From assembly GCA_020073105.1 (NCBI GenBank), contig JAIQFW010000026.1:1-43107 (forward strand): DNA of 43,107 bases, read 5' to 3'. The DNA comes from Terriglobia bacterium. GTDB lineage: Bacteria; Acidobacteriota; Terriglobia; Terriglobales; Acidobacteriaceae. The notes beneath the pieces were generated by a model. That model was not told the origin of the DNA, did no database searches, and saw only the letters and a program-made list of their open reading frames with translations. Shown one piece after another: positions 1 to 43,107 of this stretch (the stretch's first letter is position 1; each line of letters starts with the position of its first letter). The position numbers were made by a program, and so were the translations under genes.

Positions 1-1181
1 GTGTGAAGCGACTGGGTGCCGCCGAGCACGGCTGCGAGGGCCTGGAGCGCGACGCGCGCGACATTGTTCATGGGCTGCTGTGCGGTCAGAGAGACGCCTG
101 CCGTCTGAGAGTGGAAACGCAGCAGCCAGGTGCGCTGGTTCTTGGCCTTGAAGCGGTCTTTCATCACCTGGTACCAAATCTTGCGTGCGGCGCGGTATTT
201 GGATATCTCCTCAAAAAAGTCGTTGTGCGCATTGAAGAAGAAGCTGAGGCGCGGGCCAAATTCATCGACGTCCAAGCCCCGCCTCCGCGCCCATTCCACA
301 TACTCCACGCCGTCATAGAGCGTAAACGCAAGCTCCTGAAGCGCTGTCGATCCTGCTTCCCGAATGTGGTATCCGCTGATCGAGATGGTGTTAAACCGCG
401 GCGTGAACCTCGATCCGAACTCGAACGTGTCCACCACCAGCCGCATCGACGGTTCCGGCGGATAGATGTATTCCTTCTGCGCAATGTATTCCTTGAGAAT
501 GTCGTTCTGAATGGTGCCGGAGATCTTCTTCCAGTCGGCCCCCTGCTTCTCCGCTACCACCAGATACATCGCCCACAGCACCGAGGCCGGCGAGTTGATG
601 GTCATCGAAACGGTAATTTTCTCGAGGTCGATTCCACCGAAAAGAATCTCCATGTCTTCGAGCGAGTCGATGGCCACGCCGCACTTTCCCACCTCGCCTT
701 CACTGGCCGGGTGGTCGGAGTCGTAGCCCATGAGTGTCGGCAGGTCAAACGCTACCGATAGTCCGCCGCCGCCGTGCTCGAGCAGGTACTTATAGCGCTG
801 GTTGGTCTCCTCCGGCGAAGCAAAGCCGGAGAACTGGCGCATGGTAAAAAGCTTGCCGCGATATCCCGTAGCGTGGATACCACGGGTGTAGGGAGCCTGA
901 CCGGGATAGCCGAGATATCTTTCGTAGTTCCAGTCCTGCGGCAGATCAGCCTGAGTGTAAAGCCGGCGAATGGGCACGCCGGACACCGTGGTGAAGCGGG
1001 CATTGTCGTTCTCGTCGAGATTGACGCCGGTGGGCGCGCCTATGGGCCGCTCCGGGGCCTTCTCCAGGGTAGGCGCAAGCGTCTTTTCTGCCCACTGCTT
1101 CTCGGAATCGGAGGGATGGCGTCCTTCAAAGACGTCTGCGATCGGATTTTCGACGACCTGCGGCGGTTTCTGGTCAGCCAT
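1..1181 (-). CDS. Methylmalonyl-CoA mutase, large/alpha subunit (N-terminal part, cut by window edge)
   Basis: This is the substrate-binding half of adenosylcobalamin-dependent methylmalonyl-CoA mutase, which interconverts succinyl-CoA and methylmalonyl-CoA in propionate and branched-chain metabolism. About 393 residues are present and the frame runs open off the left edge. Seen in the translation: [10 protein letters not shown] and [16 protein letters not shown] near the N-terminus, [46 protein letters not shown] and SMTINSPA, and at the edge the family signature GGTQSLH. These are TIM-barrel motifs of the family. The ATG at 1181 follows AGGGGTGA; a second in-frame ATG lies 21 bases upstream (1202). 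The B12-binding domain may be fused further on or be a separate gene; the window does not show it. Confidence 0.95.
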
Positions 1182-1218
1182 GCTCACCCCTACAGCTTTC
1201 ATGATATGGGGAGTTAGG

Positions 1219-1243
1219 GAGACGTAGCAAGCTACGTTTCTAC
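1219..1243. repeat. GAGACGTAGC palindromic repeat, copy A
   Basis: Near-perfect inverted repeat: GAGACGTAGC, two bases, then GCTACGTTTC, followed by TAC. It belongs to the same family as the copies at 11533, 11571 and 32529. It supplies the TAG stop codon of the glycosyltransferase on the minus strand and could also act as a weak hairpin between that gene and the mutase. Confidence 0.75.
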
Positions 1244-2046
1244 GGTCGGACGTTGATGGGGACATCGCCTGCTGCGTCCTTCCCGTGCCTGCGTGACAAC
1301 TCCCACGCCTTTGCATATTTCCACGAGACATAGACTGCGTGGTAGAGGTGCAGCAACAGACCCTCGCGGCCATCGAGGAAGCCGAGGCGAATGAAATAGT
1401 TGTAGGTGAAGGTCAAAAGCGGACGGACGATGATATTGATCAGACTGAAACTCCGGTGACCCTTCGCAACTGCAACCTCCGCCCCCGACGACGAGTAGCT
1501 GTTCATGTGGTCGATATAGCCGCGCAGTGTGGGGTAAGCGTTGTGGACGAGGGCATGCTCGAACCGGCCGGCCGGTCCGTTCACCTTAATTGTCGGATGC
1601 GCCCCGTACTCCTCAAAACGACCGGCACCACGACGGATCAGCCGTAGTTTGGGGTCAGGATAGAAACCGCCGTGACGAATCCAACGGCCAAGAAAAAAGT
1701 TCTTTCGCGGGATCCAGAAGCCTTGCAGCGAGGGGTTCGATTCAAGGGCGGTTTCGATCTCTGCCGCCAATTCCGGCTCCAGTGGTTCATCGGCATCCAG
1801 TTGCAGCACCCAGTCGCACGATGCCTTGTCCATCGCCGAGTTCTTCTGCGCCGCAAAGCCTTTCCACGACTCGAGGAAGACCTTGGCGCCAAACGAACGG
1901 GCAATCTCCAGGGTCCGATCGGTCGAGCCGGAGTCCACCACGATGATTTCGCCGTTGCCGTCGCGCACTAGGTGCTTCACGCTTTCGAGCGTTCCTGGAA
2001 GGTTCACTACTTCGTTGTGAGTGATCAGAACGACGGAGAGCGTCAC
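1240..2046 (-). CDS. Family 2 glycosyltransferase, WaaE/KdtX-like
   Basis: Predicted cytoplasmic-face GT-A glycosyltransferase that adds a sugar to lipopolysaccharide core or a related glycan. It starts with [13 protein letters not shown], continues with [13 protein letters not shown] for nucleotide-sugar binding, and has LQLDADEPL as the DxD-type metal site. The [18 protein letters not shown] stretch and the C-terminal aromatic/hydrophobic part are typical of WaaE-like enzymes of about 260 residues. I chose the GTG at 2046 (268 residues). The longer open frame would start inside the terminator of the upstream tolC-type gene, and its extra residues match nothing in the family. The stop codon lies in a palindromic repeat. 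The acceptor sugar cannot be told from sequence. Confidence 0.88.
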
Positions 2047-2071
2047 GCGCCAAGGATACCCCGGACCGAAG

Positions 2072-2106
2072 AAAAAAGGCAGTTCTTGCAAAACGAAAGA
2101 ACTGCC
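2072..2106 (-). terminator. Rho-independent terminator of the TolC-family gene
   Basis: On the minus strand a 10-bp stem GGCAGTTCTT/AAGAACTGCC with a 9-base loop is followed at once by a run of six T. It starts 14 bases after the stop codon of the TolC-family gene. It excludes the longest possible start of the glycosyltransferase downstream. Confidence 0.9.
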
Positions 2107-2120
2107 CGCGCTTGTCCGAG

Positions 2121-4193
2121 TTATTGCTGTGGTGGTTGTGGTGTTGGCTGCTGTGGTTGGGCTGCCGGCATGAGGGACTGCGGATTTTCCCGCGGCGCCA
2201 CATACGGCACGTTCGGCATGCGCGTGACCTGGCCGCGCTCAGCGTCCGCCATGATAATTCCGGCATGGTCCAGTAGCAGACCGGTGGCCCGATCCAGTTC
2301 GAGGCGGGATTTCTCATACGCCGCCATTGACGAAACCAAGGTGGATTCCGCCGTCGCCAGGGCAGACTGGTTCTGCAGCACCAATGTGCTGGTGGAAGCG
2401 CCCAGGGCAAACTTCTTTTGTTCCGCGTCCAGGGACTCGCGCGCGAGCCGTACTGCCGCTTGGGCGGACTCGACGCTCGCGCGGTTTTGCTGGACTGAAA
2501 ATTGGGCGTTGCGGACTTCGATTCGAACCTGGTTCTCAATCTGCTGCAATCGCATCTGGGCCTGCCGGTATTCCAGTTCGGACCGTACCTGCGCCGCCTG
2601 GCCAGCGCGGTTGCGTAACGGGATATTCAGCGTGACTCCGACGCCCTTGTCGGGGGCGGTGGAGTCCACCAACTGATTCAGCGTGCTGCCGTAACCGACT
2701 GCGCTGGCGCCCTGGTTATTGGGAGTGCAAAAACCTGAAGCCTGCAGTTCCGGCGGCACATTAGAGCAGAGGTTGGCGGGATTTTGAGCGCCTCCCAGGC
2801 CGGAACCGCCATAGTAGGCAAACAGATCGAGACTGGGCAGCAGCGCGCTACGTACAGCCTTGTTGCTGATCTCGGTGGTGGACAGATTGATGCGGGCCTC
2901 CGCCAGTTCCGCACGATGGCCGAGCGCGTCGTTCACCAGGTCTTGGGTAGGAATAACCTCCTCTTGCTCCGGGAGGCGGACGGTCGAAGTGGGAATAACC
3001 TCGGCATCGGCCAGCTTGGGATCGACCAGAGTCCGGCTGAGGGCGTTCTTCATCAGCAACTGCTGCAGTTGAAGGTTGGTCTCAGCCACGGTAAGGGCTT
3101 GCTGGTCGCTCGCCACGGTGCTCTGGGCGCGAACAACCTCAATGGGTGCCAGACTGCCGATCTGTACCTGTTTTTGATTGTCAGACAGGGTCTTCTGGGC
3201 AAAAGCCAGCGATTCCCGCTGCACTCGTACGTTTTCGTATGCCGATACCAGGTCCCAGTAAATACTCTCGATCTGGTTCACGGTGGTGATCACCTGCAGA
3301 CGAAAGGCAACGTCCGTGATCTCACGGTTGTTCTTGGCAATGCGGATGAAACGCGTATTCGGCGCGAAGCCCAGGCCCTGGAGCAAATGTTGAGTCAATC
3401 GAAACTGGAACCCAGAATTCAGCAATGGGCTCAGGCTGGTGAAAGGACTATTGGTGGTGGTACGGGAATTGTTGAACCCTACCGAAAGATTAGTGCCCCA
3501 CTGAAATCCCTGGGTATAGGAAAAATTGTAGGTGCTGAGATTTTGTGCGAGTACCGGCACACCGACGAAGGAGTTGCTGGCAATCGAATTCGAATGGTCC
3601 CACTGCAGCGAACCCGTGAAGATGGGATCGAAGCTGGAGATGCTCGGACCCAGGCCCAGAGTGGAGCCAACCAGACCGCCAAGGCCCGCACCGGCACCTC
3701 CGGCTCCGGCACTGGTTCCGCCGGTGCCCGAGCCGACCTGTCCTCCGAGACCGCCCGCGCCGCCGCCCGGCGTTCCCTGCACGACTCCGGCGTTTACACC
3801 CAAAATGTTCGCGCCCGCCTTGGCCCGCAACACGTCGGTGTCAGCGATATTGAGGTTGTAGCGCGCAATAGCGATATCAAGATTATTTTCCAGCGCCAGG
3901 GCGACCGCGTCATCGATGGATAGAATGAGCTTGCCGTCGTGCATCAATTCGTTGATGCGCGCCGTATTGCTGAGGTTCGGGGGCTCCACGTGGCGTGGCA
4001 TGTACGGTGCAATGGGGTTGGGAAAATGCGACTGCGGCTTGGAATAATCTTTCATGACGAACTGTTGCGCTGGAGCGGTTTGCACAGGCGTGCTGGGCGC
4101 GGCGTCTTGGGCCAAACCACAAATCGAAAATGTGCCAGCCAGCAGGAAGGCAGCAATCAGCCGGTTAACCGAATTCAAAGTAGGCAAAGGCAT
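2121..4193 (-). CDS. TolC family outer-membrane efflux protein
   Basis: Outer-membrane channel subunit of a tripartite efflux or type I secretion system. The 690-residue product has a signal peptide (hydrophobic LIAAFLLAGTFSICGLA, then QDAAP). It has two outer-membrane-efflux-protein halves of long coiled-coil helices, for example the EIEVVRAQ-like and QVRSELEYRQAQMRLQQIE regions. The C-terminal tail is rich in Pro and Gln. A Gly-rich low-complexity insert (about residues 140-185) lies in the first half and makes the protein longer than the usual 450-500. The start ATG follows GGAG at 12 bases. No membrane-fusion or pump gene is next to it, so the partner must be encoded elsewhere. A good terminator follows. 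Confidence 0.9.
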   Translation of the reverse strand: MPLPTLNSVNRLIAAFLLAGTFSICGLAQDAAPSTPVQTAPAQQFVMKDYSKPQSHFPNPIAPYMPRHVEPPNLSNTARINELMHDGKLILSIDDAVALALENNLDIAIARYNLNIADTDVLRAKAGANILGVNAGVVQGTPGGGAGGLGGQVGSGTGGTSAGAGGAGAGLGGLVGSTLGLGPSISSFDPIFTGSLQWDHSNSIASNSFVGVPVLAQNLSTYNFSYTQGFQWGTNLSVGFNNSRTTTNSPFTSLSPLLNSGFQFRLTQHLLQGLGFAPNTRFIRIAKNNREITDVAFRLQVITTVNQIESIYWDLVSAYENVRVQRESLAFAQKTLSDNQKQVQIGSLAPIEVVRAQSTVASDQQALTVAETNLQLQQLLMKNALSRTLVDPKLADAEVIPTSTVRLPEQEEVIPTQDLVNDALGHRAELAEARINLSTTEISNKAVRSALLPSLDLFAYYGGSGLGGAQNPANLCSNVPPELQASGFCTPNNQGASAVGYGSTLNQLVDSTAPDKGVGVTLNIPLRNRAGQAAQVRSELEYRQAQMRLQQIENQVRIEVRNAQFSVQQNRASVESAQAAVRLARESLDAEQKKFALGASTSTLVLQNQSALATAESTLVSSMAAYEKSRLELDRATGLLLDHAGIIMADAERGQVTRMPNVPYVAPRENPQSLMPAAQPQQPTPQPPQQ

Positions 4194-4444
4194 GCGCTTG
4201 TCTCCGTTAGATTAGGGCTGTTGTAAAGATGACAGTGGCTCTTCTAAGGTCAAGGTTTATTTACGCAAAACGAGCGGCCCAGGTTTCAATTTTGTTCTCC
4301 TCGGCAGATCGCGCTTTGGGCCCTGAACCGTGGGTGGAATGCAATAGTATAGCTGACATGTAGGGCCTGATTCCGGCCGGTCGCGTGGCAATGCCGCGGG
4401 ACGGCCCTGGTCAATTGGCCGAGGGAAGCAGTCAAGCAATCCCA

Positions 4445-5194
4445 ATGCGTAACCTCAAGCTCGTCCTCGCCTACGATGGTTCAGAGTTCTTCGGCTGGCA
4501 AGTCCAGCCGGAATCCGCCACGGTCCAGGGCACATTGGCCTCAGCTATTGGACGGGTCACCGGGGAAAAGGTGTTGCCCCAGGGCTCAGGACGCACCGAC
4601 GCGGGTGTCCATGCCCTGGCCCAGGTGGCCACTTTTGTGATCGAGTCTTCCATCCCGGCTGGGAATCTGATGAAAGCTCTGAACGACCTGCTGCCAGGCT
4701 CGATTCGTGTCCTCGAGGCCAGCGAGGCACTGCCGGAGTTTCATGCCCGCAAGTCAGCAAAGGCTAAGACCTATCGCTACCGGATCTTGCGGACCCCGGT
4801 TTGCTCGCCCTTCCTGGCACGCTATGTCTGGCATTACCCGTATCCCTTGGATGAAAGCGCCATGCGCGAGGCGGCCGGCATGCTCATCGGCGAGCATGAC
4901 TTTACCTCGTTTGCCGCAGTCGATCCGGAGCGCGGCTGCGAGGGAGGGGTTTCGAATGTGCGGCGGGTTTTCGAATCCACGTGGGAACGATCGGGCGATG
5001 AGTTCGTGTACACCGTCCGGGGCAATGGCTTCCTTCATCACATGGTGCGCAACCTGGTGGGGACGCTTCTCCTGGTGGGCAAGGGCACGTTGAAGCCGGA
5101 AGACATCAGGCGAATCCTGGAAGCACGCAACCGCTCCGCCGCTGGCGCAACCGCCCCGGCCAACGGCTTGTACCTGGTGAGCGTGGAGTACTGA
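4445..5194 (+). CDS. truA: tRNA pseudouridine(38-40) synthase TruA
   Basis: Converts uridines 38-40 of the tRNA anticodon arm to pseudouridine. The 249-residue length is typical. It begins with LKLVLAYDGSEFFGWQVQP and has the catalytic motif GRTDAGVHA with the nucleophile Asp at residue 52. The C-terminal GNGFLHHMVRNLVGTLL motif contacts RNA. A longer frame starts 60 bases upstream, but family members start at the MRNLKLVLAYDG point, so ATG 4445 is chosen. GAGGGAAG lies about 15 bases before it. The TGA overlaps an ATG (TGATG) of the next open frame. Confidence 0.96.
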   Translation: MRNLKLVLAYDGSEFFGWQVQPESATVQGTLASAIGRVTGEKVLPQGSGRTDAGVHALAQVATFVIESSIPAGNLMKALNDLLPGSIRVLEASEALPEFHARKSAKAKTYRYRILRTPVCSPFLARYVWHYPYPLDESAMREAAGMLIGEHDFTSFAAVDPERGCEGGVSNVRRVFESTWERSGDEFVYTVRGNGFLHHMVRNLVGTLLLVGKGTLKPEDIRRILEARNRSAAGATAPANGLYLVSVEY

Positions 5195-5204
5195 TGCCGT
5201 GTGG

Positions 5205-5224
5205 CGCGGGCGCCTTCGCCCGCG
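5205..5224. repeat. Perfect GC hairpin between truA and the aldehyde dehydrogenase
   Basis: CGCGGGCG, a CCTT loop, then CGCCCGCG form a perfect 8-bp stem just after the truA stop. It sits in the non-conserved N-terminal extension of the dehydrogenase frame, which argues that translation of that gene begins downstream. It may be a dispersed palindromic element; only one copy is in this window. Confidence 0.6.
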
Positions 5225-5238
5225 TAAACTTGCAGATG

Positions 5239-6813
5239 ATGGCCACGGATGTTCAGGTCGCGGTGCGGAAGGTCGTTTCGGTAAACCCAGCCACGGGTAA
5301 GCTCCTGCGCCAGTTTGAACCTGCCACCGAGGCAGACGTCCGGGCGGCGGTCGCCCGGGCGCGAACGGCTCAGCCTGGCTGGAACGACGCTGGAGTGCGA
5401 CGAAGGATTGCGGTCCTGCGCAGTTTTCAGGGCCTGCTGCACCAGAACAAATCCGAAGTCGCACGGGTGATAACCAGCGAAGTCGGCAAGCCGCTGGTCG
5501 AAGCGCTGCTCACCGAAGTCCTAGTCGTGCTGGACGCCACCCGGTTCTGCATCGAAACCGCCTACAGCTTCTTGCGCGATCAACCAGTGCCGCATGGCAA
5601 CCTGGCGATGAAAACCAAGTCGGGCCGCATCTTGCGCCAGCCCTACGGCGTCGTTGGGATCATTTCGCCGTGGAATTACCCGTTTTCCATCCCTGCGACT
5701 GAGACGTTGGCCGCGCTCGTCACCGGGAATGCAGTGGTACTGAAGCCGTCAGAATTCACTTCGCTGGCTGCCCTGGAGTTGGCCAGGCTGCTCTGGATGG
5801 CGGGCGTACCGGAAGATGTTTTCCAGGTGGTCGTCGGTGATGGAATTGCAGGCTCGGCGTTGCTCAATTCGGAAATTGACAAGCTGATCTTCACCGGAAG
5901 CGTCGCCACCGGGAAGCGTATCGCTCAGGCTGCGGCGGCTCGAATACTCCCGGTGGTGCTGGAGCTTGGGGGAAAGGACCCCATGCTGGTGCTGGACGAC
6001 GCTAACGTTGAGGTCGCATCCAGCGGAGCAGTTTGGGGTGCTTTCATGAATGCCGGAGAGGCTTGTCTTTCGATCGAGCGCTGCTACGTACATCGCAGCC
6101 TGTACCAGCAGTTCGTCGAGACCTGTGCATGCAAGGCCAAGCAACTGAAAGTGGGCAACGGAATGGATTCGGAAACCGATGTAGGGCCGATGATCCATGA
6201 GCGCCAGCTGAGGATTGTGGAATCGCAGGTCAAAGATGCCGTTTCGCGCGGTGCGCGGGTGTTGAGCGGTGGCGCACGTTTGGAGAAACTCGGACCCAAC
6301 TTCTATGCTCCCACGGTGCTTGCCGACGTCACCCACGACATGCAGATCATGCGCGAGGAGACGTTTGGGCCCGTGCTCCCCGTCATGCCTTTCGATAGCG
6401 ACGAACAGGCGGTTACCCTGGCGAATGACTCCGACTACGGTCTTGGGGCCAGCGTCTGGACTCGCGATCGCGCCCGTGGCGAGGCGCTGGCCAAACGCAT
6501 CCAGGCCGGGACGGTGATGATCAACGATGCGGTCTCCTGCTTTGGCATCAGCGAGGCCCTGCATGGCGGCGTGAAGGCGAGCGGACTGGGCCGCTCCCAC
6601 GGGCACTTTGGACTGGAAGAAATGGTTCGAGTGAAATATCTCGACGTTGACCTTTTGGGCGGCGTCAAGAAGTCGTGGTGGTACGGGTACGGAGAAAAGT
6701 TCAAGCGGCAAATGGAAGGGCTTGTCGATATGATGTTCGCCCGTAAGTGGACCGAGCGTCTGCGAGGCACACTACTCACGGTGGGAACATTCCGGCTTAA
6801 GGGGAAACTCTAG
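5239..6813 (+). CDS. NAD(P)+-dependent aldehyde dehydrogenase (ALDH superfamily)
   Basis: Oxidises an aldehyde to the acid; the closest style is the succinate-semialdehyde/broad-range group, but the substrate is not deducible. Counted from ATG 5239 (524 residues), the general base is Glu242 in LELGGKDP and the nucleophile is Cys276 in NAGEACLSIER, with the canonical 34-residue spacing. GIISPWNYPFSIP carries the oxyanion Asn, VVLKPSEFT the cofactor Lys, and FTGSVATGKRI the Rossmann loop. The C-terminal 60 or so residues (RVKYLDVDLLGG onward) extend past the usual end and carry hydrophobic/basic stretches that may attach it to the membrane. The frame is open from 5194, overlapping the truA stop, but the extra 15 residues are non-conserved and encode a hairpin. 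ATG 5236 is equally possible. Confidence 0.92.
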   Translation: MATDVQVAVRKVVSVNPATGKLLRQFEPATEADVRAAVARARTAQPGWNDAGVRRRIAVLRSFQGLLHQNKSEVARVITSEVGKPLVEALLTEVLVVLDATRFCIETAYSFLRDQPVPHGNLAMKTKSGRILRQPYGVVGIISPWNYPFSIPATETLAALVTGNAVVLKPSEFTSLAALELARLLWMAGVPEDVFQVVVGDGIAGSALLNSEIDKLIFTGSVATGKRIAQAAAARILPVVLELGGKDPMLVLDDANVEVASSGAVWGAFMNAGEACLSIERCYVHRSLYQQFVETCACKAKQLKVGNGMDSETDVGPMIHERQLRIVESQVKDAVSRGARVLSGGARLEKLGPNFYAPTVLADVTHDMQIMREETFGPVLPVMPFDSDEQAVTLANDSDYGLGASVWTRDRARGEALAKRIQAGTVMINDAVSCFGISEALHGGVKASGLGRSHGHFGLEEMVRVKYLDVDLLGGVKKSWWYGYGEKFKRQMEGLVDMMFARKWTERLRGTLLTVGTFRLKGKL

Positions 6814-6814
6814 A

Positions 6815-7291
6815 ATGGCGACTGATCCAAGACGTGAATTGTTGCGCCACACGCTGGCTACGCTCGCTTACCGTGGCGCAAAAACCGTGCACAACGCTCC
6901 GGCAACCTTTGCCGAGTTCAGCGGTGCCGGGCGGACTCCAGCGCAGATCCTGGCACACCTTGGCGACCTGCTGGATTGGGCACTTTCCATGGCGGACGGA
7001 AGCCGCCAATGGCACGACTCGAAGCCGCTTCCCTGGGAGCAAGAGGGGGCGCGCTTCTTCGCGGCACTGAAGAAGTTCGACGACTACCTGGCTTCCGAGC
7101 AACCGCTCCAGGCCCCGATAGAAAGGCTTTTCCAGGGGCCGATTGCCGATGCGCTGACTCACGTGGGGCAGCTTGCCATGATGCGGCGGCTCGCCGGTGC
7201 GCCGATTATCGGCGAAAACTACTTTGTTGCTGATATTGCAGTTGGCCGCGTGGGCGCAGAACAACCGCCGCCGAAGAAGCCGTTTGCCTGA
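6815..7291 (+). CDS. DinB-like four-helix protein
   Basis: The 158-residue helical protein fits the DinB/YfiT-like metal-binding superfamily. A helix ILAHLGDLLDWAL provides one His with nearby acids, and THVGQLAMMRRLAGAP provides the second His pattern near the C-terminus, as in DinB_2 members. Such proteins often act as thiol-dependent transferases or have unknown roles; the sequence does not say which. The ATG is one base after the dehydrogenase stop, so the two genes are co-transcribed. GGGG about 11 bases upstream is the only ribosome-binding candidate. Confidence 0.7.
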   Translation: MATDPRRELLRHTLATLAYRGAKTVHNAPATFAEFSGAGRTPAQILAHLGDLLDWALSMADGSRQWHDSKPLPWEQEGARFFAALKKFDDYLASEQPLQAPIERLFQGPIADALTHVGQLAMMRRLAGAPIIGENYFVADIAVGRVGAEQPPPKKPFA

Positions 7292-7386
7292 ACGCCGCAT
7301 GGCATCCCGCCGAAGGCTTCGAGTAGAATGAAAAGTTCGCAGCCGAATCCTGCGGCCATCCGGCCGCTCCGACGAGGGTAGATTCC

Positions 7387-7722
7387 TTGGCCACAACCGC
7401 AGCCTCCGGAACGCAGACTCCTCCGCAGCTTCCTCATCACAAGGTCAAGATCAAGAAGCCGGGGCAGCGTGCCTGCAACGAGAAGGATGCCAAGGGAAAG
7501 TTCTGCGGCGGGCATCTCAAGCGCTGGTTCTACACTACGGACGTGCTGGAACAGGCTTGTGGTGACGTAGAGAAGGCCTGGGGCCACGATGCCGAGGTTT
7601 ATCGCTGCGAACATTGCAAGACGCTCTATCTGCCAAACCCCGAAGCGGCAGGCGGTTTGAACGTGGCTGGGCCGGGCCAGACGTCAGTTTTTGGCCTGAC
7701 GATACCGGGGAAAGAGAAGTGA
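7387..7722 (+). CDS. Small conserved-looking protein with Cys pairs (possible zinc ribbon)
   Basis: I do not recognise this 111-residue protein. It is rich in Lys/His at the N-terminus and has Cys in RACNEKDAKGKFCGGH and in the knuckle YRCEHCKTLYLP. These four cysteines could hold one metal ion. The GKFCGGHLKRWFY region reads like a compact folded core, and the last 30 residues are Gly/Pro-rich. The start is a TTG preceded by GAGGGTAG; no ATG lies early in the frame. It sits between the DinB-like gene and the isopropylmalate-synthase-like gene, 95 bases after the former. Coding bias and the sensible start support it being real. Confidence 0.68.
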   Translation: MATTAASGTQTPPQLPHHKVKIKKPGQRACNEKDAKGKFCGGHLKRWFYTTDVLEQACGDVEKAWGHDAEVYRCEHCKTLYLPNPEAAGGLNVAGPGQTSVFGLTIPGKEK

Positions 7723-7727
7723 ACCAT

Positions 7728-7766
7728 TGTCATCCTGAGGTCGCCGCTTTTGCGAACGAAGGATCT
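7728..7766. repeat. TGTCATCCTGAG...GAAGGATC element, short degenerate copy
   Basis: Outer arms TGTCATCCTGAG and GAAGGATCT enclose a short GC-rich core with a small GCCGC/GCGAAC near-hairpin. The two longer copies are at 9096 and 9255. It lies a few bases after the stop of the small Cys protein. Confidence 0.75.
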
Positions 7767-7810
7767 GGGCGAGTGACCGCGCGCGATCGCGATTTACAGC
7801 GATCGCAATA

Positions 7811-9079
7811 ATGCGCGACACGAGCATCCTTTGCATGAAATCTTCCGAACTCATCTACGACTGGAACCGGGTACATCCCGCGTCATTGCGGCCCATGGGC
7901 CATGTGTTGCTCAACGATGAGACCCTGCGCGACGGCCTGCAGTCGCCTTCGGTTCGCGACCCGTCCATCGAGGAAAAGCTTGAAATCCTGCATCTGATGG
8001 AAGTGCTGGGTATCAACTCGCTCGATCTTGGTCTGCCCGGCGCAGGTTCGCGCGCGGTGGAATCCACGGAGGCGCTGGCCCGCGAGATCGTGCGGCAGAA
8101 GATGAAGATCAGGGCCAACTGTGCCGCCCGCACTCATCAGAATGACATCCGGCCCATCGCCGAGATTGTGCAGCGCACCGGGCTGAACATCGAAGTCGCG
8201 ATGTTTCTCGGATCAAGCCCCATTCGCCGCTATACAGAGGGTTGGACCGACGATTTCCTGCTCCAGACCACTGAAAGCGCTGTGAAGTACGGCGTGTCAC
8301 TGGGGCTCGGCGTGATGTATGTGACCGAGGACACGACCCGCTGCGATCCGGATATGGTACGCCGCCTGTATTCGACAGCGATCAATTGTGGTGCACGGGC
8401 GATTGTGCTTTGCGACACCGCTGGACACGCCACACCGATGGGAACCTTTGCTCTGGTGAAATTTGTCATGGACGAGGTGGTGAAGCCCTCCGGAGAGAAG
8501 GTCCGGGTGGATTGGCATGGCCACTGTGACCGTGGCCTCGCTATTGCTAACTCGATGGCAGCTCTGGTCGCTGGCGCGGAATGCGTGCATGCCACCGCCC
8601 TTGGGATCGGAGAGCGGGTCGGCAACACCCAGATGGACCAGATGTTGGTGAACCTCAAGCTGATGGGCATTCCTCCCTGGGGCGAGCAGGATCTGACGAA
8701 GTTGAAAGATTATTGCCAGGTGGTTTCTCGATCCACCGGCGTACCCATTCCCGTCAACTATCCCGTGGTCGGCGAAGATGCCTTCCGCACTGCTACAGGT
8801 GTCCATGCCGCAGCGGTCATCAAAGCCTACAAGAAAGATGACATCGAACTGGCGAACACGGTGTACTCGGGCGTGCCGTCGCACGTGTTTGGATTGCAAC
8901 AGGTGATCGACATCGGCCCCATGAGCGGCAAGTCGAACATTCTCTTCTGGCTGGAGCGCCGCGGGATTCCCGCCTCTGATGATGTAGTCGAGCGTATCTA
9001 CGGACGCGCCAAAGCGTCTGACCATACCCTTAGCGAGGCCGAAATTCTGGAGTGCGTGGAGAGCGCTAAGGCGCACTAA
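7811..9079 (+). CDS. HMGL-like acyl-CoA synthase/lyase, 2-isopropylmalate synthase family
   Basis: TIM-barrel enzyme of the DRE-TIM metallolyase family, which joins acetyl-CoA to a 2-oxo acid or splits an HMG-type product. NDETLRDGLQSPSVRDP carries the catalytic Arg and metal Asp. WHGHCDRGLAIANSMAAL supplies the two metal His, and ALGIGERVGNTQMDQM is the LeuA-type signature. The GEDAFRTATGVHAAAV segment matches the accessory region of LeuA/homocitrate synthase. At 422 residues it lacks the roughly 130-residue LeuA regulatory domain, so leucine feedback is unlikely. It could be an isopropylmalate, citramalate or homocitrate synthase. An alternative ATG at 7835 is possible; neither start has a clear ribosome-binding site, perhaps because a repeat was inserted upstream. 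Confidence 0.85.
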   Translation: MRDTSILCMKSSELIYDWNRVHPASLRPMGHVLLNDETLRDGLQSPSVRDPSIEEKLEILHLMEVLGINSLDLGLPGAGSRAVESTEALAREIVRQKMKIRANCAARTHQNDIRPIAEIVQRTGLNIEVAMFLGSSPIRRYTEGWTDDFLLQTTESAVKYGVSLGLGVMYVTEDTTRCDPDMVRRLYSTAINCGARAIVLCDTAGHATPMGTFALVKFVMDEVVKPSGEKVRVDWHGHCDRGLAIANSMAALVAGAECVHATALGIGERVGNTQMDQMLVNLKLMGIPPWGEQDLTKLKDYCQVVSRSTGVPIPVNYPVVGEDAFRTATGVHAAAVIKAYKKDDIELANTVYSGVPSHVFGLQQVIDIGPMSGKSNILFWLERRGIPASDDVVERIYGRAKASDHTLSEAEILECVESAKAH

Positions 9080-9095
9080 ACACCTTTTACCCTCT

Positions 9096-9156
9096 TGTCA
9101 TCCTGAGCGCAGTAGATCGATTCGCTCGCGAATCGATCTACGAAGTCGAAGGATCC
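9096..9156. repeat. TGTCATCCTGAG...GAAGGATC element, long copy, forward
   Basis: Arms TGTCATCCTGAGCG and AGTCGAAGGATC enclose a perfect 14-bp hairpin (9112-9125 with 9128-9141) with only two bases between the arms. The gap from 9080 to 9384 contains this copy, an inverted copy at 9255, and about 100 bases between them in which I see no gene. Confidence 0.88.
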
Positions 9157-9254
9157 CTACTCTGTGAACGGCTCCTCTGGAGGCTCAGGGAATCCTCACG
9201 ATGCTGGCGTCTCGCGAAGCAAACTCCCGAGCCGCCGGCGTGATCTAGCAACAA

Positions 9255-9316
9255 GGGATCCTTCGACTGCGTGAGAAGTTCGCATGTGCGAACCTCTCAC
9301 TTCGCTCAGGATGACA
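9255..9316. repeat. TGTCATCCTGAG...GAAGGATC element, long copy, inverted
   Basis: Reverse orientation of the 9096 element: GGGATCCTTCGACT at the left and CGCTCAGGATGACA at the right. Its central hairpin is again 14 bp (9271-9284 with 9287-9300, one mismatch) with two bases between arms, but the stem sequence is unrelated to that of the first copy. Confidence 0.88.
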
Positions 9317-9384
9317 TAGCCAGCAGATGGCACAGACATGCCGCCTCCGGGTGGTTTACACTGGGCCGTTTCCCGGAGGCATTC

Positions 9385-11529
9385 ATGCGCCGTGTCATCT
9401 TTCTTATCCTCGTAATCTCGCTCGCGGTTCCTCTCTTCGCACAGAAACACCCCTTCACGTTCGAAGACATGATGTCGCTCAAGCGTGTGGGCGAGCCGGA
9501 AGTCTCGCCTGACGGCAAATGGGTGATCTTCAGTGTGGTCGATGTCGATCTCGCGGCCAACACCAAGACACCACATGTATGGATCGTGCCGGTGGCTGGG
9601 GGACAAGAACGGGAGATTATCTCCAGTCAAGACGCGGACCGTCCGCGCTGGGCGCCGGATGGCAAGCGCTTCGCGTTCTTGTCGACCAAGGAAGGCGGCT
9701 CGCAGATATGGATTGCCGATTTCGACGGAGCTGCGGGAACTGTCACCGGAGTGCACAAGCTGACGTCGATTGCGACCGAGGCCGATGGGCAGCTATGGTC
9801 GCCCGACGGCAAGAACATTCTCTTCGTCTCGAATGTTTATCCCGAGTGCCCGGACGAGGCCTGCAACGCCAAGAAGCTGGAAGAAGCCGACAAGTCGAAG
9901 GTCAAAGCGCAAATCTTTACGAAGCTGCTGTATCGCCATTGGAATGCCTACAAGGAAGGGAAGCGCAATCACCTGCTGATTGTTCCGGTGGATGGCGGGG
10001 CGAGCCGAGATCTAACTCCCGGCGACTACGATGCCCCTGTCTTCTCGCTCGGCGGGCAGGATGACTACGCCTTCTCGCCTGACGGCCAGGAGATTTGCTA
10101 CACCTCGAACCACGACAAGAACGAAGCTGCGTCCACTAACAACGATCTTTGGGTTGTTCCGGTCAGTGGAGGGGCGGCCAAGAACATCACCGCCGATAAT
10201 CCGGCCAGCGACTCCACGCCGCTCTACTCGCCGGATGGAAAGTACATTGCCTATCGCGCACAAGCCCGTCCTGGGTATGAGGCGGACCGCTTCCGCCTGA
10301 TGCTGTACGACCGCAAGACGGGAGAGAAGAAGAATCTGACGGAAAACGTTGACCAGTGGATCGGGACGTTTACCTGGGCTGGAGCACATCAGATTTACTT
10401 GACTGCCGAGAGCAAGGGTGCCTCGCCCCTCTACTATGTTATCCCCGACCTTTGTCTTGACGGTTGTCACCCCCTCAAAATCACCGATGGATACGACGAC
10501 GACCTATCCCCTGTCGTAATCGAGACCACTGACCAGCATGACAATTTGACTGTGGGTGCCTTCACTCGAATGTCGCTCCAAACGCCACAAGAAGTCTTCA
10601 TCGCCGAGCACGCTGATTGTGCAATTGGCCTCGAAAAGGTCAAGGCGATGTTACGCGGAGAGTCCAAAGAGCCGCTGCCAAAGTGCGCCTCAGCGAACAC
10701 GCGTCAACTCACCCACCTCAACTTCGCCGTCCTCTCCCAAGTCGCCATGTCTCCCCTCGAAACCTTCTGGTTCACTGGCGCGCACAACGACAAAGTCCAG
10801 GGTTTCCTCGTCAAGCCACCGAACTTCGATCCCAGCAAGAAGTATCCCTTGAAATTTCTCGTCCATGGCGGACCTCAAGGTGCCTGGGGAGACGATTGGA
10901 GCTATCGCTGGAACCCAGAACTCTTCGCCGCCAACGGATACGTCGTCGTCATGATCAACTTTCATGGCTCGACCGGCTACGGGCAGAAGTTCATCGACGC
11001 CATCAACGACGACTGGGGCGGCGCTCCCTTTGAAGACCTGATGAAGGGCCTCGACTACGCGGAGCAGCACTATCCTTTCATCGACAAAGAGCGTGAATGC
11101 GCGCTGGGCGCGAGCTACGGCGGTTACGCCATCAACTGGATTCTGGGCCACACCGACCGCTTCAAGTGCCTGGTCTCACACGACGGCCAGTTCAACACCG
11201 AGTCGGCCTGGGGCTCGACCGAAGAGCTGTGGTTCCCCAACTGGGAGTTCAAGGGTTCGCTGCTCGACAGCCGCGAAGAGTACCGCAAGTGGTCGCCGCA
11301 TCTCTTCGCCAAGAATTTCAAGACACCGACGCTCGTGGTCCACGGTCAGCGCGATTACCGGCTCGATGTTTCGGAAGGTTTCCAGCTGTTCACTACGCTA
11401 CAAATGCTGGGTGTGCCGTCGAAGATGCTCTATTTCCCCGACGAAGGTCACTGGGTGCTGAAGCCGCAGAACGCCCAGCTCTGGTACAAGACCGTGAATG
11501 ATTGGGTGGACCAGTGGACGAAGAGATAA
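9385..11529 (+). CDS. Secreted S9-family prolyl oligopeptidase-type peptidase
   Basis: Exported serine peptidase of 714 residues. A signal peptide (RRVIFLILVISLAVPLFA, then QKHPF) is followed by a seven-bladed propeller-like N-terminal domain with WD40-like PD40 motifs (VSPDGKWVIF, WAPDGKRFAFLS, WSPDGKNILFVS, YSPDGKYIAYRA). The C-terminal alpha/beta hydrolase domain carries Ser577 in GASYGGYA, Asp657 in HGQRDYRLD and His689 in DEGHWVL. All three catalytic residues are present. Two extra Cys-containing segments (around DLCLDGCHP and EHADCAIGLEKVK) could form disulphides in the periplasm. The ATG at 9385 has an ideal GGAGG at 7 bases; the frame extends upstream into the repeat, which is not expected to be translated. 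Confidence 0.95.
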   Translation: MRRVIFLILVISLAVPLFAQKHPFTFEDMMSLKRVGEPEVSPDGKWVIFSVVDVDLAANTKTPHVWIVPVAGGQEREIISSQDADRPRWAPDGKRFAFLSTKEGGSQIWIADFDGAAGTVTGVHKLTSIATEADGQLWSPDGKNILFVSNVYPECPDEACNAKKLEEADKSKVKAQIFTKLLYRHWNAYKEGKRNHLLIVPVDGGASRDLTPGDYDAPVFSLGGQDDYAFSPDGQEICYTSNHDKNEAASTNNDLWVVPVSGGAAKNITADNPASDSTPLYSPDGKYIAYRAQARPGYEADRFRLMLYDRKTGEKKNLTENVDQWIGTFTWAGAHQIYLTAESKGASPLYYVIPDLCLDGCHPLKITDGYDDDLSPVVIETTDQHDNLTVGAFTRMSLQTPQEVFIAEHADCAIGLEKVKAMLRGESKEPLPKCASANTRQLTHLNFAVLSQVAMSPLETFWFTGAHNDKVQGFLVKPPNFDPSKKYPLKFLVHGGPQGAWGDDWSYRWNPELFAANGYVVVMINFHGSTGYGQKFIDAINDDWGGAPFEDLMKGLDYAEQHYPFIDKERECALGASYGGYAINWILGHTDRFKCLVSHDGQFNTESAWGSTEELWFPNWEFKGSLLDSREEYRKWSPHLFAKNFKTPTLVVHGQRDYRLDVSEGFQLFTTLQMLGVPSKMLYFPDEGHWVLKPQNAQLWYKTVNDWVDQWTKR

Positions 11530-11532
11530 TCT

Positions 11533-11558
11533 GTAGAGACGTTGCTTGCAACGTCTCA
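11533..11558. repeat. GAGACGTTGC palindromic repeat, copy B
   Basis: Perfect inverted repeat GAGACGTTGC-TT-GCAACGTCTC preceded by GTA. It sits 3 bases after the stop of the S9 peptidase and may serve as its transcript-end hairpin, although no T-run follows. Confidence 0.8.
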
Positions 11559-11570
11559 CGGTTCGAAAAT

Positions 11571-11604
11571 GAGACGTAGCAAGCAGACGTGGCAGCTACG
11601 TCTC
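11571..11604. repeat. GAGACGTAGC palindromic repeat, copy C
   Basis: GAGACGTAGC and GCTACGTCTC separated by 14 bases that contain a further partial GCAGACGT. It looks like an expanded or doubled copy next to copy B, between the two convergent genes. Confidence 0.72.
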
Positions 11605-11619
11605 TATGGCGTGCCAACG

Positions 11620-12072
11620 TTACGCTACCGCCACTTCTTCCCGCACGTGCACGCTCTCGTATCCGGCGGCCAGGTAGAACAAGGCTTTGTCAAAAAACTG
11701 GTCGAGCAGCCGGAACAGTTCCATCTCGGCGAACAACTCCACCGGCTTCGTGACCACACCTTCGTCTTGCAGAAAAATCCAGAGGTGCTCTTTGGTGGCC
11801 GTGATCGCATACAGCAGGTGGCTGAATGCAACTTGTTGCCGTGCCCGCCGGATGCCGATCTCGGTGTAAACGTGCTCGATGTCGTGCTCGGTTTTGTACA
11901 GCAGCCAGTCGCTCAGGTTACGGTAGATTTCGTGGCTCCTGGCGGCCAACTCTTGCCGCGGTACCTTCCGCATATCCGCGCAATGCGGGTCGTTCTCCAA
12001 TCTGTGGGTTAGTCCCTGAGACAGCCGATCGGCATGGGTTTCAATGAGACGTACCAGTCGCAGCGCCAGCAT
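11620..12072 (-). CDS. Helical protein resembling the RsbRD N-terminal sensor domain
   Basis: A 150-residue all-helical protein. The pattern Y..LSDWLLYKTEHDIE, YTEIGIRRARQQVAFS, LLYAITATKEHLWIFLQDEG and FFDKALFYLAAGYE matches what is known of RsbRD_N/histidine-kinase-like helical domains, in which WL, IG..R and FFD-A-Y-GYE recur. No kinase or STAS output domain is attached, so it may be a stand-alone sensor or partner protein; this is inference. ATG 12072 is chosen because GGAGGTG lies 5 bases upstream. A longer frame to 12174 lacks such a site. Confidence 0.72.
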   Translation of the reverse strand: MLALRLVRLIETHADRLSQGLTHRLENDPHCADMRKVPRQELAARSHEIYRNLSDWLLYKTEHDIEHVYTEIGIRRARQQVAFSHLLYAITATKEHLWIFLQDEGVVTKPVELFAEMELFRLLDQFFDKALFYLAAGYESVHVREEVAVA

Positions 12073-12192
12073 GACGCACCTCCGGTCAACCTGGTCTTTA
12101 TTTTCGACCACGACAAGCAAGAAAGCTGTGACAAACCTCACGTGCGCGGGCCCATACAGCGGCTCTTCCGCCACTCCCAGACTTGCCGGGCG

Positions 12193-15100
12193 TCACTCCC
12201 TTGGCGCTAACGACTTCAATTTAAACGGCTGTTTGGCCGTTCCTCCCGAGGCTGTGCCCAGAATGTCCAAAGCCCCGTCGAAGCCGCCGGTGGTGGGTCG
12301 AAAACTCGCCAGGCCGTCCACGTCGGAAACCACAACCCCTTGCCAGGAGTAGAGGATGATCGGGGCTGGATCCCGGCCAATGTCCGTATCTCCGCCCGAC
12401 TCGTCTTTGGAATTTTCGCCCGGTCGTTCGACCACGTACTGAAAAAGCACGTTCACCCCGAGCACAGGATTGGGGGGTATCGACAAGTCTGTGGCCCGGA
12501 CCGTTACCGGTTGGAAACTCTGTCCCGCGGCAACAGCCTGACTGCTGCCTGCAACCGGTTGCAGTTGCATTCCGGAGTTAGAGACGGCGGTTCCGTAGAA
12601 CGATAGACAGGGGCTGTTCAGCGGGCCGACGCAGGCACTCACCTGGACGTCCCCTGCAAAGGATGTCAGCTCCAGCGTGCTGTTCGCATATCCGTTACTG
12701 TTCGTGGGAACGCTGGGTGGGTTGGGAGTGCCCGATCCATTCACGACCTGAAAGTTGACGACCTTGCCGTTGAGCGGCACGCCGTTGGAAAGCACACGCG
12801 CGGTGAGTGTGAGATTGACGGTTGCGCCTTGGGCAATCCATGCCTCCTGTGGCGCCAAAGCGATGTCGAGTGAAGACGACGTCCCCCGCAGTGTGCTTTG
12901 CACCTGCTTCGGGGATGGGTAAGAGGCAGGCGCGAGCTGCGCGGTGACCGTTGTTGTGCCAGTCGCGAGCAAGGTGACGAAGGTGGAAGCCGAGCCGCTC
13001 TGGTCGCTCAGCACGGTACAACTGCCGCCTTCGGAACACGCGGACAAGCCGGCGGCTGGCGATGCGGTGAAAAACACACTCGCTCCCTGCACGGGAGTTG
13101 TCCCGTCGGGGGTGAATACCTGCACGCGAACAGGGTTGGGCGCTTGTCCGCCGACCGGAGTGAAGGGATTCGTACCTGGAAGCAGTCGCAGAATGTCGTC
13201 CGGGCCAGCGCCGTAGGTCACCACGCCGGCCAGAATCGAGCTTGCGAGCGTAGGTGGATCGACTAGCGTGATGTCTTGCACTCCGTCCGCCAGCGACGGC
13301 GCCGAGATCAGGGCTTGACTTGCGGTGACCGCGAGCGGAGGCACATTCACCTTACCGACTGAAATCCGTGTGTTGGATTGCAATCCAAGCCCTGTAACCG
13401 TGAGAGGCGTTGCTCCGCCCACGCTGGCCCGCGCCGGACTGACGTTGTCACCATAAAGAACTCGTGCGTGGTAGCGGTAGTCCGGGCGACCGTCGCCCCG
13501 GATGTCGGAAATCCCCATGCGGAAGCCGGTGGTTTGCAGCAACTGTGCGTTCAAGAGCGTCATTCCAAAGTAGGAGGTGTTGAAGGCCGAGGGAGTGTTG
13601 GCCGGGGCCGGCGAGGTTTCCGGATCCGACAGCCCCCACATTCCGATGACCGGTTGAGCTTTGCTTTCCGCGGCCGCGGCCGAGGCATCCAAAGCGGTCA
13701 CAAACACGGAAAGCGTGCGGTTGGCCTGCCCCGGGAACCAGAAATAGTCAAGATCGCCGTGAGGGCTTAGCGATCCGACCCAGTCGCCTCCCAGAGGGAC
13801 AGGGGCGGGGGTCGCGTAGCTTGTCGACGGGAACGGGTCCGCGCTTTGGGTGGCACTACCTTGCATCAGGATGTCTTGCTCGAAGTCTCCGCCCAGGCTC
13901 ACGTTTACCAGGATCGGCTGCGTCGATCCGGAAGGCTGCACCTGCAGCGGACCGTAGGGTCCAACATCTGTTGACCAGAGGGGATCGACGGCCTCGATCG
14001 TAAGCTGGTAACGCCCGCTGGTCCCACCATTCGGAATCTGCAATCCGCCCAGATCGAAAAACCCTTCGAGGGCTGCGTCATTTGAACCGTAGCGGTTGAA
14101 CGGTCGCTCCAGGCTGTCGTCGAAACCGGTGACGGTGTTTCCAGCATTCCCGCAGAACAAGAATCCCGAGAGAGAAGCAGCAGCGTAGCTCCGCGACGGC
14201 AAACCGCTGCCGGGGTCAATCCAGCGGGCCACCACGTTAACGCCCTGCATGCCCTGGCCCGCCAAGCCGCCGGTGTCCGTGAAGAACACGCTGCCGTGAA
14301 TACGAACTGTCTCATCGGAGGAGACCTTCTTCCCGGGGAAGTTGGACACATTGTCCGCGGTCACAGGGTACAAGCGCGAGAGCGACGCCTGGTCGTCCAT
14401 CTTGGGCTGATCGGGATTGGCATAGCACAGGGTGATTGGGATGCAGTTTGGCGGATCGATGGCGTGCATCACGGGAAAGCCGACATAGTCGTCCTGGGTT
14501 GGGGGTGGATTATGCGTCAGCACGTTAATGTTGACCTGGGACCAGTCGAGTCCGAGCACGCGCCCCAGTACCCGCACCAGCCGGTATTTCACGTCCGGCA
14601 GCTGGTTGGAAGTCTGCGCGCAATTCCCATTGAGAATGACCAGGGCATGCAGGAAATGGGCATTGGTCGCGAAGTTGTCGATGCCGCCGAAAGCCGCGTT
14701 GTAAAAGCACTCTGACGAATCTCCCGCTCCCTGGCCGAGAAGTGCACTCGTGACCGAGCCATCCGCGTCGTACACAATTCCCACCGGCGTGCTGGTCGCG
14801 GTCGGCAGAATGTCAGAGGGCATGGTCAGTGTGCCGTCGGGATTAACGAATACGTTGTCACCGCTAACGTTTTCGTCAAGTTGTCCGGCGCGGGTGGCCG
14901 ACACTGCAGCCGTGGGAGTTGCAATCCACTGGCTGAAGGCGTCGGCCACGAAAGCATCCGCGCTGGTCCCGGGCAAAGTCGGACTGAGATTGCCTTGATC
15001 GGTGTAGTAGTTGATCTGACCCTGGGCCCAGGTCAGAGGCGTTCCGGCGGTGCCGGGATCGAAGTAGCTAACTCCCGCGACGTACTTGGGGCCACCCGCA

Positions 15101-15207
15101 TGCGCGAGTTGCCCGGAGACGGCCAGCACTCCGACCACAAGCAGAGGAAGGTGCAACGGCCGGAGTAGCCGGGAGAGTCGCAGGCACGAATAAACTTGTT
15201 GTGTCAT
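12193..15207 (-). CDS. Large secreted Ig-like protein with inactivated matrixin-type domain
   Basis: A 1004-residue exported protein. Residues about 15-37 form a signal peptide (LPLLVVGVLAVSGQLAHA). Residues about 40-290 follow a matrixin-type layout (ADAFVADAFSQWIATPTAA early, KMDDQASLSRLYP late). However, the zinc motif HExxHxxGxxH is replaced by R212-V-L-G-R216-V-L-G-L-D-W222, so all three His and the Glu are gone. Later parts include a carboxypeptidase-regulatory-like segment, an IPT/TIG-like domain (GATPLTVTGLGLQSNTRI) and three Big_1/Ig-like domains. It probably acts as a surface or binding protein rather than a protease. GGAG lies 6 bases before the ATG. It is 3 bases downstream of the next gene's stop, so the two form an operon. 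Confidence 0.85.
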   Translation of the reverse strand: MTQQVYSCLRLSRLLRPLHLPLLVVGVLAVSGQLAHAGGPKYVAGVSYFDPGTAGTPLTWAQGQINYYTDQGNLSPTLPGTSADAFVADAFSQWIATPTAAVSATRAGQLDENVSGDNVFVNPDGTLTMPSDILPTATSTPVGIVYDADGSVTSALLGQGAGDSSECFYNAAFGGIDNFATNAHFLHALVILNGNCAQTSNQLPDVKYRLVRVLGRVLGLDWSQVNINVLTHNPPPTQDDYVGFPVMHAIDPPNCIPITLCYANPDQPKMDDQASLSRLYPVTADNVSNFPGKKVSSDETVRIHGSVFFTDTGGLAGQGMQGVNVVARWIDPGSGLPSRSYAAASLSGFLFCGNAGNTVTGFDDSLERPFNRYGSNDAALEGFFDLGGLQIPNGGTSGRYQLTIEAVDPLWSTDVGPYGPLQVQPSGSTQPILVNVSLGGDFEQDILMQGSATQSADPFPSTSYATPAPVPLGGDWVGSLSPHGDLDYFWFPGQANRTLSVFVTALDASAAAAESKAQPVIGMWGLSDPETSPAPANTPSAFNTSYFGMTLLNAQLLQTTGFRMGISDIRGDGRPDYRYHARVLYGDNVSPARASVGGATPLTVTGLGLQSNTRISVGKVNVPPLAVTASQALISAPSLADGVQDITLVDPPTLASSILAGVVTYGAGPDDILRLLPGTNPFTPVGGQAPNPVRVQVFTPDGTTPVQGASVFFTASPAAGLSACSEGGSCTVLSDQSGSASTFVTLLATGTTTVTAQLAPASYPSPKQVQSTLRGTSSSLDIALAPQEAWIAQGATVNLTLTARVLSNGVPLNGKVVNFQVVNGSGTPNPPSVPTNSNGYANSTLELTSFAGDVQVSACVGPLNSPCLSFYGTAVSNSGMQLQPVAGSSQAVAAGQSFQPVTVRATDLSIPPNPVLGVNVLFQYVVERPGENSKDESGGDTDIGRDPAPIILYSWQGVVVSDVDGLASFRPTTGGFDGALDILGTASGGTAKQPFKLKSLAPRE

Positions 15208-15210
15208 AAC

Positions 15211-15753
15211 TCACTCCAGTTCTGCGTCTCGCAGGACGAGAAAAAGCTTTTGCGGAGGGAATCTCTGTTTCGGGAAGAAGCCGATGCCCTTCCCTAGGCC
15301 GGGTCGATCCGCCTTCCTTGGTTCGACTATGACATTCCCCTGCGGATCGACCCGGAAGCGGCCCGCCCCACCTCCGACCGGGCTGGTTAGCCCCACCTTG
15401 CTCGGCGGATACAAGAACAGCATCACTCGTTCCCCCGGTCGATAGCGTTCTCCCGCCTGCCACAGTCCAGCCCACTCGCGAACCACCAGAAGTTGCCCCT
15501 TGCGTACGCCACGCAACGCCTCTTCCACCTGAAAGGTGATGCGCATGACGGCAACGCTGTCCTTTCTTTGTGGAGAGATCCGCTCGACGGTCTTCACGGT
15601 GCCAGAAAAGATGAACCCGGAGTTGCGCACTAAAGCCTGGCGGATAGGCATGCCCTCGTCATCACGAGGCTGGAAGGGGCGTACCGCCGCCGCAGGAAAT
15701 GCCGCAAGAAGAACCAGGCTGGGGAGAATGGGCTTCCAAGATGACCAGAACAT
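15211..15753 (-). CDS. Small secreted protein, partner of the matrixin-like protein
   Basis: I recognise no named family. The 180-residue product starts with a signal peptide (WKPILPSLVLLAAFPAAA). It continues with a beta-rich domain: SGFIFSGTVKTVERI, MRITFQVEEALRGVRKGQLLVVREWAGLW and GERVMLFLYPPSK. The layout of this stretch resembles proteins with an OB-like or TIMP/netrin-like fold, but that is only a resemblance. I prefer ATG 15753, with GAGG 8 bases upstream, over the longer frame to 15807. Its stop is 3 bases before the next ATG, which implies co-expression with the large secreted protein and perhaps a physical partnership. Confidence 0.72.
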   Translation of the reverse strand: MFWSSWKPILPSLVLLAAFPAAAVRPFQPRDDEGMPIRQALVRNSGFIFSGTVKTVERISPQRKDSVAVMRITFQVEEALRGVRKGQLLVVREWAGLWQAGERYRPGERVMLFLYPPSKVGLTSPVGGGAGRFRVDPQGNVIVEPRKADRPGLGKGIGFFPKQRFPPQKLFLVLRDAELE

Positions 15754-15833
15754 CGCAAGCCTCGCAAAGAGGCCAGCCTCGAACGGGAGTGGAACGATGC
15801 TAGACAACCGAAGCAGGAAGGGCAGTGCGCGGA

Positions 15834-15851
15834 GTCACCGGCCTGGGTGAC
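15834..15851. promoter_or_regulatory. Dyad GTCACC-N6-GGTGAC between divergent genes
   Basis: A perfect inverted repeat with 6-bp arms and a 6-base spacer in the 217-bp region between the secreted-protein operon (minus) and the dioxygenase (plus). Position and symmetry suit an operator; no regulator gene is adjacent. One copy only. Confidence 0.35.
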
Positions 15852-15970
15852 GGATGGACATTTCCACAGGAAAACCAAGGTGGACGCGGAGGCACCGGGT
15901 TCGGGACATCTTGAGTCTCTTGGCGGCTCCAGCCATATGGAGTATCGTTGTGCACGATTAGGGGGGTAGG

Positions 15971-16615
15971 ATGGCACGCAATGGCTCTGCACTGAGTCGT
16001 CGTGAAGTTCTCGAACGCTGTTTCGCGCTGGGCACATTAACAATTGCCTCGCAAGTATCGCCAAGCTTGGTCCTCGAAGCGTTCGCGCAAAGCGGAACCC
16101 AATATCGCAAGCCTACGCCACCCAATGAACTCGGTCCCTTCTATAAGAGGAAGGCTCCGGGCAGTGCGATGCTGCGAGCGCCGGGCGACCCCGGCATGCC
16201 GTTGAGTGTTTCGGGCAAGGTTTTCAATGCGCGTGGCGACGCGCTTTCTAACGCCGCTGTCGAAGTGTGGCAGACCGATCATCTCGGCCACTACGACCTC
16301 GATGGATATCGCTACCGGGCTCAGTTGCCCGCGGACTCGTCCGCTGCCTACAAGTTCGATTCTGTCCTCCCAGGCCACTACCCAGACCGGGTGTGCCAGC
16401 ACGTTCATTATCTCGTCACGGCCCCTGGGCACAAGCCTCTGGTCACTCAGCTGTACTTTGCCACCGATCCTGTCTTCGAGGGCGATCCCGACCGCAACTT
16501 CGGCCGCGATCCGCTCATCCACAGCCGTGAACTGGTTCGGCCGGTGCTGCTCAAGGGCGATCCGCAGGAGATGCAGGCGGTGGTGAATTTTGATGCAGTG
16601 CTGGAGATGCTCTGA
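15971..16615 (+). CDS. Tat-exported intradiol ring-cleavage dioxygenase family protein
   Basis: Non-haem Fe(III) dioxygenase of the protocatechuate 3,4-/catechol 1,2-dioxygenase fold, expected to cleave an aromatic diol between its hydroxyls. The N-terminus has a Tat-type signal (SRREVLERCFALGTLTIAS, residues 9-27), so it should be exported folded. The four expected iron ligands are visible: Tyr108 (GHYD), Tyr137 (PGHYPDR), His144 and His146 (CQHVHY). At 214 residues it is a short single-domain form. GGGGGGTAGG lies directly before the ATG. Its TGA overlaps the ATG of the WD40 gene (TGATG), so both are translated together. The substrate cannot be deduced. Confidence 0.87.
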   Translation: MARNGSALSRREVLERCFALGTLTIASQVSPSLVLEAFAQSGTQYRKPTPPNELGPFYKRKAPGSAMLRAPGDPGMPLSVSGKVFNARGDALSNAAVEVWQTDHLGHYDLDGYRYRAQLPADSSAAYKFDSVLPGHYPDRVCQHVHYLVTAPGHKPLVTQLYFATDPVFEGDPDRNFGRDPLIHSRELVRPVLLKGDPQEMQAVVNFDAVLEML

Positions 16616-17583
16616 TGCGGCGGCACACGGTCTACCTTCTGGCGTTGCTGCTCATCTCTTCTGCCGCACTCGGACAAAACCTCAAGCTGGAGAAGAGCAT
16701 TCCGTTCTCCGATGCCGAGGCGGTACAGTTCACTGCGATCTCGCCGAAAGGGAGTTTCCTGGCCGCGGCGTGTAAAGATGGCCGGGTGCGGCTGTGGAGC
16801 TATCCTGCGCTGGAATTGAAAGAAACCTTTGATCTGGTGGATGAGCGCATCGCGGGTCTCTGGTTTTCGCGCGACGGATCGTTGTTGGCGGCCGCGGGAA
16901 AGCGAGGGAGAATCAGGATCTGGAGCCTGCCGTCGGGAAAAATGAAAGTGGAACTCTCCGCCGGGGCCGATATCAATGCACTGGCCATCTCGCCTGATCT
17001 GAGCATGCTGGCGGTTGCGCCCGCGGAGCGACCGGCACAACTATGGGACCTCAGGCTCGGAAAGGTGGCAGGCAGTCTTCCGACGAATTTCTCAGGATCG
17101 CTGGCGCTTGACTTCTCGCCCGATGGCAAGTGGCTGGCTTCGGCGGATGCAGACACAGGAATCAGAATCTATGATTCGCAGAGTGGCGCCCCACGGGCAA
17201 GCAACAGCGATTTTCTACTGGAAACATTCGCTGCGGCCTTCTCTACCGACAGCAGATATCTTTATGTCGGCGGCGCGGACAAAACGATCTCAGAGATCGA
17301 CACCCTCACAGGCAAAGTGGTCCGGAGCCTTCCCAAGCAGTCGTTTGTCGTTCGGATGCTGGAGACGTCTCCGGATGGGAAGTCCTTGGCGGCGGCGTAC
17401 GCCGACGAGCACTCCTTCGATAATCCAGCGCCGGTGATGGTGTGGGATTTGGCCACGCAGGCGGTGCGAACCACCGTGCTTCAACCCGGGTTCACCACGA
17501 ACGGCGGCGGGTTCCTGCCGGATGGGCGGCTGCTGTTGACGAGCAACGGGGCGGGGAAGCTGGAGGTGTGGTCGGTGAAGTGA
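16615..17583 (+). CDS. Exported WD40-repeat beta-propeller protein
   Basis: A 322-residue protein with a signal peptide (TVYLLALLLISSAALG, then QNLKL) and WD40 repeats. Visible repeats include FTAISPKGSFLAAACKDGRV with LWS, FSRDGSLLAAAGKRGRIRIW, ISPDLSMLAVAPAER with LWDL, and FSPDGKWLASADADTGIRIY. Later ones are YLYVGGADKTISEID, SPDGKSLAAAY with VWDL, and a final GRLLLTSNGAGKLEVW. Six to seven blades would close one propeller. It lacks any enzyme motif. Start and stop overlap with the dioxygenase implies a joint function outside the cytoplasm, perhaps scaffolding or sensing; that is inference. Confidence 0.85.
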   Translation: MRRHTVYLLALLLISSAALGQNLKLEKSIPFSDAEAVQFTAISPKGSFLAAACKDGRVRLWSYPALELKETFDLVDERIAGLWFSRDGSLLAAAGKRGRIRIWSLPSGKMKVELSAGADINALAISPDLSMLAVAPAERPAQLWDLRLGKVAGSLPTNFSGSLALDFSPDGKWLASADADTGIRIYDSQSGAPRASNSDFLLETFAAAFSTDSRYLYVGGADKTISEIDTLTGKVVRSLPKQSFVVRMLETSPDGKSLAAAYADEHSFDNPAPVMVWDLATQAVRTTVLQPGFTTNGGGFLPDGRLLLTSNGAGKLEVWSVK

Positions 17584-17622
17584 TGAGCATCAGGATTTTC
17601 ACTCTCACAAATCTGTTTTGAT

Positions 17623-18504
17623 TCAGCGGAGGCCCCTCCGCTCATGCCGCTCTGCCGACAAATACGCCCCTGTCAGCAGCAGCAATCCCGACAGGAACGC
17701 CCAAAACATCAGGCTCACCGACAGCGCGAACGGGCCGTACACTTCCTGAAAGTTCAGCCGGGGCAGTGCAAGGATGTAGCCGTACTTGAGAATCTCCGAG
17801 AGCAATCCCATAATCACCGCCGCTGGCAACACTGCCCGGGCCGGGACCTTGCCGTTAGGCAGCAGCCAGTAGATCAGAAAGAAAATCGTAATGCTGGTCG
17901 CGATGGCGAAGACTTTCATGGTGAGAAAGCCGACCAGCCGTACCACGAAAATGTCGTGGCCGAAGGTGAAGGTTTTCAGCAACGCAACGTTGCCCGCGGT
18001 CAATCCCACAGAAAGCAGAGCGAGCACGCCGCAGCCGAAGGTCAGCCCCAGAGAGATCATCTGGTTACCCAGGTAAGAGCGATTGTTGCGGAAATGCCAG
18101 ATGCGGTTCAGCGCCACCTCGAGCGGCATGAAGATTCCCGTCGAAGTCACCAGCAGAATGAGCAACGACAAAATTTCGGTGCGATGCCGCGCTCCCACCA
18201 GCGCGTTGAGATTGCGGATCACAAAATCTTGTCCTGCGGGCAGATTGTCGCGCAGCAGCTGCACCACAACTTCATACATGACATTCGAATGAAAAACCCG
18301 GCGGATGAGCGTCAGCAACAACAGCACGAAAGGGAAAAAGGAGAGGATGGCGTTGGCGGCGACGGAAAACGCGAAGGTGTGAACCTCGGTACGCAACAAG
18401 TATCTAGCAGTGGAAGCCAACAATCCGGAGTAGCGGTTTGGGGATGCGCTTGGGAGGGGCGGCTTGGCGGCAGCTGAAGGCGTTATGGAGAGAGGATTGG
18501 TCAA
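17623..18504 (-). CDS. YihY/virulence factor BrkB family inner-membrane protein
   Basis: A polytopic membrane protein of 293 residues with about six hydrophobic segments, for example AANAILSFFPFVLLLLTLI, SLLILLVTSTGIFMPLEVAL, LGLTFGCGVLALLSVGL, SITIFFLIYWLLPNGKVP and SLMFWAFLSGLLLLTGAYLS. FSVAANAILSFFPF, GIFMPLEVALNRIWHFRNNRS and YWLLPNGKVPARAVLPAA are BrkB-family signatures. The family was once named RNase BN, but that activity belongs to another protein; its role is unknown, possibly transport. No ATG exists in the frame near the start. I take TTG 18504, with only a weak GGAT upstream. The convergent WD40 gene ends 39 bases away. Confidence 0.88.
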   Translation of the reverse strand: MTNPLSITPSAAAKPPLPSASPNRYSGLLASTARYLLRTEVHTFAFSVAANAILSFFPFVLLLLTLIRRVFHSNVMYEVVVQLLRDNLPAGQDFVIRNLNALVGARHRTEILSLLILLVTSTGIFMPLEVALNRIWHFRNNRSYLGNQMISLGLTFGCGVLALLSVGLTAGNVALLKTFTFGHDIFVVRLVGFLTMKVFAIATSITIFFLIYWLLPNGKVPARAVLPAAVIMGLLSEILKYGYILALPRLNFQEVYGPFALSVSLMFWAFLSGLLLLTGAYLSAERHERRGLR

Positions 18505-18644
18505 TGGGTTGATCCAATATTATCAGAGAGTTGCGGCGACTCTGATCATTGGAGGCCCCGACTGCGTACGGCCAAGCGATTGGCATGGCCGTAAGTGAAC
18601 TCCGGGTCACAATTTAAATCGTTTCACTGCCCAGAATTCTCCTC

Positions 18645-18672
18645 TTGCCAGAAAGAAAGTTCCTGATATTAT
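18645..18672 (+). promoter_or_regulatory. Sigma-70-type promoter of the cold-shock gene
   Basis: TTGCCA (18645-18650), a 16-base spacer, then TATTAT (18667-18672) preceded by TG-like context. Predicted transcription start is near 18679, giving a leader of about 260 bases before the cold-shock start codon. This is the best match to a housekeeping promoter in the 437-base gap. Confidence 0.6.
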
Positions 18673-18678
18673 CTTTTG

Positions 18679-18941
18679 CTCGTTGCCACAATCTTGTGCA
18701 TTACGCGTGCTAGTTGGGGAAATGTTCGTGTCTTGCAGTCGAATCTCGCGCCACCATGACAGGCTCCGGAGCTTGTGCCGTGCTTTCTCAGACGACGCAG
18801 AACTTGGGAGCCTTTCTTGTTGAACACGGGATCGACGGCTCGCGCGAATGACGTATCCACTTCCTGAGGGGGGAGTGAGGAAGCGTACGCTTCACGAAGG
18901 AAGTGGGATTTTAATCTCAGCAGAGGCGAAAGGAGTAATTT
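18679..18941 (+). other. Long 5' leader of the cold-shock mRNA
   Basis: About 260 bases between the predicted start site and the gene, with no plus-strand gene. It contains a perfect 14-base palindrome GAAGCGTACGCTTC (18880-18893) and a CTTCCT/AGGAAG pair around a G-run just before the ribosome-binding site. Long structured leaders act as RNA thermosensors in known cold-shock mRNAs; that role here is inferred. An open frame on the opposite strand (18669 to about 18900) is judged doubtful. Confidence 0.45.
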
Positions 18942-19145
18942 GTGAGAGAGAAGGGTACAGTAAAGTGGTTTAACGGGGCCAAAGGATATGGTTTTATCCA
19001 GCGCTCCACGGGGGAAGATGTCTTCGTTCATTTCTCCGCGATCCAAGAGAACGGTTACCGTACGCTGAACGAGGGCGAGACCGTGGAATTCGATCTGCTG
19101 AAGGGGCCCAAGGGGTTCCAGGCGGCCAACGTCGTCCGCGCATAG
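18942..19145 (+). CDS. csp: Cold-shock protein, CspA family
   Basis: A 67-residue single OB-fold nucleic-acid chaperone that binds single-stranded RNA and DNA and melts structure. It starts [16 protein letters not shown] (RNP1 type KGYGFI) and then has VFVHFSAI (RNP2). The tail [21 protein letters not shown] is standard, and the length is typical. The start codon is GTG with GAAAGGAG 6 bases upstream. It forms a single-gene unit with its own predicted promoter, long leader and strong terminator. Confidence 0.97.
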
Positions 19146-19169
19146 CATCCTCGATCATCCGACATCGCC

Positions 19170-19203
19170 AACCCTCGCAGTAACCGCTGCGAGGGTTTGT
19201 TGT
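19170..19203 (+). terminator. Rho-independent terminator of the cold-shock gene
   Basis: An 11-bp stem AACCCTCGCAG/CTGCGAGGGTT with a 6-base loop, followed by TTTGTTGT, 25 bases after the cold-shock stop codon. Confidence 0.9.
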
Positions 19204-19245
19204 CTCCATCCTAAGGTTCCGGCAAAATTTGGAGGTGGGGGTGGC

Positions 19246-19275
19246 CCATGTCTCGCCGCTTTTTGCGAGACATGG
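19246..19275. repeat. Long hairpin CCATGTCTCGC...GCGAGACATGG
   Basis: A perfect 11-bp stem with an 8-base loop containing five T. It lies just downstream of the methyltransferase (minus strand) and may end that transcript or be a dispersed palindrome. There is no T-run after the stem on the minus strand. Confidence 0.65.
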
Positions 19276-19283
19276 TGGGGAGC

Positions 19284-20099
19284 CTACAGAAACGGCTGCC
19301 ACTGCGTTCCATGTTTGGGCGCAACGAACTCGCCAACCGGCGCACCCGTCATCTCGATCACAGTCAGAAACGGATAGGAGTGAATCGAGTGCACCGCCGC
19401 CTGGAACGGTGTCGCAGCTGAGGCAAGCTCAGCCCCGACCCTCTTGCTGATGCTGGTGGCATTCAGACTGTGGACTAATCCACTGACGTAATCCGCAAAG
19501 CGCTGGCTGCTGCCCTGCACGTCCTCGCAGATGTAAACTCCGCCCGGCCGGAGGTGGGGCAGCATCTCTTCCAGGCTGACAATCTGCTGGTGAGGTTTGT
19601 GACCGCCGTCGTCAATCACGATGTCCAGGAACGGAACTTCTTGTTTGACCCTCTTCCAGAAATCCCGGTCGGCCTGATCGCCGATGAAGATTCTGACCGA
19701 CTCGTCCGCGTATGCCTGACATGCAGGTTCAATGTCCACGCCGTAGATCTTGCACTGCGGCCCGAAGTATTGCTTCCACATCTCCAGGCTTCCACCGCTG
19801 TACACACCAATTTCGAGAATGTGGACTTCCCGCCCCACGAACTTGTTCAAGTGCCGGTGATACGCCTCGAAATAGTGATTCCACTTCCAGATCCCTCTGC
19901 CTTCGACATGAGCTTCGAAATACTTTTGCAACGGGTTTGGAGAACCGGTGACAGATGATTGCACGGCAGGTCGCGCCGTTGCGGAGCTGCTCCATCCGGC
20001 AGCCATCCGTACCGCCCCCGCCAGCGTCGGAGTGCGTGTCCACGCCTGCAAGTAAGCGGCTACCGCGTGCCAGAAAGGGGACAGTTTGCCTTTAGCCAT
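19284..20099 (-). CDS. Class I SAM-dependent methyltransferase, CmcI/macrocin O-methyltransferase-like
   Basis: Predicted O-methyltransferase of 271 residues. The SAM-binding core is ILEIGVYSGGSLEMW (motif I), KIYGVDIEPACQAY (motif II) and FLDIVIDDGGHKPHQQ. The acidic DDGGH is the metal or catalytic site seen in this group, and LRPGGVYICEDVQGS is motif III. The upstream KWNHYFEAYHRHL is typical for sugar/macrolide O-methyltransferases. ATG 20099 is chosen because the residues after it read as a normal N-terminus. A TTG at 20126 in the same frame is possible, and neither has a good ribosome-binding site. The substrate is unknown; there are no sugar genes next to it. Confidence 0.82.
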   Translation of the reverse strand: MAKGKLSPFWHAVAAYLQAWTRTPTLAGAVRMAAGWSSSATARPAVQSSVTGSPNPLQKYFEAHVEGRGIWKWNHYFEAYHRHLNKFVGREVHILEIGVYSGGSLEMWKQYFGPQCKIYGVDIEPACQAYADESVRIFIGDQADRDFWKRVKQEVPFLDIVIDDGGHKPHQQIVSLEEMLPHLRPGGVYICEDVQGSSQRFADYVSGLVHSLNATSISKRVGAELASAATPFQAAVHSIHSYPFLTVIEMTGAPVGEFVAPKHGTQWQPFL

Positions 20100-20250
20100 G
20101 ATTGGAGGGCGGCCGCCCTTGTCCAAAAAATTAGAGGGTCAGTATACGCCCTGGTTTTAGCGGGCATGTCCTCAGCGTACTCCGCGGCCGTTCTCGGCGC
20201 TCTCAGCGTTTCAGGGTCTTGATAACATTCGGCGAACCTCAAGTCTTAAT

Positions 20251-20290
20251 CGCAGAGGTCGCGGAGAACACCCGCAGAGGCGCGGAGAAA
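20251..20290. repeat. Nonamer-type repeat CGCAGAGGT / CGCGGAGAA, two copies
   Basis: CGCAGAGGTCGCGGAG and CGCAGAGGCGCGGAG lie 6 bases apart and end just before the stop codon of the TPR gene. They resemble the CACAGAGGA array at 32400. Confidence 0.6.
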
Positions 20291-20291
20291 T

Positions 20292-22286
20292 CTAGCGCAT
20301 CTCCAGCGATACCAGATCGCCGTCCGCCTTCCCGCCCGCCTTGTAGTTGACCGAGACCGCGCGGTCCCTCCAATCGCAGGAGAACTGGTCTTCTCCAACC
20401 AGGGTCAGTGATTTGTAGTCCGGAGCAAGCAACTTCAGAGTTTTCGTTCCAGAGGAAATCGTCAAGACCGCGGCTGGGGGGTGAGAGCAATCCATTGCGA
20501 TCAGTTTCGCTTTGAGATATTGGATCGGCCGTTTGTCGATCTGTGGCTCAGCTGGCTCGTCCGAACTCTCGTCAGCTGCCTCCGCGGGCGGCTGGGCTGT
20601 GGGGGTCTTTGTGCCTGGCTGTGGACTGGCAGGAGTTGGAGTCGAGGCGGTAGCTGTCGCCGGCTTTGCCTCCGGCTGCGACGCCGCTCCCGACTGGGCC
20701 GCCACGCCATATTTCCGTAACATGGGAAGGTCCTGCAAATACCCGCGTGCTGCGCTTGCCAGTTGCACATCCGAGCCGCCGGCAAGGCGTTCCAGCACCG
20801 CGGTGGCCGCGTCCCAATTTTTCCCTGCGAGATAGACTCGAGCCATTTCCAGCAGATAACTTTGGTCCCGAGGGTTAAGCTGGATGGCGGCGCGAATAGA
20901 ATCCAGCGCCGCGTGAACGCCTCCACCTTCGCGCTGCGCCCATCCCAGCATGTGGTAGGCCTCGGCGAACTCCGGTTTCCACTCGAGGACCGTGTGCAGT
21001 TCCGGCATCATGTTCGCCAGGCCCCTTACCTGGTGCCCGCCACCGTGGAATTCTTGATACTTCGTCAAGGCCAGGTAGTAGTAGGGCCACGGATCCTTGG
21101 GATCGAGTTCCATCGCCTTGTTGAACTCCTCACGGGCCGGGTCGAACTCCTTCTTCTCCATGTCGTCCCAGCCTAGAGCACGGTGAGCAATGGCGGTCTC
21201 TGTCCGGGATTCGCCCACGAGGGACAGGAGTTCCTTCCGTGCTGCGTCGCGGTGCTCGGGCAGTCGCAGGCTCATTTCTGCCAGTAACGCCCGGGCGTAG
21301 AATGCCAGAACTTCACGAGTGCTGGTTCCGATGACATCCCCCGAGGCAGGACTAAGAGGTTGGCTGAATGGATTGGAAGTGCCCGCGTCTGCTCTGCCAG
21401 CAGATTGCTTCTGGGAAGGGGAGGTCAGTGAGCGGAAGTAGTCCTTCACCGCTTGCCCAAGCTGTACTGAGCTCATCCCATAGGCTTTTTGAATGGCCTC
21501 TTCGACCGGGATTTTCTCGATTTGTACCAGTGCAAAATAAGTGCCCGTCTCCGGCAGTTTGTTGTTATTGATCAGGTAGTGCATCACGATCCAGGCCTGA
21601 GCGTCGGACAGCGCACGCTGCGCGGCCCCGGGAGCGTGGGAAGCGTCCTGCGAAGCAGTGAACAACTCCGGAATGGTTTGCCAGGTTCTGTTTAACAGCT
21701 CCACAAATGACGCAGTCGGAGTCCCTGCAGATAATTGGGGAAGGCCTGGCCCAGGGAACGTCGCTTGCGGATCGCCGCCGATCTGGGCCTTCGTGTTGTC
21801 CAAGTGCAAGCTGGAAAAGTACTCAGCGAATCCTTCGTCAAACCACTTCTGGGTCGGAGGGTAGTTGAAATTCAGCAGGAAGCGCGCAAAGTCGTAGGAG
21901 ATGGCATGCCAGCTCTCGTTCTTGGAGAGATTCAGCACGAAATAAACGCGGTCCGCGCCGGGGACCACGAAGCCGCCTCGCGCGATGCCTTCTTCCGGCC
22001 GGGTGGGGCAGACCTTGGAGAACTCCTCGTCGGTTTTCAGCGCGATGATGTCAATCGGCTCGGACACGTTCACCCGGCTCCTTAGCAAGAGTTGCGCGAA
22101 GATGTCACGCATCTGCTCGAAGCGGACCGCGATCTCGCGGCCGCTAGCTTCGTCTGCGTCGGTGAGCACGGAGAAGTGACTGGAATCGATGCGCTGCCAG
22201 TGCGGTTCCGCGGCCCGAGCGGGCAAGCACGATACTGCCACCAAAGCCAGGGTAAAAGCGAGGCGCAAGCGGAAACCTGAGCACAT
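20292..22286 (-). CDS. Secreted TPR protein with degenerate gluzincin (peptidase MA-like) domain
   Basis: A 664-residue exported protein. A signal peptide (FTLALVAVSCLPARA) is followed by a peptidase-MA-like domain beginning HWQRIDSSHFSVLTDADE. Where active members have HExxH, this one has Tyr131-Asp132-F-A-Arg135; the third ligand, Glu151 in WFDEGFAEYF, is kept. It is therefore expected to lack zinc-protease activity. A TPR region follows (AHRALGWDDMEKKEFDPARE, PYYYLALTKYQEFHGGG, AYHMLGWAQREGG). Then come a Pro/Ala/Thr linker and an 80-residue C-terminal beta domain. GTG 22331 would add 15 residues before the signal; ATG 22286 fits better. It probably assists protein assembly or binding in the periplasm. 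Confidence 0.82.
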   Translation of the reverse strand: MCSGFRLRLAFTLALVAVSCLPARAAEPHWQRIDSSHFSVLTDADEASGREIAVRFEQMRDIFAQLLLRSRVNVSEPIDIIALKTDEEFSKVCPTRPEEGIARGGFVVPGADRVYFVLNLSKNESWHAISYDFARFLLNFNYPPTQKWFDEGFAEYFSSLHLDNTKAQIGGDPQATFPGPGLPQLSAGTPTASFVELLNRTWQTIPELFTASQDASHAPGAAQRALSDAQAWIVMHYLINNNKLPETGTYFALVQIEKIPVEEAIQKAYGMSSVQLGQAVKDYFRSLTSPSQKQSAGRADAGTSNPFSQPLSPASGDVIGTSTREVLAFYARALLAEMSLRLPEHRDAARKELLSLVGESRTETAIAHRALGWDDMEKKEFDPAREEFNKAMELDPKDPWPYYYLALTKYQEFHGGGHQVRGLANMMPELHTVLEWKPEFAEAYHMLGWAQREGGGVHAALDSIRAAIQLNPRDQSYLLEMARVYLAGKNWDAATAVLERLAGGSDVQLASAARGYLQDLPMLRKYGVAAQSGAASQPEAKPATATASTPTPASPQPGTKTPTAQPPAEAADESSDEPAEPQIDKRPIQYLKAKLIAMDCSHPPAAVLTISSGTKTLKLLAPDYKSLTLVGEDQFSCDWRDRAVSVNYKAGGKADGDLVSLEMR

Positions 22287-22369
22287 GATGCAATGATGGA
22301 TGCGGAACCAGCCTGTTGAGGATGCTATCACGCGGCTTGGAGGACTGTGCCGGTTCGATGAACCAAAAA

Positions 22370-22404
22370 CCAGTTGTCAGTTCCCGGTTCTCAGTTCTCA
22401 GACT
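22370..22404. repeat. Heptamer array H1 (consensus TCAGTTC), five units
   Basis: Five 7-base units with consensus TCAGTTC, including one CCGGTTC variant. On the minus strand it overlaps the last codons of queG, and the TGA within one unit is the queG stop codon. It is the same unit, inverted, as the array inside recJ at 37117. Confidence 0.85.
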
Positions 22405-23476
22405 TAAGCTTGGTGAGGGCCCACCGGGCGTGCCCGGCCACCACTCCGTCTTCGTCCGCGGCCAGCTTTGTCAGCACCGGCAGGAAGTCGCGGTCCCCGC
22501 TGTTCCCCATGGCAATGACTGCATTCCTCCGCAGGCCGTTGCGTTTGGCGCGACGGATGGGTGAGCGGCGAAACCTCTCCCGGAATTCGTCGGGGCTCAT
22601 CTCCGCCAGCCAGTCCAGTGCCGGATTCACCAGGCCGTGCCGCGGCTGAAATTCAACCGCGCTTGTAGCAGGGGCTCTGCGGTTCCAGGGGCACACGTCC
22701 TGACAGATATCGCATCCAAACACGTGCCTGCCGACGCCTTCCCGCATTTCCTCTGGAACCGCGCCGCGCTTTTCTATGGTGAGATAGGAAATGCATTTGT
22801 TGGAGTCGAGTTGGTAGGGCGCAATCAGCGCGTCCGTCGGGCAGGCATCAATGCAGCGGGTGCAGGTGCCGCAACGGTCGGGAGCGGGCTGGTCAGGCTC
22901 GAGTTCGAGCGATGTCAGGATCACTCCGAGGAACAGCCACGAGCCCATCTTCTGATTCAGGATGCAGGTGTTCTTTCCGATCCACCCGACGCCTGCGTAC
23001 TTCGCGTAAACGCGCTCTACCAGCGGGCCGGTATCGACGTAACAGCGGGTCTGCAGCGCTGGTGCCTCGGGTGCGTGGGTGCCCCACTCTTTCGCGTCTT
23101 GTGCGAAAGGGTGGGAACAGGCTTGCTTCAACTTCGCGTCCACAATTTGCAGCCGGCGCATAACCGCCTCGTGGTAATCTTCCTGACTCCACGCATAGCG
23201 TGAAATCCATCCTCGGTCCAGGCCTTCTACCTGGGTCGAGTAGGGCTGCGCCGTATTGTAGTTGATGGCGCAAACAACCACGCTTCGGGCCCAGGGCGCG
23301 ACCGACTGCAGGGAAGCGCGCTTCAAGCTACCAGTCTCGTCATGCGCCTCCATGTATTTCATTTCCCCGGCACGACCAGCAGCGATCCATTCGGGAAAGC
23401 GCTCCAGTTCGGAGAACTCACGTACCGGAGCGATGCCGGCCAGCTCAAAGCCAGCCTCTTGGGCCGCCTGTTTCAC
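22391..23476 (-). CDS. queG: Epoxyqueuosine reductase QueG
   Basis: Cobalamin-dependent iron-sulphur enzyme for the last step of queuosine synthesis in tRNA. Visible: the N-terminal AQEAGFELAGIAPVREF, GWIGKNTCILNQKMGSW, and two 4Fe-4S motifs CGTCTRCIDACPTDAL and CDICQDVCPWNRR, plus a C-terminal HEAT-like stretch (RNAVIAMGNSGDRDFLPVL). Length 361 is usual. GTG 23476 is the first normal start codon. A good GGAGG lies 7 bases before an in-frame CTG at 23500, and the residues from there (LKASTIDLVKQAA) resemble family N-termini, so the true start may be that CTG. The C-terminal Ser-Glu-Asn and stop are encoded by a heptamer repeat. Confidence 0.94.
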   Translation of the reverse strand: MKQAAQEAGFELAGIAPVREFSELERFPEWIAAGRAGEMKYMEAHDETGSLKRASLQSVAPWARSVVVCAINYNTAQPYSTQVEGLDRGWISRYAWSQEDYHEAVMRRLQIVDAKLKQACSHPFAQDAKEWGTHAPEAPALQTRCYVDTGPLVERVYAKYAGVGWIGKNTCILNQKMGSWLFLGVILTSLELEPDQPAPDRCGTCTRCIDACPTDALIAPYQLDSNKCISYLTIEKRGAVPEEMREGVGRHVFGCDICQDVCPWNRRAPATSAVEFQPRHGLVNPALDWLAEMSPDEFRERFRRSPIRRAKRNGLRRNAVIAMGNSGDRDFLPVLTKLAADEDGVVAGHARWALTKLKSEN

Positions 23477-23596
23477 GAGGTCTATGGTGCTGGCCTTCAG
23501 GATTCCGCCTCCGTGGCAAGGATACCGCTTTGCCGCGAACCGCGTAGATCCAGACGCATCGTCTGGGCGTTTCTAGGTGTGAAGAAGAGAGGCGCT

Positions 23597-23899
23597 TCAG
23601 CCGACGAGCACCGAACGCAGTGACTCGAGGCGCCTGTGGAACTCCGCGGTGTCCCGTTTGTCGGCGGCGAGGGCTGCCTCTTCTTCTGCCCATTGCTGCG
23701 ATTCGGTGCATTCCAGAGTTTTCAGAAACCGCGCGGCGCACGGTTCACAGCAGAACCCCTGGAGGCGGTACGGCTCTCCCTCTCCTTCTTCGCTCTGAAA
23801 TTCGTACTGAAAGATGGGAAGACGCACGCCGCAACCGCTGCAGGTCTCCGGAGTATCTTGAAGGGGATCAAAAGTAGTGAACAGAATACTATTGCGCAT
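23597..23899 (-). CDS. Small Cys-rich protein, probable zinc-binding
   Basis: I do not recognise this 100-residue protein. It has two Cys pairs, ETCSGCGVRLP and GFCCEPCAARFL, that could form one treble-clef or ribbon zinc site. A charged helical C-terminus follows (WAEEEAALAADKRDTAEFHRRLESL). ATG 23899 follows AGGAGG at 4 bases, so I reject the longer frame to 24040. It lies between queG and another small gene on the same strand. It may belong to the same transcript as the 24041 gene, which has a CRP/FNR-type site upstream. Confidence 0.75.
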   Translation of the reverse strand: MRNSILFTTFDPLQDTPETCSGCGVRLPIFQYEFQSEEGEGEPYRLQGFCCEPCAARFLKTLECTESQQWAEEEAALAADKRDTAEFHRRLESLRSVLVG

Positions 23900-24040
23900 A
23901 CCGCCTCCTGGGTAACGGGTCATGCTTGGGAGAGGGCTGAGAGAAACTACTTCGAAATTCTCCTGGACCACAGCACCGGACCGGGGACCGCGCGCTGTCA
24001 GGTGCCGAAAAAAAGAAGTCGTTTCACACCGCCGAGCCAA

Positions 24041-24295
24041 CTACTCTTTCGGGCTTCGGCTGAAAACCAGGCGCTGTGGGTTCCAGCTGTGTACTTCTTT
24101 TTCGAAGTCCCGAGTCTGGGGTTCCTGGGCGCCGACCGCTGCCGGTTCCTGCTGCTCAGCCGCCAAGTGCTGGGCCAGGCATTTTTCCAGTTTCTCTCGC
24201 AGGTTGCTGTCGTTGACCAACCCCAGCAGTTCCGCCCGGTGCATGGCATCGAGGCCCTGGAGCAATGGGCACTTTAAGAGATCTTCATCCTTCAT
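24041..24295 (-). CDS. Small hypothetical protein downstream of nfnB
   Basis: An 84-residue protein with no recognised family. The first half is helical (LLKCPLLQGLDAMHRAELL, LREKLEKCLAQHL), with Cys at two places. The middle is low-complexity Ala/Gln/Glu, and the end is WNPQRLVFSRSPKE. ATG 24295 follows GGTGGGGG by about 5 bases; ATG 24310 is an alternative. A perfect TGTGA-N6-TCACA dyad lies about 90 bases upstream, in the gap after nfnB, so it probably starts its own transcript under CRP/FNR-type control. Confidence 0.6.
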   Translation of the reverse strand: MKDEDLLKCPLLQGLDAMHRAELLGLVNDSNLREKLEKCLAQHLAAEQQEPAAVGAQEPQTRDFEKEVHSWNPQRLVFSRSPKE

Positions 24296-24384
24296 AGTTT
24301 CCCCCACCATGGCCATTACACTCGGCCAATTCTGATTACAGTTCCTGCTCTGATCCTCCGGCAGTGACCTTCGCCACAACCGCC

Positions 24385-24400
24385 TGTGAGCAATGTCACA
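24385..24400 (-). promoter_or_regulatory. CRP/FNR-type binding site upstream of the 84-residue gene
   Basis: Perfect dyad TGTGA-GCAATG-TCACA. A TGTAAT (24335-24340, read on the minus strand) could be the -10 element. The dyad would then be centred about 64 bases before the start of transcription, a class I activator position. Confidence 0.55.
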
Positions 24401-24447
24401 AGCATGACATTGATGGAGGACGAACGCCCCCGCCGTTTCCCAAGCTC

Positions 24448-25899
24448 TCACCAGCTACCGGTCGTCAGGTACTCGTGGATTGACTTCGCCGCGCGCCGTC
24501 CCGCACCCATCGCCAGAATTACGGTCGCGCTCCCAGTCACGATGTCGCCGCCGGCAAACACACCGCGGCGGGAAGTGCGCTGGGTCATGACATCGGCTTC
24601 GATGTAATTCCGCTTGTTGGTGGCGAGACCCGGTGTCGTGCTCTGAATCAGCGGATTGGCGCTGGTTCCAATCGCAATTACCGCCACCGACAATGGCAGA
24701 TCGAACTCCGAACCGGCGATCGTGACTGGCCGCCGGCGGCCGGAGGCGTCAGGTTCGCCCAGCTCCATGCGCACGCAACGGGCTGCCTTTAGCCAACCTT
24801 TGTCGTCGGCCAGGAACTCGACCGGAGCGGTCAGCATGTGGAACTCGATGCCCTCCTGCTTGGCGTGCTTCACTTCTTCCTTGCGGGCCGGCATCTCGGC
24901 TTCGCTGCGTCGATACAGAACATAAGCCTTGCGGGCCCCCAAGCGCAGCGCCGAGCGGATGGCGTCCAGGGCCGTGTTTCCGCCACCGATTACGGCCACG
25001 TCCTTGCCGCGGAAGTCCACCATAGGCTCGTCGTACTTGGGGAACTCGTAGGCGTGCATCAGGTTGATGCGGGTGAGGAACTCATTCGCGGAATAGACAC
25101 CGTTGAAGTGCTCACCCGGGATCCCCATAAACTGCGGCAATCCCGCGCCCGTACCGATGAACACTGCGTCGTAGCCTTCTCCTTCCATCAGTTCGTTGAT
25201 GGTTACAGTCTTGCCGACCACGACGTTGGTCTCGAACTGCACGCCCATGGCGCGCATGTAGTCGATCTGCTCGCGGATAATCTGCTTGGGTAGGCGGAAC
25301 TCGGGGATGCCATAGACCAGCACGCCTCCCAGTTCATGCAGAGCCTCAAACACGTGGACTTCGTGACCCTTCTGCACCAGGTCGCCGGCCGCGGTGAGCC
25401 CGGATGGGCCGCTGCCCACGATGGCAACCTTCTTTCCGCTGGGCGGCGCCTTCTTGATGTCTTTGGGATCCATGTGCTGCTGCTCGTAGTCCGCCACGAA
25501 GCGCTCGAGATACCCAATGCCCAGGGGCGTAACCTTCTTGCCCATGAGGCAGCCGCCCTCGCAGTGATCCTCCTGAGGACACACCCGCCCGGTGATGGCG
25601 GGCAGCACGTTATCTTCGCGAATCTTGGCTGCGGCCCCCATGAAGTCCCCGGCCACGATCAACTGCACGAATTCTTTGACCTTGACGCCCACCGGACAAT
25701 CATTGACGCAGATCGGCTTGGCGCACTCCAGGCAGCGGGCCGCCTCCTGCCGGGCTAGCTCTTCGGAATAGCCCAGGTTCACTTCCCCGAAATTGGCGGC
25801 GCGTAGCAACGGCGGTTGCTCAGGCATGGGCTGGCGCGGCACCTTCATCCGTTCCTTGAGCGGCAGAGGGTTCAGCGACTTGTTCACGGTCTGGGTCAT
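24448..25899 (-). CDS. nfnB: NfnB-type large subunit (GltD-like FAD/NAD(P)-binding Fe-S protein)
   Basis: A 483-residue flavoprotein of the glutamate synthase small chain family. N-terminal Cys motifs CLECAKPICVNDCPVG and GRVCPQEDHCEGGCLMG bind two 4Fe-4S clusters. VAIVGSGPSGLTAAGDL is the FAD-binding motif, and DVAVIGGGNTALDAIRSALRLGA is the NADPH motif. GVFAGGDIVTGSATVILAMGAGRRAA is the conserved C-terminal signature. Next to an NfnA-like gene with an overlapping ATGA, it is best read as the NfnB subunit of NADH-dependent ferredoxin:NADP+ oxidoreductase (electron-bifurcating transhydrogenase), not as part of glutamate synthase; no large chain is present. AAGGAGG lies 7 bases before ATG 25899. 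Confidence 0.82.
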   Translation of the reverse strand: MTQTVNKSLNPLPLKERMKVPRQPMPEQPPLLRAANFGEVNLGYSEELARQEAARCLECAKPICVNDCPVGVKVKEFVQLIVAGDFMGAAAKIREDNVLPAITGRVCPQEDHCEGGCLMGKKVTPLGIGYLERFVADYEQQHMDPKDIKKAPPSGKKVAIVGSGPSGLTAAGDLVQKGHEVHVFEALHELGGVLVYGIPEFRLPKQIIREQIDYMRAMGVQFETNVVVGKTVTINELMEGEGYDAVFIGTGAGLPQFMGIPGEHFNGVYSANEFLTRINLMHAYEFPKYDEPMVDFRGKDVAVIGGGNTALDAIRSALRLGARKAYVLYRRSEAEMPARKEEVKHAKQEGIEFHMLTAPVEFLADDKGWLKAARCVRMELGEPDASGRRRPVTIAGSEFDLPLSVAVIAIGTSANPLIQSTTPGLATNKRNYIEADVMTQRTSRRGVFAGGDIVTGSATVILAMGAGRRAAKSIHEYLTTGSW

Positions 25900-26792
25900 C
25901 GCCCGCCTCCTTGCAGCGCGCACTCGGCCTCTTGTTGTTCTGCACGGATTCTCGCCAGCAGCGAATCGTGCTCACGCCGGAAGTCTTCCATGGATTGCTG
26001 CTCGGCGGCCCGATACATGGAAGTGCGCTGTACCAGTACGGCGAAATCGATGCGGTGCGCGTCGAATTCCGGGCCATCCACGCAGGCGAATTCGCTCTTG
26101 CCGTCCACCAGCACGCGGCACCCGCCGCACATGCCGGTCCCGTCGATCATGATCGGATTCAGGCTGACGATGGTGCGGATGTGCTCCTTGCGCGTCATGT
26201 CGGCGACGGCGCGCATCATGGGGATCGGGCCGACGGCCAGCACCAGGTCGATACGCGTGCCGTTGTCGATCAACTGCCGCAGCTTGTCGGTGACAAAGCC
26301 CTTGTCGGCGTAGGTGCCATCGTCGGTCGTGATCATCAGGGCGTCGCTGACCGCGCGCATCTCGTTCTCCTCGATGACCAGGTCTTTGCTGCGTGCCCCC
26401 ACAATCGAGATCACGCGGTTGCCGGCCCGCTTCAGTGCCGCGGCCGTGGGATACGCCATCGCTGTTCCGACGCCGCCACCCATCACCACCACGGTGCCGA
26501 ACTTCTCGATTTCCGACGGCTTACCCAGCGGTCCGACGATGTCCAGAATGCTGTCGCCGGTCTCCAGCGAATTCAGTAGATTGGTCGTCTTGCCGATCGA
26601 CTGCACCACGATGTTGATGGTGCCGCGCTCGGGATCGGACCTCTCTATGGTCAGCGGGATGCGCTCGCCCTGCTCATAGAGCCGCAGGATGACGAACTGC
26701 CCGGGTTGCTGTTTGCGCGCGATGCGGGGTGCCTCAATCACAAACCGTTTGATTCCGGGCGCAATGAACTCAGCGTGCTGGATTTTGAACAT
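25896..26792 (-). CDS. nfnA: NfnA-type small subunit (PyrK-like FAD and 2Fe-2S protein)
   Basis: A 298-residue protein of the PyrK/ferredoxin-NADP reductase type. The FAD-binding barrel shows GQFVILRLYEQGERIPLT, the NAD-binding part shows VVVMGGGVGTAMAYPTAAAL, and the C-terminal cluster site is MIDGTGMCGGCRV followed by FACVDG. In characterised NfnA the 2Fe-2S cluster is held by one Asp and three Cys; Asp, Cys, Cys and Cys are all present here. With NfnB it should couple NADH, NADPH and ferredoxin at the cytoplasmic side. GGGGAGAAC precedes the ATG. A CRP/FNR-type dyad lies upstream at 26847. The last residues overlap nfnB (ATGA). Database labels often read sulphide/dihydroorotate dehydrogenase-like. 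Confidence 0.83.
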   Translation of the reverse strand: MFKIQHAEFIAPGIKRFVIEAPRIARKQQPGQFVILRLYEQGERIPLTIERSDPERGTINIVVQSIGKTTNLLNSLETGDSILDIVGPLGKPSEIEKFGTVVVMGGGVGTAMAYPTAAALKRAGNRVISIVGARSKDLVIEENEMRAVSDALMITTDDGTYADKGFVTDKLRQLIDNGTRIDLVLAVGPIPMMRAVADMTRKEHIRTIVSLNPIMIDGTGMCGGCRVLVDGKSEFACVDGPEFDAHRIDFAVLVQRTSMYRAAEQQSMEDFRREHDSLLARIRAEQQEAECALQGGGR

Positions 26793-26846
26793 GTTCTCCC
26801 CAGAACTGCGTACAAGCTATTGTCCGGGGAGGCACGGGCAAGGGGC

Positions 26847-26862
26847 TGTGATGTGGGTCACT
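26847..26862 (-). promoter_or_regulatory. CRP/FNR-type binding site upstream of nfnA
   Basis: Dyad TGTGA-TGTGGG-TCACT (9 of 10 arm bases match the consensus). A possible -10 GACAAT lies at 26824-26819 on the minus strand. The predicted start near 26812 puts the dyad centre about 42 bases upstream, a class II activator position. Confidence 0.55.
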
Positions 26863-26924
26863 AAGGGGGGAAGTCGAGATCACGTTCTCTAACCCGAAAT
26901 ACAGCAGAGGGATAGCCAGGTGTC

Positions 26925-29417
26925 CTAGTTGGTCCCTGTCCCTGTTAATCCTACGACCTGCACACGGAAGGGAGCATCGTCCTTGAGTCCCAGCTTCCCC
27001 TGCCGGGTTCCGGTCTGGGTAGGGGAAAACACCACGCCAACCCGGCAGCTCTGCCCAATCCCCAACGTCGCCGGCGCCTTGGGGCAATCATTTTTTTGGG
27101 CGAAATCACCGATGATCCCTAGGCCGACGATGGTTACTGCGGTGCTGCCGGGATTGCTGAACAGCACCTCCCGGGGTTTGCTCCTGGTTCCCACCTGCTG
27201 TGGGCCAAAATTCAAGTTCAGGGGCGAAACCGCAATGGACGGAACATTCGGGTATACCGAGACCGTGCTGTCTGCGTAGTTGGCCACAGCGAAGCCCGCG
27301 GCTCCGATGCCCTTGAAATCGGCCACGGCGATCGAGATCGCGTTGGTGCCAACCTGGTAGTCGGAACGCGGCTGCTGCAACGTGCCATCACCGTTTCCGC
27401 GGAACACAGAGATTTGGCTGGAAAACGTGCTGGTCGCCATCAGGTCTGCTTTCCCGTCCCCGTTGAGGTCGGTAATGGCAACCGAGTCCGGAGAATTCGA
27501 CGTGACGTAATCCACGTGCGTCCGAAACGTCCCGTCTCCTAGTCCCATCAGCACGGAAACGCTGTTGGCATTAAAGTTGGCGGTAGCAAGGTCGGGTTTG
27601 CCATCGCCATTGAAGTCTCCCGCCGCCACCGAATTCGGTTGTTTCCCCACTGCGAAGTCGGCGTGAGTTCCAAAGGTCCCGTCGCCGTTACCCAAAAGCA
27701 CCGACACCGAATTGTTCCCCGAGTTAGCGGTGATCAAATCGAGCTTCTGGTCTCCGTTTACATCCGCAGCGACGATTGAGGCCGGCGAATTCCCGACCAT
27801 GTAGTCGACGTGAGCCTTCAGCGTGCCATCGCCTTTGCCCAACAAGACCGACACGAGGTTTCCACCCGCGGCGACTGCCACGTCGAGGTGCCCATCGTGA
27901 TTAAAATCCCCTGCAGTCACCCAGAATGGCACATCTGCAGTGGGGAAATCTTGTTTCGGCTGAAACGAGCCATTGCCGTTTCCCAGCAGAACAGAAACCG
28001 TGTTGTCGCCGGCGTTGGCGACGATGAGGTCGGATTTCAAGTCTCCGTTAAGGTCGCCAGCCGCTACCGAGTTCGGAATCGTTCCCGTGGCAAAGTCCGC
28101 GTGCCCTCCGAAATGCCCGTTACCCTGGTTCAGCAACACCGATGCCGTATTTGCGGTGCTATTGGCGGTGGCCAGATCAGGTTTCCCATCGCCGTTGAAG
28201 TCGGCCACGATCACAGATGTCGGGTTTGTCCCGGTCGGGGAATCTGTACGTGGGCTAAATGTCCCATCACCGTTTCCGAGCAGCACGGTCACACTGTTGC
28301 CGCCGGCGTTGGTCGTCAGGATGTCGGTAGCCCGATCGCGATTGAAGTCACCGGCGACCAGGAAATTCGCCGCCAGTCCTGCCCCATACTCCTTGTGCGC
28401 CTGAAACGTGCCATCGCCGTTGCCCAGCAAGACGGATACGGCATTGGTCGCTGAACCTGTATCCGTGGCGCCGATATCCGGCTTGCCATCGCGGTTGAAG
28501 TCGGCGACCGCCACAGAATGAGGTGCGATGAGAACAGGGAAATCCTGATGCGCCTGGAAGGTGCCATTGCCGTTGCCTAGAAGCACAGATACGGCATTGG
28601 AGGCGCCGTCAGCAACGATGAGGTCGGGTTTGCCATCATGGTTCAGGTCCGTTATCGCCACCGTTTCGGGTCCTTGGCCGGTGGCGTATTCGACGTGCGT
28701 CTGGAAACTTCCGTCGCCATTCCCCAGCAGCACCGAGACATCATTACCAATGCTGAGTGGGTAGAAGTTTGACGTTACGACATCCAGCTTCCCGTCCCCA
28801 TTGAGATCGGCAAGGGCCAGAGCAAGAGGGCTGGGGCCGGTTGCATACTCTACTTCGCTCCTCAGCGAACCATCACCGTTGCCCAGGAGAACCGAGATCG
28901 ACCCGTCTTCGCAGGGATTGCTTCCGCAGGTCTCGTTTTCCACGACCACGTCCCGCTTGCCGTCACCGTTGACGTCTCCGACCGCTACGCCCTCCGGCTG
29001 GTTACCCACGGGATAATCCACCCTGGCGGCAAACGCTCCATTGCCCTTCGCCAGCAGAATGGAAACCGTGTTGTCGGCCTGGTTGGCCACCACAACGTCG
29101 AGACGGCCGTCACCGTCGAGATCACCCGCGGCGATCGAAGAAGGCCCGGAGCCGGTGGGGAAGGTGAGTTGGGACGCAAAGGCGCCGTTCGGCTTCCCCA
29201 GTAAGATCGATAGGGTGTTGTCACTTCCGTTTACTACCGCCACATCGGTGAGGTGGTCACGATTAAAGTCGGCACTCACGACGGCCGTCGGCAAATTGCC
29301 GACAGGAAAGTCCGCCCGGTTGAACAGGTAGACCTGGGCTGAAAGCACACCAGAAAAAGAAACAAACGATAACACTAGGGCGAAGAATGGTCTGCCGGAA
29401 CAGCTCATAGGGGGCAT
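26925..29417 (-). CDS. Secreted FG-GAP/VCBS repeat protein, 14 repeats plus C-terminal Ig-like domain
   Basis: An 830-residue exported protein. A signal peptide (FFALVLSFVSFSGVLSA) is followed by 14 repeats of about 49-55 residues, each with a DxNxDGxxD-type calcium loop and an SVLLGNGDGTF-like strand. The 14th repeat has lost its calcium ligands (ADFKGIGAAG). Repeats of this kind form beta-propeller blades, so 14 would make two seven-bladed propellers. The last 100 residues (SPLNLNFGPQQVGTRSKP, VGVVFSPTQTGTRQG) are an ASH/HYDIN-like Ig-fold domain. AAGGA lies 6 bases before the ATG. It is probably cell-surface adhesion or matrix material; no anchor motif was seen. Confidence 0.9.
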   Translation of the reverse strand: MPPMSCSGRPFFALVLSFVSFSGVLSAQVYLFNRADFPVGNLPTAVVSADFNRDHLTDVAVVNGSDNTLSILLGKPNGAFASQLTFPTGSGPSSIAAGDLDGDGRLDVVVANQADNTVSILLAKGNGAFAARVDYPVGNQPEGVAVGDVNGDGKRDVVVENETCGSNPCEDGSISVLLGNGDGSLRSEVEYATGPSPLALALADLNGDGKLDVVTSNFYPLSIGNDVSVLLGNGDGSFQTHVEYATGQGPETVAITDLNHDGKPDLIVADGASNAVSVLLGNGNGTFQAHQDFPVLIAPHSVAVADFNRDGKPDIGATDTGSATNAVSVLLGNGDGTFQAHKEYGAGLAANFLVAGDFNRDRATDILTTNAGGNSVTVLLGNGDGTFSPRTDSPTGTNPTSVIVADFNGDGKPDLATANSTANTASVLLNQGNGHFGGHADFATGTIPNSVAAGDLNGDLKSDLIVANAGDNTVSVLLGNGNGSFQPKQDFPTADVPFWVTAGDFNHDGHLDVAVAAGGNLVSVLLGKGDGTLKAHVDYMVGNSPASIVAADVNGDQKLDLITANSGNNSVSVLLGNGDGTFGTHADFAVGKQPNSVAAGDFNGDGKPDLATANFNANSVSVLMGLGDGTFRTHVDYVTSNSPDSVAITDLNGDGKADLMATSTFSSQISVFRGNGDGTLQQPRSDYQVGTNAISIAVADFKGIGAAGFAVANYADSTVSVYPNVPSIAVSPLNLNFGPQQVGTRSKPREVLFSNPGSTAVTIVGLGIIGDFAQKNDCPKAPATLGIGQSCRVGVVFSPTQTGTRQGKLGLKDDAPFRVQVVGLTGTGTN

Positions 29418-29512
29418 TCGTTTCCTTAAACAATGTCTTGCGATTGTAAACTACGAATGGGCCGTCTGGCGGGGAGTTTGGGGGTAAGACTCGACTCAGA
29501 TGGAGCACCTCC

Positions 29513-32383
29513 CTACAAGAGCCCTTCCGGCTTGAACACCATACCCCGGCTGGTCTTGCCGTTCATCACAACCACCAGCGGCTCGCGAAAGTGCAAGTGC
29601 CGCACGCAGCCCCGTTCTTCGACAGCGGGTTGAGCGCCCAGCCACTGCCAGTCCACGAAGCCCTCGCCCGCGTCTGGGTTCACCGTGAAATACCCGACTT
29701 GGAATGCCGTGAGGTTCTGGAAGAAATGGCTGCCCTGAGACGGTGTGACTCGGAAATCCTTGAATCCGGCTTCCACGATCGCGCGCGCCCCTGCAATCTC
29801 GTCCCACTCCACCGGAATCCCTAACCAGGAATCGTTCGATCCCCACCGGCCCACGCCGATCAAGAGGTAAGGTGTACCACTCTCGCTCAGCCTGGCGTTG
29901 AGTTGGGCAACTCCTTCCGCGACTTCCTGGCTGCGATTGCGCTCGAAACGGTGGAAGTCCACCACCACGACATCACGTAGGTCCTCGATTCGTCCATTAC
30001 CCAGGACCTTGGTGCTCTGGCAAACCAGGCGCTCGGGATTGACGTCTTCCATCCGCAACTCTTCGCTCTCACGCGAGAGCACCAGCGGACGAATCTGCAG
30101 AAATCCAAAATCGGCGGTTTCATTCGGCCCCCGAGGCAGTCGCACGGCAAATTCGATCTCCACCGGACGCCCGAACGCGTCTTCGCCGATCCTGATGAGC
30201 TGTTCGAGAATGCCGGCCAGCGGGAAGACTCCGTGCTTCAAGATCGGGGCGAAGCTGACAATGCGCGTGCCGGGACGGCTCAGCCCGTCATACACGGCGT
30301 GGTTATCGACGGAGTAGGTCGATCCCACGTTGTGCAGCGTCTCGTCACCCTCGGCCACCTCCAGCCCAAACCGCACTTCGCGCAGGTCGGCAACCGGATC
30401 CGGTTGGCGCCCGGCATGGTCGAGGTCCGCCCTCCCCATTCCCAGGGCTACAGCTGCGATTCCGTCCCCGTAGCTCATCGGCGGAACAGGATAGAAATTG
30501 TGTGACCTCACGACGCCCGCGAAGTCCGGGTAGAACCGCGGCCCGTGCATGGTTCCAACCACCTGCTGCAGGATGACGCCCATCTTCTCTTCTTCCAGCC
30601 GGTAAGGTGTGGCCCGCACATACGCCTTGGCGTGCTGGCTGAAGGTGGAAGCGTACACCCGCTTGATCGCTTCCATGAGTTGTTCCAGGCGGGTCAGCAG
30701 ATCGGAGTGCTGGTTGCCCAGCATGAAGGTCTCATACACGCCGGTAAAGGGCTGGTACTGGGAGTCCTCAAGCAGGCTCGAAGAACGGATCGCCAACGGA
30801 TAACGCACTTCGCTCAGGAAGGCCAGCAGGTCGTCCCGCAGCGTTGAAGGAAACGCCGCCGCCAGAAAGCGCTGCTGAATTTCGGCATCGTCGGTGGCGT
30901 GCATGGCAAAGTCCAGCAGGTTATTTTCGCTGAGAAACCCGTCAAAGACGTCGGTCGCCAGCACCACGCATGGAGGCACCGCAATGCGCGCGCCAGGGAA
31001 TCGCCGGGCGATTCGATTGTTGTGCAAAAGGTGCCGGACAAAGGCCAGTCCACGGGCCTTTCCGCCGAGCGAACCGCCCCCGATGCGCAGGAAGTAGTTG
31101 TCCGTTGATTTAAAGGTCCCAGGTTTGAAATCCCCGATCAGGACCTGGCTTTGTTCGCTGCGGTACTCGGCGATCGAGTCAACCAGGTCATGCCGCAAGT
31201 CCTCGACGGTAGGGAAGTCAGAGACCTTGCGTGGCCGGAGCTTCTGCGCCAGTGCAAACTCGGTCCTGGCCCGCAGCCAGCGGGAAAAGTGGTTGCGCTC
31301 GCTGTGATAGGCGATGCTCTCCACCGGAACTTCCCGCAGTCGCGCTTCCAGTTCGTTCAGGTCGCTGGCTCGTGCGACCTCGGAAAGGTCGGGCAGGCGG
31401 AAGACGAAATCCCCAAAACCCGCCTGCTCGGTGAGGAATCGCCGCAATTCCTTGAGGAGCGTGGGCGAACGTTTGCGGAGAAACGAGAAGCCCTGAGTCT
31501 GGGCCCGTGCCCGGAACTCGGTCCGGCTGGACTGCAGCACGATGGGGACATCCGGCACTTTATCGCGCACTAGGCGCGCCAGTTCGAACCCAGCCTCCGC
31601 GCTCAGTTCGCCGCCGAGTGGAAATTCGACGTCGGATACCACTCCCAGCAAGTAATCCCGGTGCTTCATCACCTCGCGAACGGCGTCTTCGTAATTGGAG
31701 GCGAGCAAGATTTTGGGACGCGCCCGCATCCGCACCAGCTTGTGGGCGACGTTCAATCCCTCGCGAATGACACGCCGCGATTGGGTGATTAATTCGGTGT
31801 AGATCGCCGGCAAGAACGACGAGTAATAGCGAATGTTGTCTTCCACCACCAGGATGACCGGTACGCCGATGGCGTGGGTGTCGTGCACCACGTTGCGCTT
31901 GTCTTCGATGTACTTGACGATGGAAATCAGAATTCGGGCGTTGCCCTGCCACAGGAAGATCCATTCCAGATCGGTCACCGGATTGCGCTCGATGAACTTC
32001 TTGATCCCACGGTAGTCGTAGGCCAGAACGACGACCGGCACGTCCAACCCCGCCGTTTTGACCTCGTGAGCCAGCTGGGCGGCGTCCATGTCTTCGACTT
32101 CCAGGTTGGTAACGATCAGGTTAAAGCGTGGCTGGGAACGTGCCAGCGCCAGCGCTTCAGCGCCGCTGGAAACGTGCGTGATCCCGGGAATCTGCTGCAG
32201 GTTGAGTTCGAGGGACTCGTCGATCAGCAGCTCATTGAGGCGGCCGTCCTCGCGCAGGATGTAGGAATCGTAGAGGCTGGAGACCAGCAGGATGTCCTGC
32301 ACCTGGAAGGGCATGAGCTGCTCGAAGCCCTCGAAAAGCCGTTCCGCGTCAACGATGGGGTCGGGGGTCTGGGTAATTGCCAT
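29513..32383 (-). CDS. Dual-receiver and PPDK-N (PEP synthase-like ATP-grasp) fusion protein
   Basis: A 956-residue cytoplasmic protein. Residues about 28-150 are receiver-like but lack key residues: Ser35-Ser36 replace the acid pair and Asn93 replaces the phospho-Asp. Residues about 173-320 form a receiver with Glu181-Asp182, phospho-acceptor Asp251, Ser286 and Lys304 in place. Residues about 430-790 match the nucleotide-binding domain of pyruvate phosphate dikinase/PEP synthase: a Gly-rich GGGSLGGKARGLAF loop, PLAIRSSSLLEDSQYQPFTG, and FGFLQIRPL at its end. The usual swivelling His domain and PEP-binding barrel are absent. The last 170 residues include GVGRWGSNDSWLGIPV and QGSHFFQNL. The reaction is unknown; it could phosphorylate a substrate under response-regulator control. 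AAGGAA precedes the ATG. Confidence 0.83.
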   Translation of the reverse strand: MAITQTPDPIVDAERLFEGFEQLMPFQVQDILLVSSLYDSYILREDGRLNELLIDESLELNLQQIPGITHVSSGAEALALARSQPRFNLIVTNLEVEDMDAAQLAHEVKTAGLDVPVVVLAYDYRGIKKFIERNPVTDLEWIFLWQGNARILISIVKYIEDKRNVVHDTHAIGVPVILVVEDNIRYYSSFLPAIYTELITQSRRVIREGLNVAHKLVRMRARPKILLASNYEDAVREVMKHRDYLLGVVSDVEFPLGGELSAEAGFELARLVRDKVPDVPIVLQSSRTEFRARAQTQGFSFLRKRSPTLLKELRRFLTEQAGFGDFVFRLPDLSEVARASDLNELEARLREVPVESIAYHSERNHFSRWLRARTEFALAQKLRPRKVSDFPTVEDLRHDLVDSIAEYRSEQSQVLIGDFKPGTFKSTDNYFLRIGGGSLGGKARGLAFVRHLLHNNRIARRFPGARIAVPPCVVLATDVFDGFLSENNLLDFAMHATDDAEIQQRFLAAAFPSTLRDDLLAFLSEVRYPLAIRSSSLLEDSQYQPFTGVYETFMLGNQHSDLLTRLEQLMEAIKRVYASTFSQHAKAYVRATPYRLEEEKMGVILQQVVGTMHGPRFYPDFAGVVRSHNFYPVPPMSYGDGIAAVALGMGRADLDHAGRQPDPVADLREVRFGLEVAEGDETLHNVGSTYSVDNHAVYDGLSRPGTRIVSFAPILKHGVFPLAGILEQLIRIGEDAFGRPVEIEFAVRLPRGPNETADFGFLQIRPLVLSRESEELRMEDVNPERLVCQSTKVLGNGRIEDLRDVVVVDFHRFERNRSQEVAEGVAQLNARLSESGTPYLLIGVGRWGSNDSWLGIPVEWDEIAGARAIVEAGFKDFRVTPSQGSHFFQNLTAFQVGYFTVNPDAGEGFVDWQWLGAQPAVEERGCVRHLHFREPLVVVMNGKTSRGMVFKPEGLL

Positions 32384-32399
32384 GGACTCATGGTTCCTT

Positions 32400-32471
32400 G
32401 CGTCCTCCGTGTCCTCTGTGGTTTGATTTTCTCAAAAGCCTTCACCACAGAGGACACAGGGGACACAGAGA
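32400..32471. repeat. Inverted nonamer array (CACAGAGGA type)
   Basis: The left arm GTCCTCCGTGTCCTCTGTGG (32402-32421) and the right arm (32444-32471, three CACAGAGGA-like nonamers) face each other over about 21 bases. The array lies between the receiver/PPDK-N gene and the gdhA terminator. Related nonamers occur at 20251. Confidence 0.75.
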
Positions 32472-32482
32472 CTCAACCCTCC

Positions 32483-32515
32483 AAAAAACTGCGGGGTGGA
32501 ACTTCTCCACCCCGC
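32483..32515 (-). terminator. Rho-independent terminator downstream of gdhA
   Basis: On the minus strand a perfect 10-bp stem GCGGGGTGGA/TCCACCCCGC with a 5-base loop is followed by AGTTTTTT, about 35 bases after the gdhA stop codon. Confidence 0.9.
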
Positions 32516-32528
32516 ATCATAGCTACGC

Positions 32529-32549
32529 GAGACGTTGCCAGCAACGTCT

Positions 32550-32550
<1 letters not shown>
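32529..32550. repeat. GAGACGTTGC palindromic repeat, copy D
   Basis: Perfect inverted repeat GAGACGTTGC-CA-GCAACGTCTC, followed by TAC. Read on the minus strand, the GTAGAGACG edge supplies the TAG stop codon of gdhA, as copy A does for the glycosyltransferase. Confidence 0.82.
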
Positions 32551-33977
<1,427 letters not shown>

Positions 33978-34030
33978 TTAGGCCTTGCTATTCGGGATCT
34001 CTTGTGCCGAAGACAACCGGCCAACAGCTC

Positions 34031-34073
34031 ATTTAAGGCTTGCCTCCGAAAATTCGCTGTGATTCACATCACT
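34031..34073 (-). promoter_or_regulatory. CRP/FNR-type site and -10 element of gdhA
   Basis: Dyad TGTGA-TTCACA-TCACT at 34058-34073 and TTAAAT at 34036-34031 (minus strand), with no recognisable -35. The predicted start is near 34024, so the dyad centre is at about -41.5, the class II activator position. The rest of the 287-base gap before the DUF507 genes holds no gene that I can support. Confidence 0.6.
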
Positions 34074-34231
34074 CCAAATCGTGACCATGGTACGCCCAGA
34101 CAGTGCGAAATGACGCAGTTTTTTGACGGAACTAAGGGTAGCAACCGGTTGGAAGGCAGGGGTTGGGGCGGAGTGGTTCAGGAGTTAGTCCGTCGATCAC
34201 TGGCGATTGTGACGAAACACCGAGCGGTGTC

Positions 34232-34507
34232 TTACATCCCCAGCTTCTTCACTTCTTCCTGATAGTACTTGCGGTAAAGGATGTCCCACTCCTGGCTGCC
34301 TTCCAGGATGGTGCGCTTCTGGTTCTCGATCTTGTGCCGGGCGGACTGATCGATCTTCTCTTCTTGGTTCAGCAGTTCTTCCAGGAGCTTGCGGACCTCC
34401 AGGCGGACGGTGTTGTGGTCCTCCAGGAAATCCACTTCCTTTACATCGGCAAGTGCGTCGGTGACGACGTGCGCAACCTTGTTCACCTTGTCGCGATTCA
34501 CTCTCAC
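34232..34507 (-). CDS. DUF507 family protein, second of tandem pair
   Basis: A 91-residue charged helical protein (VRLEVRKLLEELLNQEEKID, ENQKRTILEGSQEWDILYRKYY) of the DUF507 type, function unknown. It starts at a GTG that overlaps the TGA of the preceding DUF507 gene (GTGA), so the two are translated together and probably form a heteromeric complex. Both are slender and acidic-basic, with no enzyme motif or membrane segment. The pair is paralogous: each has a central E.RI.DE/E.KIDQ helix and a C-terminal Y-rich helix. Confidence 0.8.
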   Translation of the reverse strand: MRVNRDKVNKVAHVVTDALADVKEVDFLEDHNTVRLEVRKLLEELLNQEEKIDQSARHKIENQKRTILEGSQEWDILYRKYYQEEVKKLGM

Positions 34508-34782
34508 AGCACCGCCTTGTACTTGCGCACCAGCTCGTTCTTCACCTTGCGGAACATCTCCTGGTAATTGGCGCCGGTCTTTTGCATTTCTTCCGAATAC
34601 GCCTCCAGGATGACGCGCACTTCGTCGTTGATGCGGTCTTCGAGGGTGAACTCCTCGAGCATGGCGGCATGCACCTTCTCCGTGACCGCGGGCGCGGACT
34701 TGGTCTCGATGAACTCGCCAGCTATGAGCTTTTTAGTGACTTCCCGGGCCAGATAGCCCACATATTCTTTCGACAGAAGCAT
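34504..34782 (-). CDS. DUF507 family protein, first of tandem pair
   Basis: A 92-residue helical protein starting MLLSKEYVGYLAREVTKKLI and containing EFTLEDRINDEVRVILEAYSEEM and YQEMFRKVKNELVRKYKAVL, a DUF507 pattern. ATG 34782 is chosen because the family starts at the LSKEYV-like point; the longer frame to 34839 enters a heptamer repeat. No ribosome-binding site is obvious. Its stop overlaps the start of the second DUF507 gene. The function is unknown. Confidence 0.8.
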   Translation of the reverse strand: MLLSKEYVGYLAREVTKKLIAGEFIETKSAPAVTEKVHAAMLEEFTLEDRINDEVRVILEAYSEEMQKTGANYQEMFRKVKNELVRKYKAVL

Positions 34783-34832
34783 GAGCGGATCGGATGTGTG
34801 CTGTGAACCAGGTAGTTTAGCACAGGAAGCCG

Positions 34833-34918
34833 TCAGCACTCAGCTGTCAGCATTCAGCCAGTCCGGAGCGCTCTGCCCTGCACAACCCGGGCTGAAAGCT
34901 AAGTGCTGAATGCTGACT
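34833..34918. repeat. Heptamer array H3 (TCAGCAT type), inverted pair
   Basis: Four units of the TCAGCAC/TCAGCTG/TCAGCAT/TCAGCCA kind at 34833-34860 face four GCTGAAT-type units at 34891-34918, 30 bases apart. The array sits between the divergent DUF507 pair and the 34980 gene. Confidence 0.8.
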
Positions 34919-34979
34919 GCGCGATCCTGACTGACACCCGCCCTCTTTCCGGCATACAATGTTTCATACGCAAAATTTT

Positions 34980-35456
34980 ATGTCTCCGCTCCCTGACGAT
35001 CTCGCCAGCCTGAAAGATGACATGGTTGCCTTCATCGAGGGCCACGGCATGCGCCGCTTCCCGGGTTTCGTAGATTTTGAAGAGGTCCAGAGTGTTTCTT
35101 GGAAATCTGAGGATAATCCCGACGGGTGGAAGGATTTCGTGGAACTTGCCAAGGCCGCCGGAGCGCCCTTCTTGACTATGGATTCCTGGAGGTTGGAGCG
35201 CGAAGAACTGGATCTGATGATCCAGCGCCTGAGCAACGCCGAATTTACCAACGATGAGGACATCGAAGAGGCGCGCTGGCTGCGGACCTACATCGGCAAA
35301 ACGGGATTTTTGCAACTGGGTTTCGCCCACCAAGGCGTAATGATGGTCTACGAGGCCTCCACACCGTGGTATGAGCGCTACCAGGGCATTCTGGAAATGG
35401 CGGATGACTTTGCCGGTTTGCCTATCGACGAGCCCGACCAGGACAACGAACCGTAG
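34980..35456 (+). CDS. Conserved-looking hypothetical protein
   Basis: I recognise no domain in this 158-residue acidic soluble protein. It is mostly helical at the start (LASLKDDMVAFIEGHGMRRF), with FEEVQSVSWKSEDNPDGWKDFV, LTMDSWRLEREELDLMIQRL and WLRTYIGKTGFLQLGFAH. The end is YEASTPWYERYQGILEMADDF. There is no signal peptide or membrane segment. ATG 34980 is preferred; a start 7 codons earlier is possible, and no Shine-Dalgarno sequence is visible. The stop lies 5 bases before heptamer array H4. Codon use matches its neighbours, so it is likely real. Confidence 0.7.
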   Translation: MSPLPDDLASLKDDMVAFIEGHGMRRFPGFVDFEEVQSVSWKSEDNPDGWKDFVELAKAAGAPFLTMDSWRLEREELDLMIQRLSNAEFTNDEDIEEARWLRTYIGKTGFLQLGFAHQGVMMVYEASTPWYERYQGILEMADDFAGLPIDEPDQDNEP

Positions 35457-35460
35457 AGAT

Positions 35461-35532
35461 TGTTGATTGTTGATTTTTGATTGTCGAATTACGGTCGCCG
35501 GGAAATCAACAATCAAAAATCAACAATGAACT
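35461..35532. repeat. Heptamer array H4 (TGTTGAT/ATCAACA), inverted pair holding the recJ start
   Basis: Four TGTTGAT-type units at 35461-35488 face four ATCAACA-type units at 35505-35532. The last unit is ATGAACT, whose ATG is the recJ start codon. The array fills the whole gap between the two genes. Confidence 0.85.
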
Positions 35533-37376
35533 GGCTTCCCCGAACCGCGGATGCGGCACAAGCCCAAATCCTCGCCGACGAACTGCGCGGCCATCCAAAG
35601 CTTGGCCTCCGTGATCCGCTGCTCTCAGTCACCCTTGCCCGGCTGCTTGTCATGCGCGGCATCACCGACACTAACACTGCCGAGCGATTTCTGGCCCCAT
35701 CTCTCGCCCATCTGCATTCTCCCTACCTGATGACCGGCATGAAAGCCGCCGTCGATCGCCTGGACGCTGCCATCGAGCGCAGGGAAGGCGTCCTCATCTA
35801 TGGTGACTATGACGTGGATGGGACTACCGCAATCGTCATCCTGAAGACCGCCATCGAGCTTTGCGGGGGCGCAGCCGACTTTCATGTCCCCCACCGTATC
35901 AAAGAAGGCTACGATCTGCGTGGCGATGTCATCGAGCGCGCGGCTGCGGCCGGCATTCAACTCATCATCAGTGTGGACGCCGGTATCCGGGCCTTCGCCG
36001 CCGCAGAAACGGCGCGAAGACTGGGCGTTGATCTGATCGTCACCGACCACCACCTCGCCGGTTCAGACGGCATGCCCCACGCTCTGGCGGTCCTGAACCC
36101 AAATCAACCGGGCTGCGAATATCCCTGCAAGGCACTGTGTGGTGCGGGCGTCGCGTTCAAACTGGCTCAGGCGCTGATGGAGCGGCGGCTCCGCGACCGT
36201 GACCAGGCGCCCCTGCTGAAGTCCTTTGCCAAGATGGTCGCGATTGCGACCATCGCCGACTCGGTGCCCCTGACCGGAGAGAACCGGGTATTTGCCAAGC
36301 TCGGACTCGAAGCCCTGCGCACCGCGGTGAATCCCGGGCTCAAGGCCCTGCTCGATGTCTCACAGGTCAGCGGGCGCCCGCTGACTTCCGGCGAAGTTGC
36401 CTTCCGCATCGCGCCTCGCATCAACGCTGCCGGGCGTATGGACATCGCTGCGGATGTCATCGAACTCTTCAGCACAAAGGATGAGGGGCGTGCCCGCTTG
36501 CTCGCCGGCAAACTTGATCGCCTGAACGCGGAGCGGCAGGAGGAAGAGCGCAGGATTCTGGAAGAGATCAACGCCCGGCTGGAAGAGGATTCCGCATTGC
36601 GCGATGCGTACTGTGTCGTGATCGACGGCGAGGGCTGGCACCGGGGTGTGATCGGCATCACCGCCACACGCGTGGTGGAACGTTGTCACCGCCCGGCGAT
36701 CGTCATCTCCCGTGATGGCGAAGAAGCCCACGGCTCGGGCCGGTCCATCCGGCCTTTTCACCTGCTGAACGCCCTGGAGTCCTGTGGGGAACTATTCACT
36801 CGCTACGGAGGGCACTCGCATGCAGTGGGCTTCACCATGCCGTCGGCCCGAGTTCCAGAACTGCGCACGCGAATGGATGCATATGCCCACGAACGCCTGA
36901 CGCCGGCCGACCTCGAGCCCGCCGTTGACCTGGATGCTGTGCTTCCGTTCGACCAAATCACTCCGGAGCTGTTCAAAGTGCTCAAGCGCCTGGAGCCCTT
37001 TGGCGTCGGCAATCGTGAGCCCATCTTTGCTGCCAGCAACGTCCGCCTCATGGCGCCGCCCCGCATCATGAAAGACAAGCACGTCAAGCTGAAGCTGGCT
37101 GCCACCACGGACCGCACTGAGAACCGGGAACCGAGAACTGAGAACTGGAGAAAATCGATCACCTACGATGCCTTGGGTTGGCACATGGCCGAACGTGTGT
37201 TGCAGGAACAACTCCTCCCTGGCGATGCCATTGATATCGCGTTCTCGCTCGAGTACAACGACCATTCTGAGTTTGGAGGCCTGGAGTTGTCCCTGCGGGA
37301 CTTCAAGACCAAGAAGAGCACACTCGTGGGCTCTGAACCCTCGCCGCCCGCCGCGCCGATGTTGACCACCCGTTAG
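35526..37376 (+). CDS. recJ: Single-stranded-DNA-specific exonuclease RecJ
   Basis: 5'-to-3' exonuclease of the DHH family used in recombination and mismatch repair. The 616-residue protein has IYGDYDVDGTTA (residues 91-101, motif I), VTDHHLAG (DHH at 174-176), APRINAAGRMD and HRGVIGITATRVVERCHRPA. It also has GSGRSI and GGHSHAVGFT of the DHHA1 part, then an OB-like C-terminal domain. ATG 35526 matches the usual MNWLPR-type start, but it lies inside a heptamer array and there is no ribosome-binding site. A second heptamer array is read in frame near residues 531-542 as TENREPRTENW, in the C-terminal domain. The frame stays open because a would-be TGA is TGG. Confidence 0.95.
   Translation: MNWLPRTADAAQAQILADELRGHPKLGLRDPLLSVTLARLLVMRGITDTNTAERFLAPSLAHLHSPYLMTGMKAAVDRLDAAIERREGVLIYGDYDVDGTTAIVILKTAIELCGGAADFHVPHRIKEGYDLRGDVIERAAAAGIQLIISVDAGIRAFAAAETARRLGVDLIVTDHHLAGSDGMPHALAVLNPNQPGCEYPCKALCGAGVAFKLAQALMERRLRDRDQAPLLKSFAKMVAIATIADSVPLTGENRVFAKLGLEALRTAVNPGLKALLDVSQVSGRPLTSGEVAFRIAPRINAAGRMDIAADVIELFSTKDEGRARLLAGKLDRLNAERQEEERRILEEINARLEEDSALRDAYCVVIDGEGWHRGVIGITATRVVERCHRPAIVISRDGEEAHGSGRSIRPFHLLNALESCGELFTRYGGHSHAVGFTMPSARVPELRTRMDAYAHERLTPADLEPAVDLDAVLPFDQITPELFKVLKRLEPFGVGNREPIFAASNVRLMAPPRIMKDKHVKLKLAATTDRTENREPRTENWRKSITYDALGWHMAERVLQEQLLPGDAIDIAFSLEYNDHSEFGGLELSLRDFKTKKSTLVGSEPSPPAAPMLTTR
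37117..37151. repeat. Heptamer array H2 (CTGAGAA) inside recJ
   Basis: Five 7-base units inside recJ, consensus CTGAGAA, the same repeat as H1 in the other orientation. The variants CCGGGAA and CCGAGAA and the last CTGGAGA unit remove in-frame TGA codons. Confidence 0.85.
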
Positions 37377-37440
37377 GGACCAAGGAAGGCCGTGTAAGCT
37401 ATTGAAATCAATACCCTTGGTTCGATGGCCGCAATTGGTC

Positions 37441-37479
37441 TTGACTTGGGCCGATTGTGATATATCATGATATATATCA
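37441..37479 (+). promoter_or_regulatory. vapBC promoter with overlapping operator palindromes
   Basis: TTGACT (37441-37446), a 16-base spacer and TATCAT (37463-37468) form a promoter. A perfect 14-base palindrome TATATCATGATATA covers 37461-37474, and TGATATAT/ATATATCA arms span 37458-37479. Binding there would cover the -10 element, as expected for a toxin-antitoxin operon that represses itself. The region is markedly AT-rich for this genome. Confidence 0.7.
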
Positions 37480-37493
37480 AGAGGATTACTCAC

Positions 37494-37736
37494 ATGCCCC
37501 GCACCGCAAAGCTTTTTCGCAACGGCCGCAGCCAGGCGGTGCGCCTGCCGGTGGAATATCGTTTCGAAGGCTCGGAGGTTTACATTCGCCGCGATCCATC
37601 CACCGGAGACGTGGTGCTGTCCCGCCGGCCGGAATCCTGGCAGGACTTCTTTCACTTCATGAAGTCCGTCGACGTGCCTGAGGATTTTCTTTCCGACCGC
37701 AGGGATGCGCCTCCGCAAAGGCGCGACTTGTTCTAA
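37494..37736 (+). CDS. vapB: Antitoxin VapB, AbrB/MazE-type
   Basis: An 80-residue antitoxin. The N-terminal swapped-hairpin DNA-binding domain is [20 protein letters not shown] with [15 protein letters not shown]. The acidic/aromatic C-terminus ([17 protein letters not shown]) should wrap the toxin. ATG 37494 follows GAGG by 9 bases; a longer frame from 37467 would run through the operator. The stop overlaps the ATG of vapC (TAATG). Together with VapC it should bind the palindromes upstream. Confidence 0.9.
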
Positions 37737-38137
37737 TGCCGGCTCACTTCTTGCTGGATACGAACACCGCCAGCTACATCATCAAGGGCAACGTCCCGAA
37801 TGTCCGAGAGCACCTGCTGAAGGTACCCATGGCCGAGGTTGCGATCTCCGTGGTAACGGAGGCTGAACTCCGTTTTGGCGCGGCCAGAAAACCAGAAGCA
37901 AAACAATTGGGAATTGCAGTCGAGGAGTTCCTGCTGAGGGTCGAGTCTCTGCCGTGGGATTCGGAAGCCGCCAAGCATTGCGCGAATCTGCGGGCCGGGC
38001 TCGAAACCGAAGGAGAACCCATGGGCAACCTGGACATGATGATCGCCGCCCAGGCGCTGGCCAAACAGCTCGTGCTCGTCACCCACGATCAGGTCTTCCG
38101 GCGAGTGAAACGGCTCCGCATCGAAGATTGGACGTAG
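37736..38137 (+). CDS. vapC: Toxin VapC, PIN-domain ribonuclease
   Basis: A 133-residue PIN-domain endoribonuclease toxin, expected to cut RNA (often tRNA or rRNA) when the antitoxin is lost. The metal-binding acids are in place: Asp8 in LLDTNTAS, Glu42 in VVTEAELRFG, Asp100 in NLDMMIAAQAL and Asp118 in VTHDQVF. These are the PIN-domain four, so it should be active. The start overlaps the vapB stop. The module sits between recJ and the LPS export genes. The RNA target is unknown. Confidence 0.93.
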   Translation: MPAHFLLDTNTASYIIKGNVPNVREHLLKVPMAEVAISVVTEAELRFGAARKPEAKQLGIAVEEFLLRVESLPWDSEAAKHCANLRAGLETEGEPMGNLDMMIAAQALAKQLVLVTHDQVFRRVKRLRIEDWT

Positions 38138-38170
38138 CTTGACCGCATGTCGGTCCCAGCCCCAACCAAT

Positions 38171-38219
38171 ACCTGACACCTGACACCTGACGCCTGAAGC
38201 CTGACGCCTGACGCCTGCA
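38171..38219. repeat. Heptamer array H5 (ACCTGAC/GCCTGAC), seven units
   Basis: Seven direct 7-base units, ACCTGAC then GCCTGAC types, ending 15 bases before the lptCA start codon. There is no inverted partner. Confidence 0.88.
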
Positions 38220-38234
38220 TTACACTGTCTCCAG

Positions 38235-40490
38235 ATGCCTCTTTCCATCGCTCATTTGCGGCGCTGGTTTGCCGGGGGCGCGATCGCGGTGGTGCTGATC
38301 GTGGCCGGCGTGTATTTCTATGCCCGCCACCGCGTGCAGAACGCCTTGAAACAGGTGCCGGAGAAGATCGGGGTCGAAATCAAGCAAAGCGCTACCGGAT
38401 TCTCCATTTCCAAGTCGGAGCAGGGACGCACACTGTTCAAGATCGAGGCCAGCAAGGCAGTACAGTTCAAACAGGGCGGACGCGCCGAACTGCACGATGT
38501 GGCCATCACCCTCTACGGACGCGATTCCAGCCGCTACGACCACATCTACGGCAGCGATTTCGAATACGATCCGCAGTCCGGAAACGTAACCGCGCAAGGC
38601 GAGATCGAGATTGATCTGGAAGCTAACCCGGCTGGAATCCTCAATCCCGACCAGGCTGCCCCGAAAGAGCTCAAGAATCCCATCCACCTCAAGACCAGCG
38701 GGTTGGTATTCAATCAGAAGACGGGCGATGCCTACACCAAGCAGAGCGTCGAGTTTCGCCTGCCGCAAGCCAGCGGATCGGCGATGGGAGTGAGCTACGC
38801 CGCGACGACCAACGTGCTCACCTTGGAGTCCGAACTCAAGATCGTCGGCGCCAGCGACAGAGACATGACACTCACCGCGAGCCGGGGAACGATTGCCAAG
38901 AACCCGCGTCAGATCGTGCTGGACCAGCCTCGGATCAAGGTGGCTGCCCGGCAATGTGAGGCAGAAAAGGCCACACTCTTTTTACGCCAGGACAATACCA
39001 TGGGCCGGATTCTGGCGGACGGCGGCGTGCGCGTGTCCTCAGAGGGACCGCGACCGGCGGAGGTACGGGCGGAACAGCTCGAACTCGTCTTTGCCAAGGC
39101 ACATGACAGCCTGCGAGCAGCGATTTTTTCAGGAAATGTGACCGCCACTGGCTCCGGGGCGCAACTATTGCAGGCCAACGCCGGTCGGGTGGTGCTGGAC
39201 TTTGCTGCTAAGAACCTGCTGAAGAGTGTCCATGCGGAGGACAATGTAAGGCTGCTGCAGCACCCAAACCCGTCGGGCCCCTCAGCCGGCGCCCAGGATG
39301 TGGAACTCAGCGCCCCGGTGGTTGACTTCGTTCTGTCTCAGGCCAGCCATCTCGATCGGGCCGAAACTTCCGGTGCTGCCCAGATCGCGGTGCGATCAGC
39401 CGTGACCGGTAACGGACCACAGACCCTGGTTACGGCGGGAAAGTTTGTGGCCCGCTTCGACCGCTCGGGCCAGCTTTCCTTGGTTCAGGGGACGACCGAT
39501 GCGCGAATCGTGAGCCAGAATCCCGGCCAGCCTGACCGCGTCAGCACTAGCCAGGCCATCGAGGCGGCTTTTCGCCGCGGGGGTGGTATCGAGTCCATCG
39601 TGCAGCAGGGAGGAGTGACGTACACCGATGGCGAGCGCAAAGCTTGGGGTGATCGCGCCCGCTACACTCCTGCGGATCAAGTCTTGGTGCTCACCGGGTC
39701 GCCACGCGTCACCGAGAGCGGGATGACCACCACCGCCCGCACCATGCGTCTGGATCGCACAACCGGTAACGCTGCCGCTGAGGGCGATGTCAAAAGCACC
39801 TACAGCGATCTGAAGCCGCAGCCCGACGGAGCCCTGCTGGCATCCGCCAGCCCAATCCACGTCACGGCTCGTTCGATGACGGTGCACGGCACACCAGCGG
39901 TAGCTCTCTACACCGGAGATGCGCGCTTATGGCAGGATGCCAATATCGTAGAAGCTGCTTCGATCGAATTTGATCGGGACCATCGTTCGATGGTCGCCAG
40001 CGGAGCACCCGGGCAATCCGTTTCGACCGTTCTGATGCGGACGGACCAGAAACAAAACTCGACTCCTGTGGCGGTTACGTCTTCTCGCCTGACCTACACC
40101 GACAACGAGCGGCGGGTACACTTCGAGGGCAACGTGATCGTCAAAGTGGCGGATGTCACAATCACGGCCCGCCAGATGGATGCCTTCTTGGAAGCCCGGG
40201 GGCCCACCACCTCGCGCCAACCATCTTCCCCGGTCGGAAAACTCGACAGAATCGTCGCCGCCGGGGGAGTTGTTATCACCCAACCCAACCGCCGGGCTAC
40301 GGGGGACCAACTGGTTTACAGCGCCGGGGAGGACAAGTTTGTCCTGACCGGCGGTCCGCCTAGCATTTTTGATGCCGAACATGGCAAGATTACCGGGGTT
40401 TCGTTGACTTTCTACAGACACGATGATACGGTGCTCGTAGAAGGAAACAGCTCATCCCCCGCCGTTACGCAGACGCGAGTGGCACGATAA
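38235..40490 (+). CDS. LptC-LptA fusion, LPS export periplasmic bridge
   Basis: A 751-residue protein that should carry lipopolysaccharide from LptB-driven extraction to the outer membrane. The N-terminus has one membrane anchor (AGGAIAVVLIVAGVYFYA, residues 14-31). An LptC-like domain follows (KIEASKAVQFKQGGRAELHDVAI, YGSDFEYDPQSGNVTAQGEIEID). Then come several OstA/LptA-type repeats (VRVSSEGPRPAEVRAEQLELVF, GDRARYTPADQVLVLTGSPRV, FEGNVIVKVADVTITARQMDAF, and GDQLVYSAGEDKFVLTGGPPS). This is far longer than single LptC or LptA (about 190 residues each), so a fused bridge is inferred. The next gene is lptB, starting the base after the TAA. A heptamer array abuts the leader and no ribosome-binding site is seen. 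Confidence 0.85.
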   Translation: MPLSIAHLRRWFAGGAIAVVLIVAGVYFYARHRVQNALKQVPEKIGVEIKQSATGFSISKSEQGRTLFKIEASKAVQFKQGGRAELHDVAITLYGRDSSRYDHIYGSDFEYDPQSGNVTAQGEIEIDLEANPAGILNPDQAAPKELKNPIHLKTSGLVFNQKTGDAYTKQSVEFRLPQASGSAMGVSYAATTNVLTLESELKIVGASDRDMTLTASRGTIAKNPRQIVLDQPRIKVAARQCEAEKATLFLRQDNTMGRILADGGVRVSSEGPRPAEVRAEQLELVFAKAHDSLRAAIFSGNVTATGSGAQLLQANAGRVVLDFAAKNLLKSVHAEDNVRLLQHPNPSGPSAGAQDVELSAPVVDFVLSQASHLDRAETSGAAQIAVRSAVTGNGPQTLVTAGKFVARFDRSGQLSLVQGTTDARIVSQNPGQPDRVSTSQAIEAAFRRGGGIESIVQQGGVTYTDGERKAWGDRARYTPADQVLVLTGSPRVTESGMTTTARTMRLDRTTGNAAAEGDVKSTYSDLKPQPDGALLASASPIHVTARSMTVHGTPAVALYTGDARLWQDANIVEAASIEFDRDHRSMVASGAPGQSVSTVLMRTDQKQNSTPVAVTSSRLTYTDNERRVHFEGNVIVKVADVTITARQMDAFLEARGPTTSRQPSSPVGKLDRIVAAGGVVITQPNRRATGDQLVYSAGEDKFVLTGGPPSIFDAEHGKITGVSLTFYRHDDTVLVEGNSSSPAVTQTRVAR

Positions 40491-41219
40491 ATGCGTACTC
40501 TGGCCACTGACGAAATCGGCAAATCCTACCGCGGCCGCCGGGTTGTAAATGGCGTGAGCCTACGGGTTCAACAGGGCGAAGTTGTTGGTTTACTTGGGCC
40601 TAATGGCGCCGGCAAGACTACAACCTTCTATGCCATCGTGGGCCTGGTCCCCCCTGATACCGGTCGGGTTTTGATGGATTTGGAAGACATTACTGACGTA
40701 CCCATGTATCTCCGGGCTCGGCAGTATGGGGTCAGCTATCTCCCTCAGGAAGCATCGGTCTTCCGCAAGCTGACGGTTGAGGAAAACATTCTGGCGGTTT
40801 TGGAAGCTCAACCCATCTCCTGGCACGAGCGCCGGGAAAAGATGGAAAAGCTGATCGACCAGTTGGGCTTGGAACATATTCGCCAGAACCGGGGTTACGC
40901 GCTTTCCGGGGGAGAGCGGCGGCGCGTGGAGATTGCCCGCGCCTTGTGCATTAACCCGACATTCATTCTGCTCGACGAGCCGTTTTCGGGGATCGATCCG
41001 ATTGCTGTACTCGACTTGCAGAAGATCATCAGCGATCTGAAAGCGAGCGGAATCGGGGTCCTGATTACGGACCACAACGTCCGGGAGACGTTATCGGTGA
41101 CCGACCGCGCCTACATTATTAATGAAGGCCGGATCTTCTTCCAAGGGACGCCGGAGCAGTTAGGCGGCAATCCCGAAGTCCGGCGGGTGTATTTGGGCGA
41201 GAGTTTCTCGCTGGTGTGA
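40491..41219 (+). CDS. lptB: LPS export ABC transporter ATP-binding protein LptB
   Basis: A 242-residue ATPase that powers lipopolysaccharide extraction from the inner membrane together with LptF/LptG, which are not in the window. The Walker A is GPNGAGKTT (residues 36-44), the ABC signature is [15 protein letters not shown], the Walker B is [12 protein letters not shown] and the switch is [17 protein letters not shown], all of LptB type. It follows the LptC/LptA fusion directly (TAAATG), so they form one operon. Downstream is a heptamer array and then rpoN; the same order, lptA-lptB-rpoN, is common in other bacteria, which supports the identities. Confidence 0.97.
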
Positions 41220-41224
41220 AGGGC

Positions 41225-41272
41225 GGCTAGCTTCTAGCCAAGAAGAGCTAGGAGCTAGTAGCTGGAAGCTGA
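41225..41272. repeat. Heptamer array H6 (GAGCTAG type) between lptB and rpoN
   Basis: Two CTAGCTT/CTAGCCA-type units at 41227-41240 face four GAGCTAG-type units (41245-41272). The last unit ends 5 bases before the rpoN start codon. Confidence 0.78.
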
Positions 41273-41277
41273 ATTTT

Positions 41278-43080
41278 ATGGTTTTGCTGCAACCAAGGCT
41301 CCATCTAAAGCTTTCGCAGAGACAGATCCTGACCCCGGGGCTGGTGCAAATGGTCAGCGTCCTGGCGCTCAACAAGCTTGAGCTGCGGGACATGATCACT
41401 GCTGAGATGGTGGAGAACCCGGTCTTAGAAGAACTGGAAGAAACGGTTCCCCTGATTGACGACGTTGATCGAAAGGAAGAAGACCGAGACCGCCCCGCCG
41501 CGACCGCGGAAGAGAACCCCATTGCAGCAGTGGAGAAGAAGGATCCTTTCGAGGAGATCGACTTCGGTTCGTTCTTTCAGGATTACCTCGATCCCGGTTA
41601 CCGTACCCCGAGCGAGCAGGAGGACGTCGAACGCCCGTCGTTTGAGAACTTCCTGTCCAAGCCGAGCAATCTTACGGATCACCTGACCTGGCAATTGGGA
41701 TCGCTTCCGACCCGTCCGGAAGTGCGTGAAGCCGCCGATCTGGTTATCGGCAACCTGAACGAAGATGGTTACCTGATCGCCAGTGATGAGGAGTTGCTGG
41801 GTGTTATCCCGCCGGCTCCTCCAGAAGCTGACGCCGCCACTGCAAAGAACGTCGTACAGGAGGCTGCAGCCCTGGGACTGGCGTCGGCCGAAGCCGTTTC
41901 TGCCGATTCAGAACCGTCCACTTTAGAGTCGGGCAACGGCGAAATGGCCACCTCCTTCTCCGCATGGAACAGCACGCCCGCTGATGCCGACCTTTCCGAA
42001 GTGGGCATCGCGACCGCAGTTGCGCCCGCAACGTCGCCGGACGACGCCAGCGCGCCGGTTCCGGCCTCGGAACCGGTCTTACCTCAGCCGCCGGCTTTCC
42101 AGCCCAGTTTCAACCTTGCTGATCTGCATGAAGCCATCGAACTGGTGCGGCAACTGGATCCGCCGGGAGTAGCTTGTCGCGACCTGCGCGAGTGCCTGCT
42201 GTACCAGCTGCGTTTTCACCAGCATCAGCTGGGGTCGAACAAGAACGGCAACGGCGAACGCGAAACCACGGCGCAGGTGCTTAACGATGCCATTGCCATC
42301 GTCGACCAGCATCTCCGCGCGCTCCAGAACAAGCAACACAAGGAAATCGCGCGGGCACTCGGCCGTCCGATCGAGGCGGTCGAACACGCGCTCCACTACA
42401 TTCGTACGCTCGATCCTCGTCCCGGGCTGCGTTACAACAAGGTCCAGCCCCGGCTCATCGAGCCCGACGTGGCTTTCGCCAAGCACGGCGACGAGTGGCT
42501 GGTCATCATGAACGACGAGGATGTGCCGCAGCTGCGGCTCAATCCAGCCTATAAACGGCTTCTGGTCAAGGACGGCAACGACAAGGACACGCGAAATTAC
42601 GTCAAAGAGCGCTACAAGAGCGCCATCCAGCTCATCAAGAACATCGAACAGCGCAAGCAGACCATCATGAAGGTCTGCTACTCCATCGTGGCCCGCCAGC
42701 AGGAGTTTCTGGAAAAAGGGATTGATTATCTCAAGCCCATGATGATCAAGGAGGTGGCCGAAGAAATCGGCGTACATCCTTCCACCGTTTCCCGAGCGGT
42801 GGCCAGCAAGTACGCCCACACTCCGCAGGGCGTATTCGAGCTACGTTACTTCTTCAGCGAGAGCGTGAACGGCCCCGAGGGCGGCAGCACGTCGCTGCTG
42901 ATCCTCAAGAGGCGCGTCAAGAAGCTCATCGAGGAAGAAGACCCATCCCGGCCGCTTACCGACGAGCAGATCACCCGCATCCTTCAGTCGCAGGGTATCC
43001 AGGTCACTCGCCGCACGGTCGCGAAGTACCGAGAGGACATGCGCATCCCGAGCACCCACCAGCGCAGAGTGAAGAAGTGA
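41278..43080 (+). CDS. rpoN: RNA polymerase sigma-54 factor RpoN
   Basis: A sigma factor that needs AAA+ activators and recognises -24/-12 promoters. Region I starts LHLKLSQRQILTPGLVQMVSVL (Gln/Leu-rich, binds activator). The core-binding domain carries LTDHLTWQLGSL, GNLNEDGYL and QLDPPGVACRDLRECLL. The DNA-binding part has KEVAEEIGVHPSTVSRAVASKY, and the RpoN box is TRRTVAKYREDM near the end. At 600 residues it is about 100-150 longer than usual. An Ala/Pro/Ser-rich acidic insert covers about residues 177-278, inside the core-binding domain. The start is ATG 41278 with only weak GGA upstream, because a heptamer array fills the leader. Confidence 0.96.
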   Translation: MVLLQPRLHLKLSQRQILTPGLVQMVSVLALNKLELRDMITAEMVENPVLEELEETVPLIDDVDRKEEDRDRPAATAEENPIAAVEKKDPFEEIDFGSFFQDYLDPGYRTPSEQEDVERPSFENFLSKPSNLTDHLTWQLGSLPTRPEVREAADLVIGNLNEDGYLIASDEELLGVIPPAPPEADAATAKNVVQEAAALGLASAEAVSADSEPSTLESGNGEMATSFSAWNSTPADADLSEVGIATAVAPATSPDDASAPVPASEPVLPQPPAFQPSFNLADLHEAIELVRQLDPPGVACRDLRECLLYQLRFHQHQLGSNKNGNGERETTAQVLNDAIAIVDQHLRALQNKQHKEIARALGRPIEAVEHALHYIRTLDPRPGLRYNKVQPRLIEPDVAFAKHGDEWLVIMNDEDVPQLRLNPAYKRLLVKDGNDKDTRNYVKERYKSAIQLIKNIEQRKQTIMKVCYSIVARQQEFLEKGIDYLKPMMIKEVAEEIGVHPSTVSRAVASKYAHTPQGVFELRYFFSESVNGPEGGSTSLLILKRRVKKLIEEEDPSRPLTDEQITRILQSQGIQVTRRTVAKYREDMRIPSTHQRRVKK

Positions 43081-43107
43081 GGACTTGTCATCCGTATCGA
43101 ATGCAGT

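Follow-up and report, generated by a model that had tools for sequence, protein, structure and literature searches.

Long simple sequence repeats (LSSRs) and the STRR heptamers of cyanobacteria have 7 nt as a preferred unit length. Among long simple repeats, heptamers are reported to be the most frequent kind in many bacteria, for which the reasons offered are suggestions only (PMC4679880). The same source describes direct repeats of TAACTGA in Beggiatoaceae, Cyanobacteria and Bacteroidetes (MacGregor 2015); in the BOGUAY genome, 169 sets are direct and one is indirect (PMC4679880). In Geobacter metallireducens, classes 1–4 are heptamer and octamer sites, mostly paired; class 3, termed 'predicted global regulator binding sites', comprises 16 DNA sequences with one consensus, MTYCTGA repeated five times (PMC2700814). 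REPs and REPINs are palindromic units of 20–40 bp that carry a GTAG or CGTC tag and have a cognate Y1/RAYT transposase beside them. REPs are described as lying between co-directional and convergent genes, close to where the upstream gene ends; some are inserted in genes for DNA repair, and two species share one such insertion at nearly the same position (PMC3733652). REPINs are defined in PMC3116915. The parS sites of pSM19035 are described as unspaced heptads, direct and inverted, with the consensus WATCACW, which lie in plasmid promoter regions and are read by Omega/ParB (PMC9499535). Heptamer repeats are known in other bacteria, and the mirrored layout right behind gene ends that we report here is little described. 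Among the papers on Acidobacteria listed by a search that most subscription journals lay outside, titles and abstract openings held no description of such arrays.

We analysed a 43,107-nt stretch of DNA from a Terriglobia bacterium (contig C277, JAIQFW010000026.1; hereafter, the window), which belongs to an assembly of 5.14 Mb in 308 contigs that is 97.6% complete. The best matches to its recJ gene came from Terriglobia and Acidobacteriota MAGs, and genes for glutamate dehydrogenase, RecJ, LptC/LptA, an ABC ATPase at the LptB position, sigma-54 and QueG lie near the arrays. TRF returned eight period-7 rows in the window, at positions 22371, 34828, 34891, 35458, 35504, 37116, 38172 and 41245; the six arrays named in a first-pass annotation of this DNA are real and are all among them. 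Defining islands as 21-base windows with at least 17 of 21 matches at a given lag, we counted six lag-7 islands across the window; the other lags from 1 to 30 yielded only single islands, at 14, 21, 28 and 30.

To this we added an array-blind sample of 64 stretches (800,696 bp), of which 58 came from a random shuffle and six were selected because their contig numbers were round. The sample contained 30 islands at lag 7, compared with five, zero and four at lags 6, 8 and 9, respectively, and shuffled sequence gave none at lag 7 at the same 17/21 threshold. Across these 800,696 bp, tandem repeats of 7 nt therefore outnumber those of adjacent lengths, the criterion for LSSR/STRR repeats, and the outcome that the first-pass annotation had named as counting against its reading, no excess at 7 over 6, 8 and 9 bases, did not occur. 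Two stretches that are N throughout (L030 and L045) were left out of the 800,696-bp sample and of the count of 39 hairpins given below, and are still within the totals for the family list, the contig spread and an earlier gap count of 32 hairpins. Fifteen ascertained stretches (the window and 14 others; 270,894 bp), chosen for array matches, were kept apart from the array-blind counts; both kinds are mixed in the family list, the partner count of 56 in 92, the loops, the 7-in-37 comparison, the G.U/A.C counts, the contig spread and the hairpin context.

Period 7 is preferred genome-wide, and the arrays are real, spread throughout the genome of this soil bacterium and located largely within small gaps between neighbouring genes. 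Their distribution across the contigs of their own genome was uneven (chi2 138, 80 df, ascertained stretches included), for which core-gene regions or a mixed bin could be the cause, GC alone having been checked. The GC correlation of 0.38 in that analysis is tainted, as the masked stretches L030 and L045 entered it as GC 0.

Three inverted pairs had been seen in the window at first pass, and we recovered all three, at 34829–34920 (partner detected at a relaxed threshold), 35462–35531 and 41225–41274 (by fold); what had been missed is that many arrays form the arms of a pair and have a fixed place behind a stop codon. The first pair lies between divergent genes, with a plus-strand 5' arm of TCAGCNN heptamers (34828..34863, TRF) and a minus-strand 3' arm of GCTGANN units (34891..34920, TRF and fold). 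In the second, a plus-strand 5' arm of TTGATTN heptamers (35453..35490) begins at the stop codon that closes the upstream gene (34959–35456), and the last heptamer of the minus-strand 3' arm of AATCAAC units (35502..35533) includes the recJ ATG at 35526. The third consists of a plus-strand 5' arm with a CTAGC core (41225..41241, by fold) immediately 3' of the lptB stop and a minus-strand 3' arm of GAGCTAG units (41242..41274) immediately 5' of the rpoN start.

The TCAGTTC array on the plus strand (22371..22401; 4.4 copies by TRF) overlaps the 3' end of queG, a minus-strand gene at 22391–23476 with QueG_DUF1730/Fer4 matches. A minus-strand array of CCTGACR heptamers (38163..38221) lies 13 nt upstream of the lptCA start and had no inverted partner scoring at least 14. 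The array placed at 37117 is coding rather than intergenic: CTGAGAA units on the minus strand (37114..37151) run in frame inside recJ and add about DRTENREPRTENW in the RecJ_OB region. At the gathering score, Rfam gave no matches to known structured RNA in the window. Separately, TRF rows at 32402–32470 mark an inverted repeat of 9-base units (CACAGAGGA / TCCTCTGTG-like) immediately upstream of a minus-strand PPDK_N gene; by eye, it resembles in kind the 153-bp palindromic insertion that genome G101 carries at locus B (see below).

The arrays had been described as unrelated in sequence, which proved incorrect. The unit TCAGTTC at 22370 is the reverse complement of the unit CTGAGAA at 37117, and all nine window arms tested have the form YYRRY in some phase and strand, for which about 39% would be expected per unit. 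Among the consensus units of the 46 array-blind arrays, 41 had YYRRY and 37 had YYRGY in some phase and strand, compared with 39% and 23% of letter-shuffled units, respectively; the shuffled expectation was made from 100 arrays, ascertained and array-blind, and arms that belong to one pair do not count as independent observations here. Exact TCAG or CTGA occurred in 15 of the 46 array-blind units. The commonest families were TCAGCNN (with TTAGC and TTGGC variants), CTAGCNN/GCTAGNN, TTGATTN, GTCGTTN and TCAGTTC. An arm holds about four to five tandem heptads (up to eight; median 4.9 per array), each with a core of approximately five letters and one or two free letters.

A search with four consecutive YYRGCNN units gave 228 overlapping matches in the own genome versus four for the reversed control, and 1403 versus 162 when summed across 41 genomes. 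The pattern was present in 81 of 149 phylum-sample genomes, in some of which control matches equalled pattern matches, and relatives had from 0 to 228 matches per genome. The units share a common pattern, with several families per genome. The initial description of a fixed period with drifting sequence therefore stands for the period, 7 being preferred, and finds no support for free drift, given the shared pattern and a core that changes less than the free letters where the element is kept.

Searching for inverted partners (within 140 bp, score at least 10), we found one for 56 of 92 arrays, compared with 4 of 92 when the flanks of other arrays were used and 0 of 92 for shuffled flanks; two of 94 arrays, near contig ends, were left out. 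Of the 46 array-blind arrays, 26 had a partner and 20 had none. Inverted doublets in extragenic space near gene 3' ends, the criterion for REPs and REPINs, are thus present, although these 20 arrays are unpaired. The loops had a median length of 38 nt. Compared all against all, those in G000 were unrelated between elements, the top scores coming from array-like letters inside the loops, and those in G018 included one related pair. As loops are unrelated between loci, we rejected a single dispersed element; this agrees with the first-pass view that the arrays do not reflect spread of one element, as do the different unit families that some relatives carry in an equivalent gap and the lag-7 excess at recJ loci of other phyla (below). 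Ranked against same-family arms of other elements, an arm's own partner had a mean percentile of 0.75 (19 pairs) and, in G018, 0.78 (10 pairs), in pairs that were ascertained by like alignment, a bias in their favour. The own partner was the best-matching arm in only 7 of 37 cases, and we therefore rejected exact inverted copying of arms.

Gene contexts were taken from our own, unvalidated gene caller. Among 39 hairpins, 34 were in co-directional gaps, four in convergent gaps, one in coding sequence and none in divergent gaps. The 5' arm started within 15 nt of the upstream stop codon in 30 of the 34 co-directional hairpins (median 2–2.5 nt past the stop), and the 3' arm lay within 15 nt of the downstream start in 20 of them. 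An earlier count gave 32 hairpins for 389 co-directional gaps versus none for 118 divergent gaps (Fisher p 0.0003). At the relaxed threshold there were 45 hairpins, three of them divergent, including the window's 34829–34920 pair (p 0.017). The 29 hairpins of G018 comprised 17 co-directional, five convergent, six coding (some perhaps in miscalled genes) and one divergent, and the co-directional versus divergent comparison was not significant in that genome (p 0.08).

At the gap upstream of recJ, shown for 17 relatives, four (L087, L090, L096 and L097) had only 7–9 nt, stop codon included, one (L085) had a heptamer hairpin of the same family as the window, and the remaining relatives had no lag-7 island. 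The printed gap is too long in L089, L101, L103, L104 and L107 because the recJ alignment begins inside the gene; by eye, the gaps of L089 and L101 are compact. Behind lptB, arrays were present in three of 11 relatives shown: L088 had the window's family, and L086 and L089 (whose contig ends before rpoN) had other families. In the region 5' of the 34959 gene, L085, L086 and L092 again had the TCAGC core, near the same place and with different free letters.

Within recJ, the aligned site of the internal array was occupied in L077 (genome G006), and G009, G014 and G006 had, by eye, roughly 45–60 extra residues at the same site; L087, L094, L095 and L099 had arrays at about the equivalent place, judged without alignment. 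The extra residues in the RecJ OB region are to be seen in stretches L077, L072 and L073. The recJ loci of other phyla contained 13 islands at lag 7 versus three, four and two at lags 6, 8 and 9, respectively. Heptad hairpins were noticed at such loci (L128–L164), for example in L131 (Atribacteria) and L137 (Prevotellaceae).

To compare close congeners, we turned to g60, an array-rich genus elsewhere in the phylum, in which a 6 kb region was matched in 31 of 31 genomes; we compared G101 and 20 others. At locus A, the element is kept and well aligned in six species (G101 and five at 88–89% identity). All six have a 3' arm of four units, whereas the 5' arm has four units in four species, five in G179 and fewer in G171. 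Variable positions numbered 1 of 40 in the core and 8 of 16 among free letters (Fisher p 7e-5), and 14 of 50 at third codon positions of the upstream gene (p 0.001 against the core), in a test that used six species for the 3' arm and, for the 5' arm, four; each species was selected because it retains the element. At this one locus, in species keeping the element, the core thus changes more slowly than the free letters. G111 and G207 also keep the element and were outside the core test; G202, the closest to G101 (91%), has a decayed copy, others have short remnants, and G208 has nothing. The core test is weakened because it concerns one locus and is conditional on retention, and because loss and decay elsewhere would also be expected under neutral loss.

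At locus C, the heptamer element was present in G101, G137, G171, G111, G207 and G208, and four close congeners (G202, G163, G203 and G179) had a different, unrelated palindromic repeat. This repeat is of the GCAGAAGCCCGGCTTCGCCGGGCTTCTGC type and lies, in L229–L232, in the gap that has heptamer hairpins in G101, G137 and G171. Locus C also showed length differences of 7 nt and 14 nt between congeners, and copy number differed between species by some 7-nt indels. The unit-wise gain or loss that the first-pass annotation had proposed looking for at the same loci does occur between congeners, by 7 nt at loci A and C. At locus B, G179 (L232) has a GC-rich unit of roughly 67 bp, with a palindrome in it, repeated six times in tandem; G101 has a different, palindromic insertion of 153 bp, and 9 of 20 congeners have a gap of 1 nt.

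The comparisons show a period of 7, a shared unit pattern, inverted pairing of about half of the arrays, placement behind stop codons and mainly in co-directional gaps, presence or absence at orthologous gaps and, for retained elements at locus A, a core slower to change than the free letters. We tentatively favour REP/BIME-like palindromic intergenic elements with arms of heptads, born by 7-nt duplication, settling in stop-codon gaps and with a core under selection at the DNA level. Arrays would be born and resized by occasional 7-nt duplication or slippage and would come to lie in gaps just after stop codons, where they may be tolerated or useful. The core would then be held by selection on a DNA-level reading rather than on strand-specific RNA pairing; candidate readings are arm–arm pairing in single-stranded DNA and a protein stepping along the heptads. 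Locus A, conditional on retention, and a core that reappears at a single gap in different genera point to upkeep at the DNA level, and 7-nt duplication with DNA-level selection is favoured by the flat G.U/A.C counts, the absence of RVT_1 and the lack of Y1_Tnp in array-rich genomes (all below). This explanation is weakened by the three divergent hairpins among 45 at the relaxed threshold, the p of 0.08 in G018, the 20 of 46 unpaired arrays, the exact TCAG/CTGA in only 15 of 46 units, the only moderately better match of own partners, the unrelated sequence at locus C in four close congeners and the uneven contig spread. Neutral slippage, in which a polymerase slips by 7 nt, arrays survive where no gene breaks and unit similarity is a by-product, fits the 7-nt indels and the frequent loss and decay between congeners, the lag-7 excess in other phyla and the proposal on polymerase contacts by Mrazek et al. 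2007, as cited in PMC4679880. However, it sits poorly with a core that changes less than the free letters where the element is kept, with inverted pairing far above the swapped-flank control, with the YYRRY pattern common to units and with placement tied to stop codons. Selecting core-test species by retention of the element lowers our confidence in the REP/BIME-like explanation, to somewhat less than even, and raises that in neutral slippage, which we still regard as doubtful.

The arrays might instead be cooperative sites for a heptad-reading protein, by analogy with the ribbon-helix-helix ParB/Omega of pSM19035, which has 7–10 unspaced heptads in its parS sites and is described as requiring at least four contiguous ones for full activity (PMC9499535). 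The four to five heptads per array, both orientations and the combination of a fixed core with free letters would suit such a reader, and the Geobacter authors likewise proposed global regulator sites (PMC2700814), but several unit families per genome would require several readers, few elements are in divergent promoter gaps, and Omega_Repress had no match in 41 genomes, where the control was equally silent; we consider this unlikely. A role as intercistronic RNA hairpins, maintained because they act in the processing or stability of mRNA or in the control of translation, seems similarly improbable to us. Elements in co-directional gaps would be transcribed, a Shine-Dalgarno-like motif was found at 1 of 14 starts abutting a hairpin versus 176 of 396, and PMC4679880 has a section under such a heading for Beggiatoa. 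Under selection on RNA pairing, however, G.U mismatches should outnumber A.C mismatches in the sense strand, and we counted 63 G.U versus 59 A.C (36 versus 38 in G000 and 27 versus 21 in G018; 63/122 in total, interval 0.42–0.61), so we rejected it. Templated extension, suggested at first pass, was also rejected for the case that a reverse transcriptase carries it out: RVT_1 had no match in the own 97.6% complete assembly, was uncorrelated with the pattern count and was missing from 10 of 16 genomes with at least 20 pattern matches, the own genome included. The remaining idea, that these are mobile elements of the REPIN type and that an IS200/RAYT-like Y1 transposase moves them, draws on the positional habit that the elements share with REPs (PMC3733652) and on a correlation between Y1_Tnp count and pattern count across 41 genomes (Spearman 0.58; 0.52 after genome size). 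By contrast, Y1_Tnp matched in only 5 of 47 g60 genomes and was lacking in the array-rich G101, G171, G137, G190, G208, G221 and G222; loops are unrelated between elements; and two of the nine Y1_Tnp matches in the own assembly, when inspected, had no lag-7 array within 7 kb. With 42 of 47 g60 genomes free of Y1_Tnp, array-rich ones included, we rejected RAYT mobilisation despite the correlation. The REP transposase family is not required for the arrays, and the REPIN idea is largely refuted and very improbable.

A broader version of the favoured DNA-level explanation would place the arrays in a cross-phylum class of stop-anchored DNA hairpins, in which the heptad step is fixed and the letters are lineage-specific, a general process counting seven and a DNA-level reader holding the core. 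The lag-7 excess and the heptad hairpins at recJ loci of an Atribacteria genome, a Prevotellaceae genome and others hint at such a class, which we regard as speculative. The paired layout, the stop anchoring and the split between core and free letters make the slippage, protein, RNA-hairpin and mobile-element ideas testable against one another by routine genome comparison, and the relatives, whose genomes have 0 to 228 pattern matches, form natural series of gain and loss.

Compared with known systems, the arrays share the preferred 7-nt length with LSSR/STRR repeats, which are not known to be described as paired, stop-anchored arms. With REP, BIME and REPIN elements they share placement and insertion in a repair gene (PMC3733652, PMC3116915), but their arms are tandem heptads of several families, and in g60 they need no Y1 transposase. 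Like the parS sites of pSM19035, they are unspaced direct and inverted heptads; those sites differ, as described, in their promoter location and single consensus (PMC9499535). The TAACTGA repeats resemble the arrays in being intergenic heptamers with a CTGA core, close 5' of starts with few ribosome binding sites, but they are one unit and almost all direct, whereas about half of the arrays here are inverted-paired and belong to several families (PMC4679880). TAACTGA itself was not found as the unit of direct repeats upstream of starts, the units being TCAGCNN, TTGATTN, GCTAGNN, GTCGTTN, TCAGTTC and others. CTGAGAA/TCAGTTC arrays do occur here and can be likened, by text description, to Geobacter class 3, which shares tandem heptamers, a CTGA core and pairing but has one consensus where we find several unit families (PMC2700814). 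The best reading is that these stop-codon-anchored palindromes of heptad arrays are a variant of known heptamer repeats, the paired heptamers of Geobacter and the TAACTGA repeats of Beggiatoa.
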